Positions 1 to 42,964 of a stretch of DNA of 42,964 nt are shown here, piece by piece; the first letter of the stretch is position 1, and each line of letters starts with the position of its first letter. Both the position numbers and the translations under genes were made by a program. Source of the DNA: a virus. The stretch is from positions 1 to 42,964 of the IMG/VR virus record IMGVR_UViG_3300030687_000033; one strand, written 5' to 3'. Below the pieces are notes generated by a model, which saw nothing but the letters and a program-made list of their open reading frames with translations, did no database searches and was not told the origin of the DNA.

Positions 1-39
1 TCCCTTGGGGTAGGAGCCTGTATTGACAATACCTGGCAT
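1..39 (-). CDS. Major capsid (coat) protein, 5' end only
   Basis: Only the first 13 codons are inside the window. They encode MPGIVNTGSYPKG, preceded by a good AGAGGAG ribosome binding site. This N-terminus is, from memory, the one seen in coat proteins of several P22-like podophages. The position directly after the scaffold and a second head protein is the expected place for the coat gene. The rest of the gene should lie beyond the left end, or past the right end if the map is circular. Confidence 0.6.
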   Translation of the reverse strand, partial: MPGIVNTGSYPKG

Positions 40-73
40 GGTAATTCTCCTCTAAGGGCCGAAGCCCAAATTA

Positions 74-691
74 TTAAACCCCGGCGGTATTGCCCTGGAA
101 TTCGTGTTGGTTGAAAATAACATCCCAGGTTGCATTAGCACCGAACGCGTTGTTCGGAATCTGGGACAGGCCGAAGAGCTTGACGGTCAGGCCGGCAGTC
201 ACTGCAAACGAGGACGAGAGCAGAACCGTAGCCGAGTTCTGCGCGGGGGCAGTCGGGTTGGTCACGGTGAAGCTGGCGTTGAGGCCAACACTCGCAGCTA
301 CCAAGTTGGCGGTAGTGATACCGTCGTCCTGGATCTGAAAGATCACCTTGGGGTCGTCCACTACCAGCACATAGTAGTTGCGGGTCTTCGTCGCAGGGAT
401 GTTCTGCACCGTGAGGTCCAGATTCGTACCCACGAGGGAGACTTGGTTCGGAACTGCCAACAGGCAACCGATCACCACACCGCGCACCACACCAGTACCG
501 GTGGTGTTCTTCGTGACTGCTGGGATACCGTTCGCGTCTGCGCCGACTGCTGCAGTCAGCACCACATCACCAGGATTGTACTGGTTGGTATCCGTCGAGG
601 GGATGTAATACATATTCGCGCCTCCGCTCCACGCTGCGCCATTCATATAGCGAGCGGGAACGAAGCCACGGGGCTGGACAAAGTTTGCCAT
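74..691 (-). CDS. Head structural protein, 205 aa (decoration-like)
   Basis: Begins MANFVQPRGFVPARY and is rich in Gly, Ala, Val, Thr and Asn, with little charge and no membrane segment, typical of a beta-rich virion protein. It lies between the scaffold block and the coat gene, which starts 34 bases further on. This suggests a head decoration or accessory capsid protein. I recognise the general type from podophage head operons but cannot name the family. The start has an AGGGAGACCC stretch just upstream on the coding strand. Confidence 0.6.
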   Translation of the reverse strand: MANFVQPRGFVPARYMNGAAWSGGANMYYIPSTDTNQYNPGDVVLTAAVGADANGIPAVTKNTTGTGVVRGVVIGCLLAVPNQVSLVGTNLDLTVQNIPATKTRNYYVLVVDDPKVIFQIQDDGITTANLVAASVGLNASFTVTNPTAPAQNSATVLLSSSFAVTAGLTVKLFGLSQIPNNAFGANATWDVIFNQHEFQGNTAGV

Positions 692-751
692 TGTGGGTCT
701 CCCTAAGATAAGGGTTTGTTGAGAGGGGCCGACCCAGCCCCAAGTTGCAGA

Positions 752-1354
752 TTACTCGCCAGAGTTGCCGCGTTGCTTTGCGCCTTCTCCTAGCTGGTAT
801 TCCTTCTTGTAGCCAGTGTCGATTTCGGTTCGCATATTACGAAGGCTGCGCATGCCGGAACCTTGCTCCGGGGATTCTGCTTGCCTACGGATGTCCGCGT
901 CCCATTTGTCTGCAGCCCGATACCGGCGCGATTCGATTTCAGCCCAAACGTCGTTGGGGCACTTCAATAAGTATGCGCGGAGCGCTTGGCCATCCGAACG
1001 AGTGCCCTTAACGAATCGCGAGATCACGTTGCTAATCTCTTCATCAGGAACAATCTTGGCCTGTTTTGCATATAACTCGTCCTGGGTGACGAAGTCAAAG
1101 CCCTGTTGCAGCTTGCCTTCGATTGCACCGTTCTCGTCGTTAACCCAGGAAAGCTTATGGTCTGGGATCTCGCCGTGGACGTCGAGCTGGAGGGAGAGCC
1201 CCCCTAAATCATTTTCTCGTTCGCGTGGAGCTGTACCATCTTCGCGTGCTTCTCGAAGGGCACGTCCTTGGCGACGAGCAGAGAGTAACCGGTTGGAATC
1301 GGCATCCGGGGCACGTTGAAATGAACCGGCTGCTGTCTTTTGTTCTGTAGGCAT
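752..1354 (-). CDS. Hypothetical head-operon protein, 200 aa
   Basis: A hydrophilic, highly charged protein with an Arg/Glu-rich N-terminal 45 residues and no signal peptide or membrane segment. It sits between the scaffold and the 205-residue head protein in the same transcription unit, so a role in capsid assembly is likely by context. A GGAAG ribosome binding site lies upstream of the ATG. Family not recognised. Confidence 0.65.
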   Translation of the reverse strand: MPTEQKTAAGSFQRAPDADSNRLLSARRQGRALREAREDGTAPRERENDLGGLSLQLDVHGEIPDHKLSWVNDENGAIEGKLQQGFDFVTQDELYAKQAKIVPDEEISNVISRFVKGTRSDGQALRAYLLKCPNDVWAEIESRRYRAADKWDADIRRQAESPEQGSGMRSLRNMRTEIDTGYKKEYQLGEGAKQRGNSGE

Positions 1355-1401
1355 GATTATGCTTCCGAGTTAGGGAAAGGGGAAATGCTGGGAAGAAAAA
1401 G

Positions 1402-2334
1402 TTACTTCTTCTTCGGAGCAGTGCGATGGATATGAGGCTCATCCGAGAAGTAATTCTTCAGGAAGGTCGCTTCGGAGGTCCAACCTTGCCGAATGCCAGT
1501 TTTCATCAACTCACGATCTGCTTCAGGCAGGTCATTCACCGAATGGCTACGACCATCCCCGCTGCCCCCACCCCCAGCTTCGGTCATGCTGCCACGAGCG
1601 GTCGGATCGCCAGCTTTCTTGAACTTCATCGGGAAGGCTTCTTCCATCTTCTCCCGCATCAGGTTCAGGAAGGGAAGACCACGCTTCGTTTCACCTGCTG
1701 CGATGGCTTCGTTGGCAAGTGCAAAGCAATAGTCACGCATCGGCTTGCTCTCATTGAACCACTGATTGCCGTTGTCGATCCACGCACGTACGACAGGATC
1801 GGAGGTGTTGCCATTCTCATCGATGACAGGAGGGCGATCGGTGGGGGCAGGAGTCTGCTTTTGCTTCTCAATCTGCTGTTTGACGTTCGCGCGCTCGTCA
1901 TTCAGGATGTCGAGCCGGTCCTCGATCGAATCCGCCATGTCGTCATTGCCGTCACGAATGGCTTCACGTTGCTGGCGCTTGAGATCACGTACCAACTCAC
2001 CAATTTGGGAGTCGCGTGCTTCGATCTGTCGCTGCTGAAAGGCTGCGAATTCCTTAGCAGTGCCTTGGAACTCAGACAGCTGCTTCTTTACCGCTGCCAA
2101 CTCACTCTGCAGATTGCGATTGTACTTGGCCCCATCAGCCAGGAAGGTAGCTGCATCCTTCCACTTGCCTTCCTCGCCGGTGTACTTGTGCTTGGGTATC
2201 CAGCCCCGACGAGAGGCTTCGAGTTCCTGCTCCCGTTGGATGTTTTCATCATGGCCCCCGCCACCCTCCCCACCTTCACCTGATTGCTCTTGGAGGAACA
2301 CTCGGTTCAGTAATCGCTGCATCAAAATTGGCAT
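1402..2334 (-). CDS. Scaffolding protein, 310 aa
   Basis: A strongly charged, Gln/Glu/Lys-rich protein with a long predicted coiled coil (about residues 70-165), a Pro/Thr-rich break near residue 165 and a Gly-rich segment near 255, ending in a basic tail (TAPKKK). The basic, helical C-terminus and the length match P22 gp8-type scaffolds (303 aa), which bind coat subunits during procapsid assembly and then exit. Position between portal and coat agrees. The start lies below a 21-bp leader (2341-2361) that is repeated almost exactly before the Tad2-like gene and contains the CTGGAG ribosome binding site. Confidence 0.75.
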   Translation of the reverse strand: MPILMQRLLNRVFLQEQSGEGGEGGGGHDENIQREQELEASRRGWIPKHKYTGEEGKWKDAATFLADGAKYNRNLQSELAAVKKQLSEFQGTAKEFAAFQQRQIEARDSQIGELVRDLKRQQREAIRDGNDDMADSIEDRLDILNDERANVKQQIEKQKQTPAPTDRPPVIDENGNTSDPVVRAWIDNGNQWFNESKPMRDYCFALANEAIAAGETKRGLPFLNLMREKMEEAFPMKFKKAGDPTARGSMTEAGGGGSGDGRSHSVNDLPEADRELMKTGIRQGWTSEATFLKNYFSDEPHIHRTAPKKK

Positions 2335-2340
2335 TGCTAT

Positions 2341-2361
2341 AACTCCAGTTATGGAACTACG
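2341..2361 (-). promoter_or_regulatory. Duplicated 21-bp leader, copy 1
   Basis: Plus-strand sequence aactccagttatggaactac plus one g. It differs by one base from 2649-2669. Both copies lie just upstream of a start codon on the minus strand and carry CTGGAG as the ribosome binding site, but the identity extends well beyond what a ribosome site needs. Confidence 0.5.
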
Positions 2362-2372
2362 AATTTATAAAA

Positions 2373-2645
2373 TTACAGGACAAACCAGTCTTCGGACAGG
2401 CAATCATTAACGCTGGGAACCCAAGTACTGACGGTTTCGTTTGCATTTTTGATTGCAAGATACGCATTGTAAGGGACTAAAGAACCTTCTCCAAAATGAA
2501 TTTTCGCGGCACCAGTCTGCACTGGGTAGGAGGCCGCAGGGACCAGATAAACAAACATTCCTTTACCATTCCATCCAGCCCTGTGAACACGTTCACCTGC
2601 CTTGAGGGCGGCTAAAGCATCTGAAAAGGAAATAGGTTGTTTCAT
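2373..2645 (-). CDS. tad2: Tad2-like Thoeris anti-defence protein (DUF2829)
   Basis: Ninety residues with the full DUF2829 pattern: an N-terminal helix (SFSDALAALKAGERV), the hallmark RAGWNGKGMFVYLVP near residues 22-37, a central 'PYNAYLAIKNANETVSTWVPS' type segment, and the C-terminal SEDWFVL. Tad2 proteins are small oligomers that bind and sequester the cyclic ADP-ribose signal made by Thoeris TIR proteins, so the effector stays off. The gene lies in the head operon just before scaffold and directly after repeat element E1. Its location in the packaging arm, not the early arm, is odd for an anti-defence gene. Family assignment is by pattern recognition; the ligand is not known here. Confidence 0.82.
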   Translation of the reverse strand: MKQPISFSDALAALKAGERVHRAGWNGKGMFVYLVPAASYPVQTGAAKIHFGEGSLVPYNAYLAIKNANETVSTWVPSVNDCLSEDWFVL

Positions 2646-2648
2646 GGG

Positions 2649-2669
2649 AACTCCAGTTAGGGAACTACG
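2649..2669 (-). promoter_or_regulatory. Duplicated 21-bp leader, copy 2
   Basis: Second copy of the leader at 2341-2361 (one mismatch, g for t). It abuts repeat element E1 and lies just before the Tad2-like start codon. Confidence 0.5.
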
Positions 2670-2712
2670 GTTATTTACCGGGATTACTAAATAGTAATAA
2701 CGGTTGAAAACT
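2670..2712. repeat. 43-bp palindromic element E1
   Basis: Member of the 14-copy family: left arm gttatttaccgggatta, centre ctaaatag, right arm taataacggttgaaaact. The core ATTACTA/TAGTAAT is a perfect dyad. It provides the TAG stop of the upstream 60-residue gene and lies 25 bp before the Tad2-like start. Confidence 0.9.
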
Positions 2713-2893
2713 AATTAAACAAACTGACAATCTCCGGACCACGGACAGTTAGGGAATAACCGGAGGTGTCGCGGGTGGAAAGGACTTGCTGGATTGCCTT
2801 GGAGAGGGCTTCTCGCAGTTCATCTTCCAGTTCCGGTACCATCTCCAGCTCCATGTCGAAAATATGGACAGCAAAGTTGACTTGAGTGCTCAT
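2711..2893 (-). CDS. Hypothetical acidic protein, 60 aa
   Basis: A small acidic protein with an amphipathic helix of alternating Glu/Leu (about residues 14-40). Its ATG overlaps the stop of the upstream 51-residue membrane protein (ATGA), so the two are translationally coupled. Its TAG stop is inside palindrome E1. Family not recognised. Confidence 0.6.
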   Translation of the reverse strand: MSTQVNFAVHIFDMELEMVPELEDELREALSKAIQQVLSTRDTSGYSLTVRGPEIVSLFN

Positions 2894-3045
2894 CGTCCGG
2901 GCCGATTAGCTTCAGCAAGAGCAATGCCATAGAAGGTTGGGGCACATGCCCCGGCTAGGCAGACAAAGAAAACAACAACAAGTTGGTTACTGAACAGCCA
3001 GCTAACAAAAGCAGCCAGCAGTACCCCTATAAAGAGAGTTCTCAT
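2890..3045 (-). CDS. Small two-segment membrane protein, 51 aa
   Basis: Begins MRTLFIGVLLAAFVSWLF and has a second hydrophobic stretch (LVVVFFVCLAGACA) ending in a short polar tail. Both ends are ATGA overlaps, with the GroES-like gene upstream and the 60-residue gene downstream. This tight coupling is the main support that it is real. Two membrane helices in 51 residues suggest an inner-membrane mini-protein. Function unknown. Confidence 0.6.
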   Translation of the reverse strand: MRTLFIGVLLAAFVSWLFSNQLVVVFFVCLAGACAPTFYGIALAEANRPGR

Positions 3046-3812
3046 TTGGCTTCCTTCGGGGGCAACGGGCTGATGATGTCCAGATCACTTACAAACCGAT
3101 AGGTCTTTCCATCCACCGGAGATTCATGCATCTTGCCCACGTACTGTCCGATGAGCACCCGATCCCCAAGCTCACAGTAGTCTGTTGATTTATCTGCCCA
3201 CGCATCCGGACCAATCTCCAGGACAGTACAAACCTGTGCGCGGTTGGCTTCAGCCACAACTGTCTTCGCTACCAGCACAATCCCACCGGAAGTTACTTCT
3301 TCCACTTCCTCTGTGATGAGCAGGATGCGATGTCCTGTGGCGCGGAATCCGGAGTTATTGGCTGGATTGGGGCCTTTGTTCTCAGAACGCCAGCCAGGTT
3401 GGAGGTAGTCTGTCTTCGGCATATTTTTCAGTTCCCAAATTTTGGAATCATCCACATTCATCAGTCCTGCAGGGCCAATAAGATAGCGGGAATAAACATA
3501 CCACTTATCGAAATCAATCTCATGTTCCAGCGAAGGCAACTCTCTCCAATAGATATGAGTACCTTCATTCAATTGAGAAGTTCTGGAATCAAAATCATGA
3601 AGATAGGCAAGCAGAGCTTCTTCTGGGGTGTCGCAACACTTAGCTGGCTGCCCTTCCGGTTTGATTCCGGCACTTGTCCAGGCGACAAAAGGGTAGATGT
3701 TATTAACACCGTCTACAAGCTTTCCAGTTACCCCATCCACCCCCCGAATAAGCCCATTCTTCTCTGCGATCTTAAGAGCCTGCTCTCGGAGTCTAACTGT
3801 CCCCTCATCCAT
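3042..3812 (-). CDS. GroES-like co-chaperonin with N-terminal extension, 256 aa
   Basis: The C-terminal 95 residues match the GroES fold: a first strand (HRILLITEEVEEV), the mobile-loop exit SGGIVLVAK, a central VLEIGPDAW, GDRVLIGQYVG and a final DLDIISPL. GroES caps GroEL, and phage versions such as T4 gp31 adapt the host chamber to fold coat protein. The N-terminal 155 residues are not GroES-like and are not recognised. The ATG at 3812 overlaps the previous stop (TGATG) and has AGGAG six bases upstream; a GTG one codon earlier is less likely. Location between portal and scaffold fits a role in capsid-protein folding. Confidence 0.7.
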   Translation of the reverse strand: MDEGTVRLREQALKIAEKNGLIRGVDGVTGKLVDGVNNIYPFVAWTSAGIKPEGQPAKCCDTPEEALLAYLHDFDSRTSQLNEGTHIYWRELPSLEHEIDFDKWYVYSRYLIGPAGLMNVDDSKIWELKNMPKTDYLQPGWRSENKGPNPANNSGFRATGHRILLITEEVEEVTSGGIVLVAKTVVAEANRAQVCTVLEIGPDAWADKSTDYCELGDRVLIGQYVGKMHESPVDGKTYRFVSDLDIISPLPPKEAK

Positions 3813-4087
3813 CACTTACTCCTATTCTTTTCTGCGATCTGACCACGTGCCGACTCAGCACTATCTTCCAGATTCTGCAGCAACTCGTTAATAGTCTTGA
3901 TCTGAGCAAGCCCCACAGCGTTCAGCTGCAGAGTCTGCCCCTCGTTTTCACCTGTGTAGGCACGCCTCGCCCACGCTTCCATTATCTCCTGCTTGTCCTC
4001 TCGTAGGCTATGCAGAAAACTCTCGGTGATTGGGTTGTGAAACCAGCCCAGGAAATCCTCTGGGCCGTAGTCTTGGGGGAGTTGCAC
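3812..4087 (-). CDS. Hypothetical helical protein, 91 aa
   Basis: Begins MQLPQDYGPEDFLGWF. It is mostly helical and charged, with a likely coiled coil in the last 40 residues and a basic C-terminus (AEKNRSK). It has no signal or membrane segment. It lies 11 bases after the Acb2-like gene and overlaps the GroES-like start. I recognise the WFHNP...HSLRED pattern as common in podophage head operons but know no function. Confidence 0.65.
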   Translation of the reverse strand: MQLPQDYGPEDFLGWFHNPITESFLHSLREDKQEIMEAWARRAYTGENEGQTLQLNAVGLAQIKTINELLQNLEDSAESARGQIAEKNRSK

Positions 4088-4098
4088 GGAGCAGGCTC

Positions 4099-4323
4099 CT
4101 AGAAAGAAGTAGGTTGTGCAATGCTACGAACCAGAGCCATAAAGCCTTTTTGAAGGTCCGTTTTGGCAATAGCAAGCCAACGTTGGTCAATCCCTTCAGC
4201 TCCTTCCAGGCCATCAAAGAGAATTCCCACCGCAGCGGCCTCGTTCTTAACTCGATTCATAAGATCGATCTCATGCTGTGAAAGGTCACGATAGCCCTTG
4301 ATTTGCTTGTGCTGATTATCCAT
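4099..4323 (-). CDS. acb2: Acb2-like anti-CBASS sponge (Acb2/Tad1 hairpin domain), 74 aa
   Basis: Carries the family pattern [17 protein letters not shown] near the N-terminus and [19 protein letters not shown] near the C-terminus, ending IAQPTSF, which fits a two-helix hairpin. Acb2 proteins form hexamers that sequester cyclic di- and trinucleotides made by CBASS cyclases. The ATG at 4323 has GGAG at ideal spacing. An ATG 12 bases upstream overlaps the portal stop codon (TAATG) but has no ribosome site. With the Tad2-like gene 1.5 kb away this gives two nucleotide-signal sponges in the head operon. Ligand range cannot be read from the sequence. Confidence 0.78.
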
Positions 4324-4334
4324 TTGATTCTCCA

Positions 4335-6626
4335 TTAGGGGTTAGTTGTGGAAGGAGTAGTTTGCCCTGCGCCGCCCTGATCTGCCGCCAGATTTTCCCG
4401 CGCAGCCGACTCTTTCTCAAGTATCCGATCCTGCACGTCCATCAGCATCTTGTGATGACCGCCCTCGATGTCGTTACGTGTCTTGTGGCCCTTGAGCATC
4501 ATGTCAGCAGCCTGCAAAATGGTGTCGTTATGTGATTTCCTGGCCCCGATCTGTGCATCGATAGCAGCAATCTGTGTTTTCACTGGTTCCGAATCCGCTT
4601 GTGCACTCAGCTTCTCCGCTTCTGCTTTCAACTTCTCGATTTCAGCATTGTTGAGTTGCAGCTTGCCCTTCAATTCGGCAACCTTCAGCATCATGTCGTC
4701 ATGATGTTCCTGCTGCTCTTGCTGGAGCTTGGCCTGAGCAATGGCAGACTTCGGATCAACCGGCGGTTTGATAGCACGTGGACCTGCAGGATCAGGGAAG
4801 ATCTCTTCGACGTCCCATTCGTTAGCTTCCAGCCACTTACGAGAGACCACTGCCTTATCCCACTGAGCTCCAATTGGGGTGAGCGCGGCCTGCACGAGTT
4901 GGCTGGCCTTTTCCTTTTTCTGCGACATGCTCAAGACAGACGGGTCGGCTGAAGGGAACACCCGGAAGCTGCTCTGCTGGTAGTCATCCTCTTGCAGAAT
5001 CGCATCAGGTCCCTGAGTGAGTTCCCAATAGCGGGGCGAATGCTGGAAGAATGTCCGATTGAGTTGATAGTGGATGGTCAGTTCATGTCGGAAGCTACGA
5101 TACATCCGGTTGTAAATGCCAGAGAACAGCATCATGCCCTGCTCGACAGTCACCTGGGAAGTAGTAGCAGGAGTATTCTGTCCCGGAGAAACGCCAGTCA
5201 TAATATCGGTAGCGGAGCTGATCTTCTCTCCATATTGAATCAGCACCCCTAGCAACTGAAACAGCACATCACTCGGAGCGTTCACTGGCAGAGGCATGAT
5301 GGACTTTCTCAGATCGTCCCCAGTCGAATCCACATGCTTCCATTCAAACGGGTCAAAGCTGGTTTTCCCGGCCTTCATCCGAGCACCGCGCGCCATCCAG
5401 CCGCCAGCTGTAGTCTGCATTGTGCCAGCATCGATTAGCTGGTTGATGAGGGTAGAGACGGCCTCGTTGACAGGACCGAGCAGAGAGCCAAGCCCCAATC
5501 CGTAGAATCCACCATCTGGAGAAGGCACGAAGGTATACTTGGTGAAGAAATTCACCGGGTCGATGCGGACAATTGAGTTGTCCTTGGCGTTACGGGTAGC
5601 CATTGCCCGCTGCTCGAACAAGCTCTTCTGCTTCGGGTCAGTGGTTAGGTTAGCTAGATTCTCGAATTGCCGCTGCCGGGCGTCGAATCGGCGATGCACA
5701 CTGCCATCATCATAGAACCGAGCTACGATCCGATACAGATGGCCAGTGTCTTCACGAACCGACACCACATAGGGCTCTTTATACCCATCCCCATCCAGAT
5801 CCAGCCAGCAGTACTGCTCCAGTATTCTCTTATCCTCGCTTTCAGAATTCGGTGAGAGGCCAGCCACTTCAACAGCAGCACGCTCCAACAGGTTGGTGAG
5901 TACCTGATCCGGGCTGGAGTTGGCAGATTGCTCTTCCTTGATGAAGATCTTCCGCTTGACTCGTTCCGTGATTTTATTCTCATCCATGCTGATCACATGG
6001 GTATAGCGAGACGCCGTAGCCAGATTCTTGCAGTTGTAATCCACAATGAAATGCTGCGCAGGGACGAATTCGCTGCAGTTGATCCCCGACACAGCATCGT
6101 AGCTGGTCTTCTTAAAGGATGACCCGAGCAGGCTAGCAGCAAACTTGCAACTCTCATCCATGTCTGCCCAGCCCGGATCATCATCAACTAGCTGCATGTT
6201 GATGTGGGTGCTGACCCGTTTAGCCTTGGCGATTTTCTTCCCTTCTGGGTCGGCTCCTTGAATGCGGAAGCTGGCCAGATGGTTGCCCTTAGTCAGAATG
6301 GAAATCCGAGCGAGGAATTGCAATGCCCCGACAGTAATCAGCGGAAACTTCACATTGCTAGCTCCGGTCCACGGAAAGGTTTTTGCTTCCTTCACCTGCA
6401 GAGCCAGCTTCATAGCTGCCGCATGTCGTTCGGCCCATTGAGTGCGGCTGGACATGTCTTTCACGTACCCACCAACAACCCACTTGCCGATGGCATTGCG
6501 CAGGTCCGGGTCGAGGTCTTCAGCCAGATTCGGGCTGTTTAGAATCTTATCCAGATCAAACTTCTTTTTGATTTCCGGCTCTGGCGGCGCACTGACCGAA
6601 TCCTGCTGTGAGATGTAGGCTGCCAT
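4335..6626 (-). CDS. Portal protein, P22 gp1-like, 763 aa
   Basis: Similar in length to the P22 portal (725 aa), which forms the 12-subunit ring through which DNA is packaged and ejected. Visible hallmarks are an N-terminal acidic region, a [12 protein letters not shown] segment near residue 90, a long alpha/beta core, a helical stem region with [20 protein letters not shown] near residue 380, and a C-terminal 130-residue Lys/Glu/Gln-rich coiled coil resembling the P22 barrel. It follows TerL with an overlap. ATG 6626 is preferred over a TTG nine bases upstream. Confidence 0.88.
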
Positions 6627-6631
6627 AATTT

Positions 6632-8128
6632 TCAATATCCTGTAGTTGCGTTGCGGCCGTGATGATTCGGAGCGTCAGTGCGCAGGGATTCGATCTCTTC
6701 TTCCGACATGAAGTCTTCTTCAGTCATCATCGGCAGGGTGTCGAATCCACGAGACAAGATAGCAGAGCTGTCGAATTGGTCATCAAGGATCGAGTCGGAG
6801 TAGCCAGTGAACCGCAGGCATTCGTGCTCGTAGTCAGCATACCATTCGGCTTGCTTATCGAATTTACACGTTAGGGATTTCATGCGCTTCTGCCAGGAAC
6901 GGCCACGGGTTGCCTTGTCCTTTACAGAAGAGAGCGGGACGATGTTGAGGAACACGTTGGCTGCTCGCATATCAGCCAGAAGAATCGGCTCAATCGCCTT
7001 CCAGATCACCCCATCTTCTACAAACCACACATCAGGATGGATCTGCTTCTCGTACTCAATCATCTTTTCGATAATCTCATCAGTCCCCCAGCGGCCTTTG
7101 TCTTGCTGGAAGAAATTCAGAGTGTTGTTAGTAGTACGACCAGCAAAAGTAAAAGAACTACGATTGGCCTTGGCAGCCTTGCTGATAGCGAAGTCAACTC
7201 CAGCGCAGATCTGCACGTCAGCGTCGAGATCATCATCTTCCATTTGCTGGAAGTATTCTTTCTTGAGATAGCCATCAGTGTTGTCGTAAGGGTCGTTGAG
7301 GTATTCTTGAGAGTATCCAGAGGAGTCGTTGTCATCGATGTAGCGCTGACGGATTGCCTGGAGGTCAGTGCAGGTGAACTGCTCCGGCCAGAGGATTTCG
7401 GTGAAGTCGTCATAGGCCTTGTGGGCCTTGTAGAAGAGAACTACCCAGGATTTCTTTTCGCGGGTCTGCTTATGGAAGCGAGCCAGAAGCGAATCCTCAT
7501 GCAGGATGGTTCCATGGACCCGAATCTTGCCACCTCTCCGCAGCGCCGGCATTGCAGCACGGTTGAACCACTTTCGAAACTTTTCTCTGCGTTCCTTATT
7601 CTCGACCTGCTCATCATCCTCAAGGTCGTCACACACGATAAGTCCGGGACGCATGCCTCGCCACTTTCGTCCTCGAAGTTTCTGTCCAGATCCCCGAGCA
7701 AGTATACGGAACTGATGCCCATCATTGAATTCAACGATGATTTCAGTTTTGCTGTTGGTGACAAAGGACTTGATCCCGAAGTCGGCAATGAGGTCTTCAT
7801 TTTCTGTAAGTTCCCGTGAGATATCGCCCAAATGCTCAATGGCGAGTTCTTCATTAGTGGAGATGAGGATTACGTAGGACTCAACCCGGAATAGGACCGT
7901 GGCGAGGATGAATACGTGAGTCAGGGCTGAGGATTTGGCATGGCCCCGTGGGGCGATCACACAGGCTTGCAAGGAGGGGCCAGAGTACAACTCCCAACCT
8001 TCCCGATGAAACTGCGGAGTGGGCTTGGCTTCGTCAAAACCGGAATAGAGATAGGTGACAGCAAAGCCCTCAATCAATTCGGCATTGAGGACTGTTTTCT
8101 TCAGTGAGGTCTGGAGGGCATTAGCCAT
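6632..8128 (-). CDS. terL: Terminase large subunit, 498 aa
   Basis: The motor and nuclease that pumps DNA into the procapsid and cuts the concatemer. The ATPase domain has Walker A APRGHAKSS (about residues 59-67) and Walker B LIVCDDLE (163-170) with the catalytic acid pair. The RNase H-like nuclease domain shows GVDFA (D312), WFVEDG (E371) and DDQFDSS (D453). Length equals P22 gp2 (499). It overlaps TerS upstream and portal downstream. Terminase type alone does not settle whether packaging is headful or site-specific. Confidence 0.93.
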   Translation of the reverse strand: MANALQTSLKKTVLNAELIEGFAVTYLYSGFDEAKPTPQFHREGWELYSGPSLQACVIAPRGHAKSSALTHVFILATVLFRVESYVILISTNEELAIEHLGDISRELTENEDLIADFGIKSFVTNSKTEIIVEFNDGHQFRILARGSGQKLRGRKWRGMRPGLIVCDDLEDDEQVENKERREKFRKWFNRAAMPALRRGGKIRVHGTILHEDSLLARFHKQTREKKSWVVLFYKAHKAYDDFTEILWPEQFTCTDLQAIRQRYIDDNDSSGYSQEYLNDPYDNTDGYLKKEYFQQMEDDDLDADVQICAGVDFAISKAAKANRSSFTFAGRTTNNTLNFFQQDKGRWGTDEIIEKMIEYEKQIHPDVWFVEDGVIWKAIEPILLADMRAANVFLNIVPLSSVKDKATRGRSWQKRMKSLTCKFDKQAEWYADYEHECLRFTGYSDSILDDQFDSSAILSRGFDTLPMMTEEDFMSEEEIESLRTDAPNHHGRNATTGY

Positions 8129-8738
8129 TCGGGACTTCCACAGCTACGACATCCACAGCATCACCTTGCTGCGCTTCCTTCCGCTTAGCCATAGCTGCCA
8201 TGATCCGGTCAGCCACCATCTCACTGGAGTTCTTCGGAGCTTCCTCTGGAGCTGCTTTCTCCGCAGCCTTCTGCCCCATACCAAGAGCCTTGATTCCGAG
8301 TTCGGCTATCTTCAGCACAGTCATGTCGGGGAGGGCCTTGCCAGCCTCCATTTTATCTTGAAGGATGTTGAGGGATCGGATAGTCAGCCCACGGAAGCGC
8401 TCTTCAAGAGTCATCGCGTATTCGGGATTGAGGACTTCAGTCCGTCGAGGGTCAAGGGCAGACTGGAAATTAGCCGATGCCAGGACTTGAGCTACCCATG
8501 ACTGGGGCTTACCGAAGATCTCCCCGAGTTGTTTGGAGCTGTAATCGGGGTTGTTGATGATGAGATCCACGAACAGGGCAGGGGAGTAGCGAAGAGCTGC
8601 GCCAGGAGCCATCGGCAATCCCCCCTCTGGTTTCGCTCTTGCTAGCCCGATTGAAGGGGCAAGGGTCACTACCTTCTCTGGCACAGCCAGCATGTCAGCA
8701 ATGCTCTGAGCAATGGCATGGAATGCATCGTCATCCAT
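8121..8738 (-). CDS. terS: Terminase small subunit, 205 aa
   Basis: Expected DNA-recognition subunit, placed directly before and overlapping TerL. A central helix-turn-helix-like region (SSKQLGEIFGKPQSWVAQVL) is followed by helices that would form the oligomer ring and an Ala/Glu-rich tail. The region from about residue 45 to 130 is clearly homologous to the whole of the 108-residue protein at 8911-9237. Its start is coupled (TAATG) to the 57-residue gene upstream, with AAGGGG as ribosome site. Confidence 0.8.
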   Translation of the reverse strand: MDDDAFHAIAQSIADMLAVPEKVVTLAPSIGLARAKPEGGLPMAPGAALRYSPALFVDLIINNPDYSSKQLGEIFGKPQSWVAQVLASANFQSALDPRRTEVLNPEYAMTLEERFRGLTIRSLNILQDKMEAGKALPDMTVLKIAELGIKALGMGQKAAEKAAPEEAPKNSSEMVADRIMAAMAKRKEAQQGDAVDVVAVEVPNG

Positions 8739-8753
8739 TACAACCCCTTCAAA
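8736..8753. repeat. 18-bp direct repeat, copy 1 (ribosome site/stop/start cassette)
   Basis: cattacaaccccttcaaa, identical to 8909-8926. On the minus strand each copy encodes the LKGL end of one gene, the stop codon, the overlapping ATG of the next gene and its ribosome binding site. Confidence 0.85.
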
Positions 8754-8911
8754 GGAGGGTCAATTGAGACGAACTCAACCGGAATCTTCATAAGCTTGAC
8801 TGTGGGGTGCTCACAATCCCAAGAGGACAATCCAAAACCTGTACTATTACAGAAATCCTTTGAACAGCCTTCACGTTGGCATTCTTTTGGCAAGGTAACT
8901 GTAAGTTGCAT
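8738..8911 (-). CDS. Cys-rich mini-protein, 57 aa
   Basis: Starts MQLTVTLPKECQREGC and contains Cys at 11, 16, 21 and 33 plus His 35, so it could bind one metal ion. Both its start and its stop are TAATG overlaps with the flanking terminase-type genes, each preceded by the same AAGGGGTTG ribosome cassette. An 18-bp direct repeat covers both junctions. It ends PLKGL, like the upstream protein (GLKGL). Function unknown; coupling makes it likely to be translated. Confidence 0.6.
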   Translation of the reverse strand: MQLTVTLPKECQREGCSKDFCNSTGFGLSSWDCEHPTVKLMKIPVEFVSIDPPLKGL

Positions 8912-8926
8912 TACAACCCCTTCAAA
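8909..8926. repeat. 18-bp direct repeat, copy 2
   Basis: Exact second copy of 8736-8753, at the junction of the 108-residue TerS-like gene and the 57-residue gene. The pair brackets the 57-residue gene, as expected after a local duplication or insertion event. Confidence 0.85.
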
Positions 8927-9237
8927 CCAGTAGTGGCCACACCAAGAGCATCCAGCGCGAACTGTGCCGAAGCATCAGGACCATCGAGGACTTCCTGGAG
9001 CCGGTTGATCGCAGAGGTCGTGACACCGGCCAAGCGGTCTTCAATTGACCGGCGAATGGCTGGATCAACTAGCAGGGACTTCCGCTCCGCAATTCGAGAC
9101 TGGAAGCTGTCGCTGCAACGGATGTGGGAGATCCAGGCCTCCGAGTACTCGAAGATGGTTGCCAGCTCTTTATTCGTGACAGTCGGCTCTGCCAAGATCA
9201 AGTCAATCATGGCTTCGTGCGTGTATTTAAGTTTCAT
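8911..9237 (-). CDS. Terminase small subunit-like paralog, 108 aa
   Basis: First gene of the leftward arm. It aligns end to end with the middle of TerS: a shared region with LI..P...K+L..IF...W++.+..+..FQS...R+ and then .P....+E+R..G+T..++N.LQ+. The HTH-like segment is VTNKELATIFEYSEAWISHI. It lacks the N-terminal 45 and C-terminal 70 residues of TerS, so it may modulate packaging-site recognition, act as a regulator, or be a remnant. No clear sigma70 promoter was found just upstream. Confidence 0.65.
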   Translation of the reverse strand: MKLKYTHEAMIDLILAEPTVTNKELATIFEYSEAWISHIRCSDSFQSRIAERKSLLVDPAIRRSIEDRLAGVTTSAINRLQEVLDGPDASAQFALDALGVATTGLKGL

Positions 9238-9347
9238 GGTGGCTGCTCCGTGGCTAATTTAACGTGAAGATAACATATTCGCGCGCCGCGTACGAAGCCG
9301 GCTACCGTCAGCCAGCCAATCAGGTAGGGTCGGATCAGCTTCAGGGA

Positions 9348-9390
9348 ATAATCAACATAAATTAATAAAAAGTAATCCCGGTGAGAAACT
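9348..9390. repeat. 43-bp palindromic element E2 (degenerate left arm)
   Basis: The right 30 bp (attaataaaa then agtaatcccggtgagaaact) fit the family; the left arm (ataatcaacataa) has lost the ACCGGG core. It lies about 110 bp upstream of the leftward arm's first gene. Confidence 0.65.
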
Positions 9391-9706
9391 CATCTGCAGT
9401 CGGAGAGGGGCATGTAGCACTCTACAATTCCTCGGAAACTGGCTCGCGGGTAAGTAGAAAAATAATAAAAAATAAAATAACTGGCCACCAGCTAAGTAGC
9501 ATGGTGCGTAGAACAGCCAGTAAGAGAAGAAAGTAGAAAATTTCAGAAAAAATAGGATGGTGCCTTGCAAATTTTCACTCCCTGCCCAACTTTTCCCCCT
9601 CCACCCGCCCCAATTTCCAATTTGACATAACGTCCAATTATCAACGTTTGGCTAGGTTGGTAGCATCGACGTGACCACCAGTACTACCGCACGCACCATG
9701 CTATAT

Positions 9707-9817
9707 AGTAGTGGTGAGCGAGCACGTGTGGGAGCTATGCTAACGAGAGGCGAGTGGTGAGTAGGGCTAGCGTTTAGTCACGCATGCTATGGCTCGCTCT
9801 CTAACGTGCCCACTACT
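9707..9817. repeat. Imperfect inverted repeat with two 8-bp perfect stems
   Basis: AGTAGTGG and GAGCGAGC on the left pair exactly with CCACTACT and GCTCGCTC on the right, separated by an asymmetric internal loop of about 10 nt. The enclosed 68 bases carry further GCTATG/CTAACG partial repeats. It may be a cruciform, a structured leader RNA of unknown direction, or a binding-site cluster. Confidence 0.4.
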
Positions 9818-9947
9818 TCTACTACCTATATGTATCAGGCTGTGTGTTAGTAGTCGGTAGCGGCTCCCTTTACCCGTGAGCCAGTTTCGTTCTCAACGTA
9901 GCATGGTAGCGTGATGTAAATAGTTTGAGATAGTTGATAGAAAGGTG

Positions 9948-9976
9948 TTGACATGGATGACTGAGTGGACTAATAT
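9948..9976 (+). promoter_or_regulatory. Early rightward sigma70 promoter
   Basis: TTGACA at 9948-9953, 17-bp spacer, TAATAT at 9971-9976. This is nearly perfect consensus and is followed within 45 bases by the first rightward gene. It is most likely the main early promoter read by host RNA polymerase. Confidence 0.8.
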
Positions 9977-10018
9977 CTAGTCATGGGTTAGCGAATGACA
10001 AACAACTAGGAGATTGAA

Positions 10019-10213
10019 ATGCAAAATTACTATGAGTTGAATGTAGCTCTCAATGGCCGCCACCTCTTCGCTACGGCAGCACGTAGTTGTGGATGCATCC
10101 AAGAGGCAAAGAGAGTGTGGGATTGCCTCAAAGTAAAGTTTCCTGAAGCGGAAGGCTATGCCATCACTATTACCAAGTGGGAAGCCACGGGGACGGAAAT
10201 GAAGTGGGAGTAG
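10019..10213 (+). CDS. Early hypothetical protein, 64 aa
   Basis: First gene after the early promoter, with TAGGAG seven bases before its ATG. It starts MQNYYELNVALNGRHLFAT and is a soluble mixed alpha/beta protein. It shows weak similarity to the 70-residue protein at 12634-12846 (shared Y...V......R/K-LFAT and KFPE/RFEE-type segments), so the two may be distant paralogs. Small first-expressed phage proteins often act on host functions, but nothing here identifies a target. Confidence 0.65.
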   Translation: MQNYYELNVALNGRHLFATAARSCGCIQEAKRVWDCLKVKFPEAEGYAITITKWEATGTEMKWE

Positions 10214-10223
10214 CAAGGTCGAA

Positions 10224-10239
10224 ACCGCATTCGTGCGGT
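10224..10239. other. Stable UUCG-tetraloop hairpin
   Basis: ACCGCA-TTCG-TGCGGT, a perfect 6-bp stem closed by an extra-stable UUCG loop, between the first two early genes. No T-run follows, so it is unlikely to be an intrinsic terminator. It may stabilise or punctuate the early mRNA. Confidence 0.5.
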
Positions 10240-10280
10240 CGGTACGTAACGCGTACCCTGATGAGACCAACGGAGGGAAC

Positions 10281-10487
10281 GTGGAACATACATTGATAGT
10301 TGCACCGAATTACATTAAGGATTTATGCGGAGTTGCCGTTATTAGAATCGGCGTCCGGTTTTTGTGGGCGCAGGACGAACAACTCAAAACGCTATTTCAT
10401 TGCCGCATTCATAAAGGTGATGACCTCACACAGGATTTTATGAGGCTCGTCAAACTGATCGCAACTCGTGCCGGGGAATCAAAATGA
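10281..10487 (+). CDS. Early hypothetical protein, 68 aa
   Basis: GTG start chosen because GGAGGG lies four bases upstream; an earlier in-frame GTG at 10233 has no ribosome site and would run through the UUCG hairpin. It is a compact soluble protein with a hydrophobic core (CGVAVIRIGVRFLW) and a basic C-terminus. Its stop overlaps the ATG of the next gene (ATGA). Family not recognised. Confidence 0.55.
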   Translation: MEHTLIVAPNYIKDLCGVAVIRIGVRFLWAQDEQLKTLFHCRIHKGDDLTQDFMRLVKLIATRAGESK

Positions 10488-10741
10488 AACAACTAATCGC
10501 AATCGTCGTACTACTCGCAGCCGCAACTGCTCATGCCTCCGTAGTCGGAGCATCCCATGGCAATCATAGTAGTGCGGGGCTAGGCCCGGCTGGTGGACAG
10601 GCTGCAGCGGGACAAGCAGCTAAATCAGGAGCCTCTAACGCATCGGCGAGTAGTGGCGGCGCGGGGCAATCCGGCGGCAATGGTAGCGTGGTAGTTGGCT
10701 ATTGCGATGTGGCACACTACTCGATTTGTTATAAGGAGTAG
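10484..10741 (+). CDS. Secreted Gly/Ser/Ala-rich protein, 85 aa
   Basis: A clear Sec signal peptide (MKQLIAIVVLLAAATAHA, cleavage likely after AHA) is followed by about 45 residues of low-complexity Gly, Ser, Ala and Gln and a short tail with two Cys (GYCDVAHYSICYKE) that could form a disulfide in the periplasm. Exported early phage proteins can affect the envelope or block superinfection, but that is inference from location only. Confidence 0.65.
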   Translation: MKQLIAIVVLLAAATAHASVVGASHGNHSSAGLGPAGGQAAAGQAAKSGASNASASSGGAGQSGGNGSVVVGYCDVAHYSICYKE

Positions 10742-10896
10742 CGGCCACGTTCTACGCCGAATTCGGAGTCTACCTAACTCCCACACGTGCCTCACACCAT
10801 ATCACCCCGCTCTTGCGGTGTTATGAGCAATGGAACAAAGTCCGGTTTATCCGCCGGGTTAGCTATGACAATGTTGTGTGGTGCTGACTAGACCGG

Positions 10897-10939
10897 GTTA
10901 TTCACCGGGATTAACATTTAGTAATAGCGGTTGAAAACT
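10897..10939. repeat. 43-bp palindromic element E3
   Basis: Left arm gttattcaccgggatta, centre acatttag, right arm taatagcggttgaaaact. It lies 17 bp before the ATG at 10956, followed by GAGGAGGCTGAC. Confidence 0.9.
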
Positions 10940-10955
10940 CATTGAGGAGGCTGAC

Positions 10956-11108
10956 ATGAACGAATGGTTAGAGTATTGGCGTGAGCAATTTGAACTCTCC
11001 CGCGAGGGTGATGTGGAATTTCTCAGGGATTGCGGCAATGTCCTGTCATTCCTGTTTGTTCTTGCCTTTCTCGTCGTATTCATCAAACTCGTATGGAGCA
11101 TCTTATGA
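10956..11108 (+). CDS. Small single-span membrane protein, 50 aa
   Basis: Starts MNEWLEYWREQFELSREG, an acidic cytoplasmic-type head, then one membrane helix (LSFLFVLAFLVVFIKLVW) to the end. It has a strong ribosome site, GAGGAGGCTGAC, directly after palindrome E3. The stop overlaps the next ATG (ATGA), giving a coupled pair of small membrane proteins. Confidence 0.6.
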   Translation: MNEWLEYWREQFELSREGDVEFLRDCGNVLSFLFVLAFLVVFIKLVWSIL

Positions 11109-11254
11109 AACATCATCAACATGCTATTTCATGGCGCGAGGCTAACGAGTTCGACTCGCCACTATGGAAAGACCTGCTAGCCCTCGCTATCGTGCATGTG
11201 ATTGTGATCGGGCTGGTAGCATTCGCGTTGTATCGAATCACGAATAAATGGTAG
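11105..11254 (+). CDS. Small single-span membrane protein, 49 aa
   Basis: Starts MKHHQHAISWREANEF and carries one strong membrane helix (LLALAIVHVIVIGLVAFALY) and a short basic tail. Translationally coupled by ATGA to the preceding membrane protein, so the two may act together. Function unknown. Confidence 0.6.
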   Translation: MKHHQHAISWREANEFDSPLWKDLLALAIVHVIVIGLVAFALYRITNKW

Positions 11255-11271
11255 CTAGTTGCAGATAGTTG

Positions 11272-11300
11272 TTGCTTTCTCCAGTTTCCTGTTCTATAGT
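11272..11300 (+). promoter_or_regulatory. Sigma70-type promoter
   Basis: TTGCTT at 11272-11277, 17-bp spacer, TATAGT at 11295-11300. The same TATAGT -10 is seen before the paralogous gene at 13848. It would drive the 222-residue protein gene. Confidence 0.65.
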
Positions 11301-11365
11301 ATCTACATGCGACGGGATAATGTACCTCGCAAACGGTAGATGGTCCGATACCATCATTCTCTAAA

Positions 11366-11374
11366 TAGAGGCTC
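11366..11374 (+). promoter_or_regulatory. Start-associated motif TAGAGGCTC
   Basis: TAGAGGCTC three bases before the ATG at 11378. GAGG can serve as ribosome site, but the following CTC is conserved among several early genes and is not part of the usual Shine-Dalgarno sequence. Confidence 0.6.
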
Positions 11375-11377
11375 GCA

Positions 11378-12046
11378 ATGTCTAACGTAATCCGCACCAG
11401 CAAAAAATCCACGATCATGGCTGACGTGTTCCTGCCGAAGATGACACTCACTCTCACCTTCATCAACGGGAAGGAGATTGTCATCGATGCGAACACGTTG
11501 TCGGAGGAAATCCGCAATCAGGCCCTCCTTCACGGGCTGAAGCAGAAACTCGTTGACGCGGCTGCAATCTCGCGCAACCTCGACACGGGCGCATCGGCAA
11601 GCGTGGATGACAAATACAATGCCGTTCGCAAAATTGCCGATCGGTTGACCGCCGATGGGGCGAAGTGGAACGAGGGCCGTGCGGCAGGTAGCGAGCCGTC
11701 ACCTACCGCAGGTGTCAATAACATCCTGCTCCGTGCTCTCATGAAAATGACCGGACGTGATATGGAGTACGTCAAAGCCTACCTGGGGAACAAAACAAAA
11801 GAGCAACGTGCCGCGCTCCGCAAGAACCCGCGCGTGGTGCAAATTATGGCTGAGTTGTCGGCTGCTACGGTCGTGAATGGGGTCAACACGGATGAGCTGT
11901 TGAGTGAATTGGGAATGGACCTGCCTGCCACTACCGACGCGGGGGACGGTTCGGGAATTGAGGCTGACCTGCCGTTGCCCCCCGTTGCCATGAAAATCCC
12001 CAATACCCGCACCAGCAAGAAGCGCCTCGTCACGTCCGGCGAGTAA
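11378..12046 (+). CDS. Early protein, 222 aa, paralog of the 13848 product
   Basis: No known domain recognised. It is homologous to the 201-residue protein at 13848-14453: both have an N-terminal TLTFINGKE/ITLDFVNGE strand pair, a HGLKQKLVD/HGMLQKLGDE helix, a central ALMKMTGRDMEYVKAYLGNKT-like segment, an ALRKNP/ALRDNP block and then NGVNTDELLSELG. This copy has a further 43-residue tail ending in basic residues. It is driven by its own promoter and start-associated motif. The conserved acidic-hydrophobic segment VNTDELLSELG recurs at the end of a third protein (19816-20049), which suggests a shared docking tail. Confidence 0.7.
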   Translation: MSNVIRTSKKSTIMADVFLPKMTLTLTFINGKEIVIDANTLSEEIRNQALLHGLKQKLVDAAAISRNLDTGASASVDDKYNAVRKIADRLTADGAKWNEGRAAGSEPSPTAGVNNILLRALMKMTGRDMEYVKAYLGNKTKEQRAALRKNPRVVQIMAELSAATVVNGVNTDELLSELGMDLPATTDAGDGSGIEADLPLPPVAMKIPNTRTSKKRLVTSGE

Positions 12047-12054
12047 AGAACTAG

Positions 12055-12097
12055 TGGATTGCGGCAACCTCTGACTATTCGAGCCGTCCGCAATCCA
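12055..12097 (+). terminator. Long-stem hairpin, possible terminator or processing site
   Basis: TGGATTGCGG (12055-12064) pairs perfectly with CCGCAATCCA (12088-12097), loop of 23 nt. It is followed by TTAAAATAAA, not a clean T-run, so intrinsic termination is uncertain. It directly follows the 222-residue gene. Confidence 0.4.
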
Positions 12098-12133
12098 TTA
12101 AAATAAACCTGCCGTACCGGGAGGGCCAACCCC

Positions 12134-12265
12134 GTGAACCATACAACCGAAATATTCCTCCTCTACATGACCTACAAACGGCATTGTGGAGTTGAGGCTA
12201 CCTATCCCGTCAGCTACAGCACTTGGTTATGGTTGCGTGGGATATCCGATGAACGTCCGTGGTAG
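12134..12265 (+). CDS. Hypothetical mini-protein, 43 aa
   Basis: GTG start with GGAGGG about nine bases upstream; begins MNHTTEIFLLYMTYKRHCG. Aromatic-rich (four Trp), soluble. It is followed after nine bases by the next small gene with its own ribosome site overlapping this stop. Support is moderate: spacing and codon continuity only. Confidence 0.4.
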   Translation: MNHTTEIFLLYMTYKRHCGVEATYPVSYSTWLWLRGISDERPW

Positions 12266-12274
12266 GAGAGAGCT

Positions 12275-12421
12275 ATGTACCCGTATGAAAGGGGATATGC
12301 CGCGAGGGAGTGTGGGGAAACCTTAAGAGCCAACCCCTACCCCGTCGGAAGTAACGATTACATAGAATGGCTCGATGGTTACATAGACGCCAGTAATAAC
12401 ATAGCCTATGGCGAGGGCTAG
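12275..12421 (+). CDS. RMF-like small protein, 48 aa
   Basis: The pattern is YERGYAAREC at the start, then ANPYPVG, then YIEWLDGYIDA near the C-terminus. This layout (GY.A...G...NPYP....WLDGY..A) resembles the ribosome modulation factor/CrpP-type family, whose host member RMF binds the 30S platform and promotes ribosome hibernation. If real, it could act on host translation. The similarity is by short motif only. TAGGAGAGAG provides a strong ribosome site. Confidence 0.5.
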   Translation: MYPYERGYAARECGETLRANPYPVGSNDYIEWLDGYIDASNNIAYGEG

Positions 12422-12502
12422 ATGTTCCTAATTCGATTCATAGTAGCTCTAACAATGTTTTTCTCTGGCCTTTTGTGGATGCTGCGGCATGGCTATTTCT
12501 AA
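12422..12502 (+). CDS. Membrane mini-protein, 26 aa
   Basis: ATG directly follows the stop of the RMF-like gene (TAGATG). It begins MFLIRFIVALTMFFSGLLW, a single membrane helix, and ends MLRHGYF. Too short to assign, but it fits the run of tiny membrane proteins in this early cluster. Confidence 0.4.
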   Translation: MFLIRFIVALTMFFSGLLWMLRHGYF

Positions 12503-12619
12503 CAACTCACTACCCTCACCACTAACTAAATAGCAGCACGGATGTCGTGGTACTCGCCTATCACACTATCCAGGCCCGAACAATACGAGACTTTGCACTT
12601 CCCGTAGTTCTAACCTTCA

Positions 12620-12628
12620 TAGAGGCTC
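12620..12628 (+). promoter_or_regulatory. Start-associated motif TAGAGGCTC
   Basis: TAGAGGCTC five bases before the ATG at 12634; it decides that start over an in-frame codon at 12547. Confidence 0.6.
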
Positions 12629-12633
12629 ATATC

Positions 12634-12846
12634 ATGCATCAATATCAAGTGACTGTAGAAACGAAAGACAAGCGACTCTTCGCTACCGAATGGGTAACCG
12701 GGCATGATAGTGCTGTGGCTCTGGTTCTCCTAATAGCATCTAGGTTTGAGGAGCCGACTTACCGAATCGGGGTTTCTCATAGGGTGCTCGATATCACTGC
12801 CGAGGAATGGGGTGATTTCGTGGTGAGCGGATCCAGCGGGAATTGA
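12634..12846 (+). CDS. Early hypothetical protein, 70 aa
   Basis: Starts MHQYQVTVETKDKRLFATE; soluble, mixed alpha/beta. The start is set by the TAGAGGCTC motif. It resembles the 64-residue first early protein in its opening strand pattern and LFAT motif, which hints at an old duplication. Palindrome E4 begins immediately after its stop. Function unknown. Confidence 0.65.
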   Translation: MHQYQVTVETKDKRLFATEWVTGHDSAVALVLLIASRFEEPTYRIGVSHRVLDITAEEWGDFVVSGSSGN

Positions 12847-12848
12847 TG

Positions 12849-12891
12849 GTTTTCAACCGGGATTAACATTTAGTAATCCCGGTCATTTACT
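12849..12891. repeat. 43-bp palindromic element E4
   Basis: Left arm gttttcaaccgggatta, centre acatttag, right arm taatcccggtcatttact. It lies between the stop of the 70-residue gene and the start-associated motif of the next gene, 12 bp before its ATG. Confidence 0.9.
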
Positions 12892-12899
12892 AGAGGCTC
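12891..12899 (+). promoter_or_regulatory. Start-associated motif TAGAGGCTC
   Basis: TAGAGGCTC, then AGC and the ATG at 12903. It abuts palindrome E4 (one base shared), giving the palindrome + motif + start layout in its most compact form. Confidence 0.65.
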
Positions 12900-12902
12900 A
12901 GC

Positions 12903-13169
12903 ATGCCACGTGAAATCTCTGCCGTTACCGAAACCCTCGCTGCTATGTGCGCGAGCCATAACTCAAAACACGCCTCCCTGCGAGAACTAGCGCAAACCGC
13001 TATTGACTGCCCTGGGAAATACCTGCCCAGCTACTTGCATCCAGCCGAGCTACGCACCTCTAGAGAGGCGTGGTACACAGGGTTTGTTGAGGCAATGACC
13101 CTTGTGCTCAAACATATCGATTCGGCCTCGCCCCCGCCCCGCCACGGTACGCAAAGTAAGCGCTGGTAG
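12903..13169 (+). CDS. Early hypothetical protein, 88 aa
   Basis: Starts MPREISAVTETLAAMCASH; a helical soluble protein with a Pro-rich, basic C-terminal tail (PPPRHGTQSKRW). Its start is set by palindrome E4 and the TAGAGGCTC motif. No family recognised. Confidence 0.65.
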   Translation: MPREISAVTETLAAMCASHNSKHASLRELAQTAIDCPGKYLPSYLHPAELRTSREAWYTGFVEAMTLVLKHIDSASPPPRHGTQSKRW

Positions 13170-13193
13170 TCTACGGCGTGCGATGGAAACCCA

Positions 13194-13218
13194 CCCGCCA
13201 TAGAGCGGGATTTCCTTT
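13194..13218 (+). terminator. Possible intrinsic terminator
   Basis: CCCGC-catagA-GCGGG hairpin followed by ATTTCCTTTAT, 25 bases after the 88-residue gene. The stem is short and the T-run interrupted. Confidence 0.4.
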
Positions 13219-13320
13219 ATGGTTTAATGAAGTGGCGGTAGTCTGGGGATTGTCCGGGGAAAATGGCAGACAAATCCAGACTAACCATTCATGCAGCACT
13301 ACTTCAACAGGTAATCAGCC

Positions 13321-13749
13321 ATGCCAAAAGGTAAAGAGTTATCCGATTTCGGTCCTGAGTTCCAGCAAATGCTCCTGCGAGTTGACAAGGCTTTCCTAGC
13401 GGGAGCCGACGAATTCCCAATCGATTTCGCCACGCACAAGCTAGCCCACGCGCTGCGCTTCCGTATCTATAGCTATTTCAATGCCCTACGGGTCTGCGGT
13501 GACCGACCGGACCTAACCGCGATGTGCACTAACTTGTCTATGCGCATCGCCGGGACCGCGCTGGTTTTCTACCGGAAGGGGGAAGATAAGGAGTCGGAAG
13601 CTCTTCGTAATGCCTTGGGATTAGAAAAGGGATTCGCAGATGGACCGACCACACATGGGGTTGCCGCTCCGAGCACGGCACTATCGGGCTATTTAGAGCA
13701 ATTGGCCCAACTACGAGCCAATCCGTTATTCAAAAAGAACGAAAAATAG
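13321..13749 (+). CDS. Early hypothetical protein, 142 aa
   Basis: Starts MPKGKELSDFGPEFQQMLL. Mostly helical, with a central LAHALRFRIYSYFNALR segment and a basic C-terminus. It has no signal or membrane segment and no recognised domain. It is the last gene before the strong promoter at 13754. Confidence 0.65.
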   Translation: MPKGKELSDFGPEFQQMLLRVDKAFLAGADEFPIDFATHKLAHALRFRIYSYFNALRVCGDRPDLTAMCTNLSMRIAGTALVFYRKGEDKESEALRNALGLEKGFADGPTTHGVAAPSTALSGYLEQLAQLRANPLFKKNEK

Positions 13750-13753
13750 CCGG

Positions 13754-13782
13754 TTGACACTCGCCCCGCGCTGCTCTATAGT
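13754..13782 (+). promoter_or_regulatory. Strong sigma70 promoter
   Basis: TTGACA at 13754-13759, 17-bp spacer, TATAGT at 13777-13782. It starts five bases after the stop of the 142-residue gene and drives the 201-residue protein gene and probably the structured RNA that follows it. Confidence 0.82.
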
Positions 13783-13847
13783 CTCTCTAACGACTCGCCA
13801 ACTACCGAGTCGCCTACTGAACACCAACCAAACTGGAGTAACAAGAG

Positions 13848-14453
13848 ATGACGGAACATGTAGAAGTGGGCACGGCGGCAAAAGTCAAGACAGTGCGGGA
13901 AGTAAAGACTGTTGTGATGTCGGATGGTCGTGAAGTGGAGTTTGCTGGCAAGCGCCGGTTGCTGAAAACGGCAGCTATCTCGGAAGACAACTTCGACGTG
14001 ACCATCACCTTGGATTTCGTTAATGGTGAAACGCGTCAGTTGTCCCTCGCAGCCAACAAGCCCCTCTTCGCGAAGTTCGCTGCCCACGGCATGCTGCAGA
14101 AACTCGGTGATGAAGTCGCCGGTCTGGATGATGTGGAAGACATGGTGATCGCAGAGGAAGAGCTGATCGCCCGTCTGGAAGGTGGTGAATGGGGTGCTGA
14201 GCGTGCACGCGGGGAAAGCAATGCGATGGCAGGGCTGTCGGTCCTCGCGAAGGCCCTGGTGCAGGTCTCCGGCAAGACCGCTGAAGCTGTCAAGAGCTTC
14301 CTGAAGAGCAAAACCAACACGGAAAAGCTCGCGCTGCGTGACAATCCGACGTTGAAGCCGGTGATTGCTGAGCTGGAAAGCAAGAAGAAGCAAAAGCCGA
14401 AGGACAACGGTGTGAATACGGAAGATCTGCTGTCGGAACTGGGCGCGGAGTAA
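13848..14453 (+). CDS. Early protein, 201 aa, paralog of the 11378 product
   Basis: Shares an architecture with the 222-residue protein (see 11378): the ITLDFVNGETRQL strand region (about residues 51-63), HGMLQKLGDE, a charged middle, an AEAVKSFLKSKTNTEKLALR segment, then basic KKKQKPKDNG and a terminal VNTEDLLSELGAE. The conserved end is acidic-hydrophobic after a basic stretch, like a flexible docking tail. A dedicated near-consensus promoter suggests high early expression. Function not known; the paralog pair and shared tail make a nucleoprotein or regulator role possible but unproven. Confidence 0.72.
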   Translation: MTEHVEVGTAAKVKTVREVKTVVMSDGREVEFAGKRRLLKTAAISEDNFDVTITLDFVNGETRQLSLAANKPLFAKFAAHGMLQKLGDEVAGLDDVEDMVIAEEELIARLEGGEWGAERARGESNAMAGLSVLAKALVQVSGKTAEAVKSFLKSKTNTEKLALRDNPTLKPVIAELESKKKQKPKDNGVNTEDLLSELGAE

Positions 14454-14813
14454 TCGACAACCACGCTTGGGAGCCTTTGAAAGGGGGCACCTGTTGTATA
14501 GCGCACCAGGGTTGAGCAAGGCGAGAAGCAAATAGCGGCCCCTAGCTATTCAAAAGGAGGGGAGACTGGGGCAGGGGGCAACACCCTGCGGGATGCAAAA
14601 TGCTTCCTGCTCCACCTAAGTACCCTTATCAGGGGTGACCACAGCGTCTAGTCCACGCCTCAGCTTAGTTCAGGAGTGACTACCTGAATGAAACTGTTAA
14701 TGAGTCCCCCGCGATAAGGGTATTTGGAGATTAAAGTTAGCTGATACGGCCAACAGTCCCTCGAAGTAAACTGGGATCAGCGGACCACCTTTCCAAGTAT
14801 CCGTCTCAACATG

Positions 14814-14857
14814 CCGTAATAGACACAGAACTGAGCCTCCTGTGTTGTGCCTTACGG
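14814..14857 (+). ncRNA. Hairpin presenting the complement of the start-associated motif
   Basis: Outer stem 14814-14819/14852-14857, inner stem 14823-14828/14840-14845, loop 14829-14839. The loop bases CTGAGCCTC could pair over nine bases with GAGGCTCAG at 12893-12901 and over seven to nine bases with other copies of the motif. Whether it is expressed or pairs is unknown. Confidence 0.45.
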
Positions 14858-14860
14858 TTC

Positions 14861-14900
14861 AAGGGACCTCCAGTTAAGGCTGTCGAGGTCCCTTTTCTCT
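14861..14900 (+). terminator. Intrinsic terminator
   Basis: AAGGGACCTC (14861-14870) pairs perfectly with GAGGTCCCTT (14885-14894), loop 14 nt, followed by TTCTCTTG. It closes the structured region. Confidence 0.75.
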
Positions 14901-14910
14901 TGTAGAATTC

Positions 14911-14953
14911 ATTTCCCACCGCGATTACTAAATAGTAATCCCCGTCGAAAACT
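14911..14953. repeat. 43-bp palindromic element E5
   Basis: Left arm atttcccaccgcgatta, centre ctaaatag, right arm taatccccgtcgaaaact. It lies between the terminator at 14861-14900 and the promoter at 14970-14997, so it is 16 bp upstream of a -35 box. Confidence 0.9.
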
Positions 14954-14969
14954 CTTTTTGATAACTGAG

Positions 14970-14997
14970 TTGCGTTTTCCGCGTGAATAACTATAAT
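14970..14997 (+). promoter_or_regulatory. Sigma70-type promoter
   Basis: TTGCGT at 14970-14975, 16-bp spacer, TATAAT at 14992-14997. It drives the regulator/replication block beginning at 15093. Palindrome E5 sits directly upstream, where an activator or repressor would bind. Confidence 0.65.
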
Positions 14998-15082
14998 TAG
15001 AGTTATGGAGTCGGGGCTAGCACTAGAGAAGGATGCGGGGATACAGACCCGAGCTAGCTAGATTCCCCCTTATTCTCCATTG

Positions 15083-15090
15083 TGAGGCTC
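15083..15090 (+). promoter_or_regulatory. Start-associated motif TGAGGCTC
   Basis: TGAGGCTC two bases before the GTG at 15093; it decides that start. Confidence 0.55.
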
Positions 15091-15092
15091 AC

Positions 15093-15560
15093 GTGACAAT
15101 AGATATTGATGTAGGACTAGACCTCGACTCTCTCCTCGAAGAGTCCGTCGACATCCAGAAGGCCCGCAGAGAGCAAAAATCTGCCAAAAAGGCTTCCAAC
15201 AAGGGTGCAGTCCTCCCCAAAACAGCTGCATGGATGACCGGGCCGGAAGTAGCCGAGCATTACAAGGACGTAGCCAAGATAAAGCAGACCGCTGAAGGCT
15301 GGAAGCCTCTCGCAGCTATCCTCCTGATCCACGCCCAGGTCTGCACTACCTGCCATACAGAACACCAGCGAGTCGAGGGCACCTTCATCAAGAAGGAAAA
15401 CCTCCGGCTACGTGCTATCTCCTATCTCCAGCCCAAGGACGCTTTCGACCTGAAAGACCTTCCAAGGGAAATTGAAATCCGCCCTCTCTACACTCCGATC
15501 TGCCCGAATTGCTATTTAACCCAGGGCTGGTCGGATGCCCCTATTACTTTGAAGGAGTAG
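15093..15560 (+). CDS. Putative zinc-ribbon protein, 155 aa
   Basis: GTG start set by the motif TGAGGCTC; an ATG at 15033 lacks a ribosome site. A charged N-terminal part with a basic stretch (KARREQKSAKKASNK) is followed by two Cys pairs, CTTCH near residue 100 and CPNC near residue 143, spaced like a zinc-binding site. It could bind nucleic acid or a protein partner. First gene of the block driven by the promoter at 14970. Confidence 0.6.
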   Translation: MTIDIDVGLDLDSLLEESVDIQKARREQKSAKKASNKGAVLPKTAAWMTGPEVAEHYKDVAKIKQTAEGWKPLAAILLIHAQVCTTCHTEHQRVEGTFIKKENLRLRAISYLQPKDAFDLKDLPREIEIRPLYTPICPNCYLTQGWSDAPITLKE

Positions 15561-15565
15561 CTGAG

Positions 15566-16033
15566 ATGAAATCTCCCACCCCCTCACCGATCTCTCAAGC
15601 GGCAGGCGAGCGCGATCCAGGCGCGTATGACATCCGGAGCACGCTCGAAACGATCACGCTGCTATGCGAAGAGAATGGCGAACCGTGCGACGGCTTCCGA
15701 TTTCGGGAGTTGATATTGAAGGCACGCACATTCCTCTCCACCGCTCCGACCACTGGAAGCGAGCCGGTAGCGTTCTACGATCCGAATGACGGCCGCCGTC
15801 AAGAGTCGTTCGTCTGGGCATCTGATTACCCTAACGGTGCTGGATCTTCAAATGTTCCGCTCTACGCCACCCCTGCCAGCCCCGTAGCGAGCGTGCTGAC
15901 GGATGGGCAGATTAAAGAACATTTTGACTCTCACGCCCGATATGCGCTTGAAGGTAGCAAACTGTATTGGGATGACGCATTAGCATTTGCTCGCGCCCTC
16001 CTTGCGGCGTCTATGGGCGGAGATAAGCCATGA
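15566..16033 (+). CDS. Hypothetical phage protein with SEPVAFY/PLYATP motif, 155 aa
   Basis: Start chosen at ATG 15566, with GAAGGAG upstream that also lies at the end of the previous gene. The central segment EPVAFYDPN...NVPLYATP is a pattern seen in many short phage proteins of enteric and related phages whose function is unknown. The C-terminal half has a HFDSHARYALEGSKLYWDDA helix region. It overlaps the next HTH gene by four bases (ATGA). Confidence 0.65.
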   Translation: MKSPTPSPISQAAGERDPGAYDIRSTLETITLLCEENGEPCDGFRFRELILKARTFLSTAPTTGSEPVAFYDPNDGRRQESFVWASDYPNGAGSSNVPLYATPASPVASVLTDGQIKEHFDSHARYALEGSKLYWDDALAFARALLAASMGGDKP

Positions 16034-16254
16034 GGCTCGGTGAATTGATCCGTACGCGCCGTGAAGCGCTTGGCCTGACGCTCGAAGAAACAGCCGATGC
16101 CATCGGTTGCTCGAAGTCTTATATCTGGGAAGTCGAGAACCACAAGGGCTACAAGATCAGCTTGTTACTTGCCGCGCGCTTGTCCATCGGCTTGGGCCTG
16201 CAAGTGTCAATGCTGGCTGCCTCAGCCCTAGAATCTGAAAAGGAATCGAAATGA
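16030..16254 (+). CDS. XRE-family HTH regulator, 74 aa
   Basis: A small Cro/CI-type DNA-binding protein: LIRTRREALGLTLEETADAI, then turn and recognition helix CSKSYIWEVENHKG. The domain fills almost the entire protein, leaving no dimerisation or cleavage domain, so it is more Cro-like than CI-like. Coupled by ATGA to the gene before. It may bind operators near early promoters or the dispersed palindromes; no operator can be assigned. Confidence 0.8.
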   Translation: MRLGELIRTRREALGLTLEETADAIGCSKSYIWEVENHKGYKISLLLAARLSIGLGLQVSMLAASALESEKESK

Positions 16255-16463
16255 TCTGGCCTACCAAAGTAAAAAGTGACGACGGCAAGACGTTCTATAC
16301 CGATGACGTCGCCCCCACGCAGGGCGCAGATGCGCGACCGGTGGTGATCTGCCAGATAGAACAGCACAACGGCTCATGGCTTGATGTGTCGATAGACGCC
16401 TACGAAAGCACTGAAGTGAGTCGCAGACGCATTGTTCATCTAATTGAAAAGGAGTCTTCCTAA
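16251..16463 (+). CDS. Hypothetical protein, 70 aa
   Basis: Starts MIWPTKVKSDDGKTFYTDD; soluble, likely beta-rich. It overlaps both neighbours by ATGA or single-base overlaps, so it is part of the regulator operon. No family recognised. Confidence 0.65.
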   Translation: MIWPTKVKSDDGKTFYTDDVAPTQGADARPVVICQIEQHNGSWLDVSIDAYESTEVSRRRIVHLIEKESS

Positions 16464-16699
16464 TGGGCCGTCCTCGCAAAACCACCCCACCTGTCCGCAT
16501 TGGCTTCACCCTGCCCCAGGATCTGGCCGACCGACTCGACTCCCACCTCAAGTCCGAAGTGGAAAATCGAGTCCCGCATGGTGACAAGAGCAAGTTCTTC
16601 GAAGGTCTGACACGTCAATATTTTGAAACACTTGACGGAGAGCTCACTGAAATCGAAACCTCACTGGAGAAAGAAAATGGGATGGGCCAGGAAATCTGA
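16463..16699 (+). CDS. Ribbon-helix-helix-like regulator, 78 aa
   Basis: MGRPRKTTPPVRIGFTLPQD is a basic N-terminal strand followed by DLADRLDSHL, the layout of small RHH/CopG-like DNA-binding proteins, and then helices and an acidic tail. The overlapping arrangement with two HTH genes supports a role as transcription regulator. Confidence 0.55.
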   Translation: MGRPRKTTPPVRIGFTLPQDLADRLDSHLKSEVENRVPHGDKSKFFEGLTRQYFETLDGELTEIETSLEKENGMGQEI

Positions 16700-16910
16700 C
16701 GGAACAACCCCACTGGGGGATCGTCTCAAGAAAGAGCGCAATCGCAGGGGATTTACCAATCTCAATGCCTTCGCCAAATCCGTAAACATGTCTGTTTACA
16801 GTATCACTGCTATAGAGAATCGCGGAGCAGCCCCGCACGTGCATAACCTGATCAAAATTGCTCAGGTACTTGAATGTTCAACAGACTGGCTCTTGGGCCT
16901 AGAGGAGTAG
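16677..16910 (+). CDS. XRE-family HTH regulator, 77 aa
   Basis: Start at ATG 16677 (MGWARKSDGTTPLGDRL) with GGAG upstream. HTH helices are GFTNLNAFAKSVNMSVYSI and the next helix, ending in the typical ECSTDWLLGLEE of phage Cro/C2-type regulators. It overlaps the RHH-like gene by 23 bases in another frame. With the 16030 product it makes two XRE regulators within one kilobase. Confidence 0.8.
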   Translation: MGWARKSDGTTPLGDRLKKERNRRGFTNLNAFAKSVNMSVYSITAIENRGAAPHVHNLIKIAQVLECSTDWLLGLEE

Positions 16911-16915
16911 CAAGC

Positions 16916-17389
16916 ATGATCCCAGCAGAACGACGTGATGCAGCATCAGCGTGTTGGTTGAAGCCAGCGGACTTAGGCAAGATGCCGCATGGGGGGATGA
17001 ACTACGCCCAGTGTGACTTGTGGCCGAATCTCGCCAGAAACTCCACAGAGTTCCCGCAGCCGAATACCACCTGCTACATCTCCGGCCCTGTCACCGGTAT
17101 CGAGGAATTCAACCGGCCCTCGTTCCTCCTCGCGCAACGGATGCTGCTCTCAGCCGGTTGCTCTGTGTTCAATCCAATCCACATTGATTGGCCGATTGAT
17201 CCGCTAGAGGGGGAAGCTCTCTGGCAGTACATGATGCATTACTGTGTAGCTGCTATCCCCCTCTGTGACAGCTTGCTGATGCTCCCCGATTGGCAGAATA
17301 GCAAGGGCGCTAAGGAAGAACACCGTATCGCCAAGATGTTAGGACTGATCATCTACTACTCCCCCGTACTCGATAAAGAGAACAAGTAA
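16916..17389 (+). CDS. DUF4406 (nucleoside deoxyribosyltransferase-like) protein, 157 aa
   Basis: After about 50 less conserved residues it has CYISGPVTGIEEFNRPSF, then CSVFNPIHIDWP, a central YCVAAIPLCDSLLMLPDW and SKGAKEEHRIAKMLGLIIYY. This is the DUF4406 pattern, a Rossmann-like fold related to nucleoside 2-deoxyribosyltransferases that cleave N-glycosidic bonds. Substrate unknown; nucleotide or NAD-related chemistry is possible. ATG 16916 has GAGGAG upstream. Confidence 0.7.
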   Translation: MIPAERRDAASACWLKPADLGKMPHGGMNYAQCDLWPNLARNSTEFPQPNTTCYISGPVTGIEEFNRPSFLLAQRMLLSAGCSVFNPIHIDWPIDPLEGEALWQYMMHYCVAAIPLCDSLLMLPDWQNSKGAKEEHRIAKMLGLIIYYSPVLDKENK

Positions 17390-17424
17390 CTCACCCCCAC
17401 CACCAGGGCAAGCCCTGACAGCTA

Positions 17425-17432
17425 AAAGGCTC
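17425..17432 (+). promoter_or_regulatory. Start-associated motif AAAGGCTC
   Basis: AAAGGCTC then AATT and the GTG start of the helicase gene. A variant of GAGGCTC with A for G at the first position. Confidence 0.5.
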
Positions 17433-17436
17433 AATT

Positions 17437-18753
17437 GTGAATCATGAAGAACTATCAGCATCCCAAGCGGACGCGACGCTCTACCAAGCTGAAGCCCCAT
17501 TCGAGTTCACCTCGGACCAGCTCGAAGCGATCCAAGAACTCCTCAACTACATCTCCAGCCCCTATCTCACCGACTGGTACTTCTGCTTCCGTGGCTATGC
17601 TGGCACCGGCAAAACATCTTGCATGCGGGAGGTCGCCAGACGAGTTGGGTCGTCGAATGCTAGATTTGCTTACACTGCTCCAACAAACAAGGCAGCAAAA
17701 GTCCTGCGGGAGATCGTGGGCAGTGCCTCAACCATCTATTCCTTGCTGGGCCTCCGAGTTGACAAGAACGGAGAAACTAAGCAAATCGCACACGGTAAGC
17801 CTGTTGACCTGTCAGACCTGGATGTTATTGTTGTAGACGAAGCCTCGATGGTGAATGCGCACCTCTTCGACCTGCTCTCCGACATCGCGGACAAATTCAA
17901 CCTCAAAGTGGTTTTCATGGGGGACCCTGCGCAGCTACCTCCTGTGAAAGAATCAGAGAGCCTTGCCCTGCAGGGTGAAACGGGCATTCAACTCACTAAG
18001 GTGATGCGCCATGACAACCAGATTCTCTCGCTCGTCTCTTCGATTCGAGAAGTTATATTCTCTCCGGCACCTTCAATTAATATCAAATCTGACAACCGAA
18101 ACGGAGAGGGTGTCTGGAAGCTCAGCAAGCCAGACTTCAAAAAAGAAATCTATGCAGCAGCCTCCCGAGGTGAATTCGCTGATGGCCGAACAACTAAGGT
18201 CATCTCCTGGCGAAATGTCAAGGTTGACGAGTACAACCAAATCGCCAGAGCCGCTATCTTTGGAGCAGAAGCGCAGCCAGGATTTTTTCTTGTGGGAGAC
18301 CGAGTTGTGGCAGCTGGCCCTTGTGAGCGGAATGACGACCTGCTCCTCCACACCGACGACGAGGCTATTGTTGAAGGAGTGATTGAGTGCAAGCATCCGC
18401 TGGAGCCGAAGTATCACGCGCTGGAGTTGAAATGCCGAAGGGAGGATAACCAGATTATTCGCCTCTTAGTCATTCATCCAGCTAGTCAACAACAACACGA
18501 CAATGATTGTGAACTGTTGGCCCATGAAGCCAGGGGGAATCCAAAACTCTGGCGACGTTTTTGGGACCTTAAGGACTTGTTCCATCAGATTAAATTTGCC
18601 TATGCAATCACTGCGCATAGATCGCAGGGGTCTACGTATACCAATGTATTCGTAGATTTCCAGGATACTCTTTACAACAGGAACCGTAGAGAGGCTTTTC
18701 AGTGTTTATATGTAGCGTGCTCTCGTGCTAGTAAAAGACTTTACCTTGCCTAA
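17437..18753 (+). CDS. Dda/RecD-like SF1 DNA helicase, 438 aa
   Basis: A 5'-3' SF1B-type helicase: Q-like FTSDQLEAIQEL (24-35), Walker A GYAGTGKT (53-60), motif Ia TAPTNKAAKVL, Walker B VIVVDEASM (130-138), motif III GDPAQLPPV, and near the C-terminus AITAHRSQGSTY (motif V/VI region) with CLYVACSRASKRLY. Length matches T4 Dda (439). It would unwind DNA in phage replication or recombination. GTG start set by the AAAGGCTC motif. The reading frame is intact despite the homing-endonuclease-like gene just downstream. Confidence 0.9.
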   Translation: MNHEELSASQADATLYQAEAPFEFTSDQLEAIQELLNYISSPYLTDWYFCFRGYAGTGKTSCMREVARRVGSSNARFAYTAPTNKAAKVLREIVGSASTIYSLLGLRVDKNGETKQIAHGKPVDLSDLDVIVVDEASMVNAHLFDLLSDIADKFNLKVVFMGDPAQLPPVKESESLALQGETGIQLTKVMRHDNQILSLVSSIREVIFSPAPSINIKSDNRNGEGVWKLSKPDFKKEIYAAASRGEFADGRTTKVISWRNVKVDEYNQIARAAIFGAEAQPGFFLVGDRVVAAGPCERNDDLLLHTDDEAIVEGVIECKHPLEPKYHALELKCRREDNQIIRLLVIHPASQQQHDNDCELLAHEARGNPKLWRRFWDLKDLFHQIKFAYAITAHRSQGSTYTNVFVDFQDTLYNRNRREAFQCLYVACSRASKRLYLA

Positions 18754-18808
18754 ACTAGTTTGCATATGATGTTTGTGCGTACTCATGGGGAGTGCAAGGA
18801 GAATCTAA

Positions 18809-19390
18809 ATGGAAGCGGTTGATATTGTTGGGGAAAAGTTCGGGAACTGGGAAGTTGTGGAAAGAGCCCCCAATAGACAGACAAGAGCGGTATGGGTTTG
18901 TCGGTGTGTTTGCGGAACACTTGCAGAAGTTTATGGGGGAAATCTTCGCAGGGGCCTTTCGAAAGGATGCGGCTGCAATTGGGCCGAAGTTCACCCTGAA
19001 AAATTTAAGCACGGAAGAACTGAAACTAAGGAATGGTTGGCCTGGAGAAACTTAAAAGACAGGTGTAACAACCCTAATGTTCGGAATTACGATCAGTACG
19101 GAGGTCGGGGGATTACTTATGCCCCGGAATGGGAAGAGTTTTCCGCCTTTTTCCGGGATATGGGAGGAGCTCCCTCGAAACAGCATTCGATAGATCGCAT
19201 TGATAATGATGGCAATTACTGTAAAAGTAATTGTAAATGGTCCACCTCTTCAGAACAGGCCCTCAATCGTAGAGTTTGTTTAAAAACAGGGGGAAAAAAT
19301 TTATACGAGCTTGCAGCTGAATATGGCATTACAGTAAAAGCGTATAAGTTTAAACGAGATCACGGGTTGTTACCCGTTAAATCTGACTAG
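18809..19390 (+). CDS. Putative EDxHD/Vsr-like homing endonuclease, 193 aa
   Basis: The N-terminal part carries VCRCVCGTL and KGCGC Cys pairs (zinc-like). The central region has WRNLKDRCNNP, then YDQYGGRGITY, W.EF..F..DMG, SIDRIDNDGNY and CKWSTSSEQ.NRR, the pattern of free-standing phage nucleases related to I-Bth0305I and Vsr. A C-terminal EYGITVKAYKFKRDHG could be a DNA-binding helix pair. It lies 56 bases after the helicase gene, in an A/T-richer local composition, typical of a mobile insertion. Cleavage activity is not shown. Confidence 0.6.
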   Translation: MEAVDIVGEKFGNWEVVERAPNRQTRAVWVCRCVCGTLAEVYGGNLRRGLSKGCGCNWAEVHPEKFKHGRTETKEWLAWRNLKDRCNNPNVRNYDQYGGRGITYAPEWEEFSAFFRDMGGAPSKQHSIDRIDNDGNYCKSNCKWSTSSEQALNRRVCLKTGGKNLYELAAEYGITVKAYKFKRDHGLLPVKSD

Positions 19391-19395
19391 CATCT

Positions 19396-19438
19396 ATTAT
19401 TTACCGGGATTACTATTGATTAATCGCGGTGAGAAACT
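19396..19438. repeat. 43-bp palindromic element E6
   Basis: Left arm attatttaccgggatta, centre ctattgat, right arm taatcgcggtgagaaact. It lies 16 bp before the ATG at 19454, followed by the GGAGGCTGAA ribosome site. Confidence 0.9.
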
Positions 19439-19453
19439 AAATCGGAGGCTGAA

Positions 19454-19645
19454 ATGGGAAAAGTTAAATTGAATGTGCCCGACCCCTTAGACTTCTGCCC
19501 GGCTTGCCATAAAAAGACCCAGCAGGAATGCTCTCACGTGAACTGTGGCCGTCGTAAGAGAGTTACTGTGGCAGTCCCGGATGATGCATCCTGTCGCGGT
19601 ATGCAGTCTGGCGGGTATTACCGAAAAACTTACCAGGACAAATAA
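19454..19645 (+). CDS. Small Cys-rich protein, 63 aa
   Basis: Starts MGKVKLNVPDPLDFCPACHK, with CPAC at 15-18 and C....NC near 26-31, forming a plausible zinc site, then a basic RRKRV stretch. It follows palindrome E6 and a GGAGGCTGA ribosome site. Likely a small zinc-binding adaptor or nucleic-acid binder; no family recognised. Confidence 0.6.
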   Translation: MGKVKLNVPDPLDFCPACHKKTQQECSHVNCGRRKRVTVAVPDDASCRGMQSGGYYRKTYQDK

Positions 19646-19646
19646 C

Positions 19647-19826
19647 ATGCATCATCTTAAAGAAACCACCATCGACGGGGTGAAGTTCGTGCTGATCCCT
19701 GAAGAGTTGCATGACAAGCTTGTTCGTATTTGTCACCCTTGCTATTCTCCCGGTGAATTCGATTGGGCAATGGTTTGTGATGACTGGGAAGCCTACGACC
19801 CGGAGATTTTCAGCGATGGCAAGTGA
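19647..19826 (+). CDS. Hypothetical acidic protein, 59 aa
   Basis: Starts MHHLKETTIDGVKFVLIPEE; acidic, with CHPC in the middle and an acidic Trp-containing end (DDWEAYDPEIFSDGK). It overlaps the following gene by 11 bases. Function unknown. Confidence 0.55.
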   Translation: MHHLKETTIDGVKFVLIPEELHDKLVRICHPCYSPGEFDWAMVCDDWEAYDPEIFSDGK

Positions 19827-20049
19827 ATTGATTAACGAACAGGTTCAAGATTGGCGCAACCGAGCAGCATTAGGTCAATTGTCGATTGATGAAATGAAAA
19901 TCGCTATCGAGGCAATCCGCAAGGAGCGCGCCAATCTCGAAGCTCCCAAGCCGAAGAAGCGTGCCGCAGCGGGCACAGCAGCAAAGCCGAAGAAGCTCAA
20001 ACCGGAGGATGTAAACTCCGACGATCTGCTGAAAGAACTAGGCATCTAA
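19816..20049 (+). CDS. Basic protein with VNSDDLLKELGI tail, 77 aa
   Basis: An N-terminal helical part (EQVQDWRNRAALGQLSIDEM) and an Ala/Lys/Pro-rich basic linker (PKPKKRAAAGTAAKPKKLK) lead to the C-terminal EDVNSDDLLKELGI. The same basic-linker plus VN[TS]-[DE]-[DE]-LL-x-ELG end occurs in the two paralogous proteins at 11378 and 13848, though the N-terminal domains differ. The linker looks DNA-binding and the end looks like a protein-docking peptide. ATG 19816 has CGGAG about ten bases upstream; a longer in-frame start at 19711 would overlap the previous gene almost completely. Confidence 0.62.
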   Translation: MASELINEQVQDWRNRAALGQLSIDEMKIAIEAIRKERANLEAPKPKKRAAAGTAAKPKKLKPEDVNSDDLLKELGI

Positions 20050-20063
20050 CCGTAGTACAACTA

Positions 20064-20072
20064 CAGAGGCTC
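20064..20072 (+). promoter_or_regulatory. Start-associated motif CAGAGGCTC
   Basis: CAGAGGCTC three bases before the ATG at 20076. Confidence 0.6.
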
Positions 20073-20075
20073 GAA

Positions 20076-20411
20076 ATGCAAGTAACACAAATGGTTTATC
20101 TGATAGCAGGACCAAGCCAGAACTACAATCAGGAGACTTACGAATACGAAGATTGTGTCTCTTTCACAGTATGGCCCTACGACAAATACGGAGATTCCGA
20201 CCCTGCTGTCGCCTCTCAGGAAGTTACTTTTGAAGTCCCTGATGGATTGAATGCGAAAGATCTGAAATTGCAGGCACTTGAAGCGGAGCGGGTTAGGCTC
20301 ATGGCCGACTTCAACCACCGCATCACCCAAATCCAGGCCGAAATCAACCAGCTGACCGCGATCGAGTTTCAGGTAGCTCCACAGGGAGATGATCTTGACA
20401 TCCCCTTTTAA
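20076..20411 (+). CDS. Hypothetical protein, 111 aa
   Basis: Starts MQVTQMVYLIAGPSQNYNQE; an N-terminal beta-rich half and a C-terminal helical half (EAERVRLMADFNHRITQIQAE) that may be a coiled coil. It overlaps the nuclease gene by about 20 bases. Start set by the CAGAGGCTC motif. Function unknown. Confidence 0.65.
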   Translation: MQVTQMVYLIAGPSQNYNQETYEYEDCVSFTVWPYDKYGDSDPAVASQEVTFEVPDGLNAKDLKLQALEAERVRLMADFNHRITQIQAEINQLTAIEFQVAPQGDDLDIPF

Positions 20412-21438
20412 ATTCCGCCCAATGTTCCCCAATGCAGTCGACTCCACGTTGATCGCCGCGTTCCGGGCATGCCCCCAAAAGTTTTTCCTGAGCTACGTAG
20501 AGCATTGGAAAAGCACCACCAAGAGCGTCCATCTCGTCGCCGGAGGCGCATTCGCCTCAGCAATCGAAGCCGCTCGGGAAGCCTTCTACGTCGAAGGAAA
20601 GTCCAACAGCGATTCAGAAGCAATCGGAATGACTGCTCTTATCAAGGGGTACGGGGATTTCGAGTGTACTCCAGAGAGTGCCAAGTCACTGGAACGCATG
20701 CTCGGGGCTTTCGAATTCTATCTTTTCAACTACCCATTAGGGGGTGATGGTGCCGAACCGATTACGCTGCCTGGGGGTCGAAAGGGCATTGAGTTCTCTT
20801 TTGCTGAGCCTCTTGCTATTAATCATCCTGTTACCGGTGTTCCTATTCTCTATACTGGGCGTAGTGATATGGTTGCCAATCGTCATGGTACAGGGATCTG
20901 GAACTACGACGAGAAAACCACCAGCTCCTTAGGGGCTACTTGGGGCCGGCAGTGGGAGATGCGCAGCCAGTTCACCGGCTACAACTGGGCTCTCCTCCAG
21001 CAAGGCATCAAACCCCAGGGCACTATCGTCCGTGGCATCTCCATCCTCAAGACCAAGTACGACACGATGGAAGTCCCGACCTATCGTAGCCCTCATGAAA
21101 TCGCCCTCTGGGAGAAGCAAACTCTCAGAGATATCAAACGAATGATAGCTTGCTGGGAAGAGGGGTACTGGGATTATGACATCGACGGGGCGTGTACGGA
21201 ATATGGTGGTTGCCAGTTTCAGCGAATCTGCAAATCCAGCAACCCCGATGAATGGCTTCCAGCACATTTCGTGCAGCGTGTGTGGGACCCATTGGAGCGT
21301 GCTGAGATTAGTGTTGCCGATTACGAGTCTAAGTGGGGCTTCGTCCGGCCAGAAGAAGCACCTCCTGCCCCAGGACTCCCTGGATTGTTGCTTGGAGACG
21401 GCCATGCGCTTGGTGAAGAATTGAAAGGACTGATGTAA
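20389..21438 (+). CDS. PD-(D/E)XK exonuclease (RecB/Cas4-like), 349 aa
   Basis: Begins SPFKFRPMFPNAVDSTLIAAFRACPQKFFLSY, the usual opening of RecB-type phage nucleases. It then has GGAFASAIEAARE, YTGRSDMVANRHG with the first catalytic acid, WNYDEKTTSS as the D/E-x-K motif, and QFTGYNWALLQQ as the following helix. Such proteins process double-stranded ends for recombination or replication. The start is uncertain: ATG 20389 has AGGGAG too close; TTG 20395 or ATG 20422 are alternatives, and the domain begins near the latter. It sits two genes before the RecA-like ATPase. Confidence 0.82.
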   Translation: MILTSPFKFRPMFPNAVDSTLIAAFRACPQKFFLSYVEHWKSTTKSVHLVAGGAFASAIEAAREAFYVEGKSNSDSEAIGMTALIKGYGDFECTPESAKSLERMLGAFEFYLFNYPLGGDGAEPITLPGGRKGIEFSFAEPLAINHPVTGVPILYTGRSDMVANRHGTGIWNYDEKTTSSLGATWGRQWEMRSQFTGYNWALLQQGIKPQGTIVRGISILKTKYDTMEVPTYRSPHEIALWEKQTLRDIKRMIACWEEGYWDYDIDGACTEYGGCQFQRICKSSNPDEWLPAHFVQRVWDPLERAEISVADYESKWGFVRPEEAPPAPGLPGLLLGDGHALGEELKGLM

Positions 21439-21440
21439 TT

Positions 21441-21533
21441 ATGACAACGTCAACAGTAGTTCTTCAGGCTTTACTTGAATTTCTCTGCGGAGCAGTAATA
21501 GGTGCCTTAGTGATGTATTTTTATCAGAAGTGA
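21441..21533 (+). CDS. Membrane mini-protein, 30 aa
   Basis: ATG two bases after the nuclease stop; begins MTTSTVVLQALLEFLCGAVI and is one membrane helix ending YQK. The stop lies one base before the ATG of the next gene. Small but tightly packed between real genes. Confidence 0.4.
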   Translation: MTTSTVVLQALLEFLCGAVIGALVMYFYQK

Positions 21534-21534
21534 C

Positions 21535-21888
21535 ATGCAATTCTTCCGCCACTTCTACATCGGAACTAACTACCTCGGCTCTTCTGAAGACCGCATCCGA
21601 TTCATTCACGGGGAAGCCCAACAGCCTGTCCCTTACGTGATGTTCTGCCCGTGCTGTGGGGAGATTTGGGCGAGGATGCCGGTGCTCAACTCAATGGCGG
21701 ATTGGCGGATCATCGGGGGGTATTGCGAGAAGCACGGGAAGTCCCGCTATGCAATCGCAGGCTCCCTGATGCTGAATTGGGAACCGGAACTCACCGCTAT
21801 CTTGCCGGATGAAGTTATCAAAAGGGAATTCGCCCTTCACTTACGACTATGGGATAAGGAAAATGACAGAAAGCTGGAAAGAGCCTGA
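21535..21888 (+). CDS. Putative zinc-binding protein, 117 aa
   Basis: Contains MFCPCCGEIWARMP near residue 36 and YCEKHGKSRY near residue 63, together a CxxC...CxxH site in a small treble-clef or ribbon arrangement. The rest is soluble and aromatic-rich. It lies between the nuclease and ATPase genes, so a replication or recombination accessory role is possible. Confidence 0.65.
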   Translation: MQFFRHFYIGTNYLGSSEDRIRFIHGEAQQPVPYVMFCPCCGEIWARMPVLNSMADWRIIGGYCEKHGKSRYAIAGSLMLNWEPELTAILPDEVIKREFALHLRLWDKENDRKLERA

Positions 21889-22111
21889 AGAGGACAACAT
21901 GTCGATAGGGGAGCTAGCCGAATACTTGCTATCCTTTCCGGCAGAGATTCAACATTTACCAGTGAAGGTCCTTTGGGAAGGGCAGATATTCCCCGTCAAC
22001 AAAGCCAGATTCGACTTCACTGATGGAAAGCGCTACTACGCTGAATCCCTGATGAAAGGGAAAGCGACATACACAGGAATTTACCTGGAACTCTACGCGG
22101 ATCACATGTAA
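21863..22111 (+). CDS. Hypothetical protein, 82 aa
   Basis: Start at ATG 21863 (MTESWKEPEEDNMSIGEL) with AAGGA upstream; it overlaps the previous gene by 26 bases. It contains SIGELAEYLLSFPAE and then alternating strands, a layout seen in small phage proteins of unknown function. The stop overlaps the ATPase start (TAATG). Confidence 0.6.
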   Translation: MTESWKEPEEDNMSIGELAEYLLSFPAEIQHLPVKVLWEGQIFPVNKARFDFTDGKRYYAESLMKGKATYTGIYLELYADHM

Positions 22112-23037
22112 TGACACTCGAACAAGGTACAGCAGTAGGAGACTCCGCTGATCTTCCAGGAATGGAACTATCGGCACTACCGGGCGTAAATTGTATGCTG
22201 ATGGGGCCATCAGGCACAGGCAAAACCCACGCCATCGGAACCATTGCCGAAGCCTACCCCGATCTGGAAGTGTTTTACCTCGGTCTGGAACCCGGGATGG
22301 AAACCCTGCTCGGCTACTACAAGAGCAAGGGGAAACCTCTACCCCCTAACCTCCATTGGCATTATCTCGAAGCAGCTAAGGCATCGTTCAAGGACATGCT
22401 GGAAGGTGCGAAGCGAGTTAACACGATGTCATTGGAAACACTGGCGAAAACAAATGATCCCAACAGATCCAAACACAATCGATTTATCAAGCTCCTCGAA
22501 GTCCTTAACGATTTCCCTGACGACAGAACAGGCAAGAAATTTGGCTGCGCTGATGAGTGGGGTCCGAACCGAATCCTTGTTATCGACGGAATGGCCGGTC
22601 TGGCTCGCATGGCAATGTCCCTCGTCGTGGGAAATAAGCCTGTCAAGAATATTAGCGACTGGGGAATAGCCCAGGATCAGATCGAGAAGGTCATCAACCT
22701 CTGGACGGACGCTTGCAAGTGCCATTTCATCCTCATTGCTCACGTCGAGCGGGAAAAGGATGAAGTTCTCGGTGGTATCAAGCTGATGGTCAGCACTCTC
22801 GGGAATAAGTTGGCCCCGAAGTTGCCAGCAATGTTTTCGGATGTGATTCTCGCTGTCCGCGAAGGTTCCAAATTCACATGGGACACAGCCAACTCACAGG
22901 CTGACGTCAAGACCCGCAACTTGGCAATTGCCGCTGGATTGCCCCCGGATTTCAAGCCGATCTTCACTTCGTGGCTGTCGCGTGGTGGGAAGTTTGTTGA
23001 GGGCGTGCGGGATGCGAATAGCCCCCCGGAGGAGTGA
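22111..23037 (+). CDS. RecA-like AAA ATPase (AAA_24/Sak4-like), 308 aa
   Basis: P-loop GPSGTGKT at 32-39, then LEVFYLGLEPGMETL, and a Walker B region ILVIDGMAGL near residue 152, followed by FILIAHVEREKDE as the sensor-like strand. This is the pattern of phage single-domain RecA-like ATPases (AAA_24 type, some called Sak4) that assist single-strand annealing with the phage SSB. The ssDNA-binding-like gene downstream and the exonuclease upstream support a recombination/replication module. Confidence 0.8.
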   Translation: MTLEQGTAVGDSADLPGMELSALPGVNCMLMGPSGTGKTHAIGTIAEAYPDLEVFYLGLEPGMETLLGYYKSKGKPLPPNLHWHYLEAAKASFKDMLEGAKRVNTMSLETLAKTNDPNRSKHNRFIKLLEVLNDFPDDRTGKKFGCADEWGPNRILVIDGMAGLARMAMSLVVGNKPVKNISDWGIAQDQIEKVINLWTDACKCHFILIAHVEREKDEVLGGIKLMVSTLGNKLAPKLPAMFSDVILAVREGSKFTWDTANSQADVKTRNLAIAAGLPPDFKPIFTSWLSRGGKFVEGVRDANSPPEE

Positions 23038-23231
23038 TGAGAATAGTAGACACAGATAACTTTGCTGGAGATTACCCGGATGAGAAATTTATTCTGGGCT
23101 GGGTGACTGAAAAACAGGGAAAAGAAATTGTGGAAGTTATTAATAGAGTCCTCAATGAGCGTGGAGAGTGCTCTAGGTATTATAAAGTAGTAGCAGATGA
23201 TTATCAGCTCCAACCGGGTTTTCAACCGTGA
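23037..23231 (+). CDS. Hypothetical protein, 64 aa
   Basis: ATG overlaps the ATPase stop (TGATG) with GGAGGAG upstream. Starts MRIVDTDNFAGDYPDEKF, then EVINRVLNERGE helix. Its last codons (GFQP, then TGA) lie inside palindrome E7, so the element was incorporated as the gene end. Related in style to phage proteins that bind small ligands, but not recognised. Confidence 0.65.
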   Translation: MRIVDTDNFAGDYPDEKFILGWVTEKQGKEIVEVINRVLNERGECSRYYKVVADDYQLQPGFQP

Positions 23232-23260
23232 TTAACAAATAGTAATCGCGGGTAATAACT
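23218..23260. repeat. 43-bp palindromic element E7
   Basis: Left arm gttttcaaccgtgatta, centre acaaatag, right arm taatcgcgggtaataact. It supplies the final residues and stop codon of the 64-residue gene. About 130 bp follow before the SSB-like gene. Confidence 0.9.
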
Positions 23261-23393
23261 ACCCTAACCCTGACAGGAGGTGCGTAAATACTAGCAAAAC
23301 TGGCTATTAACTAGCCCCAATCGGTAATATAGTTTCTCTACGGTGCGAGCACCGGCAAATGTTACAAACTCTCTTAATCTCCGAGGTCATTCC

Positions 23394-23849
23394 ATGTTTG
23401 ACGCAGATAGCTTTTTGAATTCCGCAGTAACCGGCTCCAACTCCACCAAAGTCGTTCCGTGCCCCATGGGGGAATTCCCTGGCGTCATCGACAAGATCGC
23501 AGCACGCCAATGGCAGTCTGGCGACGGCACGAAAACTGGTGTCGCCCTCGATGTGACCTGGGCAATCGAAGATGACGAAGCCAAAGCCACAACTGGCCGT
23601 GATGTCGTCACCGCTCGCCAAGGCATCATGCTGGATCTCACCCCCGACGGTGCTATCGACATGGGGGAAGGAAAGAATGTGGCCCTCGGTCGCTTGCGTG
23701 CAGCTACCGGCCTCAACGATCCGTCAGTCGAGTTCTCGTTCAACCAGCTCCCTGGCCGCATGGCTAAGGTCAAGGTCGGTCATCGCCCGGACAAGAACGA
23801 CCCGGAGATTGTCTACGCGCAAGTTGATGCAGTAACCAGCCTGGGCTAA
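23394..23849 (+). CDS. Single-stranded DNA-binding-like protein, 151 aa
   Basis: Starts MFDADSFLNSAVTGSNSTKV, then beta-strand-rich sequence with IDKIAARQW, GVALDVTWAIED, TARQGIMLDLT and RMAKVKVGHR: an OB-fold-type pattern like DUF669/phage SSB proteins. These coat single-stranded DNA during replication. ATG at 23394 is preferred over an upstream codon at 23343. A hairpin terminator follows. The C-terminus is AQVDAVTSLG, without the classic acidic SSB tail. Confidence 0.65.
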   Translation: MFDADSFLNSAVTGSNSTKVVPCPMGEFPGVIDKIAARQWQSGDGTKTGVALDVTWAIEDDEAKATTGRDVVTARQGIMLDLTPDGAIDMGEGKNVALGRLRAATGLNDPSVEFSFNQLPGRMAKVKVGHRPDKNDPEIVYAQVDAVTSLG

Positions 23850-23882
23850 GCAACCCCCAGTAACAAAACTCGTTGCAATGGG

Positions 23883-23907
23883 CCGGCCTTCAGGGGCCGG
23901 TTCTTCC
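23883..23907 (+). terminator. Intrinsic terminator
   Basis: CCGGCC-ttcagg-GGCCGG hairpin followed by TTCTTCCT, just after the SSB-like gene. Confidence 0.6.
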
Positions 23908-23916
23908 TGAAGATCT

Positions 23917-23926
23917 ACAAAGGCTC
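23917..23926 (+). promoter_or_regulatory. Start-associated motif ACAAAGGCTC
   Basis: AAAGGCTCAG followed by AC and the ATG at 23931. The eight bases AGGCTCAG match the complement of the RNA hairpin loop at 14829-14839. Confidence 0.55.
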
Positions 23927-23930
23927 AGAC

Positions 23931-24305
23931 ATGTTTAAAATCATTCTCGGATTAACCATAGCCGCAAGTCTTTCTGGGTGTGACCTCTACCCACCCTACC
24001 GCGTGTATAACGCCAAAATGAATGGAGAAGCTGAATTAGCTCAGGCGAATTACGCAAAACAAGTTCAAGTGCAGGATGCTCTGGCTAAGAAAGAAAGTGC
24101 AAAATCTCTAGCAGATGCTGAAGTTATTCGAGCCTCTGGAGTAGCAAAAGCTAATGCTATCATTGGGGAATCTCTGAAAGGGAATGAAAGCTATCTTCGT
24201 TATCTGTGGATTCAAAATCTCTCGGCATCTGAAGGTAAGGGTCAGGTTATCTATGTTCCTACCGAAGCCGGTCTTCCTATACTCGAAGCCTCCCGGAAAC
24301 CCTAG
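23931..24305 (+). CDS. Lipoprotein with SPFH/band-7-like segment, 124 aa
   Basis: A lipoprotein signal peptide (MFKIILGLTIAASLSGC) with lipobox LSGC, so the mature protein is anchored by lipid at Cys17. Then a helical region (ELAQANYAKQVQVQDALAKK) with AKSLADAEVIRASGVAKANA, which looks like the C-terminal coiled coil of SPFH/prohibitin-type proteins, ending GQVIYVPTEAGLPIL. Phage early lipoproteins can block superinfection; the SPFH-like part could bind membrane domains. That is inference. Confidence 0.65.
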   Translation: MFKIILGLTIAASLSGCDLYPPYRVYNAKMNGEAELAQANYAKQVQVQDALAKKESAKSLADAEVIRASGVAKANAIIGESLKGNESYLRYLWIQNLSASEGKGQVIYVPTEAGLPILEASRKP

Positions 24306-24307
24306 CC

Positions 24308-24427
24308 ATGCTCGCCCTCTTCATCGCAGTCTTTCTCCTGGCCGAATCCCGCGCCCATTGGCTGTGGTGGGGGTCGTTCATAGCAGTCCTTTTCGTTACC
24401 TTCATCGCGTCATTGCATGGGGCATAA
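24308..24427 (+). CDS. Small two-segment membrane protein, 39 aa
   Basis: ATG two bases after the lipoprotein stop. Starts MLALFIAVFLLAESRAHWLW and has a second hydrophobic part (GSFIAVLFVTFIASL). It is likely coexpressed with the lipoprotein. Function unknown. Confidence 0.5.
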   Translation: MLALFIAVFLLAESRAHWLWWGSFIAVLFVTFIASLHGA

Positions 24428-24447
24428 ATTCCCCTACTCAACCTCCA

Positions 24448-24469
24448 GGAGCCTTCGCGCTCCCTTTTT
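24448..24469 (+). terminator. Intrinsic terminator
   Basis: GGAGC-cttcgc-GCTCC hairpin followed by CTTTTT. It ends the lipoprotein pair 33 bases before the next gene. Confidence 0.75.
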
Positions 24470-24501
24470 AGCTGAAAATCCCCAACAAGCAGGAAAATGC
24501 A

Positions 24502-25872
24502 ATGACAGCACAGCTAATTAAGACCTCTGACATCCAGATTGACCTGAATCGCCAACGTAGAGAATTCGAATCCCAAGCACTCGCGGAGCTAGCTGCCGGT
24601 ATCCGTGCCCGAGGCCTCATGCATGCCATTGTCCTCCGCGAACGGGATGGCGCTATGGTTCTCGTAGCCGGTGAGCGTCGGATGCGCGCTATCGATGAGG
24701 TGCGCATGCTCGGAGGTACGATCAAATACAACGGAGAGGTAATTCCTGATGGTTATTTACCTTACGTCACCCTTGGTCAGCTCTCCCCGCTCGAAGCGGA
24801 AGAAGCAGAACTTGAGGAAAACTTACACAGAAAAGACCTTACATGGCAGGAACGTGCTGCGGCATTGTCGAGGCTCCACAACCTACGCAGTAAACAGGCA
24901 CACGCGGAGGGAAGGGTCCACACCGTGGCTGATACAGCCGTCGAAGTCAAGGGGCGTTCGGACGGGAATTTTCAAAACACGGTTAGAAAGGACATCATTG
25001 TCAGTCAGTACCTTCATATACCGGAAATTGCAAAGGCCAAGAACACTGACGAAGCATTCAAAATACTGAAGAAGCAAGAGGAAACCCGCAAATACGCGGA
25101 CCTCGCCAAGCGCGTAGGTGCTACTCTCTCCCACGAATCCCACAAGGCGTTCAACGTCAATTGCCTCTCGTGGATGCTCACTACAGACCCGGAGCAATTT
25201 GATGTTATTCTTACAGACCCGCCTTACGGCATGGGAGCAGATGAATTCGGTGATGGGGCTGGTAAGTTCGGAGGTATCGAACACCATTACAAGGATGACT
25301 ACGAATCCTGGCGATCTCTTATGCAGGACTGGGCACCGCTGGCTTACCGGGTTGCCAAGCCCGAAGCCCATGCCTACGTTTTTTGCGATATTGATAACTT
25401 TCATGAGCTTAAAAGGATCATGCAGGGAGCCGGGTGGTGGGTTACTCGTACCCCCTTCATCTGTACTAAACCCAATTCCGGCCGCGTGCCTCATCCTGAT
25501 AACGGGCCTCGACGCCAATGGGAGATGATTTTATATGCCATTAAGGGCAAGAAGAAAACGACCGGTATCTACCCTGATGTTGTTACGACTTTTGCTGACG
25601 CAAACACCACCCACGGTGCGCAGAAGCCTGTTGCTCTTTATTCTGACCTTCTTAAGCGCAGTGCGCGACCTGGTGATCGCGTGCTTGATAGCTTCGCTGG
25701 GAGCGGTACTATTTTTCCCGCTGCTCATGCTGCTAAGTGCTTGGCTACTGGGTTGGAGCAGAATTCAACTTACTATGGGATCTGCCTGCAACGGCTCCAA
25801 GGACTAACCAACGTCGACCCAGCGGAGCAAGGCAAGGCTCTGATGGCGGAACTCAACCAGCTGAAGGAGTAG
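24502..25872 (+). CDS. ParB-domain/DNA methyltransferase fusion, 456 aa
   Basis: The N-terminal ParB-like nuclease/NTP-binding domain contains QRREFESQALAEL and VLVAGERRMRA (GERR 57-60). A helical middle (EEAELEENLHRKDLTWQER) is the ParB DNA-binding-type region. The C-terminal half is a beta-class amino methyltransferase: DPPY at 239-242 (motif IV), then FAGSGT at 398-403 (motif I), with TD-type sequence VILTDPPYGMG. It would methylate adenine N6 or cytosine N4 and may protect phage DNA from host restriction or mark replicated DNA. ParB-methylase fusions occur in other phages and mobile elements. Confidence 0.85.
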   Translation: MTAQLIKTSDIQIDLNRQRREFESQALAELAAGIRARGLMHAIVLRERDGAMVLVAGERRMRAIDEVRMLGGTIKYNGEVIPDGYLPYVTLGQLSPLEAEEAELEENLHRKDLTWQERAAALSRLHNLRSKQAHAEGRVHTVADTAVEVKGRSDGNFQNTVRKDIIVSQYLHIPEIAKAKNTDEAFKILKKQEETRKYADLAKRVGATLSHESHKAFNVNCLSWMLTTDPEQFDVILTDPPYGMGADEFGDGAGKFGGIEHHYKDDYESWRSLMQDWAPLAYRVAKPEAHAYVFCDIDNFHELKRIMQGAGWWVTRTPFICTKPNSGRVPHPDNGPRRQWEMILYAIKGKKKTTGIYPDVVTTFADANTTHGAQKPVALYSDLLKRSARPGDRVLDSFAGSGTIFPAAHAAKCLATGLEQNSTYYGICLQRLQGLTNVDPAEQGKALMAELNQLKE

Positions 25873-25876
25873 CTTG

Positions 25877-26080
25877 ATGGATCATCCTGACTATCGCCTG
25901 CGTAAGTGGAACTCCAAGCTGGTGCTGGTTACGACCGACCCGGAGTCGCTGATGATGGATCCAGATCTGCCTGATTTTTATATCTCGGATACGCTGCGGC
26001 TTCAACTGATTGCAGTACGCAACCTCTGCCAGCGGACTCTGGAAAAGTGTTGTGTAATAGATTACCCCGCGAAAAATTAA
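25877..26080 (+). CDS. Hypothetical protein, 67 aa
   Basis: ATG 25877 with GAAGGAG ten bases upstream; begins MDHPDYRLRKWNSKLVLV. Soluble; no motif. It lies between the methylase fusion and the polymerase. Confidence 0.55.
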   Translation: MDHPDYRLRKWNSKLVLVTTDPESLMMDPDLPDFYISDTLRLQLIAVRNLCQRTLEKCCVIDYPAKN

Positions 26081-26093
26081 TATAGGAATTGCA

Positions 26094-28496
26094 ATGGCTC
26101 AAATGACGGTAAGGGCTTCTGGCCCCCGTAATGCAAAGATAATGATTGTGGGCGACCACGCACATGAGATGGATCTCAGGCGTGGAGAGCCATTTATCGG
26201 TGGGGGCGGTTTTGAGCTGACGAAGATGTTGAGTGACGTGGGGATTCGCAGGGATGACTGCTACATGACCCTCGTCCTGAAGAGCCGTACCTACCCGAAC
26301 GAACTCAATATCATCGACAAGAAGAAAGACCGCCAGCCGAATCATGTGTTCTTCCAAGGACACTACATCACGCAGAAGCTTTATGACGCGTGCATGGCCC
26401 TGCGGGAGGAAGTGGAGCTAGTCAAGCCTAACGTCATCTGCACGGTTGGGGATTTGGCGCTATTCGCCCTCACGGGGGTAACTTCCAGCTTCAACTACCG
26501 CTCGTCCATCATGGATAGCGTGCTCACTCCGGGGTACAAGGTCATCCCGACCCTGCGGAGCGATATCATCCACACGCAATATGCTCGCCGCCCCTGGATG
26601 CTGCACGATTTGAAGCGGGTTAAAACCAATTCACTGACTCCGGGAGTTTTTCACCGGGATTACAAATTGTTAATCGCGGTTGATAACTCGGAGCAGTGGC
26701 TAGACACCATTGTAGAAAAGTTAGACTGGATCAGTGACGTACACCTAGCTTGCAAAGACACCCCACTTTCCTGCGATATCGAAACTCGTGGTGGTCACAT
26801 CACCTGCATCTCTTTCGCGTGGTCCCCTACGGAAGGTATTTGCATTCAACTCTGCCCACTCCGTAATCCAGAAGGGTTTTGGGATGCTGAGAGCGAGGCT
26901 ATCCTTGCGCAGAGAATCTGCAGTATTCTTACCGATCCCAATGTCCTCCTAGTCGGACAAAACTTCAACTACGATCTCCAGTATATCTTCCGTCATTGGG
27001 GGATCCTCCCGACGAACGTAGCTGACACAATGCTCATGCAGCACTCTGCGTTCAGCAACCTCCCGAAAAACCTCGGGTTCCTCTCCTCCATGTACTGCGA
27101 AGACCATCTCTACTGGAAGGATGACCGCACGGACTGGAAGGAAGGAGAGGATGGCGAGGATGAGATGAAATATTGGGAGTATTGCGCTACCGATTCCTGC
27201 CGTACCCTTGCTGTCTACCACACCCTCAAATCCGTGCTCAAGGCCATGAACCTGGAAAAGGTCAATGAATTCCAGCAACGCTTGCGCCCAAAGGTCCTTA
27301 AGTCAATGATTCGCGGGGTGCGGGTCGATCAACAAAAGCGCTCTGATCTATCACTCACCCTCATGCGGGAGGTGGAATCTCGGAAACATTGGATGAGGGA
27401 GGTAGTTGGGTATGAAATCAACTACCGCTCCCCAATGCAAATGCAGGATTTCTTCTACCGGCAGATGGGGCTAAAACCGATCACTAACCGAGCCACGGGA
27501 GGCATCACCACCAATGACGCTGCCCTACAATCCTTGGGTGCCAAGGAACCTATCCTTTGGCCAGTTATTAGGAAAATCTCTGAGCTACGATCCCTGGGTG
27601 TCTTCCATTCCACTTTCGTTCTGGCTCCCCTCGACAATGATCGCAGGATGCGGTGCTCCTTCAACATTGCCGGTACGGAAACCTATCGCTTCTCATCCAG
27701 CAAGAACGCATTCGGCAGTGGAATGAACATGCAGAACATCCCCAAAGGTGGGGAGACTGAAGACGCGGGACTAGACCTACCGAATATCCGCAACATCTTC
27801 ATCCCGGACGAAGGGCAGACCTTCTTTGATATCGATCTTGACAGTGCTGACCTCCGAATCGTTACCTGGGAATCCGGTTGCGAGTGGATGAAAGAGAATT
27901 TCAAGGCTGGCCGGAAGCCCTATGTGGAAGTAATGAAGGAATACTATCATGACCAAACTATGTCGAAAAATTCGCACCCGCGCGAGTATGCGATGTTCAA
28001 GTCTCTGTGCCATGGCACGAATTATCTCGGAACAGCGGAGGGAATCGCACCTCGTATTGGGCTCAACGTACATGAAACTGATCGGATTCAAAAGTGGTAC
28101 TTTGGCCTTTGTCCGGAAATTGCCCAATGGCAGAATGATATTAAAAAACAAGTGTCTGGTCGTAGATACGTGGAGAACGCATTCGGCTACAGAAATTACT
28201 TTTTCGACAAGATCGAAGGGACCATTTTTAATCAAGCCATTGCATGGATACCGCAGAGTTCTGTTGCGTGCCTGATTAACAGGGCATACGTGGCAATTGA
28301 CGACCTGCACGGGGATTGGATACAGATTCTTTTGCAGGTGCATGACTCCCTGGCAGGTACGTTTCCTAGCAGCAGAAAGGAGGAGGCATTGAAACTAATT
28401 CGGGAAGCAGCTTCTATAGCAATACCGTATGAGGACCCGCTCTACATTCCTGTAGGCGTGGTATCCAGTGAAAAATCATGGGGGCAGTGCGGATAA
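26094..28496 (+). CDS. UDG-like domain fused to family A DNA polymerase, 800 aa
   Basis: Residues 1-180 resemble a uracil-DNA glycosylase (family 4/5-like): IMIVGD, GEPFIGGGGFELTKML, VKPNVICTVGDLAL, and at the place of the usual HPS motif, TLRSD, so the catalytic His is missing. Residues 185-198 come from palindrome E8. A 3'-5' exonuclease follows: CDIETRGG (D228, E230), GQNFNYDL and YCATD. The polymerase motifs are A FDIDLDSADLR (about 577), B KSLCHGTNYLG (about 635) and C LLQVHDSLAG (about 748, HDS where HDE is classic). It is the replicative polymerase. It has AGGAATTGCA ribosome site. Confidence 0.92.
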   Translation: MAQMTVRASGPRNAKIMIVGDHAHEMDLRRGEPFIGGGGFELTKMLSDVGIRRDDCYMTLVLKSRTYPNELNIIDKKKDRQPNHVFFQGHYITQKLYDACMALREEVELVKPNVICTVGDLALFALTGVTSSFNYRSSIMDSVLTPGYKVIPTLRSDIIHTQYARRPWMLHDLKRVKTNSLTPGVFHRDYKLLIAVDNSEQWLDTIVEKLDWISDVHLACKDTPLSCDIETRGGHITCISFAWSPTEGICIQLCPLRNPEGFWDAESEAILAQRICSILTDPNVLLVGQNFNYDLQYIFRHWGILPTNVADTMLMQHSAFSNLPKNLGFLSSMYCEDHLYWKDDRTDWKEGEDGEDEMKYWEYCATDSCRTLAVYHTLKSVLKAMNLEKVNEFQQRLRPKVLKSMIRGVRVDQQKRSDLSLTLMREVESRKHWMREVVGYEINYRSPMQMQDFFYRQMGLKPITNRATGGITTNDAALQSLGAKEPILWPVIRKISELRSLGVFHSTFVLAPLDNDRRMRCSFNIAGTETYRFSSSKNAFGSGMNMQNIPKGGETEDAGLDLPNIRNIFIPDEGQTFFDIDLDSADLRIVTWESGCEWMKENFKAGRKPYVEVMKEYYHDQTMSKNSHPREYAMFKSLCHGTNYLGTAEGIAPRIGLNVHETDRIQKWYFGLCPEIAQWQNDIKKQVSGRRYVENAFGYRNYFFDKIEGTIFNQAIAWIPQSSVACLINRAYVAIDDLHGDWIQILLQVHDSLAGTFPSSRKEEALKLIREAASIAIPYEDPLYIPVGVVSSEKSWGQCG
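26646..26688. repeat. 43-bp palindromic element E8, in frame in the polymerase gene
   Basis: Left arm gtttttcaccgggatta, centre caaattgt, right arm taatcgcggttgataact. It begins exactly on a codon boundary and encodes VFHRDYKLLIAVDN, in the linker between UDG-like and exonuclease domains. It is the only copy that lies fully inside a gene. Confidence 0.9.
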
Positions 28497-28747
28497 TGAA
28501 AATCATTCAACTACTAGCAGCAATCGATGGGGAATCCCCTGGAACAATCGGGAGCCAGATCTACGGCTTAGGGGATGATGGGGTGGTGTATGAGTTGGTA
28601 AGCCCTTCTAAAACTCTAACACATAGAAATCAACATGCTGTAGCAGTTCGCTACTACGATGGAGAAACTGGTGGATGGCGTGCAGTTGTGCAGTCCCATG
28701 AACGAACGGAAACTATTCCAAATCCCGATCGACCTTCGCTAAAATAA
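28496..28747 (+). CDS. Hypothetical protein, 83 aa
   Basis: ATG overlaps the polymerase stop (TAATG), so translation is coupled. Begins MKIIQLLAAIDGESPGTIGS; compact beta-rich (VAVRYYDGETGGWRAVV) and soluble. It is the last gene of the early arm. Confidence 0.6.
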   Translation: MKIIQLLAAIDGESPGTIGSQIYGLGDDGVVYELVSPSKTLTHRNQHAVAVRYYDGETGGWRAVVQSHERTETIPNPDRPSLK

Positions 28748-28751
28748 GAAA

Positions 28752-28773
28752 AGCCCCTCAGTTTCGAGGGGCT
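28752..28773. terminator. Bidirectional terminator between convergent arms
   Basis: AGCCCCTC-agtttc-GAGGGGCT, a perfect 8-bp stem, followed by AGTTTCTC on one side and TTTTCTTATTTT on the other (reading leftward). It stops both the early and the late transcript. Confidence 0.85.
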
Positions 28774-28774
28774 A

Positions 28775-28817
28775 GTTTCTCACCGCTATTACTTTTCATT
28801 AATCCCGGTGAATAACT
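28775..28817. repeat. 43-bp palindromic element E9
   Basis: Left arm gtttctcaccgctatta, centre cttttcat, right arm taatcccggtgaataact. It abuts the bidirectional terminator and carries the TAG stop of the leftward gene at 28816. Confidence 0.9.
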
Positions 28818-29280
28818 ACTTCCCCCAGACTGCCGACAAGATCAACCTCAAACTATCCGGGTCGATCTTATTCGGTGGCTCCGACAGCTGCCCCAGCATA
28901 CCAGCCGCCTGCAAACACATCGTAGCGAACTCAGAGCAGAATCTCTCTTCCTCGTTCGTCCAGCCTGTTGAGAAGAAGAACGCTACGATCCCCAGTTGGT
29001 TGTACTTACGCCCAATCTGGCTCCGGCCGTAGCTGTAGAACATCTGCTCCTGCTTCGGCGTGCAGGGGATATCCACCCTCTCCACCGGGCAGGTCATATA
29101 CCCAGCTGGTCGGATCTGCACTCCAGCCGGAACCCCCTGAATCACATCACTCCGCGCTCCCAGCAAGCTCCCATCCGGCAGGACACAATCAACATGAGAG
29201 AACTTGCCATGACCAAACCACTTGATCATGGCCGATCCTACTCCCGTCCCTTCTACAAACTGCAAGCTGATTGTGCCCAT
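28816..29280 (-). CDS. Permuted NlpC/P60 (YiiX-like) peptidase-type protein, 154 aa
   Basis: Shows WFGHGKFSHVDCVLPDG with the His of the permuted papain-like site, and later RFCSEFATMCLQAAG with the active Cys. This order (His before Cys) defines the permuted NlpC/P60-type fold, as in YiiX. Members act as amidases or peptidases on peptidoglycan or lipoproteins. It is the last gene of the lysis and tail arm; a role in cell-wall degradation is plausible but the substrate is unknown. Confidence 0.62.
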   Translation of the reverse strand: MGTISLQFVEGTGVGSAMIKWFGHGKFSHVDCVLPDGSLLGARSDVIQGVPAGVQIRPAGYMTCPVERVDIPCTPKQEQMFYSYGRSQIGRKYNQLGIVAFFFSTGWTNEEERFCSEFATMCLQAAGMLGQLSEPPNKIDPDSLRLILSAVWGK

Positions 29281-29289
29281 TGCCGTCTC

Positions 29290-29640
29290 TTACGTGCGCG
29301 AAACGATGGTGTTGGCAATCTCCGCACCGACAGCCGACGGCGTGGTCGTACCAGCAGCTGCCGTCAGCCGAGCCGATAACGTGGTGAAGATCGCGGAGAC
29401 CAGTTGAGCTGCTGCGGGAACAGCTGCATTCTCAATCGTCGGGAGCGTGGCCACCAGATTCGCCACGAACGCCGTACCCTTGATCGTTGCCGAAGCCGGG
29501 TTGACCCACTCCTGCGGGTTGGTTTGGATATCCGACAGAGTAGCTGTGATCAGTGACAACACCGGGGGGAAGGCTTCCGATGCTGCCAGCTCTGCCAATT
29601 GTGCGAAGATGTTCGTCGGGGTTGCGGTTACTGTGCTCAT
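29290..29640 (-). CDS. Hypothetical Ala/Thr-rich protein, 116 aa
   Basis: ATG 29640 chosen: AAGGAG lies nine bases upstream, and a longer frame to 29919 would overlap the membrane-protein gene. Begins MSTVTATPTNIFAQLAELAA; rich in Ala, Thr and Val, helical, uncharged; possibly a virion or lysis-associated protein. Confidence 0.6.
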   Translation of the reverse strand: MSTVTATPTNIFAQLAELAASEAFPPVLSLITATLSDIQTNPQEWVNPASATIKGTAFVANLVATLPTIENAAVPAAAQLVSAIFTTLSARLTAAAGTTTPSAVGAEIANTIVSRT

Positions 29641-29692
29641 GGGTGTAGCTCCTTGGTTTACTACTGATTGCAATTCCGCGGCATTGCGGAGG

Positions 29693-29938
29693 TTATTGAA
29701 AAGGTTGAGCCGAACCTGGCCCACCCCCATTTGCTGCTGCTGCACCAGTTGTGGCAAGATTAGCCCCCTGAGTAACGGCTTGATTATGCCAGCAGTAGAG
29801 ACCAAAGGCTCCGAGGGCTGCTTTGATACAGCCGATGAGTTCTTCAGCTCCTTTGACTTGTTGCCAAACCAGAGCAGTCCAAAGCGCGACGAGAGCTGCT
29901 GCCGCAATCCACTGAACATAGATAATACCCTTATTCAT
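29693..29938 (-). CDS. Small membrane protein of lysis cassette, 81 aa
   Basis: Two hydrophobic segments (IIYVQWIAAAALVALWTALV and CIKAALGAFGLYCW) with a short basic loop, then a Gly/Ala-rich polar tail. It overlaps the endolysin gene stop and lies within the lysis cassette, so it is a second holin or antiholin candidate. It has no lipobox and does not look like a spanin. Confidence 0.58.
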   Translation of the reverse strand: MNKGIIYVQWIAAAALVALWTALVWQQVKGAEELIGCIKAALGAFGLYCWHNQAVTQGANLATTGAAAANGGGPGSAQPFQ

Positions 29939-30404
29939 GAAGTGCTCCTTGGTCGAGGTTACCTGCGATTCTGTTCATCCTACCATCAGCGTAGGTGGGC
30001 TGCTTTAAGGAGGCTAGATAGCGGAGACGCTTGGAGTTAAACCGAGCGACTACCTCCCAGGGATCGATGAAGCCTATTACATCAGCCAGATCCTGCCCGA
30101 GTTGCTTGCCCCCGACGATTTCCTGTAGCCATTGGATCGGATGGCCCCCGTTGTAGGAGGTATCGAGGATCTGAAAGGCAATCGGAGCCACGTACAACTC
30201 GCAACCGAATGGGACCCAATATTCCTGCTCCGCTATGGATTCGGCTGTGGCCTCGGGCAACTCTTGCATAGCCCCGCGATAGCCCCATTTGTAGGCCACG
30301 CGGGCAGTGACACCCCAGCGAGTTGCCCCACCATTGTCCACTACAAATCCCCCCTCATTGAGGAGCAGGAGCTTCCAACACGTCTGGAACTTAGCCGTAG
30401 TCAC
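29931..30404 (-). CDS. Endolysin, GH108-type N-acetylmuramidase, 157 aa
   Basis: LLLLNEGGFVVDNGGATRWG shows the catalytic Glu (E17) and the Gly-rich pattern of GH108 muramidases. The C-terminal half (AFQILDTSYNGGHPIQWLQE) is a peptidoglycan-binding type 3 pattern. It would cut the glycan backbone after the holin opens the membrane. It has no signal peptide, so holin-dependent release is expected. Overlaps the holin stop by four bases. Confidence 0.85.
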   Translation of the reverse strand: MTTAKFQTCWKLLLLNEGGFVVDNGGATRWGVTARVAYKWGYRGAMQELPEATAESIAEQEYWVPFGCELYVAPIAFQILDTSYNGGHPIQWLQEIVGGKQLGQDLADVIGFIDPWEVVARFNSKRLRYLASLKQPTYADGRMNRIAGNLDQGALHE

Positions 30405-30649
30405 AATGGCTCCCTATGCCGTTTCGTCCGCTCTCGGTGCTGCTTTTCCTCCTGCCGCTTCAGCTCTGAATAAAACACCTTATCCCTCAGCAGCACCACC
30501 ACCTGCAGTATCGTATAAACCAGCGTAACTGCAATCAGCCAATCCGCTATCCCATACCCCAGAAAATGCATCCCCACCATCGACACTGGCGGCGCGGCTT
30601 TCACTGCACTCACAACAACATCTTTAGTGGTGTCATCCATGATAGACAT
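30401..30649 (-). CDS. Holin, 82 aa
   Basis: A short N-terminal segment with a Met-Ser-Ile-Met double start, two hydrophobic segments (PPVSMVGMHFLGYGIADW and LIAVTLVYTILQVVVLL) and a strongly basic, charged tail (KRQEEKQHRERTKRHREPL). This is a typical class II holin layout. The two Met codons (30649 and 30640) could allow a dual start as in lambda S. It lies directly upstream of and overlaps the endolysin. Confidence 0.75.
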   Translation of the reverse strand: MSIMDDTTKDVVVSAVKAAPPVSMVGMHFLGYGIADWLIAVTLVYTILQVVVLLRDKVFYSELKRQEEKQHRERTKRHREPL

Positions 30650-30669
30650 CCGGTAAGTCCCCGAAGTGC

Positions 30670-30712
30670 GTAATTAACCGTGATTACTTTTTGTTAATGT
30701 ATGTCGAAAACC
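30670..30712. repeat. 43-bp palindromic element E10 (degenerate right arm)
   Basis: Left arm gtaattaaccgtgatta, centre ctttttgt, right arm taatgtatgtcgaaaacc. It lies between the stop of the 30720 gene and the holin start. Confidence 0.75.
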
Positions 30713-30719
30713 CAACTAA

Positions 30720-31121
30720 TCAGTTTGCCCCAAACACCAACACGCTAACAAAATCCGGGTCAAATGAAGTATTTGCTGTATTGGTAGTTCCAATTGTAAG
30801 CTCTGCAGCCGACTCTGCTGTGCGAAACACAAATCCAGGCAAATCCATTGAAAAACCATAGGCATTCAATGCCCCAGTCAGAGGAGTATTGTACGTAATA
30901 ACATACACCCCCACAGATGTTCTAACCACAGTGGAGATATTCACGGATTGCTGAATTGTCACCACCCCACCAGACACGGCAAACCGGACGAAGGCAGCCG
31001 CGGACTGCACAGCTAGCTTCGCCACCCCCGCTGGCGTATACACAGCATTGTTCACTGGATTCAGCCAGCTGGATGTAATAGGATTATTTTGGTTATAATC
31101 CTGGAAAAAAGTGCTAGTCAT
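30720..31121 (-). CDS. Tail-fibre-associated protein, 133 aa
   Basis: Start MTSTFFQDYNQNNPITSSW (ATG 31121, AGGAG upstream). The segment FQDYNQNNPITSSWLN.VN..VY is a known opening of podophage tail-fibre and head-fibre proteins, used to attach to the virion. The rest is a beta-rich trimer-like domain. It follows the tailspike in the operon, so it may be a spike partner. Confidence 0.6.
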   Translation of the reverse strand: MTSTFFQDYNQNNPITSSWLNPVNNAVYTPAGVAKLAVQSAAAFVRFAVSGGVVTIQQSVNISTVVRTSVGVYVITYNTPLTGALNAYGFSMDLPGFVFRTAESAAELTIGTTNTANTSFDPDFVSVLVFGAN

Positions 31122-31130
31122 AACCAACTC

Positions 31131-32888
31131 CTAGAGAATTCCATTAGCTGTACACTGCCCAATCGCGGACCCACCGCTGTTTGTGCTAATACCTACAGCA
31201 GTAAAACCAGTCCCTGAGATCGATTGAGGAAAAACAGCAACTCCACCACTTGCCGTACTGTTATTGGAACAAGTCACATTCGGAACAGTTGTGAAAGCCC
31301 TAGGAAAGGTCACAGAAATACTCCCAGAAAACAGACTTCCGTAAGCTGTACTAGTGGTAATTGTCCCTGTGGTGAAAGTTTCCGTGTCGCCGTAATAAGT
31401 GACTGTTGGGGATGAAGAAACTACATAATGGTTAGCATTGGTTGGGATACTAAGAAAATTCTGCGCCGCAATTTTCCCTGCCCCACTGGAATTAATCTGC
31501 ATGCCCACATTACCAGATTGCCCATTTCCTATAATACTATTCGACCCAAAAGTAAATCCCTGCACCCCAGTAAACGCTACCCCAGTCCCAGTAGCTCCAT
31601 TGAATTGCATGTAATTACCAGAAACAGTAATATAGCTTAATAGTCCACTAGTGTCTGTGCTGAGATCAGTTCCACTTGCACCATTATTGACACCAAGCTC
31701 ATTTCCGGTTATGACAATCCCACCAAAAGCACCAGTACTAGCTACTCCAAGGTAAATATTAAACTGATCTTGATTCTCAATCGAATTTCCAGTCAGTAAA
31801 AGTGGCCCAGAAGTGATAGCCCCTGTGTAAGCTAAAACGAAGCCAGAATGCCCTCCAAGGATCTTATCCCCTGTGATCCGCAATCCTCCCCCACTCAATT
31901 GATAAATACCAATTAATCTTCCAGTGGTCTCGGCTGTAGCTAAGTGACTGTTGGCGATAACAAAATCGCCTGCACCAGTATTTTGGGGGAACTCGTAGTA
32001 AATACCAACGTCAAAATAATTAACAATAGTCGCTTCTGCAATTGATCCATACTCACAATTTGTAAGTTGAATTCCTCGATAGAAGCCATACTGCCAAATA
32101 TTATTAACATGCAAATTTTGCAGATTGCCTGCCGAGGGGGCAAAATGTAACCCAGCCCCACCAGAACGCGTATTCTGAGCAACCTCTGCAAAATTCTGAA
32201 ACGTAGGAATAGGAGCGGCATTTCCCGATCCCCCTCCCGTATATGTAATTGCATCCGTACTACCAGTATCGGTAGTATTTAAGATCGTAAAATACCCATC
32301 CCCAATGATCCCACCGGAGGAGAATGAGATAGTCGTGAAGTTATACTGCCCCTGCGGGTAGTAGATCAATCGACCAGTAGCATGTGCTGCTTGCATAGCA
32401 GCCGTATTATTAGTCGACCCGTCCGCTTTAGCCCCCCACTCACGCACGTCAGCCGGCCCTGGACCGAAGCTGGCATTCCAGCAATTCCCATTCGAACCTT
32501 TGACTTGGGAACCATTATCCCCAGCCCCCGCGTTCAATGTACACGGCAGAGCAGTTGCCACATAAAGCAGGGGTGGAGCATCCCCAGCGGCTACAAACCC
32601 CATACGCCAAACAGTCGGAGCAAATACCGTAGAGGTAGCTGCTAACACAGTATTATTTGCGACAGCTGGGGAAGCCGTCGCCACAGCTCCAGAGACAAAA
32701 GCAGTAGTTGCTAATTTAGTTGAACTGTCTCCAGCAGTCGGCGTCGGAGCTGTTGGTGAGAGAGTAAAATTCCCCTGCCCCGTGAATTGCGACGTCCCAT
32801 TAACAACTAAATTGTTAACTGGAAAAGTCTGCGAACTGGCTGCAACAACCCACAGCAGCCCCGCAATTAATGTGATTAGTTTTTTCAT
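31131..32888 (-). CDS. Tailspike with pectate-lyase-like beta-helix, 585 aa
   Basis: ATG 32888 overlaps the upstream gene (ATGA) and has CTGGAG. The first 20 residues (MKKLITLIAGLLWVVAASSQ) read as a Sec signal peptide, unusual for a virion protein. A TKLATTAFVSGAVATAS linker follows, then GPGPADVREWGAKADGST, the start of a right-handed beta-helix with repeated Asn/Gly/Ser strands (NSHLATAETTG, ITGDKI, LTGNSIENQ, ITGNEL). The C-terminus is a small beta domain. It likely binds and may cut host surface polysaccharide; no catalytic pair can be fixed. Confidence 0.8.
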   Translation of the reverse strand: MKKLITLIAGLLWVVAASSQTFPVNNLVVNGTSQFTGQGNFTLSPTAPTPTAGDSSTKLATTAFVSGAVATASPAVANNTVLAATSTVFAPTVWRMGFVAAGDAPPLLYVATALPCTLNAGAGDNGSQVKGSNGNCWNASFGPGPADVREWGAKADGSTNNTAAMQAAHATGRLIYYPQGQYNFTTISFSSGGIIGDGYFTILNTTDTGSTDAITYTGGGSGNAAPIPTFQNFAEVAQNTRSGGAGLHFAPSAGNLQNLHVNNIWQYGFYRGIQLTNCEYGSIAEATIVNYFDVGIYYEFPQNTGAGDFVIANSHLATAETTGRLIGIYQLSGGGLRITGDKILGGHSGFVLAYTGAITSGPLLLTGNSIENQDQFNIYLGVASTGAFGGIVITGNELGVNNGASGTDLSTDTSGLLSYITVSGNYMQFNGATGTGVAFTGVQGFTFGSNSIIGNGQSGNVGMQINSSGAGKIAAQNFLSIPTNANHYVVSSSPTVTYYGDTETFTTGTITTSTAYGSLFSGSISVTFPRAFTTVPNVTCSNNSTASGGVAVFPQSISGTGFTAVGISTNSGGSAIGQCTANGIL

Positions 32889-33157
32889 ACTGAAACTCCA
32901 GCTGCATCGATCCAAATTGCAGGGATTATCTGCAGAGCCCAGATCATAATCCCCAAAGTGGTATCTAAAAAGGGCTGCCCAACAAATACCGGAACAGGTC
33001 GAGAGGTGGTCGGGCCAGACTGGGGAACCCCAGCCAGAACAAAAGAAGCAATAACAGACAGTGGAATATCTGCCGTCTGCCCTGTGACCACGCCAGTACA
33101 AGTATCAGTCCCTTGCACTACTCTCCCATTTAATGGGTATGATCCTTGCTCTGCCAT
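32885..33157 (-). CDS. Tail-fibre accessory protein with GQxxLDTTL module, 90 aa
   Basis: The C-terminal module VFVGQPFLDTTLGIMIWALQ...PAIWIDAAGVSV matches the one in the 79-residue protein at 34864-35103 (GQ..LDTTL...IW....P..W.DA.G..V). The N-terminus is beta-rich. It lies between two fibre genes, so it probably is an adaptor or base element of the fibre. Overlaps the tailspike start. Confidence 0.6.
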   Translation of the reverse strand: MAEQGSYPLNGRVVQGTDTCTGVVTGQTADIPLSVIASFVLAGVPQSGPTTSRPVPVFVGQPFLDTTLGIMIWALQIIPAIWIDAAGVSV

Positions 33158-33169
33158 TGCAAACTCCTT

Positions 33170-34303
33170 TTAGGGAATCCGCAGAGCGGAAACCTGGCAT
33201 GTCATAGCAGCAGTGCTGACTGTGAAATTAGCAGCTCCTACCAGAAAATATGACGTAGAACTACTCGGATTTACTATCTGAGTGGGGACAGTAAAGATTT
33301 CAGTACTTCCTGCAGCGGCTGTCCCCGACCAAGATGAATATAAGGGGACCGCAGGAACTGCTCCAGTGGTTGTACTAATACCAGCAGAAGCCCCTGACAT
33401 GACAGTCGATCCTGCGGGATTGAAAGAGATGCTTCCATAGAGCATCCATTTTCCAGCAGTCAGAGGCATTGTGGCACAATTTGCTATAGAGCCACTTGTA
33501 AGAGAGATAGAAGTTCCACTAGCTGTTACGGTCTCCCCCCAACTTCCAGCAGGAGAGGCAACTCCGGTAGCTTCACCAACCACAGTAGGGGTAGTTATTT
33601 TAGGGGAAGCCGACACGAAAGCAGTAGTAGCTAATTGAGTGGTGTTCGTACCCGTAGCTGCTGTAGGAGCCGCTGGTGTTCCGGTAAACGTGGGGGAGGC
33701 TAGTAGGGCATAAGGAGCGAGAAGGGTTGCGGCCCCTGCCCCACTGATACTTCCAGTTACCGCTAAATTAGCTGCAGTAGTAGTCCCTGTGAAAGTGGGG
33801 GAGGAGATTGGAGAGTAGGTAGAAGCGGCAGTCGCACTGGTTAGATAGGAGGCTGCGGTGATACCGCCAAGAGTGGAGGCATTAATTGCTGTATTGCAGG
33901 CTAATCCCGTGCCAGATAACCATTGCAGAGCGCTGGAAGCCGTGCCGCATGATGGAGCAGAAATAGCAGTGGGAGTTGCCGAACTTCCTGTTGCATTCGC
34001 GACTATCGTATTGGGAGATTCTGTTGCCAAATCCGATAGTGAGAGGGAGCCTGCAGGAAAAATCACAGAACTGGTAGCAGCTAGTTGCGTGAAAGCGCCC
34101 GTGGAGCCGCTAATGGGGGTGCCCATCAAGGAAGTTGCGCTGATCGGGCCCGTGAAAGTAGCCCCAGTCAGTGGAGCATAAAGGCCGAAAGCTGAATTCA
34201 GTTCAGCTGCGGTTAAGATCTGCCCAGGTATGAATGGAGCGAATTGTGCACTGGCGAGAGTGGACCAGAGCAGGCCAGCAAGTAAAAGTAGTTTGCGTGT
34301 CAT
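33170..34303 (-). CDS. Tail fibre protein with signal peptide, 377 aa
   Basis: Begins MTRKLLLLAGLLWSTLASAQ, a Sec-type signal peptide with cleavage site ASA-QF, then FAPFIPGQILTAAELNSAF, the common attachment segment of phage fibres. Repeats of SPTFTGTPAAPTA and TTQLATTAFVS follow; the C-terminal 120 residues are a distinct beta domain (likely receptor-binding). Low charge, rich in Thr, Ala, Ser and Gly. The stop of the upstream gene overlaps its ATG. Confidence 0.75.
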   Translation of the reverse strand: MTRKLLLLAGLLWSTLASAQFAPFIPGQILTAAELNSAFGLYAPLTGATFTGPISATSLMGTPISGSTGAFTQLAATSSVIFPAGSLSLSDLATESPNTIVANATGSSATPTAISAPSCGTASSALQWLSGTGLACNTAINASTLGGITAASYLTSATAASTYSPISSPTFTGTTTAANLAVTGSISGAGAATLLAPYALLASPTFTGTPAAPTAATGTNTTQLATTAFVSASPKITTPTVVGEATGVASPAGSWGETVTASGTSISLTSGSIANCATMPLTAGKWMLYGSISFNPAGSTVMSGASAGISTTTGAVPAVPLYSSWSGTAAAGSTEIFTVPTQIVNPSSSTSYFLVGAANFTVSTAAMTCQVSALRIP

Positions 34304-34818
34304 CCTAGGGTGCTCACATTGAGAATGAAGTTGGTATCGAGTTCGTAGACTGGGCCCCCAGGGCGGGGTGGGTTGACGGATGAGGGAGTGCCCGGAGGGT
34401 AGATTGGGTAGCCGTTAGTGTCGAGAATCGGGCAACCGTAGGTATCCTGTATCGCCCAGCCACGATATAGAATGATGCTAGAGTAAAAAGCGGTGTTCAC
34501 ATAGGAGGGGATGCAGCAACCAGGAATGGCGAATCCTGGGATGGCGTTCTTACCCTGCAGTACGCAATATTCGACGTAGGGGAATTCCGTGTTGTCACAG
34601 CGTGGGGGGTGGTAGGGCCGGGACCAAGGCACACTCTGATCATCCTTCACGCCACGGAGAAAGTCCTGTGGGTTGCGGACCTCTTTGTGATGCCGACAGA
34701 CATACAACCCATTCCATGTGAGCATTGCCATCGAAGACTTATTCTTCTTCCCACAAAGGTCGCAAGTGAAATTCCACTGACCACTTTTATAGAAATCCGC
34801 GATTCCTGGACCTGGCAT
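34300..34818 (-). CDS. Conserved phage protein with zinc-finger-like start, 172 aa
   Basis: Begins MPGPGIADFYKSGQWNFTCD, then CDLCGKK...CRHH, a C2HC/C2H2-like metal site. A middle motif NPQDFLRGVKDDQSVPWSRP is shared, in my recollection, with proteins of other podophages in the tail region. The C-terminal half is Pro/Gly/Tyr-rich. It is probably structural or an assembly factor. The element E11 upstream gives GGTGAG as the only ribosome-like site. Confidence 0.6.
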   Translation of the reverse strand: MPGPGIADFYKSGQWNFTCDLCGKKNKSSMAMLTWNGLYVCRHHKEVRNPQDFLRGVKDDQSVPWSRPYHPPRCDNTEFPYVEYCVLQGKNAIPGFAIPGCCIPSYVNTAFYSSIILYRGWAIQDTYGCPILDTNGYPIYPPGTPSSVNPPRPGGPVYELDTNFILNVSTLG

Positions 34819-34822
34819 ACTA

Positions 34823-34865
34823 GTTTCTCACCGGGATTAACAAATAGTAAAGTTCGTAAATAACT
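34823..34865. repeat. 43-bp palindromic element E11 (right arm diverged)
   Basis: Left arm gtttctcaccgggatta, centre acaaatag, right arm taaagttcgtaaataact. It supplies the TAG stop of the gene at 34864 and lies five bases before the next leftward start at 34818. The right core no longer pairs with the left. Confidence 0.85.
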
Positions 34866-35103
34866 ACACTACAGTGCCCGTTGCATCTCTCCACACCGGA
34901 GGATTCACAGCAGTGCACCAAATCGGCTTATTCAGAGTCGTGTCCAGCATGTGCTGACCTATGACGGCATTACTCGGCCGCAGAGCTGTCACAGAGTTGC
35001 CACTGAAATTCCATGCTACTGTTGCCTGAATCTGCTGCAGCCATTTCGCATCTGCACCTGCGGGCGGAACTGGGGGGAGGACTAGGTTATTCTGGCCTGA
35101 CAT
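34864..35103 (-). CDS. Tail-fibre accessory protein, 79 aa
   Basis: Starts MSGQNNLVLPPVPPAGADAK, then AVIGQHMLDTTLNKPIWCTA and PVWRDATGTVV, the same end module as in the 90-residue protein at 32885. It is coupled by TAATG to the ATP-grasp gene. Likely a small virion or fibre adaptor; no membrane segment. Confidence 0.55.
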   Translation of the reverse strand: MSGQNNLVLPPVPPAGADAKWLQQIQATVAWNFSGNSVTALRPSNAVIGQHMLDTTLNKPIWCTAVNPPVWRDATGTVV

Positions 35104-36428
35104 TAGAACCTCCAGCTGGTACAGTAGCCATACTTCTGCAGGATGGGCAGTTGCTCTTCAAGTCGATCCCCGATATCGGTTCTATACATCGGTGAATTCG
35201 GAATCTCCAACTCCCCGAGATGCCCGTACGCGTCCTTTTTCGCGGCCTGTACGGTCCTACCGCAACCCGTGACGGTCGCAATAGCATTCCCCGCCGTCAC
35301 CATCATAGGGACCGTCGCTCCCTTATCATCAATCCCCTCTCCAAGCTTCATATTGAAGGGATGGAAGAAATAACGGTTCTCTTTAGTGATGCCCCAGACA
35401 GGGAAGCCGGAGAGCTGCTCCTCTTTAAGATGGTGGTAAGGAAAATCCGGCATCGACAGGAACACACCTACAGCAATCTCATCAGACGGCTGGAAGGTAT
35501 CCCAGCCATCGGCCGCGTCCTTCATCCAGCTGACCACATCGTGATGCAAGACCTGCTGAATTAGGAACAGTGGCCAGCCATGTCGGGAGGTGAATTCGAG
35601 CGGATTTAGCAAGCCCTTACGCGGACCTTCTGTTCCGAGCATCACGGCCACGTCGATATACCCAGTGTAGCCGGATCGGATCAATTCCGCTTCTACAGGT
35701 AAGAGTAATTCACGAGCCAGCTTCGACTCGCCGATAGGAACGTATTTGATAACCGTTCCTTGCTCTCCTGTGTTCGGCCCCTTCTCATCATTCATGAGCT
35801 TTTTGTGCTCGAAATTCTCCAGCACATGGCCCAGGAACCCATTCCGCCCCATCCAGCCACCTACAGCCACTTCAATCCCAGGGCAGAATTCCTGAAAGAT
35901 AAACGGGCATGGCTTTTTAATCGTCCGCTTCCAATGCTGGAGCATGAAGATCATGTCTTTTGCTGACTTGCTGACGTAGGACAGAGCTTTATCCACATCG
36001 GAGCAGGGCTTGCAGACATAACGGACATCCAAATTGGCTTTCTGATGGGAGATCGCATCGTCCCAATTAGAGAATTTAATGCAGGGCAAGCACTCGATTC
36101 CGGCTTGCTCCAGCACTTCCTGTCCCCTCAACCGGTCCATTTCCCAGGAAGTACCTTCAACATTCGCCGAGAATATAGGAAACCCGCGTTGTCGGTAGCC
36201 TTCCAGCCGCTTCATATAGCGGCAGTTGTCGCTTACTAGAATGAGGTCTGCCCATGACATTGACCCTTCCCAGGTCGGGACCTTTCTGACTAGCCCGTCG
36301 CCAATGGAAACCCGTTCGAAGGTCTTTTCGTCGGGAGCTACCCACATCCGCACGTCGTGACCCTGAGCCTCGCAGCGCATGGCGAAGTCCAGAAAGAATG
36401 CGGAGCTATCAATTAGGAGGATCTTCAT
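35103..36428 (-). CDS. PurD-like ATP-grasp ligase-type protein, 441 aa
   Basis: MKILLIDSSAFFLDFAMRCE is a Rossmann-like N-domain; SANVEGTSWEMDRLRGQEVL leads to the ATP-grasp region; FIFQEFCPGIEVAVGGWM and NDEKGPNTGEQGTV match the ATP-grasp and DKGPNTGGMG-type motif of phosphoribosylamine-glycine ligase (PurD). LNPLEFTSRHGWP corresponds to the conserved FNVRFGDPE region. PurD joins glycine to phosphoribosylamine, but a phage tail-arm gene may act on another amine or peptide. ATG 36428 chosen; a GTG at 36479 is the alternative. A consensus promoter lies 350 bp upstream. Confidence 0.78.
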   Translation of the reverse strand: MKILLIDSSAFFLDFAMRCEAQGHDVRMWVAPDEKTFERVSIGDGLVRKVPTWEGSMSWADLILVSDNCRYMKRLEGYRQRGFPIFSANVEGTSWEMDRLRGQEVLEQAGIECLPCIKFSNWDDAISHQKANLDVRYVCKPCSDVDKALSYVSKSAKDMIFMLQHWKRTIKKPCPFIFQEFCPGIEVAVGGWMGRNGFLGHVLENFEHKKLMNDEKGPNTGEQGTVIKYVPIGESKLARELLLPVEAELIRSGYTGYIDVAVMLGTEGPRKGLLNPLEFTSRHGWPLFLIQQVLHHDVVSWMKDAADGWDTFQPSDEIAVGVFLSMPDFPYHHLKEEQLSGFPVWGITKENRYFFHPFNMKLGEGIDDKGATVPMMVTAGNAIATVTGCGRTVQAAKKDAYGHLGELEIPNSPMYRTDIGDRLEEQLPILQKYGYCTSWRF

Positions 36429-36609
36429 TACTAGTAAGTCCCGGCCGGAGGCCGTGCCCCCTACAATGTGGTGCGCCACTTCCCTTAAGAGTACCAGTTA
36501 CTCTTACGTGCGCGCGTGATGGGAGCTACTATAGCAGCAAGTAGCTCGGTTCTTCTTACTTATAAGGAGAGTGGAGTTGCGACGGGAGGGGCACGGCGTA
36601 CCGCCGGGA

Positions 36610-36652
36610 GTTTTCGACCGCTATTACTAATTAGTAATCCCGGCGAGAAACT
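36610..36652. repeat. 43-bp palindromic element E12
   Basis: Left arm gttttcgaccgctatta, centre ctaattag, right arm taatcccggcgagaaact. It lies in the leader between the minus-strand promoter and the ATP-grasp gene. Confidence 0.9.
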
Positions 36653-36778
36653 CGAAAACTAGACTGAATGGGGGAGGGGGGAGACTACTAGAAAAATGCC
36701 GGTCGGTTTGCTGGGTTACAAAAACCGGAAATTGCCCCTAGCTACAGACGGAAGCACCCCCGTCGAATCCACGATTCT

Positions 36779-36807
36779 ATTATATCGATTTCAAGCAAAC
36801 CTGTCAA
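36779..36807 (-). promoter_or_regulatory. Perfect consensus sigma70 promoter
   Basis: Read on the minus strand: TTGACA (36807-36802), 17-bp spacer, TATAAT (36784-36779). It fully matches the consensus, which is rare even in phages. It points to the ATP-grasp, fibre and lysis genes. Confidence 0.85.
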
Positions 36808-36829
36808 TAGGTGTTTCTACCTAGTAGAG

Positions 36830-37072
36830 TCAGTTACCAGATCTCTTTTGTTTAGCCACAATCTTGTTCGCTTTCTTTGCAACCTTATCACCTAAAATCT
36901 CCCTAATTTTCATAATCTGCTTAACGGAGAGGAAGAGAGATTCGCCCTGCTGGTTACGGAGGTTTCTCATGTCAGCTACAAAAGCTGCTACCCAAGGATC
37001 CACATCTTCCGGGAGGTTGATTAAATCCACCAACTCCGCTGGGGTCTTTCTTCTAAGTTGATTGGCAATCAT
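36830..37072 (-). CDS. Hypothetical basic protein, 80 aa
   Basis: Starts MIANQLRRKTPAELVDLINL, with GAGG five bases upstream. Helical, with WVAAFVADMRNLRNQQGE in the middle and a strongly basic C-terminus (KVAKKANKIVAKQKRSGN), suggesting nucleic-acid binding. It has its own extended -10 promoter. Function unknown. Confidence 0.65.
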   Translation of the reverse strand: MIANQLRRKTPAELVDLINLPEDVDPWVAAFVADMRNLRNQQGESLFLSVKQIMKIREILGDKVAKKANKIVAKQKRSGN

Positions 37073-37314
37073 AGGATCCTCGACTTAATGGAATACTGAG
37101 GATTATATCATGGAGAATTTGCCTGATCGTATCGATTGGGGATCAAAATGGGCTCGCGGAATCCTACCGTCACTCCCCCGGAGCCTATGCCCCGCTCGAT
37201 AGGTACTCCCCCGATTCACGAGCCGTTGTAGCCGTTGCACTACTTCACGTAAAATCTCTTCTTTCCCAATCAGTTACTAATCGACCGGGATTACAAAATA
37301 GTAATAGCGGTTAA
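37073..37314. other. Non-coding gap with extended -10 promoter
   Basis: Holds a minus-strand extended -10 at 37102-37110 and palindrome E13 at its right end. No convincing gene seen. Confidence 0.5.
37102..37110 (-). promoter_or_regulatory. Extended -10 promoter
   Basis: Minus strand TGATATAAT (TG at 37110-37109, TATAAT at 37107-37102), an extended -10 without a clear -35 box, 30 bases before the 80-residue gene. Confidence 0.55.
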
Positions 37315-37319
37315 TTACT
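37277..37319. repeat. 43-bp palindromic element E13
   Basis: Left arm ctaatcgaccgggatta, centre caaaatag, right arm taatagcggttaattact. It supplies the stop codon of the gene at 37315. Confidence 0.9.
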
Positions 37320-39696
37320 CCCTCGAATCCTGCCCCACGTAATTACCCCCCGCCGAATACACCGCTCCCATAATCATCCTCTGCATCAGCCCGACCGGAG
37401 GCTTCCCCGAGTAGGCCTTCAGCAGCCCTTCCACGTCCTTAGTGAGAGCAGCCATTCTCTTACTATCTAGCATCTTCCCATCCGTGAGCATAGGTTTCAA
37501 CCGCTCATTCCACTGTTTCTGCAACGCCCCTTCTTTCATATCAGCTGTGATCTGCCGCACGCTCCCTTCCAGTGCTTTTCTTCCTTCAGGAGTCTGCGAG
37601 CTGATCCTAGCTGCCAGCCGGGTCTGCTCAGGCTTGCCATTCAACAGCAGATCCCTCACCGCCTCTGGCCGTTCCCCGCCATTCAGAATAGCCTTCAGAT
37701 TGCTTGCCGGCGCAGCCGCTGCTTTCGTAGCCTGTTCCGCTGCCTTCCCTCCTTCCTGCAGCACTCTCTGTTGTGTATCTACCGAGCCTTCTCCCATTTT
37801 TCCGACTCTGCTAACGACATCTGCCCTTTCCTTCGCTGCGCCTGCCTCCGCTTCCGGTAGGATAGCTCCTGCCCGTTTTGCCAGTCCTTCCGCGCTCGCG
37901 CCAGCCTTTGCTGCTGTCGCTTCAATTTTTCCAAGTCTCGTTGCATAGTCAGCTACCGATTTAGATAATCCAGGCACTTCCCTAATCCAGTCCGAATTCT
38001 TCTGAGCAAATTGGGTGACCTGCTTTGCTGACATCCCTCGTAATTGGCTACTAACGTAAGAGCTCCCTGCTCTCTGCACCAGTCCCGAATCTCCGGTGAG
38101 TTCCTTGAGATCGCGTACTGATTGCTGGCTAGAGAAGAACTGCTTGGGGACACCAGCTGGGTCAGCGGCAAATCTCTCCGGGTCAACTCGGTCAATCGCT
38201 GCTGCCTTGCCGCCCGCACCCGTGCCAAACTTTCTAAGTCCCAGCGACGCATCATGATATTGCTCCTGCATCATTTGCTGAAGGTTGGTGCCCGCAGCAT
38301 CCTTACCTACAAATTCCTTTTGAATGTCGCTGATCTTCGCATACAACTTCCCAGCCACATCCTTCCCCACCGCCGAATATCCTTCCACATCTCTACCGCC
38401 GAGCACATCGCCAAGTTTCCTTCTCACCTGATCCAGTGCTTCAAAAGACGGATTCTGCAGGGCCTCATTCACCTGCCCATACACCCGAAGGGTTCCCTGA
38501 TCTGTAGTCTGTCGTGGGGATGCGTTGCTATCTACCTTCCCCTTGATATAGCTCTTCAGATCCTTCATCCCTTCAGTCTGCTCTACAGTCTGCCCGGCTT
38601 GCTCCTTGCTCTTTACTATCGCATCCCGCTGGTCCTTCAGGTTGTTGTATGCTTGCGTCCGGGCATCCAGTGCTGCCTGATGCTCCTGCGAGACTGCCGT
38701 TTGCAGTTCCTTACCGATATCCGAGATCTCTCTCGGCTGCCCAACTACCCGCAACGAGGGCTCTGCTTGTGCCAGCACCTTTCCAGCGGTAGCCATCCGA
38801 TTTCCAGATGCCTTATTCAAATCCGCTGCCCGTTTCTTTGCCTCAGCAACGATCTGATCCGCACGGGCCTTCCCATCGTCCAGCACCTTCTGAGCCGCTT
38901 TCGCATCTTGCGAGCCAACATCAGCCGCTCTCTGCCGGGCATCCGCCATCACCTTCTCACCGGCTTTTTGAGCGTCCTGGATATGCGCATCTGCCCCTTG
39001 CTGTAAGGTCTGATGCAGTGCATTAGCAGGCACTCCAGCATCCTCAACACCTCTGAGAGCTGCCGCAGCCTTCCCCACATTCGCATCCGTAGCAGCCATC
39101 AAGCCCAGTTTCTCTGCCACTGCCCCGAACAACCCTTTTGCTTTCGCTGCCAGTGCTATTCCCGGACCCGCTGCCATCCCCCCAACCAATCTAGCTGCAT
39201 CTGCGGTTCCCTTAGAGGCTCCTGCGGCCTCTGCTGTCTGTCCTCCAGCCTCCCCAACAAGGCCTGACAGAGCACCGGCCCCGGCTGAGGCAAGCCTGGA
39301 AGCTCTAGCTGCCGTGCCTGCTTCCATGAGAGCCGCACCGATCGTCGGTCCAACATCAGGGATAAAGCTAAGCGCATAGCCAGCTCCAGTAAGGATTTCG
39401 GGAGAGGCTGCTCCAAGAGCCCCGCCGAAGGCTGTGGAAGTACCAATAGCCTCCAGAGCCGATTTGACTGTGGGGGTAGGGACTGGTTTGCCAGCTTCGT
39501 CCATCTTGAGGTCAGGCTTGAGGTCGGCAATGGCTTGCTTTGCTCGGCTACCGGCTGTGGAAGGGGCGGCTTCCTTCGCAGTACCTGCAGAAAGCTGCTG
39601 TTGCAGCACCTGGAAGGCTTGTTCTTGGGTAGCCCCCTCGGGGCCCGTTACCGTATAGCTCTTACCTTCCGGTGATGTCAGAGTGAAATCGGGCAT
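37315..39696 (-). CDS. Internal virion/DNA ejection protein, 793 aa
   Basis: Begins MPDFTLTSPEGKSYTVTGPE, a short beta domain seen at the start of podophage ejection proteins. It continues with a Gly/Ala-rich hydrophobic region (about 85-215) that could insert into membranes, and a long Ala/Lys/Glu/Gln coiled coil from 220 to 330 and again near 600. The size and position match P22 gp16-type proteins, which leave the virion with the DNA. The stop codon is in palindrome E13. Confidence 0.7.
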   Translation of the reverse strand: MPDFTLTSPEGKSYTVTGPEGATQEQAFQVLQQQLSAGTAKEAAPSTAGSRAKQAIADLKPDLKMDEAGKPVPTPTVKSALEAIGTSTAFGGALGAASPEILTGAGYALSFIPDVGPTIGAALMEAGTAARASRLASAGAGALSGLVGEAGGQTAEAAGASKGTADAARLVGGMAAGPGIALAAKAKGLFGAVAEKLGLMAATDANVGKAAAALRGVEDAGVPANALHQTLQQGADAHIQDAQKAGEKVMADARQRAADVGSQDAKAAQKVLDDGKARADQIVAEAKKRAADLNKASGNRMATAGKVLAQAEPSLRVVGQPREISDIGKELQTAVSQEHQAALDARTQAYNNLKDQRDAIVKSKEQAGQTVEQTEGMKDLKSYIKGKVDSNASPRQTTDQGTLRVYGQVNEALQNPSFEALDQVRRKLGDVLGGRDVEGYSAVGKDVAGKLYAKISDIQKEFVGKDAAGTNLQQMMQEQYHDASLGLRKFGTGAGGKAAAIDRVDPERFAADPAGVPKQFFSSQQSVRDLKELTGDSGLVQRAGSSYVSSQLRGMSAKQVTQFAQKNSDWIREVPGLSKSVADYATRLGKIEATAAKAGASAEGLAKRAGAILPEAEAGAAKERADVVSRVGKMGEGSVDTQQRVLQEGGKAAEQATKAAAAPASNLKAILNGGERPEAVRDLLLNGKPEQTRLAARISSQTPEGRKALEGSVRQITADMKEGALQKQWNERLKPMLTDGKMLDSKRMAALTKDVEGLLKAYSGKPPVGLMQRMIMGAVYSAGGNYVGQDSRE

Positions 39697-39702
39697 AAAT
39701 CC

Positions 39703-41256
39703 TCAATGTGCAGTAACAGTCCAACCAGCTGGCAACGGGGGTGCGGAAGTACCTTTACCAGGATCACCACCACCGGGAAGTGGAACTCCTCCTACATCAC
39801 CCACTTTTTTCGCTTCCGATTCCGTAACAGCGTGCAATCGAGCGGACGCTGCCACAAGACCTTTGATCTCCTTATCCGAAGCTTTCGGATCTTTTCGCAT
39901 TGCTGCCAGCACATCATCAGTCGTCCAGGGGAGGGACTTTTCGATATCGGCAATCTGCTCTTTTCCGTCCGCCGTATCTGCGAAATGCCCTGGCAAGTGT
40001 TTCAAAGCAGTTATTGTGAGTTCTTTTGCATTTGCGAGTTTGTAAGCAGCTACGAAACCACTATCCCCCGCTTGCCGCACTGCAGAGGTTTGCAGGTCAT
40101 CCTGAGACTTCCCTGCAGCCATCCGACCGCCCATAGAAGAATCCAAACTGGCCAACTGATTCCCCAACCCTGCTGCAGCTGTATCAATCATCCGAGATTG
40201 GTCAGGGGTGAGAGCAGTGGAACCTACCTTAATCAGAGCATCTATTGGAGAACTAGCTCCGAGATGGCTGAAGGGGCTAGCTGCTGCTGTCATATCTAGT
40301 TTATTGACATTAGACAGCCCGCGAGAGATTTCCGAGGCAGCAAATGATCCACGAGAAACACCCTGTTTTTGGGCAGAGGTAAGAGCAGGATCACTGACCT
40401 TTCCGTAGCGAGGGTCAGCCGGGAGACGCTCTCCCTTAACCTTACCTTCAGGATCCCATTCATAATCGCCATCAGGGCCTTTAAACATCTGGGGAGCTTT
40501 CTCTGCACGATCTTTGCGCGCGGCTTCACTATCCTGCAGTCGTTGGCGTTCCATGCCAAGGGTTTGCTCTCGGAAGGCTGCGGTTTGCTGCATAGTAGCT
40601 CTACGCAAGCTGACATTATCCTCATGTTCAGCCCATTGTTGATCACGGCGCTGCTTGGTGTCAGCAGCCTTCTGCACGAATTCAGCTTTCTTAGTCGAGT
40701 CCATGCCAGCTAGCTGCTGCTGGTTTTTCCAGGCAAGGAACGCAGGAGTGCCGGCCAGCGGAATAGTAGTCGGATCAACACCTGCCTCAACAGCAGCCTT
40801 GACCAGAGCCTGAGACTGCTCACGAGTAGGTTGTTCCGGCGTGTTGTCAGCAATAGTTGCAAGAGTTTCTCTCTTCTGCGCTTGCGCTGCCGCCAGTTGC
40901 TTTGTCTGCTCGATTCCCTCTGCAGATGCCTGCTTCGAGAGCTCTGTCATCTCTTTCGCGGACGCAAGATCCCCCTGGGAAGCTGCCAATCCAGCTGCCT
41001 TGCCATACATCTTCGCCTGATTCATGGGCAAGGCAGCATCAGCCCCTTCCAGGTCGGTTTGCGATTTGATGAACGCCCCAATATCCTTTTGGGTCTTCAT
41101 CTGTTGCTGCATCTGCTGCTGCTGAAGCTGTGCCCGTTGTGCCTCTGTCTTTAGCAGAGCAGTTTGAGCTTGCTGCTCCCCCATCTTTGCCCCTTGAATC
41201 TGCTCATTCCCGTAGGCTTCCACCGCCCCCAGGAGAAATCCACCTAATCCTGCCAT
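39703..41256 (-). CDS. Internal virion/DNA ejection protein, 517 aa
   Basis: A Gly-rich start (MAGLGGFLLGAVEAYGNEQI) leads into a very long Gln/Ala/Lys-rich coiled coil (residues 20-270), like P22 gp20 in size (471 aa) and composition. The C-terminus is Pro/Gly-rich (PLPGGGDPGKGTSAPPLPAG). Expected to be packed inside the capsid and ejected to build a channel. Confidence 0.7.
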   Translation of the reverse strand: MAGLGGFLLGAVEAYGNEQIQGAKMGEQQAQTALLKTEAQRAQLQQQQMQQQMKTQKDIGAFIKSQTDLEGADAALPMNQAKMYGKAAGLAASQGDLASAKEMTELSKQASAEGIEQTKQLAAAQAQKRETLATIADNTPEQPTREQSQALVKAAVEAGVDPTTIPLAGTPAFLAWKNQQQLAGMDSTKKAEFVQKAADTKQRRDQQWAEHEDNVSLRRATMQQTAAFREQTLGMERQRLQDSEAARKDRAEKAPQMFKGPDGDYEWDPEGKVKGERLPADPRYGKVSDPALTSAQKQGVSRGSFAASEISRGLSNVNKLDMTAAASPFSHLGASSPIDALIKVGSTALTPDQSRMIDTAAAGLGNQLASLDSSMGGRMAAGKSQDDLQTSAVRQAGDSGFVAAYKLANAKELTITALKHLPGHFADTADGKEQIADIEKSLPWTTDDVLAAMRKDPKASDKEIKGLVAASARLHAVTESEAKKVGDVGGVPLPGGGDPGKGTSAPPLPAGWTVTAH

Positions 41257-41267
41257 GATAGTTCTCC

Positions 41268-41861
41268 TTAGCCGGTGTAGCCACTGATCAAGTCATCGGG
41301 GGTGCTGGTGGAAGATGCCCCAGAGTTTTCGCTACCGGAAGCTCCAAAGGAATTCCAGGCACTTTGGAAGCCACCGCTGCTGACACCTTGTGAAATACCA
41401 TTGGTCAAAGCAGAGACCCCAGCGCCAAGATTCTGCTGGTTGGTCTGGTTTTGCCCCTGAAGGATCTGGCCAGCGGTTCCAGGAGAGCCCACGTTAGCTC
41501 CAGAAAGCTGGGCCAGCAGCAATTCTTGGTTGTTTAGCTGTGTGCTGGCATAGCCTTGAGCATTAGTAGACAGGGCGCTCAGCACATTCCCGCTGTTCAC
41601 CATGCCGTTAGCTGCAGCACTGCCTTCCACGGCATTCTGACTTTGCTGGAGACCAAATTGATACCCCGGAGTACTTGTGATCGAGGAGGGGTTGTTAATC
41701 AATTGGGAAAGCTGTTGTTGATACTGCCCTCGCTGGCTGGCGAATGGGTCAGCCGCATTAGCAGCGGTTTGGGCATTGCTCTCTGAGGCGTTAGCGGAAA
41801 TGGAAGAACTGACAATACCTCCCACCGCACCTATGGCAGCTCCTGCGAATCCCCAAGGCAT
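41268..41861 (-). CDS. DNA ejection protein, P22 gp7-like, 197 aa
   Basis: Starts MPWGFAGAAIGAVGGIVSSS, a hydrophobic Gly/Ala segment, then ESNAQTAANAADPFASQRGQ, GYQFGLQQSQNAVEGSAAAN and ALSTNAQGYASTQ. The QFGLQQ..NAVEG..A..G..NSG pattern is, in my recollection, typical of small podophage internal proteins analogous to P22 gp7 (229 aa). It overlaps the hydroxylase stop (TAATG). Confidence 0.7.
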   Translation of the reverse strand: MPWGFAGAAIGAVGGIVSSSISANASESNAQTAANAADPFASQRGQYQQQLSQLINNPSSITSTPGYQFGLQQSQNAVEGSAAANGMVNSGNVLSALSTNAQGYASTQLNNQELLLAQLSGANVGSPGTAGQILQGQNQTNQQNLGAGVSALTNGISQGVSSGGFQSAWNSFGASGSENSGASSTSTPDDLISGYTG

Positions 41862-42415
41862 TATGCACCTCCATTAAAAGGTTTGTCGAGTTTTACGCAA
41901 ACGATCATGGTGATGCGATCGCAGGGAGAATCATTGGTAACCCAGTGTTCTGCTTGGTTATGGAACCAGAATAGATCTCCAGTAGCAGTAATATGCTGCC
42001 CATCTTCATAGCAAAAAGCTTGCTGTGGGTGAGCCGCAATTTGCAGAGCAAACTTGTCGTAAGAACCTGCATGCCAGCCCCCATCTACGTGCGGATACAC
42101 TCTACGGCCGGGAGGAATACGAGTGATAAGGACACCCCCAAGAGCATCTCCCTTAACCAGAGAGAGCACTGCCCTAGCATGGGTTTTTATTTCTGGGATG
42201 AGGTCAGCAGCAGAAAGCCATAGGCTCTGATGGGCGTCTTCAATAAGAGCCTCCCCTTCCCCATAGCGTGCCCAGATATCATCAGCTTCTCTGTGGGGGC
42301 TGGCGGGGGATTCTGTTCTGGCGGTGTTCTGGTTCCACAATTGAGGCTGTCGCTGCAAATCCAGCTGTAGTGGAATGACATTAATTCCGCGAGCAATTGT
42401 CAGAATATTTTTCAT
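41861..42415 (-). CDS. 2OG-Fe(II) aspartyl/asparaginyl hydroxylase-like protein, 184 aa
   Basis: A C-terminal double-stranded beta-helix with RRVYPHVDGGWH giving the HxD pair (H109, D111), the distal His in AEHWVTNDS (H157) and Arg167 in CDRITM for 2-oxoglutarate. This is the Asp/Asn beta-hydroxylase pattern; such enzymes hydroxylate residues or small molecules. The gene overlaps the cupin gene (ATGA) and is followed by ejection proteins, so a virion protein may be its target. All metal ligands are present. Confidence 0.75.
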   Translation of the reverse strand: MKNILTIARGINVIPLQLDLQRQPQLWNQNTARTESPASPHREADDIWARYGEGEALIEDAHQSLWLSAADLIPEIKTHARAVLSLVKGDALGGVLITRIPPGRRVYPHVDGGWHAGSYDKFALQIAAHPQQAFCYEDGQHITATGDLFWFHNQAEHWVTNDSPCDRITMIVCVKLDKPFNGGA

Positions 42416-42717
42416 TCTATTAGAGCCTTTTCAGCCAAACTGGCATCACGAATTTCATCGGGAATGGCGTGGATGCAAAGCCAGAGGACTCCAGGGGTCA
42501 GTGCGGTGACCTTGTGGGATTTATGAGCAGCGATACGGACACCAGTGGGGCCAGTGTAGATGATCTTCTGCCCACCAACTTCGACTTCAACAACCCCGGA
42601 GGCTAGATAACTCAGGTGATCGAATGAGTGTTGATGTTGCTCTATGTAGTCACCAGCTCTGTGAGCCTGCCACTCTTTGGCGAATACCCCGCCAGCTATG
42701 TATGTTGTGTTTTTCAC
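42412..42717 (-). CDS. Cupin-like protein, 101 aa
   Basis: A single cupin fold: GDYIEQHQHSFDHLSYLASG with His28, His30 and His34, then GVVEVEVGGQ, GVRIAAHKSHKV with His65/His68. It could bind a metal or a small ligand. GTG start lies inside palindrome E14 with no good ribosome site. Coupled to the hydroxylase by ATGA, so the two may act together. Confidence 0.68.
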   Translation of the reverse strand: MKNTTYIAGGVFAKEWQAHRAGDYIEQHQHSFDHLSYLASGVVEVEVGGQKIIYTGPTGVRIAAHKSHKVTALTPGVLWLCIHAIPDEIRDASLAEKALIE

Positions 42718-42751
42718 CGGGATTACTCTAAAGTAAAGTGAGAGAGAAACT
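42709..42751. repeat. 43-bp palindromic element E14 (right arm diverged)
   Basis: Left arm gtttttcaccgggatta, centre ctctaaag, right arm taaagtgagagagaaact. On the minus strand it spans the TAG stop of the tail-hub gene and the GTG start of the cupin gene. Confidence 0.85.
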
Positions 42752-42964
42752 ACCTATTTGCCAACGTAACCGGGGACTTCACGTCATACAGTCGGAGGCT
42801 GGTGGAGTCGCTATGAGTCATCTTCCAGGCCCTGCGACGGGAGCTGCCACAATTGCGTAACTGCTTCAGCGGGAACTGCAGGCCCATCGTCCGGGGAGTG
42901 CTGAAGGTCTGATAGTCATCATCAGAATAAGCAATATTGATGGTCGTGGTGATTGTATCCGCTT
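42750..42964 (-). CDS. Tail hub/DNA-stabilisation protein, P22 gp10-like, 3' end only
   Basis: The last 70 residues include NIAYSDDDYQTFSTPRTMG, LKQLRNCGSSRRRAW and a final LYDVKSPVTLANR. This resembles the end of P22 gp10-type proteins (WSDDGG.TWS..R...., R..W.RLG.AR.R.F....S.PV), which form the hexameric tail hub that plugs the portal. The remaining gene lies past the right end, consistent with coat being at the left end on a circular map. Confidence 0.6.
   Translation of the reverse strand, partial: ADTITTTINIAYSDDDYQTFSTPRTMGLQFPLKQLRNCGSSRRRAWKMTHSDSTSLRLYDVKSPVTLANR

Follow-up and report, generated by a model that had tools for sequence, protein, structure and literature searches.

The window, that is the whole stretch of viral DNA analysed here (42,964 nucleotides), carries on its plus strand a set of early genes whose starts are preceded by GAGGCTC or a closely similar heptamer, referred to below as the start tag. 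The first-pass annotation had placed this motif or a close variant 2-5 nt before seven named early starts, and GAGGCTG before two others (10956 and 19454). All of these sites were located; five of the seven read exactly GAGGCTC and two read AAGGCTC. The tags are as follows.

10947..10953, plus strand: GAGGCTG, weaker tag, 2 nt before ATG 10956 (50 aa), palindrome upstream
11368..11374, plus strand: GAGGCTC, 3 nt before ATG 11378 (222 aa)
12622..12628, plus strand: GAGGCTC, 5 nt before ATG 12634 (70 aa)
12893..12899, plus strand: GAGGCTC, 3 nt before ATG 12903 (88 aa), palindrome directly upstream
15084..15090, plus strand: GAGGCTC, 2 nt before GTG 15093 (155 aa)
17426..17432, plus strand: AAGGCTC, 4 nt before GTG 17437 (Dda-like helicase, 438 aa)
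19445..19451, plus strand: GAGGCTG, weaker tag, 2 nt before ATG 19454 (63 aa), palindrome upstream
20066..20072, plus strand: GAGGCTC, 3 nt before ATG 20076 (111 aa)
23920..23926, plus strand: AAGGCTC, 4 nt before ATG 23931 (124 aa, lipoprotein-like)

The exact sequence TAGAGGCTC is found only before the starts at 11378, 12634 and 12903. Enrichment of the motif at starts, without exclusivity, was borne out by the counts: 6 of the 18 plus-strand copies of AGGCTC lie at called starts against 0.27 expected (binomial P 1.7e-7), and on the minus strand 1 of 19 copies does (P 0.19). The count of AGGCTC near starts in the window was matched by no other of all 180 permutations. GAGGCTC itself occurs 16 times on the two strands together, against 8.18 expected, and none of 100 dinucleotide shuffles reached 16. 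The start-site counts are lower bounds because the purpose-written automatic gene caller overlooks some short genes, such as the one at 12903. The claim that the minus-strand late genes lack the motif holds for exact GAGGCTC but not for AAGGCTC, which stands before one gene (start 42415) with a 9-nt spacer.

The palindromes described before 10956, 12903 and 19454 were recovered at 10904-10931, 12856-12883 and 19403-19430. The palindrome was considered as a part of the motif and rejected. Since it directly precedes only three of the nine tags (and a fourth at a distance of about 140 nt) and has further copies elsewhere, including inside the DNA polymerase gene, it is regarded as a separate feature.

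A candidate RNA partner in the 3' UTR of an early gene

Between the tagged genes lies a locus, oriented in the same direction, that could encode an RNA complementary to the tag. Its features are listed here.

13754..13782, plus strand: sigma-70-like promoter TTGACA-17-TATAGT, 11 of 12 consensus letters, by consensus match only
13848..14453, plus strand: 201-aa early gene, itself without a tag, whose 3' UTR bears the RNA
14454..14905, plus strand: structured 3' UTR and presumed RNA gene, minimum free energy -164.8 kcal/mol
14532..14562, plus strand: conserved H-type pseudoknot with covariation
14814..14857, plus strand: anti-tag hairpin, outer stem CCGTAA/TTACGG, inner stem ACACAG/CTGTGT
14832..14839, plus strand: anti-tag loop TGAGCCTC, the reverse complement of GAGGCTCA
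14863..14901, plus strand: intrinsic terminator GGGACCTC..GAGGTCCC, then a T-rich tail, just after the hairpin
14918..14945, plus strand: palindrome copy, after the terminator and before gene 15093

The promoter, upstream of the RNA's host gene, is the best in a scan of 9200-29000, a scan which as a whole gave no excess over shuffles (15 vs 17.5). The hairpin loop is 11 nt long and presents 5'-UGAGCCUC-3'. The non-coding copy of the tag on the opposite strand, at 14833-14839, corresponds to this loop of the presumed RNA. The first-pass annotation did not include this partner at 14814-14857. Two properties by which trans-acting antisense sRNAs are recognised are found here, namely a complementary seed in an exposed loop and a transcription unit ending in an intrinsic terminator. 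The pseudoknot is also conserved, with 97% of cells paired; its double-change cells number 11, where shuffles gave 2.1. The covariance models of Rfam 15 gave 0 matches in the window, 0 matches up to E 1 in the region 14440-15090, and tRNAs only in the contigs L053, L119, L065 and L020.

Predicted duplex energies separate tagged from untagged starts. The window loop would pair with the seven tags at -12.0 to -17.1 kcal/mol and with the two GAGGCTG sites at -10.1 and -10.4 kcal/mol, and reaches only -1.9 to -7.7 kcal/mol at seven untagged starts. A normal 16S tail, from which that of the host may differ, forms duplexes of -3.2 to -5.8 kcal/mol with the seven [GA]AGGCTC tags, contributed by GAGG or AAGG alone. 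This agrees with the earlier view that only GAGG suits a ribosome site, as CTC does not pair with such a tail.

Covarying stem and matched changes of loop and tag in other phages

In relatives, the 3' flank of the 201-aa gene or of its homologue contains a hairpin with the loop GAGCCTC, directly followed by a terminator. The stem covaries and the loop is constant. In an alignment of 12 rows, 94.9% of the stem cells are paired against 71.1 in shuffles, the covariation score is 0.545 against 0.119, and there are 31 double-change cells against 9.2, a number which 0 of 500 shuffles reached. Stems slid along the alignment as a control were at most 51.3% paired. Every row of this alignment (A3) was kept; in three of them (L048, L120, L055) the inner stem is out of register, and these rows weigh against it.

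The tag follows the loop. The association was examined in 31 related contigs, 17 with and 14 without the loop GAGCCTC. [GA]AGGCTC precedes 51 of the 301 called plus-strand genes in the former and 0 of 298 in the latter; P values overstate independence here because the contigs are related. When only starts with GAGG are considered, CTC comes next in 42 of 96 cases where the loop is present and in 0 of 75 where it is absent, which upholds the earlier statement that CTC calls for an explanation of its own.

The loop also changes together with the tag. Loop GAGCCTC goes with GAGGCTC starts. L054 has the loop AAGCCTC, and in this contig and L025 from the same sample, the hairpin of which falls outside the contig, GAGGCTT stands at 5 starts and GAGGCTC at none, with GAGGCTG about as frequent as GAGGCTT (4 each in a further count). 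In L238/G029, a phage unrelated to that of the window, the loop reads TAGCCTC, and GAGGCTA is found at 9 starts listed and at 7 of 19 called genes, and GAGGCTC at none. In a helicase tree the joint losses of loop and tag (L055; L123 with L124) and the joint change in L054 are nested in the RNA-bearing clade. Seed and targets thus coevolve, as in trans-acting antisense sRNAs. Some relatives fit less closely: L065 has few tags, L056 has 0 by automatic count and one tag-like start by eye, and in L136 (loop GAGCCTC) the sole start of the tag kind reads GAGGCTT, which would form a G-U wobble.

These observations bear on three other explanations. The motif could be the Shine-Dalgarno sequence favoured by the host, or pair through GGCTC with an unusual host 16S 3' end. 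GAGG is indeed a correctly placed Shine-Dalgarno core, but this reading accounts neither for the restriction of CTC to contigs with the loop nor for the switch to CTT or CTA along with the phage RNA, and we regard it as most improbable. Because the changes of CTC track the phage RNA, no host 16S end accounting in full for GGCTC is needed. It is equally hard to maintain that a DNA- or RNA-binding protein reads GAGGCTC in either orientation, the hairpin being one more site. GAG-G-CTC is a short inverted repeat and the phage encodes HTH regulators, but the variants GAGGCTT and GAGGCTA are not inverted repeats, the opposite-strand copy lies in a hairpin loop whose stem covaries, and a change in one orientation is matched by the complementary change in the other. 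Finally, the hairpin might act solely in cis, on the gene that follows (15093), with the other tags incidental; in several relatives the following gene is indeed tagged. This explanation is very unlikely in view of the terminator between hairpin and gene and of the number of tagged starts, 7 in the window and 9 with the changed tag in L238.

Pattern scans of IMG/VR returned hairpins of the anti-tag kind. By our own reading the first gave 9 such hairpins and 6 chance matches among 15 stretches. The second reported 96 stretches, 81 of them listed, and among the matches listed only 3 new ones passed the hairpin filter, all from known contigs. The third yielded 9 of the anti-tag kind and 11 chance matches in 20 stretches, and the fourth, with 6 stretches, gave 3 already known and 3 chance matches lacking a hairpin. 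Annotated phage records contained no match covering most of the anti-tag hairpin. A prophage search of bacterial genomes for the host gave a sole match (24%), in Chryseobacterium, and did not identify it.

Proposed mechanism and comparison with known systems

In view of the above, the start motif probably marks the targets of an antisense RNA that the phage encodes and that represses a set of early genes. Pairing of loop and tag is strongly supported by the sequence comparisons. In the proposed mechanism the 201-aa gene has a structured 3' UTR, ending in the anti-tag hairpin and the intrinsic terminator, that is presumably made and released as an RNA. Its loop would form 7-8 base pairs with GAGGCUC(A) at about seven early genes and pair more weakly with GAGGCUG at two. 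The paired stretch would cover the Shine-Dalgarno GAGG and stop 2-5 nt short of the start codon, so that 30S subunits should be denied access and all the tagged genes repressed jointly. No tag stands before the host gene of the RNA. The RNA may serve as a switch in the time of infection.

Pairing could also have a consequence other than repression. The mRNA might be stabilised, a nuclease might be recruited, or the tagged mRNAs might be a sponge for an RNA aimed at host mRNAs. The pairing evidence gives no sign of the effect, and a contact of 7-8 bp would allow several outcomes. However, the Shine-Dalgarno GAGG sits within the paired stretch, which makes occlusion the simplest outcome. We therefore consider such non-repressive roles unlikely and favour repression over activation or destabilisation.

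The comparisons point to one RNA that may govern translation for an entire group of viral genes. If so, a single antisense RNA would control seven to nine early genes of the phage; a literature search for phages found no such multi-target riboregulon. The pair of tag and anti-tag could in that case also be used as a tunable control part. With a coevolving phage-encoded RNA as partner of a start-associated tag, a two-plasmid experiment can address the question of function directly.

Bacterial sRNAs with C-rich anti-Shine-Dalgarno loops likewise use a hairpin loop that pairs with the Shine-Dalgarno sequences of several mRNAs. The window tag differs from their targets in its extra letters past the Shine-Dalgarno core, which occur only where the RNA exists and coevolve with it.

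The proposed RNA would work like the c4 antisense RNA of P1 and P7, a phage-encoded RNA with loops complementary to a ribosome binding site which block translation (PMC12197685). As described there, c4 has a single target, the antirepressor mRNA ant, whereas in the window some seven to nine starts carry a tag that the loop fits. In T4, many early mRNAs are shut off at their initiation regions as proposed here, but by the proteins RegA and RegB, of which RegB cuts GGAG (PMC3014915).

The tag itself resembles the SAS and ESAS of cluster K mycobacteriophages and cluster EF Microbacterium phages (GGGATAGGAGCCC, GGGAAAGGACCCC), described since 2011 with a function that these accounts leave unexplained in print (PMC3203893, PMC7302621). 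These too are short, conserved and located where the ribosome site of many non-structural genes would be, and some of their conserved letters are incapable of 16S rRNA pairing. Inverted repeats stand upstream of a subset of the SAS, about half of the sites; in the window the palindrome directly precedes 3 of 9 tags. Like SAS, the window tag lies in one orientation a few nt from the starts of non-structural genes, but its sequence is different (GAGGCTC falls outside the 13-bp GGGATAGGAGCCC with at most two deviations), the phages are unrelated, and the passages on SAS report no RNA partner. Among nine cluster K phages, a hairpin loop of an anti-SAS-like kind is present in Anaya, Angelica, Enkosi and Efra2, partial in Hammy, and was not found in Marshawn, Unicorn, TribleTrouble and Pixie; with 4 of 9 positive, 1 partial and 4 negative, no generalisation to cluster K is claimed. 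The Angelica row of alignment A2 represents the wrong gap, as an annotated gene covers the site, and its hairpin was found separately. The coding strand of AnnaSerena gave no such loop.

A wider reading, put forward tentatively as a possibility somewhat short of even, is that of a mobile two-part translation code in which each phage encodes a single anti-tag RNA and marks many of its starts with the matching tag. The RNA would be common to unrelated backbones (those of the window and L238 types), with C, T or A as the letter at position 7, and would provide private control of early genes. The SAS of actinobacteriophages may be of the same kind, and the window system suggests a test for those of the cluster K mycobacteriophages.

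The start-associated tag and its neighbours

In this IMG/VR phage contig the plus strand carries the early and replication genes (about 10-28.7 kb); most others lie on the minus strand. The first-pass annotation had placed the tag GAGGCTC and close variants directly before early starts, and the window sequence confirms these positions by sequence match:

Plus strand, before starts 11378, 12634, 12903, 15093 and 20076: exact GAGGCTC
Plus strand, before starts 17437 and 23931: AAGGCTC
Plus strand, before starts 10956 and 19454: GAGGCTG

The placement of AGGCTC at starts is far from chance. With starts and genes taken from our own gene caller, the enrichment held: 6 of 18 plus-strand copies lie at called starts, where 0.27 would be expected (P 1.7e-7), the minus strand has 1 of its 19 copies at a start, and no other arrangement of the six letters equals the near-start count of AGGCTC in the window. 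Relatives retrieved via the DNA polymerase, the helicase and the gene of a 201-aa protein also carry the tag at early starts, for example eight in contig L048, and likewise L059 and L064 (helicases of both 58% identical). In three annotated phages, MW202489, PP438425 and MF497422, no start carries it, and at the starts of OQ067476 it showed no excess over chance.

Other features accompany the early region. A 28-bp palindrome, ACCGSGATTA-8-TAATCSCGGT, has eleven copies in the window, one within the DNA polymerase gene:

2677, 9355, 10904, 12856, 14918, 19403, 23225, 26653, 28782, 36617, 37284: 28-bp palindrome

With half-sites that vary independently, it looks closer to an operator than to a hairpin. 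Two small HTH regulators a short distance apart (16030-16254 and 16623-16910), whose PHROG matches are repressor-like, are possible binders. Three early proteins (11378-12046, 13848-14453, 19711-20049) have in common a C-terminal D(D/E)LLxELG-like stretch, detected as DNA repeat family D3; those among them that were scanned gave no Pfam or PHROG match.

An anti-tag hairpin in a 3' UTR

One opposite-strand copy of the tag lies in non-coding DNA (14833-14839), 3' of the 201-aa gene (13848-14453). In plus-strand orientation this copy forms a hairpin loop:

14814-14857, plus strand: hairpin, CCGTAA-TAG-ACACAG-AAC-TGAGCCTC-CTGTGT-TGTGCC-TTACGG
14863-14901, plus strand: intrinsic terminator, directly after the hairpin

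Predicted folding gives z -2.4 for the hairpin alone and -3.5 with the terminator; the hairpins of two relatives reach -3.1 and -3.8. Stem letters vary among relatives (AAGTCG/CGACTT, ACTTCG/CGAAGT, GGAAAG/CTTTCC, ATGGCTCTG/CAGAGCCAT and others) with pairing kept and the loop constant. Over 12 rows, 94.9% of stem cells are paired versus 71.1% in shuffles and 31 are double changes versus 9.2, and sliding the stem partner out of register leaves pairing at 51.3% at most.

Wherever the flanking gene is known the putative anti-tag RNA is a 3' UTR, which follows the stop codon immediately in more distant relatives and is preceded in nearer ones by extra structured modules, sometimes tRNAs. Upstream of the 201-aa gene stands TTGACA-17-TATAGT (13754-13782), which fits the promoter consensus better than any other site of the region; matches in the region overall were not in excess of shuffles. 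In three contigs tRNA genes (Ile, Asn, Gly/Asp/Gln) stand between the 201-aa gene and the hairpin in the same 3' UTR (L020 138-211, L053 4221-4295, L065 2244-2844). Shortly 3' of the stop codon is a conserved H-type pseudoknot (14532-14562), also present in L095, L013, L048, L053, L119, L120, L065, L055 and L054. It covaries strongly, with 97% of cells paired and 11 double-change cells versus 2.1 in shuffles, and matched no Rfam family.

Joint occurrence and joint change of loop and tag

The comparison covered 31 contigs for which sequence 3' of the 201-aa gene was available, L054 being counted separately. In the 17 with loop GAGCCTC, [GA]AGGCTC precedes 51 of 301 called plus-strand genes, with at least one such gene in 16; the other, L056, scored zero by automatic count yet has one visible tag-like start. 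The 14 contigs lacking this loop have the tag at 0 of 298 genes. Fisher's test gives P 9e-17 when genes are counted and 6e-8 when contigs are, both overstating independence since the contigs are related. In a helicase tree, L054, L055 and the pair L123/L124 are nested in the RNA-bearing clade (20 rows, support 100/100), L055 beside L065 (97/94) and L123/L124 within a fork of 80/88; on this placement, loop and tag must have been lost together at least twice and have changed together at least once.

The loop of L054 reads AAGCCTC. In L054 and its same-sample companion contig L025, five starts carry GAGGCTT, two further ones GAGGTTT and none GAGGCTC. L055 retains the hairpin with a TCTT tetraloop, and [GA]AGGCTC occurs at none of its starts. 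A pattern scan yielded L238, with loop TAGCCTC and starts reading GAGGCTA. This tag stands at nine listed starts and at 7 of 19 called genes, and accounts for 7 of the 9 GAGG-bearing starts. Since tblastn with the window's polymerase, helicase, Sak4, terminase, 201-aa protein and 222-aa protein (early gene at 11378) found no match in L238, and its replication module differs, the anti-tag RNA is common to unrelated backbones. The GAGGCTA tags of this unrelated phage, in its stretch 15000-34192, are often tandem doublets spaced 10-15 nt.

Three observations count against loop-tag pairing: GAGGCTG is about as frequent as GAGGCTT in L025 and L054, tag and loop of L136 pair only via wobble, and GAGGCTG sites match the loop in six letters only.

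Predicted pairing and known systems

With the seven [GA]AGGCTC leaders the loop is predicted to form duplexes of -12.0 to -17.1 kcal/mol, as compared with about -10 for GAGGCTG leaders and -1.9 to -7.7 for seven untagged leaders; a generic 16S tail, which may not be the host's, gives -3.2 to -5.8 with the same seven tagged leaders. The RNA loop would pair with the tag and cover the Shine-Dalgarno core. As this core lies within the paired stretch, the simplest outcome would be occlusion of the ribosome site of the tagged early genes.

The literature searched brought up no phage RNA for which a tag of its own precedes many starts. In c4 RNA of P1/P7, loops block one ribosome site (PMC12197685). 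The Start-Associated Sequences (SAS) of cluster K mycobacteriophages are conserved beyond 16S pairing, and four phages hold one copy in opposite orientation (PMC3203893). In Anaya the opposite copy falls within a non-coding gap, as the loop of a hairpin. A comparable loop was not found in Marshawn, Unicorn, TribleTrouble and Pixie; it is present in Angelica, Enkosi and Efra2 and partial in Hammy. In four cluster K phages the hairpin loop CCTCCTATCCCC (L083 29873, L086 1153, L088 738, L090 777) is a near-complement of the SAS.
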